This document shows, in pieces, positions 1-64,000 of a stretch of 64,000 bases of DNA (its first letter is position 1; every line of letters starts with the position of its first letter). The DNA is from Brachionus manjavacas (taxonomy: Eukaryota; Rotifera; Eurotatoria; Ploima; Brachionidae). The notes beneath the pieces are model-generated. The model was not told the origin of the DNA and did no database searches. It saw nothing but the letters and a program-made list of their open reading frames with translations. Position numbers and translations under genes: made by a program. The stretch is taken from contig JAHQIY010000010.1 in assembly GCA_019054805.1 (NCBI GenBank), forward strand, positions 2,711,501 through 2,775,500, read 5' to 3'.

Positions 1-1470
1 GGTTAAGTTCTGATTCCGCTACATTTTTCAATCTTTTTAAAGCCATAATTAATTCATTTAAGCAAATTGGATCATTAAAATTACACTGATCATAATTTCT
101 AAAAAATTCAGAGTTAGAATTAAGTATTTCGAAATCTTTCTTAGTATGAATTAAATCAGAATTAGGACTAAATATTGAAGATAAGAGTTCTCCAAAGCAT
201 TTTCCCTTTTCTTCATTAGTTTTGAATTCCTTGTCATTTGAAAACAAATTTGGGATTAAATTTGATCCTTTTTTTGTTCTAAATTTATTAATTTTTTCCA
301 GAAAGGTCTACTTGTAAGTGGGTTTTTTCCCATCTTCTTGATAAAATCAAACCAATTTTGATTCCAGAATTTTTTTAAAGAGGCCTTTAGCTCAAATGAA
401 AGTTGGTCATAATTTTGCTTGAGCTTTTGACAGCGAGTTTTTTAAAAGTTTCTTCTTACTTTCCTGCGTTTTTTTTAACAATGTTTGGGGGAAGACTGGT
501 TTTGTAGATTTTCTGAGAAAGATAAGGAATGCTTTTATGAGAAGCAGAAATGATTTTTTCTATAATTTTATCATTTAGTTGATCTATAGTGATGGAAATT
601 TCAGGGAAAATAACAATTTGAGAATTTAAGATCTCGCTAAATAATTGCCAGTTCGCTTTCTTAAGTTTAAATTTTTTAGCTGTTGACTTTTTTTCTAATT
701 GATAGCCCATAGAAATTGATACCTCGATTGGGAAATGGTCACTAGTCATGTCTTGGCTATTTAAGACATTAAACTCGGTAATTTTGTCAATTAATGAAGA
801 TGAAACTAAAAAAAGATCAAGAATTTCCAAGTAATTCTTATTAAAAATATTGAAAGTAGGACGCTTATCATTTATTACTGAAAAGTATAACTCATTGATT
901 ATTCTTTCCAACATTATACCGTTTTCATTTTCCCCTACGCAGCCTATTTGCTTTGTTCTAGCGTTTAGATCACCACCTAAGATGTAGTTTCTAAATTTTT
1001 TTTTAACTGTTTTAAAAAGCTCAAAGTTCAGAAATACTTTGGGTGGTTTATAAAGACTAAATAGAAATAATTCATTATTCTTTACTGAGAAAAATCTTGT
1101 ATAAATTCAATTCCTTCTTTAATTAAAATAGCTAATCCTCCTTCATACTTGTTGCCTGGTTTTGTTATGAACTGATAATTTTGAAAATCAAGGTAAATAT
1201 TTGTCAAAAATTGTTGTCTTGAAATACTTCATTAAGGTCACTGTTTTCTTGATCATTAGCTTGATCCTTTAGTTTTTTTTTGTTGGATTTGGATATACAT
1301 TACATTTATAGCATTTTCCATAACAGAACTCATCTAAATTATGTTTTAAATAATAATTAATTAAATTGTTGATATCGAAATTGAAAAGTTTTGAATGTAC
1401 GGAAGTGTTGGATTGCAGGAAACCTTTTAAAAATTGTATCAAATTATTATTTAGTTTTTTTTTTAATTCG
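1..1470 (-). pseudogene. LINE retrotransposon fragment: endonuclease domain and linker toward reverse transcriptase
   Basis: Read on the minus strand, about 1180-910 gives an apurinic-endonuclease-like stretch with GGDLNAR, and 914-456 continues in one open frame with TSDHFPI, the SDH catalytic motif of LINE endonucleases. Below 455 the translation (with breaks) continues into the lysine-rich linker that normally precedes the reverse transcriptase, which would lie outside the window to the left. Frame breaks near 1090 and 455 and several stops show that it is a relic. No ATG-initiated full ORF remains. It belongs to the same broad non-LTR group as the other LINE pieces here, but the clade cannot be set by eye. 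Confidence 0.75.
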
Positions 1471-2220
1471 AATTTGTTTAATTATTAATTTAAATCATTT
1501 ATTTTGTATAATTATGAATTATTTTTATTTGTATTGTGTTTTTTTATCATACATAGAAGTCTAATGTTTAACTGTATACGATTTTGTGCCATCAATTACA
1601 GAGACTAAACCAAACTTGGGTGTTATATAGCTTTTAGACTTTAAAAAAAAAAGATTTTTCGATTTAAAATTTTTATTTGAGATCAATAAAAATTTGCCTT
1701 AATATTTGTTATTTGTTTTATTCTACTTGTAACTTTGAATTTAATCAGTCATGTATCCATTAAGTTAATTAATTTAAAAAATTATTTAATTTTAATTTAA
1801 CTTTTGTATTATTGATGACCAATTTTAATTTACAAATTTCAACATTGATTAAATTGAGATTAACCTGCAGATTTTAAAAAGCTATTGATAAAGGTCTTGA
1901 AACTTGGGCTTTAGTAAAGGAGCATGTCTATTGAAGATTTTTTCTTACAAAATACTCAATAAACTTCCACAAATGGCATTTTCTGAAAGAGCATAAAATT
2001 TTACTTTATTCGCTTAAAAATTCTATGTTTTACTTATCTAATGGCAAAGGAGTTTTATTACTCAGAGCCATTTCAAATTTAAATAAAAAATTAAGAAAAA
2101 AAAATTCCGGTTTATCATTGAATGTTTACTTTAAAAATATTCTTCTAAATTAAAATTTAAAGATTATTTATTTAATTAAAAGATTTTATGATTTTTGAAA
2201 GATTATTTTTGAAAATGTTC
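1471..2220. other. AT-rich DNA, nothing recognised
   Basis: Very AT-rich sequence with no coding-like frame, tail motif or inverted repeat that I could support. It lies between the LINE endonuclease relic and the Tigger-like relic. Confidence 0.5.
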
Positions 2221-2224
2221 ATTG

Positions 2225-2665
2225 ATCCTCGATTTAACGAGTAAGTCGGGCGAAAATTCTCCTACTCGTTATATAGAAATCCTTTGTATCGAAATCCCAC
2301 TAAAAAAGATGGACAAAAATTTTTGGTTTCTAAAATTTTATTTAAAAAATAAAGAAATGGTTTACAAAAGAATATGGAACTAAGATCAGAAATAGATGTT
2401 TGTTTTGAATTGCATTTTTCAATTACAATATTTTCAATATTAAATAAAAAATCAACGATGCTCGAAAAATCTTCCTTTTTACTCAAAAAATAAATATTTT
2501 AGATCATTAATTTGATCAATTGCATCTTTCGAACTAATAGCTGTTTTTTCTGATTTGGAAATTTCTTCGTTGTCTGAATCACTTTCAACATTGTCCTCTG
2601 TAACAGCTATTTAGTTGACAATTTCGAGATCAGATAAAGAACCTCTATTTTGTTTTATATTCTTT
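2225..2665 (-). pseudogene. Pogo/Tigger-like transposase, C-terminal remnant with terminal repeat
   Basis: The lower end (about 2225-2275) matches the terminal inverted repeat of the Tigger-like element in the tandem array: GATCCTCG, then TAACGA, GGGCG and CGTTATAT in the same order. On the minus strand, about 2660-2500 translates to an acidic Ser/Glu-rich run followed by DAIDQINDLKYLF, typical of the tail of CENP-B/pogo transposases. 2486-2262 includes CNSKQTSISDL, the counterpart of the TKQPSITDY tail in the array copies. The catalytic DDE region and the other terminal repeat are not seen, so this is a truncated relic. Confidence 0.6.
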
Positions 2666-3929
2666 TGCGAGTGAAATAGTAGTTACTTTTTGATTGCTAT
2701 GATTATTAATTATTTCAAGTTAAGTCTCGAGCGAGATACTTAAAAAAAACAAGTTTTTTAAGAATTTAACATGGATCGAAACATGGGAGCTTTAGACCAT
2801 AAGAGAAAAATTTGTGTTATTTTTTTCTTTTTTAAAAAGGAAATTTTAAATTGTATTGATCAGTTTCAGTGATTTAATTTTTATCAGGATTAGTAACACC
2901 TTTTGCTAATGACATGAGCCATAGCCTTGAGATAAATCCAAAATTATTTTACTGTAACTAAACTTTTCTAAATTTAAATTTTTTAATTCAAAGCAATAGG
3001 AATCAAATTAATTAAAGGATGAAAATAAGCAATAAAAACCGATTTTAATTTTAGAGTAACGTCATTTGCTTTAAAAATAGTTGATGATTTTTTAATCAAT
3101 TATTCAACACCGAAATACTTTTCATAAAATTAACATTGAATAAAAAGCAGGAATCAATTAAAATAATACTTTCCGAGCTTAATTCAGTCAAAGTGTTTTA
3201 TCCAGATGGTTGCCATAGATTTGATTTGGTAAAAAAATATCCATTAACCCCGGATATTTTCCCGAGATTTCAAGTTAAAAAAAATTAAAAAAATTTTGAA
3301 GGATTTATTTGGAACAAAATTTTCAATTTCATTGATCGTTCCTTAAGTAATTTGTGGCGCATTTTTAGACAAATATTACTATTTGAAAATGTGCCAAATT
3401 AAACATAAAATTTAAAAATACCATTTTGTGCCAAAATTAATTATTATGGATACATTAGACATGGCAAAAAATAAATAAACCTAGAATAAAGCCCAACAAA
3501 AAAAAACACAAAAAAAAAGCTAATTATACTAAATAAACATTAATTTAACATTAGATTTAATTAAATTATTGCTTTAAATTTTAGCTAAAAAAAAAGATAA
3601 AACCCAAAATGTAGCGTTAGAGGTAAACTATTTATTTTTGTTAATTTGTGAAATTAGGCTTGATCAAATACTGAGCATTTTGACAGCTAATGGATTTATT
3701 TTTGCCGCATTACTAAGACTTCAGTTTGTTCATTAGCTGTGCCGTAAACATTAATAAACAAGTTTTACAATCTCTTGATACCTTTTCAAAATATTAGTTT
3801 TTCAGCTTAGGAATTCAAGTGTTTTGTTGATCGCAGGTATTTGAATGATGAAACTAATTCTGAGTCTGTCAATTTTCGTTTAGCAAATAAAGTTGGATTA
3901 GACTAAACAACAGGGCTCTCTCTTTCTCT
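2666..3929. other. AT-rich DNA, nothing recognised
   Basis: No coding frame with family resemblance was found on either strand. It is the upstream region of the 332-residue gene. No promoter motif can be claimed. Confidence 0.45.
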
Positions 3930-3990
3930 GCCTGCCATGGACCAGGCTCCTAAATTTTTTAAAATAAAAAATAAAATAAAATCTTTATTT
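3930..3990 (-). repeat. Degenerate LINE 3' tail-like sequence
   Basis: Read on the minus strand this shows AGGAGCCTGGTCCATGGCAG, close to the GGAGCCCTGGCTCGGCACAG tail at 57503-57520. On the + strand it is followed by the same kind of AAAATAAAATAAAATC run as the other minus-oriented tails. Similarity is imperfect, so the call is tentative. It lies about 30 bp upstream of the start codon of the next gene. Confidence 0.35.
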
Positions 3991-4020
3991 CATTCTTTTT
4001 GTTTATTTTTTTAGACAATA

Positions 4021-5019
4021 ATGAGCAAAAGTCCAACGCTGGTGCGCAGATCAAGCAAGACGCGGCAAGGCCTGTTCTCGCTGAATGAAAAAGAGCTCCG
4101 TAGCGAGCTCAAGCGCATTGAGCTGTCCAAGCGGCAGTACGAGAACTACTACATGCACGAACAGCGCAAGGTGATCACCAGATTCGCGACCAAACTGGTG
4201 CGCTCAAGCTCAACACTGGACAATGTGATCAGCAACGATTGCTGCTCGGCGTCGACTACCCCGTCCATTAGTCGAGCGCCTAGCAACATTTTTTTTGAGC
4301 CACGGCCCAGCACTTGCTTTAAATCACTGTTCAAGTCAGCCGACAGTTCAAGTGAGGCCAGTCAGGAAAACCCGAAAAGAAAAAAGTCTGTCAAATGGAA
4401 CCCAGAGCTGTTCGAAAAAGAAAACAGCGACTACAGCGACATAAGCTCGCTGAGCATTGCGTCCCAGAAAAATAAGCCCTCTTTTTACGAAGTAAACAAG
4501 AAGTACGATGAGCTCAAGCTGAGTTTGTCAAATCCGCCGCCGAAAGTAATGCTTCCGCAGCTGTTGTCGGCCAACAGGAGATCCAACACAGAATCGGCTG
4601 GCTTCAGGCAAAGCCAAGGCGTCTTTGTTGACATGCACAAAAGTTCTGTAGAGAATAAAAAAAAATTTCTCAAGGCGATTGAGAGCGACAATTCCGGCTT
4701 TCACTCGTACAATACTTGTCTGGGATATGACAATTTCAGAAATTTGCTCACGTCCAGCATCAATATAGCTAGCAAGGAAGCTGGCGAAATGTCCAAGAGC
4801 AGGGTTTTTACCAATCCTTTCAATGAAATTTTGATACCACGCGCACACTCAAGCCTGAGGTCTGAGTCGCTCATCAATGAAAAAAAAGAAGACAAGTCAA
4901 AGATGGACGATGATTTTTTAGTTGACAAAAAAAAGGATGATGATGAAAAAATGTACACGGACTCGTTCAAAGTTCAGAATATTCGAAGTCTCACTTTTAA
5001 GCAAATTACCACTTATTAG
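4021..5019 (+). CDS. Unrecognised 332-residue basic, Ser-rich protein
   Basis: A single long frame opens with ATG directly after a pyrimidine tract ending in TTTTTTTAG (about 4007-4014). That tract could be a cis- or trans-splice acceptor, so a 5' leader may be joined there. GC content and codon use are clearly richer than the flanks and similar to the FCHO and J-domain genes, which supports a real gene. The protein starts with a basic Ser-rich segment, has a likely short coiled coil around residues 23-55 (ELRSELKRIELSKRQYENYY), then a long probably disordered Ser/Lys-rich part, and a highly charged acidic/basic tail around residues 285-315. No signal peptide, membrane segment or catalytic motif is visible. 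I do not recognise the family. Confidence 0.75.
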   Translation: MSKSPTLVRRSSKTRQGLFSLNEKELRSELKRIELSKRQYENYYMHEQRKVITRFATKLVRSSSTLDNVISNDCCSASTTPSISRAPSNIFFEPRPSTCFKSLFKSADSSSEASQENPKRKKSVKWNPELFEKENSDYSDISSLSIASQKNKPSFYEVNKKYDELKLSLSNPPPKVMLPQLLSANRRSNTESAGFRQSQGVFVDMHKSSVENKKKFLKAIESDNSGFHSYNTCLGYDNFRNLLTSSINIASKEAGEMSKSRVFTNPFNEILIPRAHSSLRSESLINEKKEDKSKMDDDFLVDKKKDDDEKMYTDSFKVQNIRSLTFKQITTY

Positions 5020-6333
5020 TTTTTTTTTTTAATTTTTTTTTTAATTAAATATTATTTTCATCAAGTCTAAATTTATTATTTATTTGCTTTTTGTTGTAAT
5101 TAAGGCAAATGTTTTTTTAATTATGTAATAAATTATTTGAGGTCTGTTTTACTTATTTTAGAGAAATTTGAAAAAAAAACCTGGATATTTAGAATCCTAT
5201 TGACAAAAATTTCTTTATAAAATTTATTTGTCAAATTCTAGTCTTATGCACTAGAAATAAAAAAAGCCTAAAAGATATAAAATAAAGATTTGTGTTTGGG
5301 TTATGACGACTTTGTGATCATAGGTAACGTGCCCAAAGAGTGATCATTTAATATTGAATTGAAATAGGAAAGGAGTTGAGTATACTAATATGTAGTATTT
5401 GCTCATTTTTTTTCATCCATTTTATTTTTTGTTGAAAAGGAAAAAATTCTTTTTATGGTCGATTTTTACACTTTTTTGATTTTTTATTTGATAAATTAAA
5501 AAAAAAAGAGTTACAAATTTTTTGTAAGTTTAAATGAATATTAAAAGATCTACAATCTTTTATACTACACACTATGCAAAAATTAAATCTCTTTAATGTT
5601 CAATTTTTTGATATTTTCTTTATTCGAATTTAAATTAACAAAGTAATTTAATTGAAAACAATGTCGAATATGCATTATAATTTTTCTTTTTCATTTAATT
5701 TTGTAATTTTACTACATCGCCAGAATTGGCACTAAATGAAACAAATACAAATAAATAAATTTTACAAATGTTATTTTAAAAAAATGTAATTTTTCCAAAT
5801 CTGACGTAAAATTACGTAATTTTTTGGAAAATCACAGAAATTTCTTACATTGAAAAAAAGTGCTTTGAAGAACTCCAATAAAAAAATTTTTTTTGGTCTT
5901 GTTTCTTGTCTACTTTTCTAATGCTGCTTTTTTCATTATCAATCTTAGTGAGTCCTATTTTAATACAGAAAAAATATTATGATTATAATTAAAATTAATT
6001 TAAAATTAAAAGATAAAAAACGTTCTTTATTTTAGAATTATAATTTCCGCTTCAGCATATTAGAATTTTCAAATTTCTGGCAATATCCAGTTACTTTTTT
6101 TCGCATTTAAGCGACAACCATCAATTTTAATTAATTATATTAATTTAAATCTGAATAATTACACATGGCAAGTTTTTTTTCTATTTAAATTTTTTGAAAT
6201 TTTGAAATTACGCTGTTTTATTTAAACCCAATACTTAAGTATGTTGAAATTTTAACTTAAAATACGCCATTTTTTGAAAAAATATATATTTTGGTGTTTT
6301 TTACTATGAATTGGCAAAGATCAAATCCGTTCG
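5020..6333. other. AT-rich intergenic region with a possible polyadenylation signal
   Basis: An AATAAA lies at 5127-5132, about 110 bp after the stop codon of the preceding gene. A short palindromic TAAAATTACGTAAT-like stretch lies near 5805-5822. Otherwise no coding signal is seen up to the LINE relic. Confidence 0.4.
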
Positions 6334-7945
6334 ATGAGAAAAAAAGATGGAACCATTACTGTAGACCGAAATGAAGTTGCAGAGCTTTTAAATGAACAAT
6401 TTCGTTCAGTTTTCAAAAATGAACCAGATTATGAACTTCCTTTGATTCCGCTTCGAACTTCAGTAACTTTTGACATTGAAGATGTGTCGAGATATTTGAA
6501 AAGTAAAATTATTCAAGAAAAACTTGAGAAACTTAACGGTAGTAAATCTATTGGATTTGATGGGGTTCATCCTCTTATTTTAAAAAATTGTGCCGAAGGG
6601 ATGTTTAAGCCGTTGGAAATTATTTTTAAGCGGTCTATTGAATTGGGCGAAATTCCTGAACAATGGAAAATAGCAAATGTTTCTCCGATCCACAAAAAAG
6701 GGAGTAGACTTGAACCAGAAAACTATCGACCGGTCTCTCTGACATCAGTGGCTTGTAAAGTACTTGAAGGTATTATTAGAGATCGACTTATGTCTTATTT
6801 AAAAGAGGATAATCTGAAATCCGTAAGTCAACATGGCTTTGTTCCCAAAAAAGGATGTGTCTCTAATCTCTTGGAGACTTTTGACATGATCACGAGTGAG
6901 TTAGCTAATGGAAATAGCGTTGACGAAATTTACCTCGATCTTTCGAAAGCCTTTGACACAGTTCCGCATAAACGCTATAAATTGAGCAGTTACGGACTGA
7001 GTAAACGATTGATCGAATGGCTTAATGACTTTTTAAGCGGAAGGGTTAAGCGCGTTTTGCTTTGAGATGCAGTTTCGGATTGGTAAGAAGTACTGAGTGG
7101 CGAACCTCAAGGGTCTGTGCTTGGTCCTTTGCTTTTTGTTATATATATAAACGACCTACCTGACATCATTTCAAACAAAATAGAAATTTATGCGATGACT
7201 CGAAGATTCTTGGAGTAATTAATAACTTTGTGAAAGGACAAATATGCAGAAAGACCTAGATGCTCTGTGTGAATGGATTGATGTATCGAGAATGGGTTTC
7301 TGTGCTCAAAAATGTAAGATTATGCATTTTAGAAGGCTAAATGCTAGATTTTCGTAATCGGGAAAAGAGGGATTGGATAAAAATCAACTGTGTACCACTG
7401 AGTGTGAAAAGGATCTAGGCGTTATGGTGTCTTCAGACCTTAAATGGACAGGTCAAGTAAAAAACGCGTGCCCGAAAGCAAATAAAGAACTCGGAATTCT
7501 TAAAAGAACATTTTTAAGCAGAGAAGAAACTCTTTGGTTGAAGCTTTATATGTCTTTGGTTAGACCTCACCTCGACTATGCAGTTCAAGTTTGGAATCCG
7601 AGCAAAAAAGGTGACGTAAAAGCGTTGGAAAAAGTACAAGAGCGTGCAACGAAAATTCCTTGGTCACTAAGAGAAATTTCATACGAGCCAGATTGGGTTT
7701 AACAAAATTTAGTGAGAGAAGGGTGAGAGGTGATTTGATTGAGGTTTTTAAAGTGATTAACGGTCATGAAAAAGTGTCGTTTACCAGAGAACTTCTGGAT
7801 CCTGTTGGCAGTAATGGACAGATAATGAGGTTAAGAGGAAACAGCGCAAAAGTTCAAAGAGATAGTTTTCCAGCACAAAAAAGAAATGATTTTTCTGCCG
7901 CAGTGAGTGCTAGACACGTTTTTTTCTCGAACAGAGTAGCTCCGC
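6334..7945 (+). pseudogene. CR1/Jockey-like LINE reverse transcriptase, broken
   Basis: 6334-7065 encodes the reverse transcriptase fingers and palm: GFDGVHPLILK, then WKIANVSPIHKKG, ENYRPVSLTS, QHGFVPKKG and YLDLSKAFDTVPH. After a stop at 7063-7065 the translation resumes with the [10 protein letters not shown] motif (about 7108-7140) and INDLPDI. The catalytic YADD box near 7190 has lost one base and is destroyed. 7373-7702 gives the thumb region (CEKDLGVMV, LVRPHLDYAVQVWNP, ALEKVQERATK) and 7660-7945 the end of the domain, in another frame. The endonuclease is absent. The C-terminus stops abruptly at 7945, where a foreign 103-bp segment begins. Not functional. Confidence 0.85.
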
Positions 7946-8048
7946 ACATATAGCTGCATTGCACTCTGGGCCTCTTTTCTTAACTTTTTTACAACGGTAC
8001 TCTTCTTTTGTTCCAGCTTTTGTTTCGTATGGCCTCTTATATGACCAT
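7946..8048 (-). repeat. 103-bp exact copy of a MULE zinc-finger segment
   Basis: By eye this is identical, base for base, to 10605-10707, which encodes part of the zinc-finger region of the MULE-like protein on the minus strand. Here it abuts the truncated reverse transcriptase ORF directly and has no other MULE sequence around it. Confidence 0.8.
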
Positions 8049-8344
8049 ACCTCATAATTTAATTTTATGCTTATTCCTTAAGAGATATTAGTCAAATTTA
8101 CCGGAATTCCAGTAATTTAGATAAATATCCGTAAATTTGTAAAATAAATTAGAGGTTCTAATTTTTCTTTCTGACAAAAAAAACATTTTTATACTGACAA
8201 AATAATTTTTTTTTCGAAACAAATTTTTTAAAAAAATAGTGACTAATTCTATTAAATTTAGACATAAAAATTATTTTTCAATGACAAAAAAAAATTTAGT
8301 ACGACCAAAAAATTCAAAAAATAAAGCAAAATATAATTTTTGAT
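8049..8344. other. AT-rich spacer
   Basis: Low-complexity A/T-rich DNA. About 8235-8262 resembles the sequence just left of the duplicate at 14197, so the duplication shared with 14197-14877 may begin here with an internal insertion. Confidence 0.35.
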
Positions 8345-9026
8345 GACAAAAAGAAAATTTTAGTTAAAAAATTAAAAAATTAAACAATTTTATTTTTTTG
8401 ATTGTCTATCAGATTTTTATTCGGCGGCTTTTGAGCTGCCATCGGTTCATCGGATTGAATTGGGATCTTTTCTTGTTCGTGGTTGCTTTTTTCAGCATCC
8501 AAAAAAACATCATTAACATTGGTCTCTATACTTGATCAATCCGATTGAGTTTTTTTTCTATATCAAAGTCAGACATGAAATTTTTTTCAGTAGTTTCTTA
8601 AATTTTTGAATTGTTTATGACTAAGGCAGCCTTTGATAAATTTGCTCCTATTTAAGTAGTTTGTCCTCATTAAAAAAATAATAAAATCATTTTTTAAATC
8701 ATACTTGCTTATTCAAAATCATTTTTTCTTTCAAATGGTATCCTTGAAGTATTTTTAACTTATATTGATCAAAACTTATTCTAAAAAAACTGTAAAAAAT
8801 GACTGAAATTGAAAATTTTTGAAAATTAAAAAGAATTTGCTTTTTAAACCATAACTTTTGATAGAAATTAGGTAGTTTCACAAAAATTAACTCAAGTAAA
8901 TTTTATTCAGTAGTTTCTTGAACAAACTCATACAAAATATTTTTACCACGGTTTTTTAAAGCTACAACAACATCTAACTTCCACGTCATTAATTGAGTCG
9001 TCTTGGTTATTATTCGAGTGAAACTC
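8345..9026 (-). repeat. 0.68-kb duplicated segment, copy A
   Basis: Nearly identical to 14197-14877 in the same orientation (a few indels and substitutions by eye). On the minus strand one stretch (about 8528-8400) keeps a coherent hydrophilic frame containing DVFLDAEKSNHEQEK. It continues directly into the HTH transposase relic at 9027-9529, so it is probably the 3' part of the same transposon. Confidence 0.7.
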
Positions 9027-9529
9027 CTTTATCCTTTCACTAAACATGAAAGGATAATTTCCAAGTTCTCGTTTGTGATTTTTTCGCCACCATATTGCAA
9101 ATTTATTACGGGCATTTATGTGAGAGTCTTTAAGCTCAAGTCCTTCAATTTTGTTATATGCGCTTGAAAATTTTAAATATAAAGTTTAAAATTTCTTAAA
9201 ATAAACCTATAAATTTAGATCTCTAATTAAAGGGACAACTGAAGTTTGAGAAATACCAAGCTTCCTACTAACAGAACGACCAGTATGTTTCTTAATTAAG
9301 CGTTTGACTTTAAGTTAGTTCGCCCGCGTTTTTACAGGTGTTTTTCGTCCAGAACTTTTTGATCTATTTGGCTTATCTTTCCATTTTCTTTTAATTGATT
9401 TATCCAGCGATAAATAGTCTTTTTGGAAACTTAAGCATCAAACATATTGAAAATTTCGTTGATAGATTTATTTTGCTTAAAATGTGCAATTGCAAGTTCA
9501 CGATAGGCTTCTGGTTGAGGTTTGCCCAT
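9027..9529 (-). pseudogene. HTH transposase N-terminal region, Tc1/mariner-like, broken
   Basis: Starting from ATG at 9529-9527 the translation runs MGKPQPEAYRELAIAHFKQN and then NEIFNMFDA, stop, VSKKTIYRWINQLKENG: a helix-turn-helix of the IS630/Tc1/mariner kind. About 9305-9225 gives a second HTH (RLIKKHTGRSV, SRKLGISQTSVVPLIRDL). About 9150-9030 continues with NARNKFAIWWRKNHKRELG. Stops and frame changes interrupt it, and no DDE catalytic motif is visible. The family call rests on the paired HTH layout. Confidence 0.5.
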
Positions 9530-9885
9530 TATAGTTATTTGAAGATTCAAATAAATTTTTTAATTTAAAAATTTTAATATTTAACGCGATTGCATAAATA
9601 ATCTTTTAGGAAACAAGAGAAAGTACATTTGAAGCCTTCAACCAATCTTGAAGATTTTTTAATCAAGGAACCTAGTTCAAAAGATAGAAAATGGATAAAA
9701 AACTCTAGCATTATCAGTAGTCCCTTAAATAAGAACAGGAAATCCTTGTCAAACAAGCTTTTTAGCTGCATCAAAATGAAAATTAGTTAGTATCGTACTA
9801 TTAATTAATAATCACTTTTTTTAATGTAACTTTTAACTTTTTAGCAGCCTTTACATTATTTTTCAGAACAATAATAAAATTTTTT
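9530..9885. other. AT-rich DNA, nothing recognised
   Basis: A 66-codon open frame on the minus strand (9574-9774) has no recognisable features. I see no other structure. Confidence 0.35.
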
Positions 9886-10290
9886 GCCTCTTTAATCAGA
9901 TAAAGGTTAATCTGTTATTAGTTTAATATTCTTAGCAAGACTTGGATTTTACATTAATTTACGTAAAATTTAAGTCGCGTAGCGCTAAAAACATTAAGCT
10001 AATAACAGATGATTTTTTTTCTGATTACAAAACTTTATGTAAATTTACGCAAAATTATTTTTCTGAAAATTTTAGTTAAAAAAGTGAGATAATTTTCAAA
10101 AAAATCGTCTAAAATTTGAATTTTCAACTGTTTTTAGGCCGTTTTACATTTTAGGCTAATTTTGGTGATTTTACGTAAAATTATGTAAATTTACTTTAAT
10201 TAACGTAATTTTACTATTCTATCTTTACGTAAATTAACGAAATTTAACGTAAATTTACGTAAAATCCAAGTGCCGTAGCGCTACTGTATA
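9886..10290. mobile_element. Fold-back element with TTTACGTAAATT motifs
   Basis: ATCTGTTATTAG near 9912 is mirrored by CTAATAACAGAT near 9998 around a centre close to 9960. CTTGGATTTTAC near 9942 is mirrored by GTAAAATCCAAG at about 10259-10270. Many ACGTAAATT repeats fill the region. The right end GCCGTAGCGCTACTG resembles, reversed, the CAGTGGTGCTCCGG end of the fold-back element in each array unit. No transposase is present. It looks like a MITE-type element, but its exact ends and target duplication are not defined. Confidence 0.5.
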
Positions 10291-10436
10291 TAAATTCTGT
10301 CACCTTCTTGGTATGACTATGATAGATTGAAATGGCACATTTTTGGACTTTCAGCTGTACAATATTTGATGTTTTTGACCGTTTTTTGGCAACTGATTTT
10401 TCAAGCCAGAATTTTATTATTTATTTATTTGGTTAT

Positions 10437-10500
10437 CTGTACCGGGCTAATGGTCCTTCAGAAAAAAAAAACCCAGAATAAAGTTAAATTAAATACAATA
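10437..10500 (-). repeat. LINE 3' tail inserted in MULE relic
   Basis: Contains a diverged version of the shared tail (minus strand CTGAAGGACCATTAGCCCGG, then TACAG). It sits where the MULE-like coding similarity stops (about 10510). Confidence 0.5.
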
Positions 10501-10509
10501 AAAGTGATG

Positions 10510-10886
10510 CTTTTTTTGCTTGAATTTTGATTGATCTCATCATGATTGTGTTGATTAGTTGTTTTGAACATTATAACTGCTTGATTATGGCTATTGTATA
10601 GAAAACATATAGCTGCATTGCACTCTGGGCCTCTTTTCTTAACTTTTTTACAACGGTACTCTTCTTTTGTTCCAGCTTTTGTTTCGTATGGCCTCTTATA
10701 TGACCATGTTGTATTTTCTTTTAACCATTCGGTAACTTGGTTTGCATTTTCGAAAGTTTCTGCAATAATCCAGTTTTTCTTTTGTTTGATTACTTGAAGA
10801 CTTTCTTGATCATCTGCTTCAGATGCATCAGATTCATATAGTTGAATTGATCTTAAATTTAACTCACTATCTTGTAATTCTGTCAT
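10510..10886 (-). pseudogene. MULE-like transposase N-terminal fragment with C-C-H-H finger
   Basis: The open frame extends to 10982, but the likely natural start is the Met at 10886-10884 (MTELQDSELNLRSIQ). The protein has WSYKRPYETKAG, then YRCKKVKKRGPECNAAICF and, about 20 residues on, TTNQHNHD: a zinc-binding pattern of two Cys and two His as in FLYWCH/WRKY-GCM1 fingers of MULE transposases. The catalytic domain is missing, since a LINE tail replaces the downstream sequence. A separate piece of the same kind of transposase lies at 55459-55764. Inferred to be a relic. Confidence 0.65.
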
Positions 10887-11119
10887 GTTAAAGTTATATT
10901 TTAATTTTGTTTGGAAAATAGAGATATGGAAAAAATAATTTTTTTTTCTTATATAGCATTTTGAATCAATAATCTGGTCCACTTTAATTAATTTGTGTAT
11001 ATTATATCAGTAATCAATAAGTTCATTTAAGTAATAATTGAGACCGAAAATGAGTTCAGGACATGAATAGTAATTATTATTATAGAATAAGTAAATAGTT
11101 ATTCATTTTAATTAAATTA

Positions 11120-11890
11120 TGAGACCAACTTAGTAATTATTGTTAATGTGTAATGAGCCCATTTCAGTAGCTGGATGAGCCCGAATAAATACGACCCTAA
11201 AAAAATAAGTAAAATATTAAAAAAGGTATAATGAGATAAAGTTACTGGATACACATGTATAAATATTCGATGGCTCAGGAAAAAAAGAGGAAATAGTAAG
11301 GTAGCAATTTTACAATGGAGTTGGGTAAAAGATCTAAAAACAATTAATTTTTTTCTTTTTTTGTATTTTTTATTTTCATCAATAAAAATTAATATCATTT
11401 TCTTATAATTTGTATCAATTATTTTTTTTAATAGCATAAAAATATATAAATAAAAATAAAATTAGTGTCATTTTTTTTTAGTAGCAGAAAATTAAATTTA
11501 GTATCACGTAAAATACATGCCTAATATGTATACTATTAATTTAATGAGCTGGATTCATTTTAATCAATTCATAAAGTAAACCTTCATGTCGAACCCTTTC
11601 AAAGGCTTTAGAAATATCAAATAAAAGGGAGCAAATTCTTTTTTCCTTTTAAATGTCTGTACATTTTTTTGAAATATAAAGAAAAGATTATCTGATGTTC
11701 GCCGGTGTTTCCTAAAACCAGATTGCTCCTGGATAAGAAGTGAATTTATTTCTAAAAAATTTTATAATTTTCAATGGACTTATAATTTTTAATAGAGCTT
11801 TTTTAAAAAAATTCGTTGGTCTCTAATTGGAATGATCTTGTGAAGTAGAGGCCTTTTTTGAGCCATAGCAATGTTTGAAGTTTTTCGTGC
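11120..11890 (-). pseudogene. LINE reverse transcriptase relic, internally deleted
   Basis: On the minus strand, about 11750-11535 gives QSGFRKHRRTSDNLFF, then a stretch equivalent to ISKAFERVRHEGLLYELIKM across a frame change. This is a palm segment closely matching the LINE at 55.97 kb. 11340-11120 corresponds to the extreme C-terminus and 3' end of the same family (counterpart of FFPEQSIFKNMYP). The region between the two, including the FADD box, is absent. Confidence 0.65.
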
Positions 11891-11899
11891 TTTCGGAAA

Positions 11900-12812
11900 T
11901 AATAGTATAATAAACATTTATTTTATTTAGAATTATTAAGCTTTATTTCCTAGTTTTTATTTATATTCACTTTTAATCTAGCATTGAGAACTGCACTATA
12001 AATTTTAGTGACTTATTCTTTATTTTCAGTTTTATATTCACTCTTATTTTATTCAACAAAATATTTTAAAACGAATTCGTTATCTTTCACTACGCTTTAA
12101 GTAGTGGCCAGACTTTAAGTGCAACAAATAAATTTACTCTTTTTATTGTTTCTATTTCAAATATTTAAAAACTCTTTGTTACCTAAATTTAAATGTTAAA
12201 TTAAATTCACTACATTTGCTTAAATCAAATTGAAATAATTGAAATTTTCTCAGCAAAAAAAACTGAAACAAAATAATTTTGCTCATAAGTTCATTGGTAC
12301 CAAAATTACATAAATCCATTAAAAATGCCTACATTTTCTCTCTATAAATTCTCAATAATCCAAAACAAAACTTAAAAAAAAAAAATTTATTTATTAATTT
12401 AAAAAAATTGTTGATTAATTATTTCTTAAAAATCATTACATTTTACTCAGAGAATATTTTATGATAAAATTTGATTTTCATAATTTTCAGTTTTAAAATA
12501 GTTTCACAAATACCAATCTTTAATCAAGAGAAATGGTTCAATCATCTAAATTAGTCATCATTTGAAAGTTTTGTTCCAAAAGCCCAAATAGCGCAGTCAA
12601 ATTCAAATTATCTAATTAGAAAAAATTGCTCAATTACTTCACAATTGCCAACAATTCTAGAATTTCCATTTTATGCAGTTTTTTTATTTGATTTTTCTTC
12701 TTACCTAATAAATTAAGATCTTTATTTTCATGCTCTAAAGATTCACTTAAAGACTTTAGATAATTTTTTTTGCAATTATTTATTTTAAAAAATATTTTTA
12801 TAAATTTTAACT
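11900..12812. other. AT-rich upstream region of the J-domain gene
   Basis: A small hairpin CACTAC-loop-GTAGTG lies near 12090-12108. No coding similarity and no defined promoter element are visible. Confidence 0.4.
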
Positions 12813-13778
12813 ATGCCTGTTGACAGGAGTCTGTACGATGTGCTGAAAATAGAGCCGAATGCGGACGAGAGCCAAATCCGCAAGGCCTACTTGCTTCAAG
12901 CCATGAAGCACCACCCGGACAAAAACCCCAATGACAAACAAGCCGAGGAAATGTTCAAAAAAGTGAGTGATGCGTATCAGATTCTGTCGGACCCTGGCAA
13001 ACGCAAGCAGTACGACGAGCACGGCACAACCAGACAGGAGGAGCTGGTCGACCCCATAACCATATTCAAGCACCTGTTCGGTGGAGACAAATTTGTGTCG
13101 CTGATCGGCGAGTCATTGTTCGCTCTGGCTCTCAAAAACGCTGATAAAATTTCGCCCGAGGGCCAAAACAATGACGAATTAAAGACCATGTTTGACGAGG
13201 CCATCTCTGCCAAGTCAAAAAAAAACTGCACCGACCTCACCGAATACTCAGAAGACGACCCGAACACGAGTCTTCACAAGAACATAAAAATAATGCACGA
13301 ATACCTGATGGCCAAATGTAGTCCGTATGTGAAAGAGTTGTGCAACAGATCAGAGTTCGAGCAGGCCATCCAGGATGAAATAAAAAGTCTGCGCAGTGAG
13401 TCATTTGCCAAGGAGATTTTCAATGCAGTCGGATATGTGTACAAGTACAGAGCCTACCAGGTGCTAAAAAAAGGAAAGCTGCTGGGCATTCCGTGCGCCA
13501 TAAAGAGTGTGCGAGACATTGGCCACTCGTTTTCGACAATCTATGGCACCATTAAAGCAGCACACGTGATCAAGAGATCGCAGGATGTGGAAAATAAGTC
13601 GCCGGTGGAGCTGGAGAGCATGATTATGAACTTCTTCTGGAAGGCGACGGTGCTGGAAATTGAGATGAAAACGCGCAAGGTGCTGGACATCTATTTGTCC
13701 GGCTCGCTCAGCAAGCATGAGCTGGTCAAGCGGTCCGAGGCAGTCGCCATCATTGGCGAACTTTACTCACAAGTCTAA
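12813..13778 (+). CDS. J-domain co-chaperone of the DnaJ-X type
   Basis: A 321-residue intronless frame. Residues 6-70 form a J domain with the HPD motif at 34-36, flanked by LYDVLKIEPNAD and a helix ending QILSDPGKRKQYDEHG. J domains stimulate Hsp70 ATPase activity. The remainder lacks a Gly/Phe region, zinc finger or membrane segment. It resembles the X-domain family (yeast Caj1/Djp1 and plant relatives): IFKHLFGGDKFVSLIGE at about 82-98 and the helical C-terminal part ending FFWKATVLEIEMKTRKVL. It is therefore probably a cytosolic Hsp70 partner, client unknown. The ATG is the first in frame and lies right at the step from AT-rich to GC-richer sequence. A polyadenylation signal follows the stop closely. 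Confidence 0.88.
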   Translation: MPVDRSLYDVLKIEPNADESQIRKAYLLQAMKHHPDKNPNDKQAEEMFKKVSDAYQILSDPGKRKQYDEHGTTRQEELVDPITIFKHLFGGDKFVSLIGESLFALALKNADKISPEGQNNDELKTMFDEAISAKSKKNCTDLTEYSEDDPNTSLHKNIKIMHEYLMAKCSPYVKELCNRSEFEQAIQDEIKSLRSESFAKEIFNAVGYVYKYRAYQVLKKGKLLGIPCAIKSVRDIGHSFSTIYGTIKAAHVIKRSQDVENKSPVELESMIMNFFWKATVLEIEMKTRKVLDIYLSGSLSKHELVKRSEAVAIIGELYSQV

Positions 13779-13792
13779 TTTTAATTTTTTTT

Positions 13793-13798
13793 AATAAA
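13793..13798 (+). terminator. Polyadenylation signal of the J-domain gene
   Basis: AATAAA lies 15 bp after the TAA stop codon, in a T-rich context. This is a short 3' UTR if used. Confidence 0.5.
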
Positions 13799-14019
13799 AT
13801 TTTAAAATTAATTGATTAACTTTGAGGCTATAATTTTTAATAAATTTTGGCCAACAAAAAAATCTCAGCTGATAGATGGCAAATTGGTGTTGCGATTCAA
13901 ATGTTGAATTTTGAACAGACTCTGACCAATTCTTAGCAGAATTTACCCATTACATTTTTTAAATTTCAAATAAATATTGATTGAGAATAGATTATTTATT
14001 TAATTTTTTATTTGTTTAT

Positions 14020-14043
14020 CTGTGCCGAGCAAAATCTCCTTAG
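14020..14043 (-). repeat. LINE 3' tail, minus orientation
   Basis: CTGTGCCGAGCAAAATCTCC followed by TTAG, a diverged member of the tail family, after a TTATTTGTTTAT run. The flanking 13.8-14.2 kb is otherwise featureless AT-rich DNA. Confidence 0.55.
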
Positions 14044-14196
14044 ATTAAAAGAGATTAAAAAAATTGATGAATGAATATTTATTAAAAAAAAGGCTTTTGT
14101 ATTTTCTTAATGAAAAAAAAAAATTTTTCGACTGATTAAATAATTTTTTTTATAACAAATTTTTTAATTAAAAAGTGACTAATTGAATTAAATCTA

Positions 14197-14877
14197 GACA
14201 AAAAGAAAATTTTAGTTAAAATTAAAAAATTAAACAATTTTATTTTTTTTGATTGTCTATCAGATTTTTATTCGGCGGCTTTTGAGCTGCCATCGGTTCA
14301 TCGGATTGAATTGGGATCTTTTCTTGTTCGTGGTTGCTTTTTTCAGCATCCAAAAAAACATCATTAACATTGGTCTCTATACTTGATCAATCCGATTGAG
14401 TTTTGTTTCTATATCAAAGTCAGACATGAAATTTTTTTCAGTAGTTTCTTAAATTTTTGAATTGTTTATGACTAAGGCAGCCTTTGATAAATTTGCTCCT
14501 ATTTAAATAGTTTGTCCTCATTAAAAAAATAATAAAATCATTTTTTAAATCATACTTGCTTATTCAAAATCATTTTTTCTTTCAAATGGTATCCTTGAAG
14601 TATTTTTAACTTATATTGATCAAAACTTATTCTAAAAAAACTGTAAAAAATGACTGAAATTGAAAATTTTTGAAAATTAAAAAGAATTTGCTTTTTAAAC
14701 CATAACTTTTGATAGAAATTAGGTAGTTTCACAAAAATTTACTCAAGTAAATTTTATTCAGTAGTTTCTTGAACAAACTCATACAAAATATTTTTACCAC
14801 GGTTTTTTAAAGCTACAACAACATCTAACTTCCACGTCATTAATTGAGTCGTCTTGGTTATTATTCGAGTGAAACTC
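14197..14877 (-). repeat. 0.68-kb duplicated segment, copy B
   Basis: Second copy of 8345-9026. It ends at GTGAAACTC, where copy A continues into the HTH transposase relic, so this copy lacks the HTH part. The stop within the DFDIEKKLNRIDQV-like frame is present in both copies, so both derive from an already degraded element. Confidence 0.7.
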
Positions 14878-14924
14878 TGGCACTAAAATGAATAAGCATT
14901 TATTATTTATTATTTATTTGTTTT

Positions 14925-15100
14925 CTGTACTGAGCTAGAGCTCCTTCAGAATAAATTATTTAAAAAAAATTAAAATAAAAATAAAAAAAGAGTTAATAAA
15001 ATAAGATAAAATAAAAATAAATATTAAGTAAATAAGCTAAATAAAATGTAAAGAAAGTTTAAAACACATATATTGAATAATGACTAAGCAAAGATTTTAG
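14925..15100 (-). repeat. LINE 3' tail and 3' UTR, minus orientation
   Basis: The 25-bp tail core at 14925-14949 has GAGC-TCTA-GCTC on the minus strand. It is followed by the AATAAA/AAAATAAA-rich stretch seen upstream of the tail in every copy, ending near the AATAAAATGTAAAGAAAG block. No ORF is attached, so this is a 5'-truncated insertion. Confidence 0.65.
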
Positions 15101-15960
15101 AAAACATATATAAATTTAGAAACATAAAACATATATTAATTGATAATTAATTTTCAAAAAATTGTCAGTACAGATTAATTATTTAGTATTTAATAATTAA
15201 AATAGCCATAAGATATTTATTTAATTGTCAGTTTAAAAATTAATTTGTCAATATTTAATTTTAATAGTCTTCATTTAGTTTAATCAGTCTTTAAATGTTT
15301 TTTTTGTCAGTTATTTATTTTATTTGTCATTTAATATTTAATAATTAAGTCAGAAAATATTTTTGAACGAACATTTTATTTTTGTCAGAAGGTTAAATAC
15401 ACCCCTATAAAAATAGGAATGCTATACCCAAAAGTTGTGAAATTTTAAACATTAATAGAAATGTGTTGTATATTTTCCAAGGTAAATCAGCAGGCTAGTG
15501 CCTATACTTCAAGAGACTGATTAACGCTTCATCCATCTATATTCATAAAAAATTTAATTAATTATTATTATTATCATTATTTATTATTATTATTAAATAA
15601 AAATAAAATTATATTTAAAATTATGTTATTTATAAAAAAAAGTTATTGATTACATTTGAAAAATTTAACAAAAAGGTATTTAAATTAAAAAAATCAAATT
15701 TTGCAACTAAATCTATATAAATCAAGTTAATTTTGAAAACTTCAACATTGATCTCTTGATTACATAGCAATTTATTAATCTTGAATAAAAATACTCAAAG
15801 GTTTTTTCCCCACATTTCGATTTGGCCATCGGCTCAGTGAATCAATGATTTGGCCATTGATTCATTTTTCTTTAGCCTCTCTTTTAAATTTAAGGGTGAA
15901 TTGTAATTTAAAAAAGACTTTTGAAAGAAAAAGTTAATGTCTCTTCTAAAATTTTATGTT
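15101..15960. other. AT-rich DNA with ATT microsatellite
   Basis: An ATT/TTA microsatellite lies at about 15560-15596, preceded by a GC-richer stretch (15480-15540) that could be another element's 3' end. A perfect 9-bp inverted repeat GAATCAATG-loop-CATTGATTC lies near 15839-15863. No coding sequence is visible. Confidence 0.4.
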
Positions 15961-15974
15961 GAAATGAAAATTAG

Positions 15975-16085
15975 TGTTGGATGCGGTCAGACAAAACCGG
16001 TCCATTAAGCGGACGGTTTTAAGCGGTCATTTGGCCGGTCAGCTTGGCGGTCAAAATTTTGGACCGTATAAATAAACGGTCTAAA
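15975..16085. repeat. Cluster of GGTC/GACC motifs
   Basis: GCGGTC, CCGGTC or ACGGT recurs about eight times at spacings of roughly 10-20 bp (for example AAGCGGTC, TGGCCGGTC, TGGCGGTC). It is unusually GC-rich for this region and directly precedes the A-rich minisatellite. Confidence 0.45.
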
Positions 16086-16099
16086 ATATACGGGAGGCC

Positions 16100-16462
16100 A
16101 AAAACATGAATTAAAAAAAAAATAAAAAAATAAAAAAAAATAAAAATAAAAATTTTGCTCAAAAAAAAAGAAAAATAAAAAAAATTTAAATTAAAAAACA
16201 AATAAAAAAAAAATTTTTATAAAAATAAAAAAAAAATTTATTTAAGAAAAAAAAAAAAATTGTATTTAAATAAAAAAGATAAAAAAAAAAATTTATTTAA
16301 AAAAAAGAAAAAATTTTATTTAAATAAAAAAGATAAAAAAAAATTTATTTAAATAAAAAAGATAAAAAAAAAAATTTATTTAAAAAAAAGAAAAAATTTT
16401 ATTTAAATAAAAAAGATAAAAAAAAAAATTTTATTTAAAAACAAAAAAAAAAAATTTATTTC
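16100..16462. repeat. A-rich minisatellite
   Basis: Imperfect tandem repeats of roughly 25-55 bp built from AAATTTTATTTAAATAAA, AAGATAAAAAAAA and AAAAAAGAAAA blocks, clearest at 16260-16445. Minus-strand frames through it are low-complexity artefacts. Confidence 0.65.
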
Positions 16463-16479
16463 ATTAAGACAATTCACTT

Positions 16480-17560
16480 CAAGCTTTATATTTTAAAGTT
16501 TTATGATATATATAGAATAGCTTTTTGCTAATTTTGTAAAGTTAAGATCTTGATCAATTATCAAGCCTAATAAACAGATTTCCTTTACAGCTAAGATGTC
16601 TCGATCATCTATTTTAACCTTTTCTAAATTCAATTTTTACTTATTGCAAAAATTAAACTTTTTGCAAAAATCATGCAAAAGGTTTTAGACCAGTTGATAT
16701 CAATTTTGTTAAAAGTAAATCATTTATTTAAAATCTTTGTTGTTACTAGAGTTTAGACTTTTCAAAGTTGTTTCAAGGTCTTTATCAGAGAAACTATTGT
16801 TGTATCATCTGCAAACATTTTGATATATAAATCGTTTATAAAAATAAGAAAGAGCAGTGGACCTAAAACCTATCTCTGAGGTACACCATATCTTAATTCA
16901 AGGGATTTAGACATAAAAAACCACAATTCGGATGCTCTATTGTAGATTTTAAATTTGTCTTTAAAATTTTCAAATAAATATTTTATAAAAATCAATTAAA
17001 GATCAATTATAAAAAAAAAGATTTTTTTTATTCAATTAAGATAATAAACATTTTGTGTTTAATTGAAGAAAATTTTAAAAAAGATTTTTTCATCATTTTT
17101 ATTTTTGATCGTGTGATCATGATCATGAACTTCAAGTTACCCAATTTAGTTCACTTATATAATCATGAATGACTGTTTGACAAAAATGTGCAGATCTAAA
17201 ACCATGTTGACCATTAAAGAATGTCTTATTCAATTCAAAATAATTAGCTATTTGTTTTCCCAATAGATTTTCGAATATTTTTGCTTTTGATGAAAAAACT
17301 GATATCTAACAATAATTGTTTATATCTGGTCCATCACCTTTATTTTTATATTAAGGATTTATGACCGCAAGTTTCCAATCTTCTGGTAAATTTTTTTATA
17401 AACTAAACAATTATTAAAGAGCTCAAAAAGTACTGAGACAAAAATTCATGAAGATTTTTAATGATTTTAGTGTGGATTCCAACGAAACCAAAGGAGCTTG
17501 ATGAAGTCCCTAGCAGCCTTCTTAATTTCATCTAAAGAGAATTTAAAACTCGGTCAAAAA
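16480..17560 (-). pseudogene. LINE reverse transcriptase relic cut by the array boundary
   Basis: Minus-strand fragments in order: FSLDEIKKAARDF (about 17545), KGDGPDINNY-like, FFNGQHGFRSAHFCQ (about 17215-17160), YGVPQR-stop-VLGPLLFLIFINDLY with MFADDT (about 16890-16800), and a thumb segment with VKIDDRDILAVKEICLLGLI (about 16625-16545). The GVPQG motif has Gly to Arg and a stop, and many frameshifts occur. Its upstream part ends near 17560, about 40 bp before the first array unit. Confidence 0.7.
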
Positions 17561-17598
17561 GTTCAAGAACCGATACGACGCCTTCCGGCCTAGTCAAC

Positions 17599-17904
17599 AA
17601 TCTTGAACATGAACATTTATTTATAAAATTTTCAAATTTTATTTTTTAATTATTCTATTATTACGCTTTCAATTTTAATTAAAAATTATCCATCAATTGT
17701 ACTATATTTATACTCCAGCTTTTTCTATCTGTAGTATTAACTCTTATTTGAACTAAAAATTAAACTTTATTTTTTCTGTCAGTATTTTTATATGTGTTAT
17801 GCGCAAGGAGCTACCATAGGGGACCTACTAGTAGGCCACCTTCGCAATCTAGTCTTGCTGTAGCTTTTATATATTATTATTATTATTATTATTAAAAAAT
17901 GAAA
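17599..17904 (+). repeat. Structured LINE-like 3' end followed by TTA microsatellite
   Basis: Contains GCGCAAGG ... CCTTCGC, able to pair across a 12-bp perfect palindrome CCTACTAGTAGG (17824-17835), then TTTATA and a (TTA)n run at about 17870-17894. This looks like the 3' end of a second retroelement family, distinct from the GGAGC tail family. The same block opens every unit (25218, 32705, 40202, 47706). Confidence 0.5.
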
Positions 17905-18423
17905 ATCCAAGAGCAGAAAGAGTTTCATTAAATTTTAAATCTCTAAAAGTATTAAAGATGTATTTGGCTGAGTCAGTTTCAATGGACAAAGAGAAAGATT
18001 GAATAGAAGCAAAGCAAATATTAAACATTTTCTCTTGATCAACAGTACTTGAAGCTTTCTTAAAATTACCAACAAATTTTGTTCTTCTGGAAAGGTGACA
18101 AAATCAGCATCTCCTCTTAGTTTTGTGGATGTTTTCTAAGAATTTCAAAATTTCTTAGAATTTTTAAAATCATTAGCAAAAAATAGTTTTATTTTTTTGA
18201 CGGTTCAGTTTTTTAAACTCCCCTCTAGCTTCCCTATATTCAAAAAGATTCTGTTCTGTTTTGTCCATCATTTAATTTTGATAATTTTAATCCTTAAAAT
18301 TTCATAATGATCTGAGTTCACAATCAAACCAAGGAGATTGTTCAATTTTCTTATTCTTTGATTTCTTTAATGGACAACATGATTCTTTATTATCCTTAAT
18401 TAGACTCCACTTACTCTCTACAA
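17905..18423 (-). pseudogene. LINE endonuclease/RT linker relic, unit 1
   Basis: Minus-strand reading gives KWSLIKDNKESCCPLKKSK, then IEQSPWFDCELRSL, EYREARGEFKKLNRQKNK and further downstream pieces: the linker between endonuclease and reverse transcriptase in non-LTR elements. Frameshifted and interrupted at 18424 by a SINE. The same LINE appears to resume at 18725-18892, and again beyond the Tigger-like element at about 20515-20640. Confidence 0.55.
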
Positions 18424-18724
18424 GGGCCCGTATAGCCGAATGGTTAGCGTGTTAGTCATGCAAGCAGAGGATCGAGGGTCAAAACCCGCTGAGGGTGAAA
18501 AAATCTTCTAAAATATCGAATGTTTAAACCTCTTTCATCTTAAAAAAGGGAGACTAGTTTCGACTGGGTAATAATTGCTGTGTAGATGATCAACTTGATG
18601 AAGTATCCTCTGTGTCAGATCGGAGCCGTTGCTCAAAAAGGTACTTGAAAAGGAGATGAGCGCCTCTCGACAATTATTACTCTATACAGGATAGAATAGG
18701 GACAATTATTACTCTATACAGAAT
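18424..18724 (+). mobile_element. tRNA-headed SINE, unit 1
   Basis: The first 74 nt (18424-18497) resemble a tRNA: a box A-like TAGCCGAATGG, a 7-nt anticodon-type loop GTCATGC with CAT in the anticodon position and T before it, and a box B-like GGGTCAAAACC. The acceptor and T stems do not pair properly, so it is not a working tRNA gene. A 230-bp body follows and ends in a tandem duplication of ACAATTATTACTCTATACAG. TTACTCTCTACA before the head and TTACTCTATACA at the end may be the target-site duplication. It lies inside the LINE linker relic. Confidence 0.6.
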
Positions 18725-19377
18725 CAAGTTTTCTCATTAGAGTATAATAGAATTCCTTTAAAAGATTTCCAACCTTTTCAATATTTTTTTCAGCGATTAA
18801 CCTGAATTGATAAGTGAAAATATTAGATTTCTCGACCTAAATAGGAAGCTCAGTAAAAATTTATCATCACTGAAAAGACAACCAACCAACAATACAGTCA
18901 ATCCTGGGTATAATGAACAACTTGGGCGGAAAATTCGGTATTCGTTATATCGAAAAATGATAGGTACAAAAAAATTTTATTGATAAAAAATCTAAAATAA
19001 AAATGTGAGAAAAAACAAAAAGTTATTTTTTTTTTGAAAAAAATCGGTAATAGATGGTTGTTTGGTAAAGCTACTTTCAATTATAAAATCTTCAATATTA
19101 AATAATAAATTAATTACATTAATTTTCTGTACCGGCTAAGTTCTTTTCGTAATGTTCTCTGTTGCTTTTGACTACAAAATAGTAGAAATTGTAGAAGCAT
19201 TAACGTTGTATTTTTGGCCAGCTTTGAAGTGGTTATTTTTCGCTCAGTATGCTTTTTTTAATTTCTATCTTGACTTCAAGAGATAAACATTTTCTCTTTT
19301 TTTTCAAACTTGCTTTTCATTCATTTTTATCAATTAGAATTTTTAGATAAACAATAATTATTTATTTATTTTGTTTT

Positions 19378-20283
19378 CTGTACCGAGCAAAAGCTCCTTG
19401 AGATTAAAAAAAGAAAATCAAAATAAAATAAAGTAAAATAAGATAGAATAAAAATTTAAAAAATTAAATGTAATAAAATGGCTTAAAATAGAGGAAAATT
19501 AATGAAATTGAACTAAGAGAGTAAAAGGATACATATTTTTAAAAATTGATTGTTCAGGGAAAAAAGAAGAAATTGTAAGGTAGCAATTACAAAATGGAGT
19601 TGGGTATTCAATATATCTTGATTCGAAACCTTCTTTGTATTCCTTCACCAGTCTTACAACCAATGGAATAGAATGACTCAGTCCTGTCCCAACATATATC
19701 TCACTCAACTCAAAAAGCCGATTTGAGACTGTTAGTAACTTAAGTTTATTAAAAGCTTCATGATGCACGATGTTGGAGGGAGTATCATATTTTAACTTGA
19801 GGATAATCTGACAGCTGTATTCTGAATTGCTTGTAGTTTTAACACACTAGGAAATTTATATAAATCTTTAGTCGGATCTATTTTAGACTATTCTTTTCCT
19901 TGCTTGAATTCATTTTCAGAAAATAATATCAAAAAACTACAAGCAATTCAGAATACAGCTGTCATTCGATATTATTTTCTGAAAATGAATTCAAGCAAGG
20001 AAAAGAATAGTCTAAAATAGATCCGACTAAAGATTTATATAAATTTCCTAGTGTGTTTTGAGTAAGACCCCATTTTTGGTTTGACAATATCTTAATAATA
20101 TTTAACCTTTTATTGCAGCGTTCTTTGATTTCGTCTACTAATATATTAAAATTTAATTTAGAATCAAATTTTTTACCAAGAAACTTGATTTCTTTTTGGC
20201 TCACTATTCTGTTTCCATAAATTTTTTAGTTTAGATTATCACTCTCTTTTCTACTAAGAAAAGACTACTGAACACGACTTTTC
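19378..20283 (-). pseudogene. LINE RT C-terminal piece in the Tigger-like element, unit 1 (inverted-duplication variant)
   Basis: 5'-truncated LINE ending in the tail at 19378-19402. The reading frame (QKEIKFLGKKFDSKLNF, LVGSILDYSFPCLNS) is disrupted by a 123-bp inverted copy of itself (19841-19963). Variant type A (AAAATGGAGTTGGGTATTC), as in unit 5. Confidence 0.75.
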
Positions 20284-20427
20284 TAATTAGTAATTGTCAA
20301 GTATTTATCTACTATTTTTTATTATCAAGGTTCATTTTTTTAGCTTATTTACTCTATTTTGATTCTTTTTTTTTATCTAATTTTATTAACTTTTATTTTA
20401 TTTTTATTTTATTTTTAACTTATTATA

Positions 20428-20476
20428 AAGGAGCTTTAGCTTGGTACAGAAAACAAATAAATAAAATAAAATAAAA
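20428..20476 (+). repeat. Second LINE 3' tail, opposite orientation, unit 1
   Basis: AAGGAGCTTTAGCTTGGTAC with AGAAAACAAATAAATAAA and an AATAAA run. Its 3' UTR-like stretch begins near 20330. Only the 3' end is present. It abuts the right terminal repeat of the Tigger-like element and is repeated at 27929, 35419, 42916 and 50417. Confidence 0.7.
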
Positions 20477-20996
20477 AAATAATGGGGGTTCGTTATACAG
20501 AGGATCGACTGTAGTTGAAAATGATTTAAAATCTTCTTGATGTAGAATATGGCCAATATAACTTAGCTTAGCTTTGATATCATTTGATTTGTTTGAGAAA
20601 CTTATTCGCGAAGACTTATTAGTTTAGCTTTTAAGTTTTAAATCTTTTGAGAATTAAACAAAACTTTTTTCTCATGATTTATGATCCATGTTAGCTACCA
20701 CTCCGTACTGAGTAGTAGTACTACTCCTACTAATAACAAAATATAATAAATGTTAAGAATTTGTATAAAAATTTTTATTCAAATTTTGATTAGAATTAAT
20801 CAAGCCAAAAAAGAAAAAAGAAAATAGAAAAAAAAAGATCAAAAATTCTTATCTTTTTTATTAACTACAAAAATTATTCAGTGAAGAGAAAAAAGGAGAA
20901 AAAATTAAAATCGCAATAAATCACTTGACCATAAAATACACATAAACTTAGAAAAAAGGCGCTTGAATAAAAGCCAACATAATAATAATAAAATGC

Positions 20997-22797
20997 TTAA
21001 TTTAACAAATCCACTGTTGACCCGATCAGGGTAGATATAGAACCGGCTGTTATTTGAGATCGACTTGCACTCTTCTGCACACTGGCACTCTGCTGCGGAT
21101 CATAGTCACAAAAGTACTTGCCCGACTCCACTCTTTCCTTGAGCAGCGACAGCTTGTAGTTGGCACTGGTAATTTTAAACTTAACTGTGGACAAAGTGTC
21201 ATTGTCAATGTGAAATTTGGTGTACACGGGCTGATAGAGCTGGTCCAGCGAGCTCAATTTTTCGCCACTGACCTCACTAACCTTGAACTTGGCGCTCACC
21301 TTTCCGTCCATGCTAACACACCCGATCTGAAATAGGACCTGAGTGCGTTCTTCCTTCTCCTGTCTGTTTACTAGCGCCTTTGGCTCCGATGACTCTAAAC
21401 TCACCCTGAACTCCTTGGTGTCCACCACAATCACCATCGGCATCAGCACCATAAAACTGCACTGGCCCAAACTCTTGCCATGCGTGAGCCTGTAGTCCAA
21501 GACAAGCTCAACAGTCTGCTGGTCGTGGTTGCACGACCAATTGGCCTCGAGCACCATCGGCGCCTCTTCTTTCAAATACCTAAATTCATACTTGAGCAAT
21601 TCGAAGTTGAAAAAGGCCGCCATTTTGTTCACTTGATGCTGGGCCTTTAGCTCACTGACCAAATTTTGTGTCTTGAACCTGAAGTTGAACTCGTCCATGC
21701 CCGTGAACAAAGACTCGTTTTTTTCTAGCAGTTGTGTGTTCAGCTTCAAGTCCTGGTTGAGTATGCTCAAATTTTTGAGGTTAAACTCCAACAAAGGCAG
21801 CTCCAGAGACAACAGCTTCAAAATGGCATACGGAAAGGATATTTTCATGCAGCCAAAGCACTTGATTTTAGATCTTGACGGCTCGCCGATTTTAAAATAG
21901 GCATGGATGGTCTCGTTGAAAGCAATGGCAATGGGAATGATCTCGCAGCCGGCATTCACGGTCAATGGGCTGATTATGGACGCTCTGGTGCTCTGCTGCT
22001 CGAACAGAGAAGTGGTGTGACGAAAGTCGGGAGTGGTCCGGCCTGGAAAGCACGCCGGAGTGAATCTGCCCGCCGGCGAAGAGCTCACCGTGGGTTTTTT
22101 GATGGCCAGATTGTACTGAAACGAGCTCTCCACTTCTTTGTCCTCGTCAATGTTGTACAATGAGTTTTCGTTGGCAATTTTGGCTTTGGGCGAAAAGTCC
22201 ATGTCGAACAGAGAAGACTCGCTCTTGTTCAAATCGGCCTGCAAGTTGCTGCCCATGGACACCGACCGGGTCATGCTTGACTCGGCGCTGAAGTTGTACT
22301 GGTAGGTTTTTGAGTGTTGCTTGGGCGCTTTGGACGCCGGTTTCTGCAGCTGGAGATTCTTGCTTATTTCGCGCAGCACGTCCATGTTCTGCACGTTGGT
22401 CTGCTCGTTTTTGGGGTTGATTTTGAGCATCACTTTGACCGGCTGCTCGTCCGAGTCCGACTCGGACTCGGAGCTTGACGGCGAGGAGACATAGTTGTTC
22501 ATGTCGTCGTTGGTGCGACGCCGCAAGTCTATGGATGAGTCGGGCCGCAGTGAGTAGCCCTCGCTGTCAACATCGCTGATTTTCAAATGGTCAAACAGGT
22601 CCAGAGACAGGGAGTTGAGTGACTTTTCTTCGCCGCTCTTGGTCTCGTCCACCTGGCTCGTCGCTGCTGACGATGATGCTGCTGCTGATGCTGATGCCGA
22701 TGCAGGTTTGCTCTGCGCTTGCTTTTTTTGGTTTTTGCTGTGAGATTTGTGTTTCGGTTTCGACCGGTCAGAAAGTCAACGTTGAAAATGTTCAAGC
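20997..22797 (-). CDS. FCHO-type terminal exon (linker plus mu-homology domain), copy 1
   Basis: Encodes the C-terminal ~600 residues of an F-BAR/muniscin endocytic adaptor. Order: a basic start (NIFNVDFLTGRNRN), an Ala/Ser run, an acidic Ser-rich linker with DVDSEGYSLRPD (like the conserved DEEGYxxRP element of this family), then a mu-homology domain from about CEIIPIAIAFNETIHAYFK to YKLSLLKERVESGKYFCD. In vertebrate FCHO proteins this domain binds cargo adaptors and Eps15 at early clathrin pits. The acceptor is placed at AAG/GC (22797), which gives the phase needed by the F-BAR donor, though its pyrimidine tract is poor. A minus-strand AATAAA lies at 20862-20857. This copy has a one-base loss plus T-to-G near 22748, so the first ~20 residues are out of frame with the 551-residue remainder. 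Confidence 0.85.
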
Positions 22798-23296
22798 CTT
22801 GGGTGGACAAAATTTTTTATTTGTTTGTGGTAAGGGGACAGTTTTTGGAAGATTTAAATTTAAATTATGGATAGATTTTTTTATTTTTTTGATTTTTTGT
22901 TATTTTTTTAGTTTACTTTTTTTTATTTGTCGCTCCGAGGTTAAAATTCCTAAAAAAAATGGCTGGTCATTTTTTAAAAATTAAGAAAATTTTTTGGGAA
23001 AAATTTTTGGGGTCAAATGGGTGAAAAAAAAGTCAAATAATTAAATTTAAAACTCAACAACTCAAAAAAAAAACTAAATAATATCACCCCTTTTTCGTGG
23101 CCTTTTGCTACTGGGGGTTAGGATCAGAATTTTTTTATTTTTAACGCCAAATAAAATTTTAGACCTTTCAAAATATAAAAACTTTATATCAATCAAATTT
23201 AAGGACTCAAAGGGACTAAATCCCGATTTTGTCCGTAAAATATTAATTAACAAAAAAGCTTCATTTTTGTAACTAGACATTTATTCATTTGTTTTT
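22798..23296 (-). other. Intron sequence upstream of the terminal exon, unit 1
   Basis: AT-rich. It includes a 68-codon minus-strand frame (23280-23074, beginning SSYKNEAFLLINILRTKS) kept in all five units. I do not recognise it, and conservation only reflects the recent duplication. Confidence 0.4.
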
Positions 23297-23395
23297 CTGT
23301 ACCGAGCTAGGGCTCCTTCAGAATAAATCAAAAAAATCAAAATCAAAAAGAAAATCAAAATAAAATAAATAAGCCAAAAAAAATGAAAGTTAAGA
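23297..23395 (-). repeat. Third LINE 3' tail of the unit, minus orientation
   Basis: CTGTACCGAGCTAGGGCTCC plus TTCAG, then AAATCAAAATAAAATAAATAAGCC. The minus-strand hairpin is GAGC-CCTA-GCTC. Repeated at 30795, 38284, 45788 and 53281. 23400-24000 beyond it is AT-rich with no recognisable content. Confidence 0.7.
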
Positions 23396-24004
23396 AGACA
23401 TCAATTAAAAATTTATTAAATAGTCAATTAATTGTATTTATTCGTTAATTAAAAGTATTGTTTGTCATTTAAAACAATTAGTTATCACAAAATTTAATTA
23501 AATGTCATTTAATTTATGAAATAAAGTCAAGTTTAAAAATATCATTAATTAAATTTATTTTATAAGTTTTAAAAAAATAAGGAATCGTGCTTGGACAATA
23601 AAACCAGTCTAATATACCATAAACCAGAAATACCTTGTTATTTAAGCTTAAAAAAAATTTCCAATTTTTGCTCACCAAAATAATTAATAAAAATTGTTAT
23701 TCAAAAAATCAACAAAAATTATCTCAATCGAAATTAAGATAGTGATTAAAAAAATGCTATTTAATTAATTGTGGTAAGATACCTTTCATTCAAATTTGAT
23801 TTAAAAAGTGGGCCCGGTTTTGAATATAGAATAGCCTAGACTAAGCATAAACGGGGATATAAACAAAAGAAAAATCGTAAATATAAAATACAATAACCAC
23901 TCTATTAGCGATTCAGCCGAAATTGCAGAATTTTTTGCATTTAACCTAGAAATTTTTTTGATGGTCAAACATCGGTGAGGTAAAGTTCGCTAATATTTCT
24001 TATA

Positions 24005-24614
24005 CAGTGGTGCTCCGGATTTAGTAATTTACGTAAATTTATGTAAAAAAATGTCCAAAAAATTTAAATAATTAAAAATTAAAAAAAAATGAATTTTTTT
24101 TATCCTTAAATATTTATTTTCAAAATTATTTAAAAAAAAAAATTAATCATAATTTACGTAAATTTTGGTAAAATATAATCAATTTAATAGAAAAAATAGT
24201 AAATTTGGTAATTAAAATTTTTAATTAATTTTTTTATGGTAAAAAAAATATCTGAAATAGTTTTAATGCTTTTTAAGTGTTTGACCAACCTCCTTTATTT
24301 TCTATTAATTTAATTACTATCTAGATTTTAATTTAAATTAATAATAATTTTATTTTATATTTTCAATTTTAACCCTTTTTAAATGTTTAATGTAATTTTG
24401 ACATTTTACCATTTTTTAACCATTAAATTGATTACTTTTCATCAAAATTTACGTAAATTATGGAATTTTTTTACACAATTTTGAAAATAAATATTGAATG
24501 ATAAAAAAATTCATTTTTTTTTTTAAAAAGTGCCAAATTATTTCAATTTTTTGGAAATTTTTTTACATAATTTTACGTAAAATTTTCGATATTCACCAAA
24601 TTTTATGTAAAATC
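24005..24614. mobile_element. Long fold-back (MITE-like) element, unit 1
   Basis: Left arm from CAGTGGTGCTCCGG through ACGTAAATTTATGTAAAAAA, CCAAAAAATT, AATGAATTTTTT, AAATATTTATTTTCAAAATT, ATAATTTACGTAAATTTTG and AATCAATTTAAT. The same blocks recur in reverse complement order between about 24410 and 24614, centred near 24310. The right CAGTGGTG terminus is missing, so the right end is truncated. Non-coding. Confidence 0.65.
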
Positions 24615-24769
24615 TATATGCATTTAGCAAGAAATGAAATCGTGAAAAAGCTCAAAACAACCGTCAAGAGTAGCAGGAGGTTTTGATCTAATATCCAACA
24701 AGGTATGTAAAATCTCCCTTTCCAAAAACTAGTTAACATACACAAACAATTTAACAGCTCACTCAATTA

Positions 24770-25142
24770 TGGCCCTTCAATCTGGAAAAAATCCAAAATT
24801 ATAATGATTCTTAAAAAAAGATAAACCTCCAGATAATCTGGACTCTTACAGACCGATCTCCCTTATCAGTTGCTTTGCCAAATGGCTCGAAAAATTGTAA
24901 AACAAAAGATTCAAAATTCGGCAGAAAAATCAAAAATTCTACCAAATTTTCTATCTTCAGAAAATCTAAAATCACTCAAGACCACACATTGAGATTAATA
25001 ACAGATGGATTCACCCACAATCATCTCACTGGGACTATTTTCTTCGATCTTCGAAAAAGCCTTAGACAAAACATCTCACTATGGTATAATAGCAGAATTT
25101 ATGCAACGCAATCTCCATTAATTATTTCGGGTCTAGTCCATT
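24770..25142 (+). pseudogene. LINE reverse transcriptase relic, + strand, unit 1
   Basis: Frameshifted reading gives DKPPDNLDSYRPISLISCFA, KWLEKIVKQKIQ, then ITDGFTHNHLTGTIFFDL and EKALDKTSHYGI: the fingers and first palm motif. The QGSxLGP and FADD motifs are absent. It runs opposite to the other LINE pieces in the unit. Confidence 0.6.
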
Positions 25143-25190
25143 AGGTGAACAATTCATGTTCACGGTATAAGTAAACAAATTGTTCACCTA
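25142..25190. repeat. 49-bp hairpin with TAGGTGAACAATT arms, unit 1
   Basis: TAGGTGAACAATT and its exact reverse complement AATTGTTCACCTA flank a 23-bp loop, with TA at both outer edges. Could be a minimal mariner-type solo end pair. Also at 32629, 40126, 47630 and 55122, with further single TAGGTGAACA copies at about 55187 and 55231. Confidence 0.6.
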
Positions 25191-25512
25191 ATTATTTTTA
25201 AACTTATAAGTGTTTTTAATCTTGAACATGAACATTTATTTATAAAATTTTCAAATTTTTTTTAATTATTCTATTATTACGCTTTCAATTTTAATTAAAA
25301 ATTATCCATCAATTGTACTATATTTATACTCCAGCTTTTTCTATCTGTAGTATTAACTCTTATTTGAACTAAAAATTAAACTTTATTTTTTCTATCAGTA
25401 TTTTTATATGTGTTATGCGCAAGGAGCTACCATAGGGGACCTACTAGTAGGCCACCTTCGCAATCTAGTCTTGCTGTAGCTTTTATATATTATTATTATT
25501 ATTATTATTAAA

Positions 25513-26050
25513 AAATGAAAATCCAAGAGCAGAAAGAGTTTCATTAAATTTTAAATCTCTAAAAGTATTAAAGATGTATTTGGCTGAGTCAGTTTCAATG
25601 GACAAAGAGAAAGATTGAATAGAAGCAAAGCAAATATTAAACATTTTCTCTTGATCAACAGTACTTGAAGCTTTCTTAAAATTACCAACAAATTTTGTTC
25701 TTCTGGAAAGGTGACAAAATCAGCATCTCCTCTTAGTTTTGTGGATGTTTTCTAAGAATTTCAAAATTTCTTAGAATTTTTAAAATCATTAGCCTTTTAG
25801 CCTCAAAAAATAGTTTTATTTTTTTGACGGTTCAGTTTTTAAACTCCCCTCTAGCTTCCCTATATTCAAAAAGATTCTGTTCTGTTTTGTCCATCATTTA
25901 ATTTTGATAATTTTAATCCTTAAAATTTCATAATGATCTGAGTTCACAATCAAACCAAGGAGATTGTTCAATTTTTCTTATTCTTTGATTTCTTTAATGG
26001 ACAACATGATTCTTTATTATCCTTAATTAGACTCCACTTACTCTCTACAA
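25513..26050 (-). pseudogene. LINE endonuclease/RT linker relic, unit 2
   Basis: Contains the 11-bp CTTTTAGCCTC block (about 25794) missing from unit 1. Otherwise equivalent, ending at the SINE. Confidence 0.55.
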
Positions 26051-26352
26051 GGGCCCGTATAGCCGAATGGTTAGCGTGTTAGTCATGCAAGCAGAGGATC
26101 GAGGGTCAAAACCCGCTGAGGGTGAAAAAATCTTCTAAAATATCGAATGTTTAAACCTCTTTCATCTTAAAAAAAGGGAGACTAGTTTCGACTGGGTAAT
26201 AATTGCTGTGTAGATGATCAACTTGATGAAGTATCCTCTGTGTCAGATCGGAGCCGTTGCTCAAAAAGGTACTTGAAAAGGAGATGAGCGCCTCTCGACA
26301 ATTATTACTCTATACAGGATAGAATAGGGACAATTATTACTCTATACAGAAT
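26051..26352 (+). mobile_element. tRNA-headed SINE, unit 2
   Basis: Head at 26051-26124 is identical by eye to unit 1. The body has one extra A in the A-run near 26170. Confidence 0.6.
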
Positions 26353-26522
26353 CAAGTTTTCTCATTAGAGTATAATAGAATTCCTTTAAAAGATTTCCAA
26401 CCTTTTCAATATTTTTTTCAGCGATTAACCTGAATTGATAAGTGAAAATATTAGATTTCTCGACCTAAATAGGAAGCTCAGTAAAAATTTATCATCACTG
26501 AAAAGACAACCAACCAACAATA

Positions 26523-28012
26523 CAGTCAATCCTGGGTATAATGAACAACTTGGGCGGAAAATTCGGTATTCGTTATATCGAAAAATGATAGGTACAAAAA
26601 AATTTTATTGATAAAAAATCTAAAATAAAAATAAAAACGAAAAGTTATTTTTTTTTTCCAAATAATCGGTAATAGATGGTTGTTTGGTAAAGCTACTTTC
26701 AATTATAAAATCTTCAATATTAAATAATAAATTAATTACATTAATTTTTCTGTACCGGCTAAGTTCTTTTCGTAATGTTCTCTGTTGCTTTTGACTACAA
26801 AATAGTAGAAATTGTAGAAGCATTAACGTTGTATTTTTGGCCAGCTTTGAAGTGGTTATTTTTCGCTCAGTATGCTTTTTTTTTAATTTCTATCTTGACT
26901 TCAAGAGATAAACATTTTCTCTTTTTTTTCAAACTTGCTTTTCATTCATTTTTATCAATTAGAATTTTTAGATAAACAATAATTATTTATTTATTTTGTT
27001 TTCTGTACCGAGCAAAAGCTCCTTGAGATTAAAAAAAAGAAAATCAAAATAAAATAAAGTAAAATAAGATAGAATAAAAATTTAAAAAATTAAATGTAAT
27101 AAAATGGCTTAAAATAGAGGAAAATTAATGAAATTGAACTAAGAGAGTAAAAGGATACATATTTTTAAAAATTGATTGTTCAGGGAAAAAAGAAGAAATT
27201 GTAAGGTAGCAATTACACAATGGAGTACGGTTTTCAATACATCTTGATTCGAAACCTTCTTTGTATTCCTCCACCAGTCTTACAACTAGTGGAATAGAAT
27301 GACTCAGTCCTGTCCCAACATATATCTCACTCAACTCAAAAAGCCGATTCGAGACTGTTAGTAATTTAAGTTTATTAAAAGCTTCATGATTCACGATGTT
27401 GGAGGGAGTATCATATTTTAACTTGAGGATAGATCTTACTGCTGTATTCTGAATTGCTTGTAGTTTTTTGATATTATTTTCTGAAAATGAATTCAAGCAA
27501 GGAAAAGAATAGTCTAAAATAGATCCGACTAAAGATTTATATAAATTTCTTGGTGTGTTTTGAGTAAGACCCCATTTTTTGCTTGACAATATCTTAATAA
27601 TATTTAACCTTTTATTGCAGCGTTCTTTGATTTCGTCTACTAATATATTAAAATTTAATTTAGAATCAAATTTTTTACCAAGAAACTTGATTTCTTTTTG
27701 GCTCACTATTCTGTTTCCATAAATTTTTTAGTTTAGATTATCACTCTCTTTTTTATCTAGAAAAGACTAATGAACACGACTTTTCTAATTAGTAATTGTC
27801 AAGTATTTATCTACTATTTTTTATTATCAAGGTTCATTTTTTTAGCTTATTTACTCTATTTTGATTATTTTTTTTATCTAATTTTATTAACTTTTATTTT
27901 ATTTTTATTTTATTTTTAACTTATTATAAAGGAGCTTTAGCTTGGTACAGAAAACAAATAAATAAAATAAAATAAAAAAATAATGGGGGTTCGTTATACA
28001 GAGGATCGACTG
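26523..28012 (-). mobile_element. Pogo/Tigger-like transposon with nested LINEs, unit 2
   Basis: TA-flanked ends as in unit 1. Without the inverted duplication the element is 1.49 kb. The C-terminal coding tail reads FTKQPSITDYL here. Confidence 0.7.
27003..27785 (-). pseudogene. LINE RT C-terminal piece, unit 2
   Basis: A 193-codon frame is open from 27706 to 27125: QKEIKFLGKKFDSKLNF, NKRLNIIKIL, LVGSILDYSFPCLNS, IQNTAVRSILKLKYDTPS, PLVVRLVEEYKEGFESR. This is the thumb and tail of the reverse transcriptase. The catalytic part is missing by 5' truncation. Variant type B (ACACAATGGAGTACGG), shared with units 3 and 4. Confidence 0.8.
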
Positions 28013-28497
28013 TAGTTGAAAATGATTTAAAATCTTCTTGATGTAGAATATGGCCAATATAACTTAGCTTAGCTTTGATATCATTTGATTTGTTTGAGAA
28101 ACTTATTCGCGAAGACTTATTAGTTTAGCTTTTAAGTTTTAAATCTTTTGAGAATTAAACAAAACTTTTTTCTCATGATTTATGATCCATGTTAGCTACC
28201 ACTCCGTACTGAGTAGTAGTACTACTCCTACTAATAACAAAATATAATAAATGTTAAGAATTTGTATAAAAATTTTTATTCAAATTTTGATTAGAATTAA
28301 TCAAGCCAAAAAAGAAAAAAGAAAATAGAAAAAAAAAGATCAAAAATTCTTATCTTTTTTATTAACTACAAAAATTATTCAGTGAAGAGAAAAAAGGAGA
28401 AAAAATTAAAATCGCAATAAATCACTTGACCATAAAATACACATAAACTTAGAAAAAAGGCGCTTGAATAAAAGCCAACATAATAATAATAAAATGC

Positions 28498-30298
28498 TTA
28501 ATTTAACAAATCCACTGTTGACCCGATCAGGGTAGATATAGAACCGGCTGTTATTTGAGATCGACTTGCACTCTTCTGCACACTGGCACTCTGCTGCGGA
28601 TCATAGTCACAAAAGTACTTGCCCGACTCCACTCTTTCCTTGAGCAGCGACAGCTTGTAGTTGGCACTGGTAATTTTAAACTTAACTGTGGACAAAGTGT
28701 CATTGTCAATGTGAAATTTGGTGTACACGGGCTGATAGAGCTGGTCCAGCGAGCTCAATTTTTCGCCACTGACCTCACTAACCTTGAACTTGGCGCTCAC
28801 CTTTCCGTCCATGCTAACACACCCGATCTGAAATAGGACCTGAGTGCGTTCTTCCTTCTCCTGTCTGTTTACTAGCGCCTTTGGCTCCGATGACTCTAAA
28901 CTCACCCTGAACTCCTTGGTGTCCACCACAATCACCATCGGCATCAGCACCATAAAACTGCACTGGCCCAAACTCTTGCCATGCGTGAGCCTGTAGTCCA
29001 AGACAAGCTCAACAGTCTGCTGGTCGTGGTTGCACGACCAATTGGCCTCGAGCACCATCGGCGCCTCTTCTTTCAAATACCTAAATTCATACTTGAGCAA
29101 TTCGAAGTTGAAAAGGCCGCCATTTTGTTCACTTGATGCTGGGCCTTTAGCTCACTGACCAAATTTTGTGTCTTGAACCTGAAGTTGAACTCGTCCATGC
29201 CCGTGAACAAAGACTCGTTTTTTTCTAGCAGTTGTGTGTTCAGCTTCAAGTCCTGGTTGAGTATGCTCAAATTTTTGAGGTTAAACTCCAACAAAGGCAG
29301 CTCCAGAGACAACAGCTTCAAAATGGCATACGGAAAGGATATTTTCATGCAGCCAAAGCACTTGATTTTAGATCTTGACGGCTCGCCGATTTTAAAATAG
29401 GCATGGATGGTCTCGTTGAAAGCAATGGCAATGGGAATGATCTCGCAGCCGGCATTCACGGTCAATGGGCTGATTATGGACGCTCTGGTGCTCTGTTGCT
29501 CGAACAGAGAAGTGGTGTGACGAAAGTCGGGAGTGGTCCGGCCTGGAAAGCACGCCGGAGTGAATCTGCCCGCCGGCGAAGAGCTCACCGTGGGTTTTTT
29601 GATGGCCAGATTGTACTGAAACGAGCTCTCCACTTCTTTGTCCTCGTCAATGTTGTACAATGAGTTTTCGTTGGCAATTTTGGCTTTGGGCGAAAAGTCC
29701 ATGTCGAACAGAGAAGACTCGCTCTTGTTCAAATCGGCCTGCAAGTTGCTGCCCATGGACACCGACCGGGTCATGCTTGACTCGGCGCTGAAGTTGTACT
29801 GGTAGGTTTTTGAGTGTTGCTTGGGCGCTTTGGACGCCGGTTTCTGCAGCTGGAGATTCTTGCTTATTTCGCGCAGCACGTCCATGTTCTGCACGTTGGT
29901 CTGCTCGTTTTTGGGGTTGATTTTGAGCATCACTTTGACCGGCTGCTCGTCCGAGTCCGACTCGGACTCGGAGCTTGACGGCGAGGAGACATAGTTGTTC
30001 ATGTCGTCGTTGGTGCGACGCCGCAAGTCTATGGATGAGTCGGGCCGCAGTGAGTAGCCCTCGCTGTCAACATCGCTGATTTTCAAATGGTCAAACAGGT
30101 CCAGAGACAGGGAGTTGAGTGACTTTTCTTCGCCGCTCTTGGTCTCGTCCACCTGGCTCGTCGCTGCTGACGATGATGCTGCTGCTGATGCTGATGCCGA
30201 TGCAGGTTTGCTCTGCGCTTGCTTTTTTTGGTTTTTGCTGTGAGATTTTTTGTTTCGGTTTCGACCGGTCAGAAAGTCAACGTTGAAAATGTTCAAGC
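28498..30298 (-). CDS. FCHO-type terminal exon, copy 2
   Basis: The N-terminal part is intact here: the frame passes NKKSHSKNQKKQ and the Ala/Ser run without a break. One A is missing from a run of five at 29111-29114, which shifts the frame in the middle of the mu-homology domain (after VNKMAAF). The last 200 residues remain open in the other frame (29100-28498). If the deletion is real the product ends early inside the domain. If it is a sequencing error the exon is complete. Confidence 0.85.
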
Positions 30299-31497
30299 CT
30301 TGGGTGGACAAAATTTTTTATTTGTTTGTGGTAAGGGGACAGTTTTTGGAAGATTTAAATTTAAATTATGGATAGATTTTTTATTTTTTTTTGATTTTTT
30401 GTTATTTTTTTAGTTTACTTTTTTTTATTTGTCGCTCCGAGGTTAAAATTCCTAAAAAAAATGGCTGGTCATTTTTTAAAATTAAGAAAATTTTTTGGGA
30501 AAAATTTTTGGGGTCAAATGGGTGAAAAAAAGTCAAATAATTAAATTTAAAACTCAACAACTCAAAAAAAACTAAATAATATCACCCCTTTTTCGTGGCC
30601 TTTTGCTACTGGGGGTTAGGATCAGAATTTTTTTATTTTTAACGCCAAATAAAATTTTAGACCTTTCAAAATATAAAAACTTTATATCAATCAAATTTAA
30701 GGACTCAAAGGGACTAAATCCCGATTTTGTCCGTAAAATATTAATTAACAAAAAAGCTTCATTTTTGTAACTAGACATTTATTCATTTGTTTTTCTGTAC
30801 CGAGCTAGGGCTCCTTCAGAATAAATCAAAAAAATCAAAATCAAAAAGAAAATCAAAATAAAATAAATAAGCCAAAAAAATGAAAGTTAAGAAGACATCA
30901 ATTAAAAATTTATTAAATAGTCAATTAATTGTATTTATTCGTTAATTAAAAGTATTGTTTGTCATTTAAAACAATTAGTTATCACAAAATTTAATTAAAT
31001 GTCATTTAATTTATGAAATAAAGTCAAGTTTAAAAATATCATTAATTAAATTTATTTTATAAGTTTTAAAAAAATAAGGAATCGTGCTTGGACAATAAAA
31101 CCAGTCTAATATACCATAAACCAGAAATACCTTGTTATTTAAGCTTAAAAAATTTCCATTTTTTGCTCACCAAAATAATTAATAAAAATTGTTATTCTAA
31201 AAATCAAGAAAAATTATCTCAATCGAAATTAAGATAGTGATTAAAAAAATGCTATTTAATTAATTGTGGTAAGATACCTTTCATTCAAATTTGATTTAAA
31301 AAGTGGGCCCGGTTTTGAATATAGAATAGCCTAGACTAAGCATAAACGGGGATATAAACAAAAGAAAAATCGTAAATATAAAATACAATAACCACTCTAT
31401 TAGCGATTCAGCCGAAATTGCAGAATTTTTGCATTTAACCTAGAAATTTTTTGATGGTCAAACATCGGTGAGGTAAAGTTCGCTAATATTTCTTATA

Positions 31498-32103
31498 CAG
31501 TGGTGCTCCGGATTTAGTAATTTACGTAAATTTATGTAAAAAAATGTCCAAAAAATTGAAATAATTAAAAATTAAAAAAAAAATGAATTTTTTTATCCTT
31601 AAATATTTATTTTCAAAATTATTTAAAAAAAAATTAATCATAATTTACGTAAATTTTGGTAAAATATAATCAATTTAATAGAAAAAATAGTAAATTTGGT
31701 AATTAAAATTTTTAATTAATTTTTTTATGGTAAAAAATATCTGAAATAGTTTTAATGCTTTTTAAGTGTTTGACCAACCTCCTTTATTTTCTATTAATTT
31801 AATTACTATCTAGATTTTAATTTAAATTAATAATAATTTTATTTTATATTTTCAATTTTAACCCTTTTTAAATGTTTAATGTAATTTTGACATTTTACCA
31901 TTTTTTAACCATTAAATTGATTACTTTTCATCAAAATTTACGTAAATTATGGAATTTTTTTACACAATTTTGAAAATAAATATTGAATGATAAAAAAATT
32001 CATTTTTTTTTTTAAAAAGTGCCAAATTATTTCAATTTTTTGGAAATTTTTTTACATAATTTTACGTAAAATTTTCGATATTCACCAAATTTTATGTAAA
32101 ATC
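31498..32103. mobile_element. Fold-back element, unit 2
   Basis: Carries AATTGAAATAATT in the left arm, where unit 1 has AATTTAAATAATT. The right-arm counterpart supports the unit 2 version as ancestral. Confidence 0.65.
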
Positions 32104-32261
32104 TATATGCATTTAGCAAGAAATGAAATCGTGAAAAAGCTCAAAACAACCGTCAAGAGTAGCAGGAGGTTTTGATCTAATATCCAACAAGGTATGTAAA
32201 ATCTCCCTTTCCAAAAACTAGTTAACATACACAAACAATTTAACAGCTCACTCAATTATGG

Positions 32262-32631
32262 CCCTTCAATCTGGAAAAATCCAAAATTATAATGATTCTT
32301 AAAAAAGATAAACCTCCAGATAATCTGGACTCTTACAGACCGATCTCCCTTATCAGTTGCTTTGCCAAATGGCTCGAAAAATTGTAAAACAAAAGATTCA
32401 AAATTCGGCAGAAAAATCAAAAATTCTACCAAATTTTCTATCTTCAGAAAATCTAAAATCACTCAAGACCACACATTGAGATTAATAACAGATGGATTCA
32501 CCCACAATCATCTCACTGGGACTATTTTCTTCGATCTTCGAAAAAGCCTTAGACAAAACATCTCACTATGGTATAATAGCAGAATTTATGCAACGCAATC
32601 TCCATTAATTATTTCGGGTCTAGTCCATTAG
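32262..32631 (+). pseudogene. LINE reverse transcriptase relic, + strand, unit 2
   Basis: A-run lengths near 32275 and 32302 differ from unit 1. The same motifs are otherwise readable. Confidence 0.6.
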
Positions 32632-33002
32632 GTGAACAATTCATGTTCACGGTATAAGTAAACAAATTGTTCACCTAATTATTTTTAAACTTATAAGTGT
32701 TTTTAATCTTGAACATGAACATTTATTTATAAAATTTTCAAATTTTTTTTTTAATTATTCTATTATTACGCTTTCAATTTTAATTAAAAATTATCCATCA
32801 ATTGTACTATATTTATACTCCAGCTTTTTCTATCTGTAGTATTAACTCTTATTTGAACTAAAAATTAAACTTTATTTTTTCTATCAGTATTTTTATATGT
32901 GTTATGCGCAAGGAGCTACCATAGGGGACCTACTAGTAGGCCACCTTCGCAATCTAGTCTTGCTGTAGCTTTTATATATTATTATTATTATTATTATTAA
33001 AA

Positions 33003-33538
33003 AATGAAAATCCAAGAGCAGAAAGAGTTTCATTAAATTTTAAATCTCTAAAAGTATTAAAGATGTATTTGGCTGAGTCAGTTTCAATGGACAAAGAGAA
33101 AGATTGAATAGAAGCAAAGCAAATATTAAACATTTTCTCTTGATCAACAGTACTTGAAGCTTTCTTAAAATTACCAACAAATTTTGTTCTTCTGGAAAGG
33201 TGACAAAATCAGCATCTCCTCTTAGTTTTGTGGATGTTTTCTAAGAATTTCAAAATTTCTTAGAATTTTTAAAATCATTAGCCTTTTAGCCTCAAAAAAT
33301 AGTTTTATTTTTTTGACGGTTCAGTTTTTTAAACTCCCTCTAGCTTCCCTATATTCAAAAAGATTCTGTTCTGTTTTGTCCATCATTTAATTTTGATAAT
33401 TTTAATCCTTAAAATTTCATAATGATCTGAGTTCACAATCAAACCAAGGAGATTGTTCAATTTTCTTATTCTTTGATTTCTTTAATGGACAACATGATTC
33501 TTTATTATCCTTAATTAGACTCCACTTACTCTCTACAA
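33003..33538 (-). pseudogene. LINE endonuclease/RT linker relic, unit 3
   Basis: One C is missing from AAACTCCCCTC near 33333, compared with the other units. Confidence 0.55.
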
Positions 33539-33840
33539 GGGCCCGTATAGCCGAATGGTTAGCGTGTTAGTCATGCAAGCAGAGGATCGAGGGTCAAAAC
33601 CCGCTGAGGGTGAAAAAATCTTCTAAAATATCGAATGTTTAAACCTCTTTCATCTTAAAAAAAGGGAGACTAGTTTCGACTGGGTAATAATTGCTGTGTA
33701 GATGATCAACTTGATGAAGTATCCTCTGTGTCAGATCGGAGCCGTTGCTCAAAAAGGTACTTGAAAAGGAGATGAGCGCCTCTCGACAATTATTACTCTA
33801 TACAGGATAGAATAGGGACAATTATTACTCTATACAGAAT
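33539..33840 (+). mobile_element. tRNA-headed SINE, unit 3
   Basis: Head at 33539-33612. No substitutions in the box A- or box B-like segments relative to the other units. Confidence 0.6.
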
Positions 33841-34010
33841 CAAGTTTTCTCATTAGAGTATAATAGAATTCCTTTAAAAGATTTCCAACCTTTTCAATAT
33901 TTTTTTCAGCGATTAACCTGAATTGATAAGTGAAAATATTAGATTTCTCGACCTAAATAGGAAGCTCAGTAAAAATTTATCATCACTGAAAAGACAACCA
34001 ACCAACAATA

Positions 34011-35502
34011 CAGTCAATCCTGGGTATAATGAACAACTTGGGCGGAAAATTCGGTATTCGTTATATCGAAAAATGATAGGTACAAAAAAATTTTATTGAT
34101 AAAAAATCTAAAATAAAAATGTGAGAAAAAACAAAAAGTTATTTTTTTTTTGAAAAAAATCGGTAATAGATGGTTGTTTGGTAAAGCTACTTTCAATTAT
34201 AAAATCTTCAATATTAAATAATAAATTAATTACATTAATTTTCTGTACCGGCTAAGTTCTTTTCGTAATGTTCTCTGTTGCTTTTGACTACAAAATAGTA
34301 GAAATTGTAGAAGCATTAACGTTGTATTTTTGGCCAGCTTTGAAGTGGTTATTTTTCGCTCAGTATGCTTTTTTTAATTTCTATCTTGACTTCAAGAGAT
34401 AAACATTTTCTCTTTTTTTTCAAACTTGCTTTTCATTCATTTTTATCAATTAGAATTTTTAGATAAACAATAATTATTTATTTATTTTGTTTTCTGTACC
34501 GAGCAAAAGCTCCTTGAGATTAAAAAAGAAAATCAAAATAAAATAAAGTAAAATAAGATAGAATAAAAATTTAAAAAATTAAATGTAATAAAATGGCTTA
34601 AAATAGAGGAAAATTAATGAAATTGAACTAAGAGAGTAAAAGGATACATATTTTTAAAAATTGATTGTTCAGGGAAAAAGAAGAAATTGTAAGGTAGCAA
34701 TTACACAATGGAGTACGGTTTTCAATACATCTTGATTCGAAACCTTCTTTGTATTCCTCCACCAGTCTTACAACTAGTGGAATAGAATGACTCAGTCCTG
34801 TCCCAACATATATCTCACTCAACTCAAAAAGCCGATTCGAGACTGTTAGTAATTTAAGTTTATTAAAAGCTTCATGATTCACGATGTTGGAGGGAGTATC
34901 ATATTTTAACTTGAGGATAGATCTTACTGCTGTATTCTGAATTGCTTGTAGTTTTTTGATATTATTTTCTGAAAATGAATTCAAGCAAGGAAAAGAATAG
35001 TCTAAAATAGATCCGACTAAAGATTTATATAAATTTCTTGGTGTGTTTTGAGTAAGACCCCATTTTTTGCTTGACAATATCTTAATAATATTTAACCTTT
35101 TATTGCAGCGTTCTTTGATTTCGTCTACTAATATATTAAAATTTAATTTAGAATCAAATTTTTTACCAAGAAACTTGATTTCTTTTTGGCTCACTATTCT
35201 GTTTCCATAAATTTTTTAGTTTAGATTATCACTCTCTTTTTTTATCTAGAAAAGACTAATGAACACGACTTTTCTAATTAGTAATTGTCAAGTATTTATC
35301 TACTATTTTTTATTATCAAGGTTCATTTTTTTAGCTTATTTACTCTATTTTGATTATTTTTTTTTATCTAATTTTATTAACTTTTATTTTATTTTTATTT
35401 TATTTTTAACTTATTATAAAGGAGCTTTAGCTTGGTACAGAAAACAAATAAATAAAATAAAATAAAAAAATAATGGGGGTTCGTTATACAGAGGATCGAC
35501 TG
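34011..35502 (-). mobile_element. Pogo/Tigger-like transposon with nested LINEs, unit 3
   Basis: Left end CAGTCAATCC and right end inverted CAGTCGATCC with TA on both sides. Carries the TGTGAGAAAAAAC version of the C-terminal tail, as in units 1, 4 and 5. Confidence 0.7.
34494..35275 (-). pseudogene. LINE RT C-terminal piece, unit 3
   Basis: Open from 35194 to 34628. The last ~20 residues are frameshifted relative to unit 2 by a shorter A-run near 34675. Confidence 0.8.
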
Positions 35503-35984
35503 TAGTTGAAAATGATTTAAAATCTTCTTGATGTAGAATATGGCCAATATAACTTAGCTTAGCTTTGATATCATTTGATTTGTTTGAGAAACTTATTCGC
35601 GAAGACTTATTAGTTTAGCTTTTAAGTTTTAAATCTTTTGAGAATTAAACAAAACTTTTTTCTCATGATTTATGATCCATGTTAGCTACCACTCCGTACT
35701 GAGTAGTAGTACTACTCCTACTAATAACAAAATATAATAAATGTTAAGAATTTGTATAAAAATTTTTATTCAAATTTTGATTAGAATTAATCAAGCCAAA
35801 AAAGAAAAAGAAAATAGAAAAAAAGATCAAAAATTCTTATCTTTTTTATTAACTACAAAAATTATTCAGTGAAGAGAAAAAAGGAGAAAAAATTAAAATC
35901 GCAATAAATCACTTGACCATAAAATACACATAAACTTAGAAAAAAGGCGCTTGAATAAAAGCCAACATAATAATAATAAAATGC

Positions 35985-37785
35985 TTAATTTAACAAATCC
36001 ACTGTTGACCCGATCAGGGTAGATATAGAACCGGCTGTTATTTGAGATCGACTTGCACTCTTCTGCACACTGGCACTCTGCTGCGGATCATAGTCACAAA
36101 AGTACTTGCCCGACTCCACTCTTTCCTTGAGCAGCGACAGCTTGTAGTTGGCACTGGTAATTTTAAACTTAACTGTGGACAAAGTGTCATTGTCAATGTG
36201 AAATTTGGTGTACACGGGCTGATAGAGCTGGTCCAGCGAGCTCAATTTTTCGCCACTGACCTCACTAACCTTGAACTTGGCGCTCACCTTTCCGTCCATG
36301 CTAACACACCCGATCTGAAATAGGACCTGAGTGCGTTCTTCCTTCTCCTGTCTGTTTACTAGCGCCTTTGGCTCCGATGACTCTAAACTCACCCTGAACT
36401 CCTTGGTGTCCACCACAATCACCATCGGCATCAGCACCATAAAACTGCACTGGCCCAAACTCTTGCCATGCGTGAGCCTGTAGTCCAAGACAAGCTCAAC
36501 AGTCTGCTGGTCGTGGTTGCACGACCAATTGGCCTCGAGCACCATCGGCGCCTCTTCTTTCAAATACCTAAATTCATACTTGAGCAATTCGAAGTTGAAA
36601 AAGGCCGCCATTTTGTTCACTTGATGCTGGGCCTTTAGCTCACTGACCAAATTTTGTGTCTTGAACCTGAAGTTGAACTCGTCCATGCCCGTGAACAAAG
36701 ACTCGTTTTTTTCTAGCAGTTGTGTGTTCAGCTTCAAGTCCTGGTTGAGTATGCTCAAATTTTTGAGGTTAAACTCCAACAAAGGCAGCTCCAGAGACAA
36801 CAGCTTCAAAATGGCATACGGAAAGGATATTTTCATGCAGCCAAAGCACTTGATTTTAGATCTTGACGGCTCGCCGATTTTAAAATAGGCATGGATGGTC
36901 TCGTTGAAAGCAATGGCAATGGGAATGATCTCGCAGCCGGCATTCACGGTCAATGGGCTGATTATGGACGCTCTGGTGCTCTGCTGCTCGAACAGAGAAG
37001 TGGTGTGACGAAAGTCGGGAGTGGTCCGGCCTGGAAAGCACGCCGGAGTGAATCTGCCCGCCGGCGAAGAGCTCACCGTGGGTTTTTTGATGGCCAGATT
37101 GTACTGAAACGAGCTCTCCACTTCTTTGTCCTCGTCAATGTTGTACAATGAGTTTTCGTTGGCAATTTTGGCTTTGGGCGAAAAGTCCATGTCGAACAGA
37201 GAAGACTCGCTCTTGTTCAAATCGGCCTGCAAGTTGCTGCCCATGGACACCGACCGGGTCATGCTTGACTCGGCGCTGAAGTTGTACTGGTAGGTTTTTG
37301 AGTGTTGCTTGGGCGCTTTGGACGCCGGTTTCTGCAGCTGGAGATTCTTGCTTATTTCGCGCAGCACGTCCATGTTCTGCACGTTGGTCTGCTCGTTTTT
37401 GGGGTTGATTTTGAGCATCACTTTGACCGGCTGCTCGTCCGAGTCCGACTCGGACTCGGAGCTTGACGGCGAGGAGACATAGTTGTTCATGTCGTCGTTG
37501 GTGCGACGCCGCAAGTCTATGGATGAGTCGGGCCGCAGTGAGTAGCCCTCGCTGTCAACATCGCTGATTTTCAAATGGTCAAACAGGTCCAGAGACAGGG
37601 AGTTGAGTGACTTTTCTTCGCCGCTCTTGGTCTCGTCCACCTGGCTCGTCGCTGCTGACGATGATGCTGCTGCTGATGCTGATGCCGATGCAGGTTTGCT
37701 CTGCGCTTGCTTTTTTGGTTTTTGCTGTGAGATTTTTTGTTTCGGTTTCGACCGGTCAGAAAGTCAACGTTGAAAATGTTCAAGC
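35985..37785 (-). CDS. FCHO-type terminal exon, copy 3
   Basis: A 551-codon frame (37640-35985) covers the linker and the complete mu-homology domain. One T is lost from a run of seven at 37711-37716, so the first ~30 residues after the acceptor are out of frame with the rest. Confidence 0.85.
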
Positions 37786-38989
37786 CTTGGGTGGACAAAA
37801 TTTTTTATTTGTTTGTGGTAAGGGGACAGTTTTTGGAAGATTTAAATTTAAATTATGGATAGATTTTTTTATTTTTTTGATTTTTTGTTATTTTTTTAGT
37901 TTACTTTTTTTATTTGTCGCTCCGAGGTTAAAATTCCTAAAAAAATGGCTGGTCATTTTTTAAAAAATTAAGAAAATTTTTTGGGAAAAATTTTTGGGGT
38001 CAAATGGGTGAAAAAAAAGTCAAATAATTAAATTTAAAACTCAACAACTCAAAAAAAAAACTAAATAATATCACCCCTTTTTCGTGGCCTTTTGCTACTG
38101 GGGGTTAGGATCAGAATTTTTTTATTTTTAACGCCAAATAAAATTTTAGACCTTTCAAAATATAAAAACTTTATATCAATCAAATTTAAGGACTCAAAGG
38201 GACTAAATCCCGATTTTGTCCGTAAAATATTAATTAACAAAAAAGCTTCATTTTTGTAACTAGACATTTATTCATTTGTTTTTCTGTACCGAGCTAGGGC
38301 TCCTTCAGAATAAATCAAAAAAATCAAAATCAAAAAGAAAATCAAAATAAAATAAATAAGCCAAAAAAATGAAAGTTAAGAAGACATCAATTAAAAATTT
38401 ATTAAATAGTCAATTAATTGTATTTATTCGTTAATTAAAAGTATTGTTTGTCATTTAAAACAATTAGTTATCACAAAATTTAATTAAATGTCATTTAATT
38501 TATGAAATAAAGTCAAGTTTAAAAATATCATTAATTAAATTTATTTTATAAGTTTTAAAAAAATAAGGAATCGTGCTTGGACAATAAAACCAGTCTAATA
38601 TACCATAAACCAGAAATACCTTGTTATTTAAGCTTAAAAAAATTTCCATTTTTTGCTCACCAAAATAATTAATAAAAATTGTTATTCTAAAAATCAAGAA
38701 AAATTATCTCAATCGAAATTAAGATAGTGATTAAAAAAATGCTATTTAATTAATTGTGGTAAGATACCTTTCATTCAAATTTGATTTAAAAAGTGGGCCC
38801 GGTTTTGAATATAGAATAGCCTAGACTAAGCATAAACGGGGATATAAACAAAAGAAAAATCGTAAATATAAAATACAATAACCACTCTATTAGCGATTCA
38901 GCCGAAATTGCAGAATTTTTTGCATTTAACCTAGAAATTTTTTTGATGGTCAAACATCGGTGAGGTAAAGTTCGCTAATATTTCTTATA

Positions 38990-39599
38990 CAGTGGTGCTC
39001 CGGATTTAGTAATTTACGTAAATTTATGTAAAAAAAAATGTCCAAAAAATTGAAATAATTAAAAATTAAAAAAAAAATGAATTTTTTTTATCCTTAAATA
39101 TTTATTTTCAAAATTATTTAAAAAAAAAAATTAATCATAATTTACGTAAATTTTGGTAAAATATAATCAATTTAATAGAAAAAATAGTAAATTTGGTAAT
39201 TAAAATTTTTAATTAATTTTTTTATGGTAAAAAATATCTGAAATAGTTTTAATGCTTTTTAAGTGTTTGACCAACCTCCTTTATTTTCTATTAATTTAAT
39301 TACTATCTAGATTTTAATTTAAATTAATAATAATTTTATTTTATATTTTCAATTTTAACCCTTTTTAAATGTTTAATGTAATTTTGACATTTTACCATTT
39401 TTTAACCATTAAATTGATTACTTTTCATCAAAATTTACGTAAATTATGGAATTTTTTTACACAATTTTGAAAATAAATATTGAATGATAAAAAATTCATT
39501 TTTTTTTTAAAAAGTGCCAAATTATTTCAATTTTTTGGAAATTTTTTTACATAATTTTACGTAAAATTTTCGATATTCACCAAATTTTATGTAAAATCT
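38990..39599. mobile_element. Fold-back element, unit 3
   Basis: Longer A-run after ATTTATGT (near 39030) than in units 1, 2 and 5. Structure otherwise the same. Confidence 0.65.
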
Positions 39600-39758
39600 A
39601 TATGCATTTAGCAAGAAATGAAATCGTGAAAAAGCTCAAAACAACCGTCAAGAGTAGCAGGAGGTTTTGATCTAATATCCAACAAGGTATGTAAAATCTC
39701 CCTTTCCAAAAACTAGTTAACATACACAAACAATTTAACAGCTCACTCAATTATGGCC

Positions 39759-40128
39759 CTTCAATCTGGAAAAAATCCAAAATTATAATGATTCTTAAAA
39801 AAAGATAAACCTCCAGATAATCTGGACTCTTACAGACCGATCTCCCTTATCAGTTGCTTTGCCAAATGGCTCGAAAAATTGTAAAACAAAAGATTCAAAA
39901 TTCGGCAGAAAAATCAAAAATTCTACCAAATTTTCTATCTTCAGAAAATCTAAAATCACTCAAGACCACACATTGAGATTAATAACAGATGGATTCACCC
40001 ACAATCATCTCACTGGGACTATTTTCTTCGATCTTCGAAAAAGCCTTAGACAAAACATCTCACTATGGTATAATAGCAGAATTTATGCAACGCAATCTCC
40101 ATTAATTATTTCGGGTCTAGTCCATTAG
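39759..40128 (+). pseudogene. LINE reverse transcriptase relic, + strand, unit 3
   Basis: Identical by eye to unit 1 across the readable motifs. Confidence 0.6.
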
Positions 40129-40499
40129 GTGAACAATTCATGTTCACGGTATAAGTAAACAAATTGTTCACCTAATTATTTTTAAACTTATAAGTGTTTT
40201 TAATCTTGAACATGAACATTTATTTATAAAATTTTCAAATTTTTTTTTAATTATTCTATTATTACGCTTTCAATTTTAATTAAAAATTATCCATCAATTG
40301 TACTATATTTATACTCCAGCTTTTTCTATCTGTAGTATTAACTCTTATTTGAACTAAAAATTAAACTTTATTTTTTCTATCAGTATTTTTATATGTGTTA
40401 TGCGCAAGGAGCTACCATAGGGGACCTACTAGTAGGCCACCTTCGCAATCTAGTCTTGCTGTAGCTTTTATATATTATTATTATTATTATTATTAAAAA

Positions 40500-41035
40500 A
40501 TGAAAATCCAAGAGCAGAAAGAGTTTCATTAAATTTTAAATCTCTAAAAGTATTAAAGATGTATTTGGCTGAGTCAGTTTCAATGGACAAAGAGAAAGAT
40601 TGAATAGAAGCAAAGCAAATATTAAACATTTTCTCTTGATCAACAGTACTTGAAGCTTTCTTAAAATTACCAACAAATTTTGTTCTTCTGGAAAGGTGAC
40701 AAAATCAGCATCTCCTCTTAGTTTTGTGGATGTTTTCTAAGAATTTCAAAATTTCTTAGAATTTTTAAAATCATTAGCCTTTTAGCCTCAAAAAATAGTT
40801 TTATTTTTTTGACGGTTCAGTTTTTTAAACTCCCCTCTAGCTTCCCTATATTCAAAAAGATTCTGTTCTGTTTTGTCCATCATTTAATTTTGATAATTTT
40901 AATCCTTAAAATTTCATAATGATCTGAGTTCACAATCAAACCAAGGAGATTGTTCAATTTTCTTATTCTTTGATTTCTTTAATGGACAACATGATTCTTT
41001 ATTATCCTTAATTAGACTCCACTTACTCTCTACAA
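40500..41035 (-). pseudogene. LINE endonuclease/RT linker relic, unit 4
   Basis: Has the 11-bp block absent from unit 1. No further private changes noted. Confidence 0.55.
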
Positions 41036-41335
41036 GGGCCCGTATAGCCGAATGGTTAGCGTGTTAGTCATGCAAGCAGAGGATCGAGGGTCAAAACCCG
41101 CTGAGGGTGAAAAAATCTTCTAAAATATCGAATGTTTAAACCTCTTTCATCTTAAAAAAGGGAGACTAGTTTCGACTGGGTAATAATTGCTGTGTAGATG
41201 ATCAACTTGATGAAGTATCCTCTGTGTCAGATCGGAGCCGTTGCTCAAAAAGGTACTTGAAAAGGAGATGAGCGCCTCTCGACAATTATTACTCTATACA
41301 GGATAGAATAGGGACAATTATTACTCTATACAGAA
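41036..41335 (+). mobile_element. tRNA-headed SINE, unit 4
   Basis: Head at 41036-41109. The A-run near 41155 is the short form, as in units 1 and 5. Confidence 0.6.
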
Positions 41336-41505
41336 TCAAGTTTTCTCATTAGAGTATAATAGAATTCCTTTAAAAGATTTCCAACCTTTTCAATATTTTT
41401 TCAGCGATTAACCTGAATTGATAAGTGAAAATATTAGATTTCTCGACCTAAATAGGAAGCTCAGTAAAAATTTATCATCACTGAAAAGACAACCAACCAA
41501 CAATA

Positions 41506-42999
41506 CAGTCAATCCTGGGTATAATGAACAACTTGGGCGGAAAATTCGGTATTCGTTATATCGAAAAATGATAGGTACAAAAAAAATTTTATTGATAAAA
41601 AATCTAAAATAAAAATGTGAGAAAAAACAAAAAGTTATTTTTTTTTTGAAAAAAATCGGTAATAGATGGTTGTTTGGTAAAGCTACTTTCAATTATAAAA
41701 TCTTCAATATTAAATAATAAATTAATTACATTAATTTTCTGTACCGGCTAAGTTCTTTTCGTAATGTTCTCTGTTGCTTTTGACTACAAAATAGTAGAAA
41801 TTGTAGAAGCATTAACGTTGTATTTTTGGCCAGCTTTGAAGTGGTTATTTTTCGCTCAGTATGCTTTTTTTTAATTTCTATCTTGACTTCAAGAGATAAA
41901 CATTTTCTCTTTTTTTTCAAACTTGCTTTTCATTCATTTTTATCAATTAGAATTTTTAGATAAACAATAATTATTTATTTATTTTGTTTTCTGTACCGAG
42001 CAAAAGCTCCTTGAGATTAAAAAAAGAAAATCAAAATAAAATAAAGTAAAATAAGATAGAATAAAAATTTAAAAAATTAAATGTAATAAAATGGCTTAAA
42101 ATAGAGGAAAATTAATGAAATTGAACTAAGAGAGTAAAAGGATACATATTTTTAAAAATTGATTGTTCAGGGAAAAAAGAAGAAATTGTAAGGTAGCAAT
42201 TACACAATGGAGTACGGTTTTCAATACATCTTGATTCGAAACCTTCTTTGTATTCCTCCACCAGTCTTACAACTAGTGGAATAGAATGACTCAGTCCTGT
42301 CCCAACATATATCTCACTCAACTCAAAAAGCCGATTCGAGACTGTTAGTAATTTAAGTTTATTAAAAGCTTCATGATTCACGATGTTGGAGGGAGTATCA
42401 TATTTTAACTTGAGGATAGATCTTACTGCTGTATTCTGAATTGCTTGTAGTTTTTTGATATTATTTTCTGAAAATGAATTCAAGCAAGGAAAAGAATAGT
42501 CTAAAATAGATCCGACTAAAGATTTATATAAATTTCTTGGTGTGTTTTGAGTAAGACCCCATTTTTTGCTTGACAATATCTTAATAATATTTAACCTTTT
42601 ATTGCAGCGTTCTTTGATTTCGTCTACTAATATATTAAAATTTAATTTAGAATCAAATTTTTTACCAAGAAACTTGATTTCTTTTTGGCTCACTATTCTG
42701 TTTCCATAAATTTTTTAGTTTAGATTATCACTCTCTTTTTTTATCTAGAAAAGACTAATGAACACGACTTTTCTAATTAGTAATTGTCAAGTATTTATCT
42801 ACTATTTTTTATTATCAAGGTTCATTTTTTTAGCTTATTTACTCTATTTTGATTATTTTTTTATCTAATTTTATTAACTTTTATTTTATTTTTATTTTAT
42901 TTTTAACTTATTATAAAGGAGCTTTAGCTTGGTACAGAAAACAAATAAATAAAATAAAATAAAAAAATAATGGGGGTTCGTTATACAGAGGATCGACTG
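41506..42999 (-). mobile_element. Pogo/Tigger-like transposon with nested LINEs, unit 4
   Basis: The HTH part is best read here: 41920-41726 gives a continuous frame including KRKCLSLEVKIEI and ERKITTSKLAKNTT, then a shift. Confidence 0.7.
41991..42773 (-). pseudogene. LINE RT C-terminal piece, unit 4
   Basis: 193-codon frame open from 42693 to 42112, with the same protein as unit 2. Confidence 0.8.
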
Positions 43000-43484
43000 T
43001 AGTTGAAAATGATTTAAAATCTTCTTGATGTAGAATATGGCCAATATAACTTAGCTTAGCTTTGATATCATTTGATTTGTTTGAGAAACTTATTCGCGAA
43101 GACTTATTAGTTTAGCTTTTAAGTTTTAAATCTTTTGAGAATTAAACAAAACTTTTTTCTCATGATTTATGATCCATGTTAGCTACCACTCCGTACTGAG
43201 TAGTAGTACTACTCCTACTAATAACAAAATATAATAAATGTTAAGAATTTGTATAAAAATTTTTATTCAAATTTTGATTAGAATTAATCAAGCCAAAAAA
43301 GAAAAAAGAAAATAGAAAAAAAAAGATCAAAAATTCTTATCTTTTTTATTAACTACAAAAATTATTCAGTGAAGAGAAAAAAGGAGAAAAAATTAAAATC
43401 GCAATAAATCACTTGACCATAAAATACACATAAACTTAGAAAAAAGGCGCTTGAATAAAAGCCAACATAATAATAATAAAATGC

Positions 43485-45285
43485 TTAATTTAACAAATCC
43501 ACTGTTGACCCGATCAGGGTAGATATAGAACCGGCTGTTATTTGAGATCGACTTGCACTCTTCTGCACACTGGCACTCTGCTGCGGATCATAGTCACAAA
43601 AGTACTTGCCCGACTCCACTCTTTCCTTGAGCAGCGACAGCTTGTAGTTGGCACTGGTAATTTTAAACTTAACTGTGGACAAAGTGTCATTGTCAATGTG
43701 AAATTTGGTGTACACGGGCTGATAGAGCTGGTCCAGCGAGCTCAATTTTTCGCCACTGACCTCACTAACCTTGAACTTGGCGCTCACCTTTCCGTCCATG
43801 CTAACACACCCGATCTGAAATAGGACCTGAGTGCGTTCTTCCTTCTCCTGTCTGTTTACTAGCGCCTTTGGCTCCGATGACTCTAAACTCACCCTGAACT
43901 CCTTGGTGTCCACCACAATCACCATCGGCATCAGCACCATAAAACTGCACTGGCCCAAACTCTTGCCATGCGTGAGCCTGTAGTCCAAGACAAGCTCAAC
44001 AGTCTGCTGGTCGTGGTTGCACGACCAATTGGCCTCGAGCACCATCGGCGCCTCTTCTTTCAAATACCTAAATTCATACTTGAGCAATTCGAAGTTGAAA
44101 AAGGCCGCCATTTTGTTCACTTGATGCTGGGCCTTTAGCTCACTGACCAAATTTTGTGTCTTGAACCTGAAGTTGAACTCGTCCATGCCCGTGAACAAAG
44201 ACTCGTTTTTTTCTAGCAGTTGTGTGTTCAGCTTCAAGTCCTGGTTGAGTATGCTCAAATTTTTGAGGTTAAACTCCAACAAAGGCAGCTCCAGAGACAA
44301 CAGCTTCAAAATGGCATACGGAAAGGATATTTTCATGCAGCCAAAGCACTTGATTTTAGATCTTGACGGCTCGCCGATTTTAAAATAGGCATGGATGGTC
44401 TCGTTGAAAGCAATGGCAATGGGAATGATCTCGCAGCCGGCATTCACGGTCAATGGGCTGATTATGGACGCTCTGGTGCTCTGCTGCTCGAACAGAGAAG
44501 TGGTGTGACGAAAGTCGGAGTGGTCCGGCCTGGAAAGCACGCCGGAGTGAATCTGCCCGCCGGCGAAGAGCTCACCGTGGGTTTTTTGATGGCCAGATTG
44601 TACTGAAACGAGCTCTCCACTTCTTTGTCCTCGTCAATGTTGTACAATGAGTTTTCGTTGGCAATTTTGGCTTTGGGCGAAAAGTCCATGTCGAACAGAG
44701 AAGACTCGCTCTTGTTCAAATCGGCCTGCAAGTTGCTGCCCATGGACACCGACCGGGTCATGCTTGACTCGGCGCTGAAGTTGTACTGGTAGGTTTTTGA
44801 GTGTTGCTTGGGCGCTTTGGACGCCGGTTTCTGCAGCTGGAGATTCTTGCTTATTTCGCGCAGCACGTCCATGTTCTGCACGTTGGTCTGCTCGTTTTTG
44901 GGGTTGATTTTGAGCATCACTTTGACCGGCTGCTCGTCCGAGTCCGACTCGGACTCGGAGCTTGACGGCGAGGAGACATAGTTGTTCATGTCGTCGTTGG
45001 TGCGACGCCGCAAGTCTATGGATGAGTCGGGCCGCAGTGAGTAGCCCTCGCTGTCAACATCGCTGATTTTCAAATGGTCAAACAGGTCCAGAGACAGGGA
45101 GTTGAGTGACTTTTCTTCGCCGCTCTTGGTCTCGTCCACCTGGCTCGTCGCTGCTGACGATGATGCTGCTGCTGATGCTGATGCCGATGCAGGTTTGCTC
45201 TGCGCTTGCTTTTTTTGGTTTTTGCTGTGAGATTTTTTGTTTCGGTTTCGACCGGTCAGAAAGTCAACGTTGAAAATGTTCAAGC
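43485..45285 (-). CDS. FCHO-type terminal exon, copy 4
   Basis: N-terminal part intact as in copy 2. One G is lost from GGG (now 44517-44518) between the linker and the mu-homology domain. This gives a 278-residue upstream frame (45298-44462) and a 351-residue downstream frame (44540-43485) that overlap. The whole mu-homology domain lies in the downstream frame. Confidence 0.85.
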
Positions 45286-46495
45286 CTTGGGTGGACAAAA
45301 TTTTTTATTTGTTTGTGGTAAGGGGACAGTTTTTGGAAGATTTAAATTTAAATTATGGATAGATTTTTTTATTTTTTTTTGATTTTTTGTTATTTTTTTA
45401 GTTTACTTTTTTTTATTTGTCGCTCCGAGGTTAAAATTCCTAAAAAAAATGGCTGGTCATTTTTTAAAAAATTAAGAAAATTTTTTGGGAAAAATTTTTG
45501 GGGTCAAATGGGTGAAAAAAAAGTCAAATAATTAAATTTAAAACTCAACAACTCAAAAAAAAAACTAAATAATATCACCCCTTTTTCGTGGCCTTTTGCT
45601 ACTGGGGGTTAGGATCAGAATTTTTTTATTTTTAACGCCAAATAAAATTTTAGACCTTTCAAAATATAAAAACTTTATATCAATCAAATTTAAGGACTCA
45701 AAGGGACTAAATCCCGATTTTGTCCGTAAAATATTAATTAACAAAAAAGCTTCATTTTTGTAACTAGACATTTATTCATTTGTTTTTCTGTACCGAGCTA
45801 GGGCTCCTTCAGAATAAATCAAAAAAATCAAAATCAAAAAGAAAATCAAAATAAAATAAATAAGCCAAAAAAAAATGAAAGTTTAGAAGACATCAATTAA
45901 AAATTTATTAAATAGTCAATTAATTGTATTTATTCGTTAATTAAAAGTATTGTTGGTCATTTAAAACAATTAGTTATCACAAAATTTAATTAAATGTCAT
46001 TTAATTTATGAAATGAAGTCAAGTTTAAAAATATCATTAATTAAATTTATTTTATAAGTTTTAAAAAAATAAGGAATCGTGCTTGGACAATAAAACCAGT
46101 CTAATATACCATAAACCAGAAATACCTTGTTATTTAAGCTTAAAAAAAATTTCCAATTTTTGCTCACCAAAATAATTAATAAAAATTGTTATTCAAAAAA
46201 TCAACAAAAATTATCTCAATCGAAATTAAGATAGTGATTAAAAAAATGCTATTTAATTAATTGTGGTAAGATACCTTTCATTCAAATTTGATTTAAAAAG
46301 TGGGCCCGGTTTTGAATATAGAATAGCCTAGACTAAGCATAAACGGGGATATAAACAAAAGAAAAATCGTAAATATAAAATACAATAACCACTCTATTAG
46401 CGATTCAGCCGAAATTGCAGAATTTTTTGCATTTAACCTAGAAATTTTTTGATGGTCAAACATCGGTGAGGTAAAGTTCGCTAATATTTCTTATA

Positions 46496-47105
46496 CAGTG
46501 GTGCTCCGGATTTAGTAATTTACGTAAATTTATGTAAAAAAAAATGTCCAAAAAATTGAAATAATTAAAAATTAAAAAAAAAATGAATTTTTTTTATCCT
46601 TAAATATTTATTTTCAAAATTATTTAAAAAAAAAAATTAATCATAATTTACGTAAATTTTGGTAAAATATAATCAATTTAATAGAAAAAATAGTAAATTT
46701 GGTAATTAAAATTTTTAATTAATTTTTTTATGGTAAAAAATATCTGAAATAGTTTTAATGCTTTTTAAGTGTTTGACCAACCTCCTTTATTTTCTATTAA
46801 TTTAATTACTATCTAGATTTTAATTTAAATTAATAATAATTTTATTTTATATTTTCAATTTTAACCCTTTTTAAATGTTTAATGTAATTTTGACATTTTA
46901 CCATTTTTTAACCATTAAATTGATTACTTTTCATCAAAATTTACGTAAATTATGGAATTTTTTTACACAATTTTGAAAATAAATATTGAATGATAAAAAA
47001 ATTCATTTTTTTTTAAAAAGTGCCAAATTATTTCAATTTTTTGGAAATTTTTTTACATAATTTTACGTAAAATTTTCGATATTCACCAAATTTTATGTAA
47101 AATCT
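46496..47105. mobile_element. Fold-back element, unit 4
   Basis: Shares the longer A-run after ATTTATGT with unit 3. Confidence 0.65.
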
Positions 47106-47263
47106 ATATGCATTTAGCAAGAAATGAAATCGTGAAAAAGCTCAAAACAACCGTCAAGAGTAGCAGGAGGTTTTGATCTAATATCCAACAAGGTATGTAA
47201 AATCTCCCTTTCCAAAAACTAGTTAACATACACAAACAATTTAACAGCTCACTCAATTATGGC

Positions 47264-47632
47264 CCTTCAATCTGGAAAAAATCCAAAATTATAATGATTC
47301 TTAAAAAGATAAACCTCCAGATAATCTGGACTCTTACAGACCGATCTCCCTTATCAGTTGCTTTGCCAAATGGCTCGAAAAATTGTAAAACAAAAGATTC
47401 AAAATTCGGCAGAAAAATCAAAAATTCTACCAAATTTTCTATCTTCAGAAAATCTAAAATCACTCAAGACCACACATTGAGATTAATAACAGATGGATTC
47501 ACCCACAATCATCTCACTGGGACTATTTTCTTCGATCTTCGAAAAAGCCTTAGACAAAACATCTCACTATGGTATAATAGCAGAATTTATGCAACGCAAT
47601 CTCCATTAATTATTTCGGGTCTAGTCCATTAG
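47264..47632 (+). pseudogene. LINE reverse transcriptase relic, + strand, unit 4
   Basis: A shorter A-run near 47303 joins an upstream ATG (47294) to the downstream frame. The resulting 112-codon ORF is therefore an accident of run length. Confidence 0.6.
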
Positions 47633-48002
47633 GTGAACAATTCATGTTCACGGTATAAGTAAACAAATTGTTCACCTAATTATTTTTAAACTTATAAGTG
47701 TTTTTAATCTTGAACATGAACATTTATTTATAAAATTTTCAAATTTTTTTTTTAATTATTCTATTATTACGCTTTCAATTTTAATTAAAAATTATCCATC
47801 AATTGTACTATATTTATACTCCAGCTTTTTCTATCTGTAGTATTAACTCTTATTTGAACTAAAAATTAAACTTTATTTTTTCTATCAGTATTTTTATATG
47901 TGTTATGCGCAAGGAGCTACCATAGGGGACCTACTAGTAGGCCACCTTCGCAATCTAGTCTTGCTGTAGCTTTTATATATTATTATTATTATTATTATTA
48001 AA

Positions 48003-48541
48003 AAATGAAAATCCAAGAGCAGAAAGAGTTTCATTAAATTTTAAATCTCTAAAAGTATTAAAGATGTATTTGGCTGAGTCAGTTTCAATGGACAAAGAGA
48101 AAGATTGAATAGAAGCAAAGCAAATATTAAACATTTTCTCTTGATCAACAGTACTTGAAGCTTTCTTAAAATTACCAACAAATTTTGTTCTTCTGGAAAG
48201 GTGACAAAATCAGCATCTCCTCTTAGTTTTGTGGATGTTTTCTAAGAATTTCAAAATTTCTTAGAATTTTTAAAATCATTAGCCTTTTAGCCTCAAAAAA
48301 TAGTTTTATTTTTTTGACGGTTCAGTTTTTTAAACTCCCCTCTAGCTTCCCTATATTCAAAAAGATTCTGTTCTGTTTTGTCCATCATTTAATTTTGATA
48401 ATTTTAATCCTTAAAATTTCATAATGATCTGAGTTCACAATCAAACCAAGGAGATTGTTCAATTTTTCTTATTCTTTGATTTCTTTAATGGACAACATGA
48501 TTCTTTATTATCCTTAATTAGACTCCACTTACTCTCTACAA
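48003..48541 (-). pseudogene. LINE endonuclease/RT linker relic, unit 5
   Basis: Has the 11-bp block, and a longer T-run near 48463, as in unit 2. Confidence 0.55.
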
Positions 48542-48843
48542 GGGCCCGTATAGCCGAATGGTTAGCGTGTTAGTCATGCAAGCAGAGGATCGAGGGTCAA
48601 AACCCGCTGAGGGTGAAAAAATCTTCTAAAATATCGAATGTTTAAACCTCTTTCATCTTAAAAAAGGGAGACTAGTTTCGACTGGGTAATAATTGCTGTG
48701 TAGATGATCAACTTGATGAAGTATCCTCTGTGTCAGATCGGAGCCGTTGCTCAAAAAGGTACTTGAAAAGGAGATGAGCGCCTCTCGACAATTATTACTC
48801 TATACAGGATAGAATAGGGACAATTATTACTCTATACAGAATC
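48542..48843 (+). mobile_element. tRNA-headed SINE, unit 5
   Basis: Head at 48542-48615. Sequence as in unit 1. Confidence 0.6.
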
Positions 48844-49011
48844 AAGTTTTCTCATTAGAGTATAATAGAATTCCTTTAAAAGATTTCCAACCTTTTCAAT
48901 ATTTTTTCAGCGATTAACCTGAATTGATAAGTGAAAATATTAGATTTCTCGACCTAAATAGGAAGCTCAGTAAAAATTTATCATCACTGAAAAGACAACC
49001 AACCAACAATA

Positions 49012-50500
49012 CAGTCAATCCTGGGTATAATGAACAACTTGGGCGGAAAATTCGGTATTCGTTATATCGAAAAATGATAGGTACAAAAAAAATTTTATTG
49101 ATAAAAAATCTAAAATAAAAATGTGAGAAAAAACAAAAAGTTATTTTTTTTTGAAAAAATCGGTAATAGATGGTTGTTTGGTAAAGCTACTTTCAATTAT
49201 AAAATCTTCAATATTAAATAATAAATTAATTACATTAATTTTCTGTACCGGCTAAGTTCTTTTCGTAATGTTCTCTGTTGCTTTTGACTACAAAATAGTA
49301 GAAATTGTAGAAGCATTAACGTTGTATTTTTGGCCAGCTTTGAAGTGGTTATTTTTCGCTCAGTATGCTTTTTTTAATTTCTATCTTGACTTCAAGAGAT
49401 AAACATTTTCTCTTTTTTTTCAAACTTGCTTTTCATTCATTTTTATCAATTAGAATTTTTAGATAAACAATAATTATTTATTTATTTTGTTTTCTGTACC
49501 GAGCAAAAGCTCCTTGAGATTAAAAAAAAGAAAATCAAAATAAAATAAAGTAAAATAAGATAGAATAAAAATTTAAAAAATTAAATGTAATAAAATGGCT
49601 TAAAATAGAGGAAAATTAATGAAATTGAACTAAGAGAGTTAAAGGATACACATTTTTAAAAATTGATTGTTCAGGGAAAAAAGAAGAAATTGTAAGGTAG
49701 CAATTACAAAATGGAGTTGGGTATTCAATATATCTTGATTCGAAACCTTCTTTGTATTCCTTCACCAGTCTTACAACCAATGGAATAGAATGACTCAGTC
49801 CTGTCCCAACATATATCTCACTCAACTCAAAAAGCCGATTTGAGACTGTTAGTAACTTAAGTTTATTAAAAGCTTCATGATGCACGATGTTGGAGGGAGT
49901 ATCATATTTTAACTTGAGGATAATCTGACAGCTGTATTCTGAATTGCTTGTAGTTTTTTGATATTATTTTCTGAAAATGAATTCAAGCAAGGAAAAGAAT
50001 AGTCTAAAATAGATCCGACTAAAGATTTATATAAATTTCCTAGTGTGTTTTGAGTAAGACCCCATTTTTGGTTTGACAATATCTTAATAATATTTAACCT
50101 TTTATTGCAGCGTTCTTTGATTTCGTCTACTAATATATTAAAATTTAATTTAGAATCAAATTTTTTACCAAGAAACTTGATTTCTTTTTGGCTCACTATT
50201 CTGTTTCCATAAATTTTTTAGTTTAGATTATCACTCTCTTTTCTACTAAGAAAAGACTACTGAACACGACTTTTCTAATTAGTAATTGTCAAGTATTTAT
50301 CTACTATTTTTTATTATCAAGGTTCATTTTTTAGCTTATTTACTCTATTTTGATTCTTTTTTTATCTAATTTTATTAACTTTTATTTTATTTTTATTTTA
50401 TTTTTAACTTATTATAAAGGAGCTTTAGCTTGGTACAGAAAACAAATAAATAAAATAAAATAAAAAAATAATGGGGGTTCGTTATACAGAGGATCGACTG
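49012..50500 (-). mobile_element. Pogo/Tigger-like transposon with nested LINEs, unit 5
   Basis: Has unit 1-type LINE variants but no inverted duplication, so it shows the arrangement that unit 1 must have had before that event. Confidence 0.7.
49494..50275 (-). pseudogene. LINE RT C-terminal piece, unit 5
   Basis: Type A variant. The frame is broken at about 49920-49925, where GATAATCTGACAGC replaces the in-frame GATAGATCTTACTGC of units 2-4. Confidence 0.8.
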
Positions 50501-50983
50501 TAGTTGAAAATGATTTAAAATCTTCTTGATGTAGAATATGGCCAATATAACTTAGCTTAGCTTTGATATCATTTGATTTGTTTGAGAAACTTATTCGCGA
50601 AGACTTATTAGTTTAGCTTTTAAGTTTTAAATCTTTTGAGAATTAAACAAAACTTTTTTCTCATGATTTATGATCCATGTTAGCTACCACTCCGTACTGA
50701 GTAGTAGTACTACTCCTACTAATAACAAAATATAATAAATGTTAAGAATTTGTATAAAAATTTTTATTCAAATTTTGATTAGAATTAATCAAGCCAAAAA
50801 AGAAAAAAGAAAATAGAAAAAAAGATCAAAAATTCTTATCTTTTTTATTAACTACAAAAATTATTCAGTGAAGAGAAAAAAGGAGAAAAAATTAAAATCG
50901 CAATAAATCACTTGACCATAAAATACACATAAACTTAGAAAAAAGGCGCTTGAATAAAAGCCAACATAATAATAATAAAATGC

Positions 50984-52783
50984 TTAATTTAACAAATCCA
51001 CTGTTGACCCGATCAGGGTAGATATAGAACCGGCTGTTATTTGAGATCGACTTGCACTCTTCTGCACACTGGCACTCTGCTGCGGATCATAGTCACAAAA
51101 GTACTTGCCCGACTCCACTCTTTCCTTGAGCAGCGACAGCTTGTAGTTGGCACTGGTAATTTTAAACTTAACTGTGGACAAAGTGTCATTGTCAATGTGA
51201 AATTTGGTGTACACGGGCTGATAGAGCTGGTCCAGCGAGCTCAATTTTTCGCCACTGACCTCACTAACCTTGAACTTGGCGCTCACCTTTCCGTCCATGC
51301 TAACACACCCGATCTGAAATAGGACCTGAGTGCGTTCTTCCTTCTCCTGTCTGTTTACTAGCGCCTTTGGCTCCGATGACTCTAAACTCACCCTGAACTC
51401 CTTGGTGTCCACCACAATCACCATCGGCATCAGCACCATAAAACTGCACTGGCCCAAACTCTTGCCATGCGTGAGCCTGTAGTCCAAGACAAGCTCAACA
51501 GTCTGCTGGTCGTGGTTGCACGACCAATTGGCCTCGAGCACCATCGGCGCCTCTTCTTTCAAATACCTAAATTCATACTTGAGCAATTCGAAGTTGAAAA
51601 AGGCCGCCATTTTGTTCACTTGATGCTGGGCCTTTAGCTCACTGACCAAATTTTGTGTCTTGAACCTGAAGTTGAACTCGTCCATGCCCGTGAACAAAGA
51701 CTCGTTTTTTCTAGCAGTTGTGTGTTCAGCTTCAAGTCCTGGTTGAGTATGCTCAAATTTTTGAGGTTAAACTCCAACAAAGGCAGCTCCAGAGACAACA
51801 GCTTCAAAATGGCATACGGAAAGGATATTTTCATGCAGCCAAAGCACTTGATTTTAGATCTTGACGGCTCGCCGATTTTAAAATAGGCATGGATGGTCTC
51901 GTTGAAAGCAATGGCAATGGGAATGATCTCGCAGCCGGCATTCACGGTCAATGGGCTGATTATGGACGCTCTGGTGCTCTGCTGCTCGAACAGAGAAGTG
52001 GTGTGACGAAAGTCGGGAGTGGTCCGGCCTGGAAAGCACGCCGGAGTGAATCTGCCCGCCGGCGAAGAGCTCACCGTGGGTTTTTTGATGGCCAGATTGT
52101 ACTGAAACGAGCTCTCCACTTCTTTGTCCTCGTCAATGTTGTACAATGAGTTTTCGTTGGCAATTTTGGCTTTGGGCGAAAAGTCCATGTCGAACAGAGA
52201 AGACTCGCTCTTGTTCAAATCGGCCTGCAAGTTGCTGCCCATGGACACCGACCGGGTCATGCTTGACTCGGCGCTGAAGTTGTACTGGTAGGTTTTTGAG
52301 TGTTGCTTGGGCGCTTTGGACGCCGGTTTCTGCAGCTGGAGATTCTTGCTTATTTCGCGCAGCACGTCCATGTTCTGCACGTTGGTCTGCTCGTTTTTGG
52401 GGTTGATTTTGAGCATCACTTTGACCGGCTGCTCGTCCGAGTCCGACTCGGACTCGGAGCTTGACGGCGAGGAGACATAGTTGTTCATGTCGTCGTTGGT
52501 GCGACGCCGCAAGTCTATGGATGAGTCGGGCCGCAGTGAGTAGCCCTCGCTGTCAACATCGCTGATTTTCAAATGGTCAAACAGGTCCAGAGACAGGGAG
52601 TTGAGTGACTTTTCTTCGCCGCTCTTGGTCTCGTCCACCTGGCTCGTCGCTGCTGACGATGATGCTGCTGCTGATGCTGATGCCGATGCAGGTTTGCTCT
52701 GCGCTTGCTTTTTTGGTTTGTGCTGTGAGATTTTTTGTTTCGGTTTCGACCGGTCAGAAAGTCAACGTTGAAAATGTTCAAGC
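50984..52783 (-). CDS. FCHO-type terminal exon, copy 5 (nearest the F-BAR exon)
   Basis: First acceptor that a transcript from the F-BAR exon would meet. It carries two breaks: one T lost at 52709-52714 (same run as copy 3, with a T-to-G just beside it) and one T lost from a run of seven at 51705-51710. The second break splits the mu-homology domain between a 334-residue upstream frame (52638-51634) and a 237-residue downstream frame (51697-50984). As written this is the most damaged copy, although it lies next to the head exon. Confidence 0.85.
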
Positions 52784-53987
52784 CTTGGGTGGACAAAATT
52801 TTTTATTTGTTTGTGGTAAGGGGACAGTTTTTGGAAGATTTAAATTTAAATTATGGATAGATTTTTTATTTTTTTTGATTTTTTGTTATTTTTTTAGTTT
52901 ACTTTTTTTATTTGTCGCTCCGAGGTTAAAATTCCTAAAAAAAATGGCTGGTCATTTTTTAAAAAATTAAGAAAATTTTTTGGGAAAAATTTTTGGGGTC
53001 AAATGGGTGAAAAAAAAGTCAAATAATTAAATTTAAAACTCAACAACTCAAAAAAAACTAAATAATATCACCCCTTTTTCGTGGCCTTTTGCTACTGGGG
53101 GTTAGGATCAGAATTTTTTTATTTTTAACGCCAAATAAAATTTTAGACCTTTCAAAATATAAAAACTTTATATCAATCAAATTTAAGGACTCAAAGGGAC
53201 TAAATCCCGATTTTGTCCGTAAAATATTAATTAACAAAAAAGCTTCATTTTTGTAACTAGACATTTATTCATTTGTTTTTCTGTACCGAGCTAGGGCTCC
53301 TTCAGAATAAATCAAAAAAATCAAAATCAAAAAGAAAATCAAAATAAAATAAATAAGCCAAAAAAAAATGAAAGTTAAGAAGACATCAATTAAAAATTTA
53401 TTAAATAGTCAATTAATTGTATTTATTCGTTAATTAAAAGTATTGTTTGTCATTTAAAACAATTAGTTATCACAAAATTTAATTAAATGTCATTTAATTT
53501 ATGAAATAAAGTCAAGTTTAAAAATATCATTAATTAAATTTATTTTATAAGTTTTAAAAAAATAAGGAATCGTGCTTGGACAATAAAACCAGTCTAATAT
53601 ACCATAAACCAGAAATACCTTGTTATTTAAGCTTAAAAAATTTCCATTTTTTGCTCACCAAAATAATTAATAAAAATTGTTATTCTAAAAATCAAGAAAA
53701 ATTATCTCAATCGAAATTAAGATAGTGATTAAAAAAATGCTATTTAATTAATTGTGGTAAGATACCTTTCATTCAAATTTGATTTAAAAAGTGGGCCCGG
53801 TTTTGAATATAGAATAGCCTAGACTAAGCATAAACGGGGATATAAACAAAAGAAAAATCGTAAATATAAAATACAATAACCACTCTATTAGCGATTCAGC
53901 CGAAATTGCAGAATTTTTTGCATTTAACCTAGAAATTTTTTTGATGGTCAAACATCGGTGAGGTAAAGTTCGCTAATATTTCTTATA

Positions 53988-54599
53988 CAGTGGTGCTCCG
54001 GATTTAGTAATTTACGTAAATTTATGTAAAAAAATGTCCAAAAAATTGAAATAATTAAAAATTAAAAAAATGAATTTTTTTTATCCTTAAATATTTATTT
54101 TCAAAATTATTTAAAAAAAAAATTAATCATAATTTACGTAAATTTTGGTAAAATATAATCAATTTAATAGAAAAAATAGTAAATTTGGTAATTAAAATTT
54201 TTAATTAATTTTTTTATGGTAAAAAAAATATCTGAAATAGTTTTAATGCTTTTTAAGTGTTTGACCAACCTCCTTGATTTTCTATTAGTTTAATTACCAT
54301 CTAGATTTTAATTTAAATTAATTATAATTTTATTTTATATTTTCAATTTTAACCCTTTTTAAATGTTTAATGTAATTTTGACATTTTACCATTTTTTAAC
54401 CATTAAATTGATTACTTTTCACCAAAATTTACGTAAATTATGGAATTTTTTTACACAATTTTGAAAATAAATATTGAATGATAAAAAAAATTCATTTTTT
54501 TTTTAAAAAAGTGCCAAATTATTTCAATTTTTTGGAAATTTTTTTTTACATAATTTTACGTAAAATTTTCGATATTCACCAAATTTTATGTAAAATCTA
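53988..54599. mobile_element. Fold-back element, unit 5
   Basis: Carries most of the private substitutions of this unit in its central and right parts. Confidence 0.6.
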
Positions 54600-54751
54600 T
54601 ATGCATTTAGCAAGAAATGAAATCGTGAAAAAGCTCAAAACAACCGTCAAGAGTAGCAGGAGGTTTTGATCTAATATCCAACAAGGTATGTAAAATCTCC
54701 CTTTCCAAAAACTAGTTAACATACACAAACAATTTAACAGCTCACTCAATT

Positions 54752-55124
54752 ATGGCCCTTCAATCTGGAAAAAATCCAAAATTATAATGATTCTTAAAAG
54801 ATAAACCTCCAGATAATCTGGACTCTTACAGACCGATCTCCCTTATCAGTTGCTTTGCCAAATGGCTCGAAAAATTGTAAAACAAAAGATTCAAAATTCG
54901 GCAGAAAAATCAAAAATTCTACCAAATTTTCTATCTTCAGAAAATCTAAAATCACTCAAGACCACACATTGAGATTAATAACAGATGGATTCACCCACAA
55001 TCATCTCACTGGGACTATTTTCTTCGATCTTCGAAAAAGCCTTAGACAAAACATCTCACTATGGTATAATAGCAGAATTTATGCAACGCAATCTCCATTA
55101 ATTATTTCGGGTCTAGTCCATTAG
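54752..55124 (+). pseudogene. LINE reverse transcriptase relic, + strand, unit 5
   Basis: Shortest A-run of the five near 54797. Motifs unchanged. Confidence 0.6.
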
Positions 55125-55189
55125 GTGAACAATTCATGTTCACGGTATAAGTAAACAAATTGTTCACCTAATTATTTTTAAACTTATAG

Positions 55190-55458
55190 GTGAACATGAA
55201 AATTAATGAAAATTTAAAAAATTTTAGTAAAAAAATTTAGGTGAACATTTGAAAAAAAAGTGTATTTTAGAAAAAAATTTATTTGAGTTTACGAATAAAG
55301 AATTTTAAGTCTTGTGTCTTGTTAATTTAAAAATTTTTACTTGAGACTCCGAGTTTTATGGCTTTTTATACCACCCTCACCTTCAAATAAGCGTAATTCA
55401 TATTCTTCAGATTCAAAAACGCAATCTGTTTACAAAAATATGAAGAATTGAAGAATGA
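55190..55458. other. Right flank of the array
   Basis: AT-rich DNA with single copies of TAGGTGAACA at about 55187 and 55231. The 10-mer TGAACATGAA at 55191-55200 also occurs at the left edge of the array (17604-17613). Confidence 0.45.
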
Positions 55459-55764
55459 AGCAAGAAGATTGCAAGATGGCTTAGAAATAATTTAAATGAT
55501 GGTTATTTAGAAGTCAAAGATTTAACAATCACTAATATTGTAAGTAGCCTTAAGCGTACTCGAGTTGGCGATGATCCTGGAAATTCGATAGAAGCTCTAA
55601 TCAGTAGGGCTCAATTCAATCATCAAATTCCGGTAGAAGATGATACAATGTTTGTCGTTACGAATTTCAACTTAGAGCCTGATAATGAATCGTTTCATAT
55701 TTTTATGACTACAAAGCGATTGACATTCTTTGTTAGATTTTGCGAACATATCTCACGATTTTAG
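55459..55764 (+). pseudogene. MULE-like transposase central fragment
   Basis: An open frame of 101 codons without a start: KKIARWLRNNLNDGYLEVKD, LTITNIVSSLKRTRVGDDPG, then ISRAQFNHQIPVEDDTMFVV and TNFNLEPDNESFHIFMTTKR. From memory this resembles the region before the DDE core of FLYWCH-type MULE proteins found in rotifers. It ends at TAG 55762-55764 before the catalytic domain, so it is a relic. It could derive from the same family as 10510-10886. Confidence 0.55.
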
Positions 55765-55967
55765 TTACACAATCGACTATTGACACTAATTTATATCAAA
55801 AAAGAAGACGAGGTCATCAAAGATAGACAAGACGGTGTGAAATCATAAATCAAAATAAATACACTAAATTAGTTAATTTAGTTAATTGTTTAGTTGAAAA
55901 AAATAAATTATTTTTTTTAAATTTGTTTTTTATTTTATCTTATTTTTGCTCCTAATTTGACATGAAG

Positions 55968-57535
55968 GTTTACATTTTAAACTGATTAAAATGAATCCAC
56001 CTTACTACTTGACTAACTGGATTAGATCCTTTATAGACACTAGGACATTTAAGGTAAATGTGAATGATCACCTATGATCTAATGATCTCATATTCTCCTA
56101 GTTCGATTTGAGTCGGTTTGATTCGGTCTGGTTCAAAAAAAAAGAAAAAAACACATAATTATCAAAATTAAAAAATTAACATTTCAAAATAATGATAAAT
56201 TATTATACAAACACCAAAGCGTAATTTCTTGTCTTCGTCTATTCAATTTAATTTGTTTTCTATTTAATTCATTACATATCAAAAAAAATAAAAGCTGTAA
56301 CAATTCATGTCTTCTTAACTTTAATTTATTTAGCTTATTTTACTTTATTTTTATTTATTTTTTTATTTTCTTAACTCATTTTATTAACTTTAATTTTATT
56401 TTTATTTTATTTATTTATTTTTTTTAATTTATTCTGAAGGAGCTCTAGCTCAGTACAGAAAACAAATAAATAAATCACCTGATCGAAGAATATCAAATAA
56501 CTGCAGGTGTTCCTCAAGGCTCAGTGATTAATCCTCTTTTATTTAGTATATATATTAATGACATCCCAAAAAGAAACAAAACAAATAACGAGTACTCTCT
56601 GCTTTTCGCAGATGATCTAGTTACATTCTTCATTTATAACAAAAAAGGGAACCTAGAAAATAAGATTAATAAATACACCAACGAACTAGAACAATGGCTT
56701 ATTAAATGGAAAATGAAGATATCAGTTGAAAAGTCGTGTTCAGTAGTCTTTTCTAGATAAAAAAAGAGAGTGATGATCTAAACTTAAAAATTTATGGAAA
56801 CAGAATAGTGAGCCAAAAAGAAATCAAGTTTTTTGGTATTAAATTTGATTCTAAATTAAATTTTAATATATTAGTAGACGAAATTAAGTAACGCTGGAAC
56901 AAAAGGCTAAATATTATTAAGATATTGTCAAGCAAAAAATGGGGTCTTACTCAAAACACACCAGGAAATTTTTATAAATCTTTAGTCGGATCGATTTTAG
57001 ACTATTCTTTTCCTTGCTTGAATTCATTTTCAGAAAATAATATCAAAAAACTACAAGCAATTCAGAATACAGCAGTAAGATCTATCCTCAAGTTAAAATA
57101 TGATACTCCCTCCAACATCGTACATCATGAGGCTTTTAATAAACTAAAATTACTAACAGTCTCGAATCGGCTTTTTGAATTGAGTGAGAGATATGTTGGG
57201 GCAGGACTGAGTCATTCTATTCCATTGGTTGTAAGACTGGTGGAAGAAAAGAAACAAGGTTTCGAATCAAGATATATTGAATACCCAACTCCATTTTGTA
57301 ATTGCTACCTTACTATTTCCTCCTTTTTTCCTGAAACCTGAACTATGTAAACATTTGCCACATGTAACAATCTATGTCTTCTAAACTTTCATTTTTTTTA
57401 GCTAATTTATTTTATTTTGATTTTCTTTTTTTTATCTGATTTTATTAACTTTAATTTTATTTTTTATTTTCATTCTGATTTTTTTCTAATCTATTCTGAA
57501 GGAGCCCTGGCTCGGCACAGAAAACAAATAAACTT
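55968..57535 (+). pseudogene. LINE, 5'-truncated, interrupted by a smaller LINE insertion
   Basis: Reads HEGLHFKLIKMNPPYYLTNW and FIDTRTFKVNVND up to 56073. It resumes at 56474 with HLIEEYQITAGVPQGSVINP, INDIPKRNK and LLFADDLVTFF (catalytic FADD intact). A frameshift at about 56757 and an in-frame stop near 56888 follow. The C-terminal frame 56925-57341 matches the LINE pieces in the array. The 3' UTR ends in a tail at 57496-57520 (GGAGCCCTGGCTCGG). Confidence 0.8.
56074..56473 (+). mobile_element. 400-bp 5'-truncated LINE insertion with target-site duplication
   Basis: Inserted in the reverse transcriptase of the surrounding LINE. ATCACCT stands at 56067-56073 and again at 56474-56480, and removing the insert plus one copy restores a continuous reading frame. 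It ends with the 3' UTR and tail (56434-56458, hairpin GAGC-TCTA-GCTC) and ACAAATAA. Confidence 0.75.
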
Positions 57536-57665
57536 GACAATTACTAATTATTGTATATCTAAAAATTCTAATTGATAAAAATGAATGAAAAGCTGGTTAA
57601 GGGGGAAAAAAATAAGAGAAAAAATATTAAAGACGAAAAGTACGTTTTAGAAATTATTTTAGATC
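57536..57665 (+). pseudogene. Pogo/Tigger-like 5' fragment, inverted relative to the array copies
   Basis: CTAAAAATTCTAATTGATAA and AAATGAATGAAAAGC match, in reverse complement, the sequence just before the HTH part of the Tigger-like elements (for example near 19330). The reading degenerates after about 57650. A LINE of the same family lies directly upstream in both places. The rest of 57666-57843 is AT-rich without recognisable content. Confidence 0.5.
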
Positions 57666-57906
57666 TAAGGTTAGAATAGTCTTTTCAAAAAGAACATTCT
57701 TTTAGACTTGAGAGAGACAAAAAGGAGAGAAATAATGACTTTTCAAATAAAATAAAAAAAAGACGTCCATTCTATACTAAAGCTAGAAATAAATTCTAAA
57801 AATAACATCCTTCCTACGAGGGTGCATAAAGAAGGGTCCTTTGTCAATAGCTCGAAAAAGTTTGTGGGGAGCCATTAATCCCAATAAAAGTCAATAGAAA
57901 AAAGTT

Positions 57907-57908
57907 AC
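57907..57908 (-). other. Splice donor of the F-BAR exon
   Basis: GT of AAG/GTAACT on the minus strand. Beyond it the open frame adds only 22 hydrophobic, AT-rich codons before a stop, unlike the preceding sequence. The next acceptor in a matching phase on this strand is about 5.1 kb away, in array unit 5. Confidence 0.75.
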
Positions 57909-59121
57909 CTTTTGAATCATTTTTTTTCGATTCATTGCTCTGTACAGGTGATTGATTTTTGTCGCCATTTAGCTGAGAATAAGAGGTTTGGAAATAATTT
58001 TTACATTCATTTTCGTTAAGAGCAAAGTCATTGTCCATAGTGGACGTAGTCACATTGGGGGTGTTTACAGGCGACTCGACAAACTGAGCAACTTCGGGTC
58101 GCTCAATTCCCGTCCGCTTATTATCAATGAACAAACTTATCAAATACTCGCTGCTAAGGCTTTCCATTTTGGCCGTCAAATCGGCCATTATCTGACACTT
58201 TTGCGAGTTGCCACTGGCCACTATTTTCGAGTAAGTTTCCACATAGCTTCTCATTTGCTTCAGATGCACCTCTTCGGCATACTGAAACTGGTTGCACGAG
58301 TCGACCAGCTTGCGCTCGTAGTCCAGTCTGACCGCGTTGTACTTCTCAATGGACGACTTGTAGTCGTCGCACGCTTGCTTCATTTTTTTCTCCACTTTGA
58401 CCAATTGGCTAACCCGGCTAGTGGTCAGTGTTGTGTTGAGGCTGGTCGAGTTGGCGCCAGGCACCAAGCTCATCAAATTGCTGGCCGAGGTTTGCTGCTG
58501 GGACATTGTTTGGTACTGGACAAGCTGCTGTGGGTCGAGTTGCCGCTTGAGCTTGTCGAACTCGCTGCACAGATTGTGGTACTGGTCCTTGGCCTTGTTG
58601 AGCGAAGCGCTGCACTCTTGGAAGCTCTGCACCACCAGCTGGGTCTGTTGTTCGTTTTCGCGGATCCGCTTTATCTTCTTGGACAAGTCGTCTGCGTACT
58701 TTTGCACATCGCGGATCAACTCGTGCAGCGACTGCACCATGTTGGCATGAGTGGCCGAGTACTTTTCGTTGAGGTCGCGCAGCAGCGACCATGTTGGGTG
58801 AAAGGAGCCGTTGGTGGACGATTTGTTTATCACTGAGACTAGTTTGTTGAGCGAACGAGCGTGCTGGTCCTCGACGCCCGAGGCTTCGCGCAAAAACTGC
58901 TCCAAGTCTTTGGCGCTGCCCAGAGAGTGCTTTAGGTTTTGGCAGAGGGCGTCAAAGCCGGTCGCTTTGTCGCCCCAGAAGTTGTCGCAGAAATTTTTTG
59001 TACCCGACTGGATGGAGGGACAGAGCAGCGATTGCTGGTTGGCGTTGGTGGACGACGAGGACGAGGACGTGTTTATTGATGTGTTTGCGGGGGGCGACAG
59101 CGGTCGATTGTGATTCACCAT
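57909..59121 (-). CDS. FCHO-type F-BAR exon (5' coding exon)
   Basis: Start ATG at 59121-59119 in a good context (AACATGG); the upstream GTG frame extension is not needed. It encodes 404 residues plus one base. Residues ~1-41 are Ser/Thr/Pro-rich. An F-BAR domain follows from NFCDNFWGDKATGFDALCQN (residue 43) to about 330, with coiled-coil helices LEQFLREASGVEDQHARSL and ELIRDVQKYADDLSKKI, ending near NKRTGIERPEV. F-BAR dimers bend membrane, and in FCHO proteins they act at nascent clathrin-coated pits. A Gln/Ser/Thr-rich segment of about 45 residues (196-242) interrupts the domain. The exon ends AAAAG/GTAACT, phase 1, which fits the mu-homology exons. Joined to one of them the protein would be about 1000 residues, a plausible FCHO size. 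Confidence 0.88.
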
Positions 59122-60084
59122 GTTTTGCTTTTTCACAAGCTCATTTCTAAACGCTCTTCAGATCTAAATCTTTTGATAAAAATTTTTTTTTTTTTAATAT
59201 TTATTTTGAAAAAGTTTAAGCTTCAAAGACATTTAGAAAAAAAATTAGATATAAAATATTTTTGAGGCTGTATATCATAATAAAATTTAAATTTTTTTTT
59301 TTAAATTTTGAGAATAAAATTTTTTCTTGATTTTGGCATAAAAAAAATTCACAAAAAAAGTAAATGGGACCTTTGTTTTCAATTCTAAAACATTAAATAA
59401 TTGGTGCTGGTCGATTTATTACCATTTGGAGAAAAGACATTTTTCTAACTCGACAAAGTATGTGTTTATCGAGATTCCCTTTATTCTTTAAAATGTAAAT
59501 TGTGACCAAGTCATCAGCAAAAAGAAGAGAGTTATTGTTTTATCTTTTTTAGGTATATCATTGAAAAATAATTACTGAAAATTGTTTTTTTTTTTTTTAA
59601 TTAAAGAATAAAATTTTTTCTTTATTTTGGCAAACATAAAATTTACAAAATATTAAATGTGATCTTTGCATTTTTTTAAAAGCAATAAATAATTGGTGAT
59701 GGTCGATTTTGTGACCACTGGTCATATTTATCTGACTTGTTTTTGAAAATAAGTTTTATGATCAAATAACACTTTATTAATAACTCGATCTATTAATTTA
59801 ATTAAAATCATTTTTTTTAATTAAAATCATTTTTTTTAATTAAAATCAGTTAGAATGCTAAAAATGTCATGCTTTTAATTTAAATAATTGAAGAATAGAT
59901 TGAAATTGTTTTTTTTGTAACTATTTAAATAAAAAGTTTTAAAGAAAAATTTTTAAATTAAATCTTGAAATATTTTTTTTGTCTACCACAAGTCAATTAT
60001 CTGACCAAATTATAATAAGTATTTAAAAAAATTTCTTTCTTCATATATTTAACTAATAAGTTTATAAGGATAAAAAAATGTTCA
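59122..60084. other. AT-rich upstream region of FCHO with diverged direct repeat and RT scrap
   Basis: 59305-59440 and 59605-59725 are diverged direct copies of one segment (GAATAAAATTTTTTC at the start, ATTGGTGNTGGTCGATTT at the end). Between them, on the minus strand at about 59555-59460, the translation LLFADDLVTIYILKNKGNLD is a LINE catalytic box. No promoter can be pointed to. Confidence 0.5.
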
Positions 60085-60545
60085 ATTGGCCCCAAACAAT
60101 TGTCAAGAATTTTATTTCATGAATACATTTTTTACCTTAAATTTATATGGTATTTTTTTAAGTAAAAGTTTTATTTTTTTGACATATTAATAATACTTTT
60201 AATTTTTTCATTCACTTAATTTTTTTAAAATTTTTCATATAAGTTTGAATATATTTTTAAATATTTAAATTTTTTTTTCCATGAAAATTATGAAAATAAT
60301 ATTTAGTAGATTTGAGTATAATTTTCATAAAAAAATCTGTATATTAATAATATATTCAAACTTTGAATTTTGATTATTAAACAATTATTAATAATTTAAA
60401 AATAGTTAAAAAAAAATCAAGAGAATGAAAAGATTTAAAGTATTATTGATCTGTCAAAAAAAATATAATTTTTACTAAAAAAAAATACCATATAAATTTT
60501 AGGCAAAAAATGTATTCATGAAATAAAAATCTTGCCAATTAATTA
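60085..60545. mobile_element. 455-bp fold-back element
   Basis: ATTTTATTTCATGAATACAT (left, about 60110) and its reverse complement (about 60512-60531) are the outer marks of arms about 125 bp long. Matching blocks TTTATATGGTATTTTTTT and AATAATACTTT follow inside. Weaker symmetry continues to a centre near 60315 (AGTTTGAATATAT against ATATATTCAAACT-like). No coding sequence, so MITE-like. Confidence 0.65.
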
Positions 60546-60604
60546 ATTTTTAGAAGATCATGTAAAGTAAGTGTAAGTGGTCATATAAATGATTAAAGCT
60601 ATAT

Positions 60605-61000
60605 AAATGCAGGTGTCCCTCAAGGCGCTTTACTATTTATTACTTTTATCAATGATTATAAAATTAAAACGATAAAATAGATTTAACAAAAAGTGAATAC
60701 TTTCTTCTTTTTGCTGATGACTTGGTCACATTTTACATTTATTAGAAAAAAAGAAATCTAGAAAATATGATAAAAAAATACTTGGAAGGTGTATAATAGT
60801 TTGTATTGAAAAAAAATATTGAATTATTTATCGAAAATTTAAAATATGAAAATGAAATTGAGAGTCAAAAAGCAATCAAGTATTTTGGACATAAAATTTG
60901 TCTCATAATTAACCTTCATCCCGATACTTGATAAAATAAAAGGCAATGCGAGTTTTCATACGAACCTTCCAAAAATTTCAAAAATAAAATTCTTTTTCAT
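60605..61000 (+). pseudogene. LINE reverse transcriptase relic
   Basis: AGVPQG (about 60610-60627), then SEYFLLFADDLVTFYIY and KKRNLENMIKKYLEG (about 60690-60790) across stops. This is a degraded relative of the LINE at 56.5 kb. Similarity fades after about 60920. Confidence 0.6.
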
Positions 61001-61414
61001 TAATTTAAATTGACAAAATTGAGCATTGATGATGAAGCAACATGAAACAAGATATGCTTCACTAAATTCGAAACAAAAAGATTAAATTTAATTAACAGGG
61101 AAATATTAATGATCAAAGAAAAAAAATATTTTGAAATTTATTTATTTTTTGTCTCTATGATCTATTCTAATTAGAATTTTTTTGCATTTGGTAAATTTAT
61201 TTTATTTAAATGTTAAAATTCTGTCATCAGAATTTCATTGAAAAAAATCAATTTATTGACAAATGTTTCTTTAAATATTTTATATTTTTATTAAGAATTT
61301 AAATTTTATATTGAAATTTTTGCATGAAAATTCACAATACCGAAATAAAACGACATCTTAATTTACGGTTAATCTAAATAAAAATATTATCAAGCAAAAA
61401 ATTTTATCCAAACT

Positions 61415-61970
61415 ATATCATACCGTAAACCTTCGCACAAAATAACATGTAATAAAAGTAGGTTTTCGGATAGTATTGCACGTAATTATAACTGAGAAAA
61501 GAGTGTTTTTTTTCACTCATATAATTTTTTTAAAAACAATTTAGTTATTATTTTTATTTAAGATTTGAAATAATATAGAATTCTTTTTATTTAAATTTAG
61601 AAAAAAAACTACATGTAACTATGTGGCCAGGATGTACTCTAATTGCGCAATTATACTAAATAATGTATTTTCAGGTAAATTTAAACTAAAATTATTTAAT
61701 CCGATTTTTTTTCTAAATTTAAATAAAAAGAATTCTAAATTATTTTAAATCTTAAATGAAATTAAAAACTGAATTGTTTTTAAAGAAATTAATAAACAAA
61801 ATATCAACTTCCAAGAGATCTTCCCCTGCGCCCACCTCTGCCTCCTCTACCGCTTAATTGAGTATTTTTTTGACTTTCAACGTGATTATTTTTAATCTTC
61901 ATTGTTATAAATACATGTAGCTATGTGGCCACGATGTACTACAATTGTGTGCGAAAGTTTACATTATATT
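61415..61970. mobile_element. Small element with terminal inverted repeats and inner palindrome
   Basis: GTAAACCTTCGCACA near 61426 and, inverted, GTAAACTTTCGCACA near 61964-61950 form imperfect ends. Inside, arms at 61533-61612 and about 61701-61782 are inverted copies around a spacer. A 28-bp motif (ACATGTARCTATGTGGCCA and on) occurs directly at 61611-61638 and 61913-61940 with two differences. The target duplication is not clear. Confidence 0.45.
61804..61902 (-). CDS. Short RGG-box open frame inside the small element
   Basis: 32 codons from ATG to TGA ending QLSGRGGRGGRRGRSLGS. The local GC content is far above the surroundings. RGG boxes are found in RNA-binding proteins, but the frame is short and may be a scrap of a larger, lost coding sequence. 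Function unknown. Confidence 0.25.
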   Translation of the reverse strand: MKIKNNHVESQKNTQLSGRGGRGGRRGRSLGS

Positions 61971-62014
61971 TTAACTTATTTTACTTTGAATTTTTATTTT
62001 TTTTTATCTGATAG

Positions 62015-62050
62015 AGCATCAGTTCAGGATAAATAAACAAATAATTAAAT
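62015..62050 (+). repeat. Degenerate LINE 3' tail
   Basis: TCTGATAGAGCATCAGTTCA followed by GGATAAATAAACAAATAA, after a T-rich stretch like the other tails' 3' UTRs. Weak similarity. Confidence 0.35.
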
Positions 62051-62078
62051 TTAAAAAAAGTCACACTTTATATATTAT

Positions 62079-62255
62079 TCCAATAAAAATAATTTGAAAT
62101 GGAAGAACAAAAAAGTCGAAGCCGAAGAACAGGTAGATTTATCAGAAACAGTCTTAGTTAATGATCCTTTGGTTGAAGAATATCCTGTAGCTGCTTATAG
62201 AAAGAAAAAAAATGAAAGAATTGTTGACAAATTTGGAAAATCAGCATTTGAATAA
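62079..62255 (+). pseudogene. Unrecognised coding-like fragment
   Basis: 58 open codons without a start, hydrophilic and compositionally protein-like (EEQVDLSETVLVNDPLVEEY, PVAAYRKKKNERIVDKFGKS), ending AFE-stop. Might be the end of a transposon ORF. Family not recognised. Confidence 0.3.
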
Positions 62256-64000
62256 AAATAATTTTCATTACAAAATTACGAGCAAACAGTGTAACATTGA
62301 AAATAAAATTAGATAAATAAATTGTCGCGAAAAAAATAAAATTGAAGGAAATAAATTGAAAAGCTAAGAAATAGGTCCAGGTTTATCTTTTATGAGCAAT
62401 TTTAAAAATGTAAAATAAACAGGAAAATGCTAGACAAGAATCTAAAAATAAAAATTAGAAAAAAATCAATTTCGTTTTTAATGGTCTTTATTCTGGAATT
62501 ATGAATTTTAATTTATTTTGTTCAATTCAAAAAAATAAAAATTAAATAAAGCTTTGAAAATAAATGTTTAATAAATTTTGAAAAGTATGCTTAATATCTT
62601 AATTTTGTTCCTCCTAAAATATTGAAATTGAATACTATATTGAATGAATTAATTTAAAAAAAATAATTAAATAAAAAGGAAATAAATTGAAAAACTGAAA
62701 AACAGGTACAGATTGATTATGTTTATCGGTAATTTAAAAAAATTTCATAATGAAAAATGATAGACAAGAAAATAAAAATAAGAATTAATTTTGAATAACC
62801 GAGGATTAAAAGGTAAATTAACAATTTTCAAATTTAAGAATGAGAATGATAAATATATACTGAAAAGCATACTTAATTTCTAAATCAAGATTTTTACTAT
62901 TCTATTTTAAAGAGGTTAGTTTAGAAAATATTTTAGATTTAGTACTAGATTTGTGTGATCATTTATAGATTAGTTTTTTTGGAAAGATTTAGTATGACAA
63001 CTTTTTTTTCATTAAAATTTTTTTTTGATTTTTAATTAAAATTTGAAATATTATTGATATGATATTGAAATTTTTTAAAACATAGGAAAATAAAATTCAT
63101 AATATCACTTATAATTTGTTTAACCCGACTATCATTTTTACATTTAATGATTTATTTGCACCAAAGTTATAAAAAAACTTGTTTTTAAAATGAAAAATTT
63201 TTGAATAAATTAAAAGTATTTCTTTTATCTCCCCTTAAAATTATATCAATTACTACTTCGTGTAAAAAAAAATTGAAAAATCTATAAGACATTTTTAAGT
63301 ATGTCAAATATCTAAATTAAAAGTATTAAAAAAAAGTTTTCAATAAAAAAAAAATTCCTAAATAAAAAGAAATTATTGAATTAATAGTATCTGATGTTCG
63401 ATTTTTTTCTCATCAAAAATTAAAATTTAAACAAAAACAAAAGCAAAAAATGAAAATTTTAAAGAAAAATTTCTTGATTTTCAATGGAATCGATTCCATG
63501 CCACTTCAAAATTAAAAATTATTATTATTATTAAAATAACTAAATTTTAAAAATTTAGTTATCTGTAGGAGCTTTGAAGCAGAAAGTTCTGGATCTCGTG
63601 AGCAGAAATGTTTCAGTATGGACTAAGATAAAAACGGTGAAAAGTTGGAATCTTGAAGTTGATGATCAATTCTAAATTTTATTTCAATTAAGAGAGTTTA
63701 TCTTAAGATACTAAAATAAATCTTTGAATTTAAATAATTTTTATGTAATATGGTTACATGTTTTTTAGATTAAAAAAATAAAATATTCGAAAATTTTTTT
63801 TTCCCCTATCAATTGATAAAATCGAATTTTAAATTCACATGTAACTCATTTTTCTAATTTTTTTTTTTTCCAAAAATATTGATGGGCAAGATTGATTTTT
63901 ACATTTTATTCCTTATTAGGAATTTAATATTTGAATTTGAATTTTAAATTTAATTTTGAATGCTAGTTTCAATACTTTCGAAATAGGCTTTACAAAAAAT
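62256..64000. other. AT-rich DNA, nothing coding recognised
   Basis: Contains a 14-bp perfect palindrome TGGAATCGATTCCA near 63484, a short ATT run near 63520, and a slightly GC-richer stretch 63560-63665 of unknown nature. No gene is supported. Confidence 0.4.

Follow-up and report, generated by a model that had tools for sequence, protein, structure and literature searches.

Introduction

FCHO1 and FCHO2 are muniscin endocytic adaptors that carry an N-terminal F-BAR domain, a linker and a C-terminal mu-homology domain (muHD). In tandem exon duplication or partial gene duplication, which includes the formation of clustered alternative last exons, an exon and its flanks are copied head to tail and the splice signals are kept. 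The locus of the rotifer Brachionus manjavacas described here would encode the same order of domains as FCHO1 and FCHO2, and head and tail appear joined in one product in the related protein P0005, a partial record. It differs from FCHO1 and FCHO2 in that five tandem copies of the terminal exon follow a single head. The closest parallel known is the duplication of exons or of parts of genes in tandem, here affecting an FCHO gene; in this case a unit of 7.5 kb with retroelement fragments is repeated, and only the terminal exon is multiplied, in five near-identical copies. No such FCHO arrangement is reported in the literature covered, which concerned FCHO isoforms and duplication, muniscin evolution, tandem last exons and rotifer F-BAR proteins, with most subscription journals outside that scope. 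In the same genus, the available text on B. asplanchnoidis describes copy-number-variable regions that consist mainly of satellite DNA, reach megabases and hold few genes (PMC8447722). The present locus resembles them, as far as that text goes, in genus and in the copy-number change of long tandem DNA, but here one gene segment is involved, in five units.

Five direct units and the origin of the array

The stretch of DNA analysed (the window, 64,000 nucleotides, G000:C10:2711501-2775500) belongs to an assembly of 114.17 Mb in 61 contigs. Self-BLAST and alignment of the window showed that positions 17599-55192 are made of five adjoining direct units, with the gene on the minus strand.

17599..25217, no strand assigned, unit c1, 7619 bp, farthest from the head (self-BLAST, alignment)
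25218..32704, no strand assigned, unit c2, 7487 bp (self-BLAST, alignment)
32705..40201, no strand assigned, unit c3, 7497 bp (self-BLAST, alignment)
40202..47705, no strand assigned, unit c4, 7504 bp (self-BLAST, alignment)
47706..55192, no strand assigned, unit c5, 7487 bp, nearest the head, its right edge meeting the outer flank (self-BLAST, alignment, junction reading)

Outside gaps, identity was 99.45-99.92% across all ten pairs of units, which is far beyond chance. A preliminary description of this DNA had reported five direct repeats of about 7.5 kb, each with the same minus-strand mu-homology exon, and self-BLAST, alignment and Pfam bore this out. The five-unit alignment contains 49 substitution columns, and 24 of these fall in a single retroelement block (columns 4864-5639; in c2, 27218-27867). 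Twenty-three columns, all within that block, split c1 and c5 from c2, c3 and c4. Outside the block the unit pairs differ by 0.09-0.29%, so the array is young. Some changes are private to one copy: c1 has a 125-base insert (19841-19965) and an 11-base deletion, and c2 has a 6-base deletion. The genome matches of the 125-base insert are opposite in orientation to those of the neighbouring element, as if it were a small inverted insertion.

The retroelement label of the block comes from the intron between head and tails, where positions 56728-57593 are about 87% identical, in inverted orientation, to a stretch in units c2-c5 and continue an open reading frame that matches RVT_1; the open reading frames inside the units gave no match over the cut-off. 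A search of the own genome with the DNA of a whole unit returned 224 matches, with 39 of 5796 candidates scored, and the matches listed were mostly to the retroelement stretch rather than to the array. That search is uninformative on extra units, and the protein and Pfam searches given below were used for that question.

The junctions bear on how the array arose. All four internal junctions read ...CTTATAAGTGTTTTT joined to AATCTTGAAC..., the right edge of c5 reads ...CTTATAGGTG joined to AACATGAAAATT... and the left edge of c1 reads ...CTAGTCAAC joined to AATCTTGAAC.... An insert of five T residues is common to the four internal junctions and is missing from both outer edges; one duplication thus probably founded the array. 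Its two breakpoints would lie in the head-tail intron and downstream of the gene, joined across the five-base insert, and recombination between the copies would then have expanded the segment to about five units. A single end-joining event followed by recombination between units would be the simplest account. A similar TGAACATGAA word is present at both outer edges, which makes a short-homology route possible. The two retroelement variants, one in c1 and c5 and the other in c2-c4, need an extra step, which could be conversion by another copy of the element or amplification of a middle unit.

It could be argued that the copy number is an artefact of assembly, in which one or two true units were multiplied from collapsed, repeated or mixed haplotype reads. 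Units c2, c3 and c4 are indeed only 6-13 substitutions apart per pair, and every copy contains one-base slips (described below) of the sort met in poorly polished repeats. However, a novel junction seen four times needs at least one true duplication, the clustered substitutions and larger indels set c1, c5 and c2-c4 apart and so indicate at least three kinds of unit, and the window sits inside a contig of 3.66 Mb. An artefact of this kind is considered unlikely.

The head exon and its predicted junction with the tail exons

To the right of the array lies the 5' part of the gene.

57909..59121, minus strand, F-BAR head exon of the FCHO gene, with an ATG at 59121 and a donor after 57909 (phase 1), supported by Pfam, a structure match and the P0005 junction
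52784..57908, minus strand, intron of 5125 bp between the head and c5, the nearest tail, predicted from splice signals in the sequence and holding an inverted retroelement fragment
56470..57593, plus strand, retroelement fragment in the head-tail intron, with RVT_1 in 56470-56757 (8e-14)

The head exon matched the Pfam FCH domain (1.9e-11) and the solved F-BAR structure of FCHO2 (9.2e-44). It ends in AAAAG followed by the donor GTAAC, with one codon base left over, and the tail exon in each unit begins with GC after CCCAAG, which completes the split codon of the head. The predicted intron would be 5.1 kb long for the nearest tail, whereas splicing to c1, the farthest, would span 35.1 kb. The junction can be read directly in a B. 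calyciflorus protein, P0005, in which ...NKDSKGLNIFNVDFLTGRN... equals the junction predicted here. Besides its F-BAR, P0005 covers the junction and a large part of the tail, with 66% identity across 79% of the tail query; it is a partial record in which Pfam called the F-BAR only. The junction is also spanned at the protein level by P0043 and P0059. Because P0005, and likewise P0043 and P0059, runs through the exact predicted junction, the head and tail exons would be, by homology, parts of one gene.

It had been proposed that one FCHO head faces five terminal exons, which could serve tail choice, dosage or later divergence. The arrangement itself is present in the assembly, and the P0005 junction links it by homology to one gene; the functional reading found no support, as set out in the next section.

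Coding content and frame of the tail exons

20997..22797, minus strand, tail exon c1, 1801 bp, linker and muHD, one one-base loss near the 5' end
28498..30298, minus strand, tail exon c2, 1801 bp, one one-base loss in a T run
35985..37785, minus strand, tail exon c3, 1801 bp, one one-base loss near the 5' end
43485..45285, minus strand, tail exon c4, 1801 bp, one one-base loss in a C run
50984..52783, minus strand, tail exon c5, 1800 bp, linker and muHD, two one-base losses as assembled

The longest open stretch of copy 1, of 592 codons, was used as query for the tail. It matched the Pfam muHD (PF10291, E 1e-21) and the solved muHDs of SGIP1 (1.1e-20) and FCHO1 (7.1e-17). In a test for the AP2-activating linker, residues 64-172 of the tail stretch gave a weak match to FCHO2 chain 7og1 (E 0.00096). 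The tail exons end with GSTVDLLN and a stop, followed by two AATAAA signals 135 and 215-218 bases after the stop in all five copies.

As assembled, translation from the acceptor gave no open frame to the stop in any of the five tails. The reading frame first meets a stop at codon 70 in c1, c3 and c5, at codon 273 in c4 and at codon 407 in c2. The 592-codon open stretches of c1 and c3 lie downstream of the slip and seem undamaged, but the acceptor sets a different frame. Against 1802 alignment columns each copy is short of one or two bases in homopolymer runs. The breaks amount to five one-base gap columns with six copy events, all of them losses, in runs of 3-7 identical bases. Of the 47 indel runs in the whole unit, 40 alter the length of a homopolymer; 16 of these are confined to a single copy, with 14 losses and 2 gains (binomial P 0.004). 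The exon slips are all one-base losses in runs, indel columns outnumber substitution columns in the exon, and over the unit losses exceed gains; consensus error, from under-called runs in a near-identical repeat that is hard to polish, is therefore the most likely origin of the missing bases in all five copies. Outside exons, true slippage in runs of A or T, in a genome rich in AT, could also produce this indel excess. The locus would also show how near-identical arrays can gather assembly frame breaks that resemble pseudogenes.

It is also conceivable that the array is decaying and that most or all copies are true pseudogenes through one-base losses, in keeping with the want of an open tail as assembled. 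But the genome search gave no muHD elsewhere, so with every copy broken the species would be losing a domain that its relatives keep. The exon has five indel columns against three substitution columns, and no stop in the tail exons is caused by a substitution. Decay is considered very unlikely.

The three substitution columns in 1802 comprise a synonymous change in c2, a change beside the slip of c1 and a Lys-to-Thr change in c5 near its slip; the latter two adjoin A-rich slip sites. Tail-exon substitutions were not significantly rarer than those elsewhere (Fisher P 0.12), and constraint on the copies is unsupported. The tails encode nearly one protein, so tail choice, as put forward in the preliminary description, would alter almost nothing now. 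Dosage and later divergence are possible.

Five tails in use, as alternative last exons or as tail-only transcripts, would let the quantity or the proportions of FCHO products be tuned. The acceptor, stop and AATAAA are indeed kept in all five copies; however, nearly the same protein would come from every tail, and youth alone accounts for the near-identity, and such use is very unlikely. Hardly to be expected, too, is a working multi-tail locus with five equivalent last exons, in which near or distal use or tail-only transcripts would set the balance of full FCHO against muHD-only product, beside an FCHO-like gene without a muHD that is kept in relatives.

Our data point rather to a recent amplification, in tandem, of the 3' portion of the single full-length FCHO gene found in the assembly, with the nearest tail as the default and the other four redundant, and this reading is likely to be correct. 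In such an amplification c5 would still have the intron, acceptor and poly(A) signals of the initial gene and, to judge from this anatomy, would be the probable default last exon. Transcription from the head would meet c5 first, be spliced there and end at its poly(A) site, with c4 to c1 lying beyond. Copies c1-c4 are complete in their parts (acceptor, stop and AATAAA) and would most likely be redundant, being rarely joined to the head.

If the five units are confirmed, the locus would be a clean natural case of a terminal exon amplified alone in tandem with the head left single. One could then study how splicing and polyadenylation choose among several last exons that are nearly identical, and how an array of partial genes persists or disappears.

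A second head and other copies in the genome

All seven Pfam muHD matches in the own genome lie within the array, and no muHD was found outside it across the 114 Mb assembly. The tail-protein search of the own genome gave nine matches; eight of them fall inside the array, and the ninth is to the linker of a second head. The F-BAR query gave three, namely the head exon of the window and two pieces of the second head.

G000:C10:2785075-2786580 (L034:176-1681), minus strand, second FCHO-like head with F-BAR and linker, outside the window

The suggestion that a single F-BAR exon lies upstream of the tails is correct within the window (57909-59121), but this second F-BAR head is located 14 kb further upstream, outside it. 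This head consists of a single open frame, 502 codons long and closed by a stop of its own, and its F-BAR matched FCHO2 (7e-26). A hidden muHD was sought with a profile of 19 tails, drawn from 43 related proteins, and with tblastn using the same 19. On the window and C10:2775400-2794000, the profile found beyond the array only the linker of the second head (E 0.00035) and a window open reading frame at chance level (E 4.2). In tblastn on 2775400-2794000 the linker of the second head was the sole match, with no muHD nearby. Among solved structures, up to E 5, no relevant AP2-activator match was obtained for this linker. The second head was considered as a further user of the array and, judged by its own stop and the lack of a hidden muHD in these searches, was rejected. 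The locus would thus have two heads, of which only the nearer one appears built to join the tails.

The second head has relatives of its own: P0060, with 57% identity along the full length, and P0061, with 35% identity along the F-BAR. The three proteins have the similar last residues EEMQF, EEVQF and EIMQF. From these sequences it looks like a separate FCHO-like gene without a muHD that is kept in relatives, possibly a muHD-less muniscin paralogue of rotifers. This neighbouring gene may be the more lasting biological point.

Relatives of the head and the tail

The tail-protein search gave 43 matches and the head search 17; two weak tail matches are fish proteins. The closest named relatives are from B. 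plicatilis, with P0004 being 87% identical over 89% of the tail query and P0045 93% identical over 55% of the head query, and from B. calyciflorus (P0005). The longest contig is 17,403 bases for each of tail P0001, head P0044 and second head P0060, which suggests that the three are on one contig, in a relative that would have both heads and the tail within 17.4 kb. A single contig of 17,403 bases would be too short for a 37.6 kb array in that relative. Longest-contig values are also shared by the head and tail pairs P0057/P0006 (5,406) and P0059/P0008 (11,495).

Other features of the neighbourhood

About 19 kb beyond the head exon there is a direct repeat of 2.05 kb (L034:4446-6491 and L034:7053-9096), 99.5% identical and 2.6 kb apart. 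Together with the copy-number-variable regions of the genus described in the available text (PMC8447722), this nearby repeat indicates that the genome is no stranger to young duplications. To the left of the array, a direct repeat of 0.68 kb (8345-9026 and 14197-14877) is 99% identical and 5.9 kb apart. An open frame at 12804-13775 (plus strand) has DnaJ and DnaJ-X domains, and one at 459-1106 (minus strand) matches Exo_endo_phos_2 (endonuclease-reverse transcriptase, 5e-14), another retroelement fragment.
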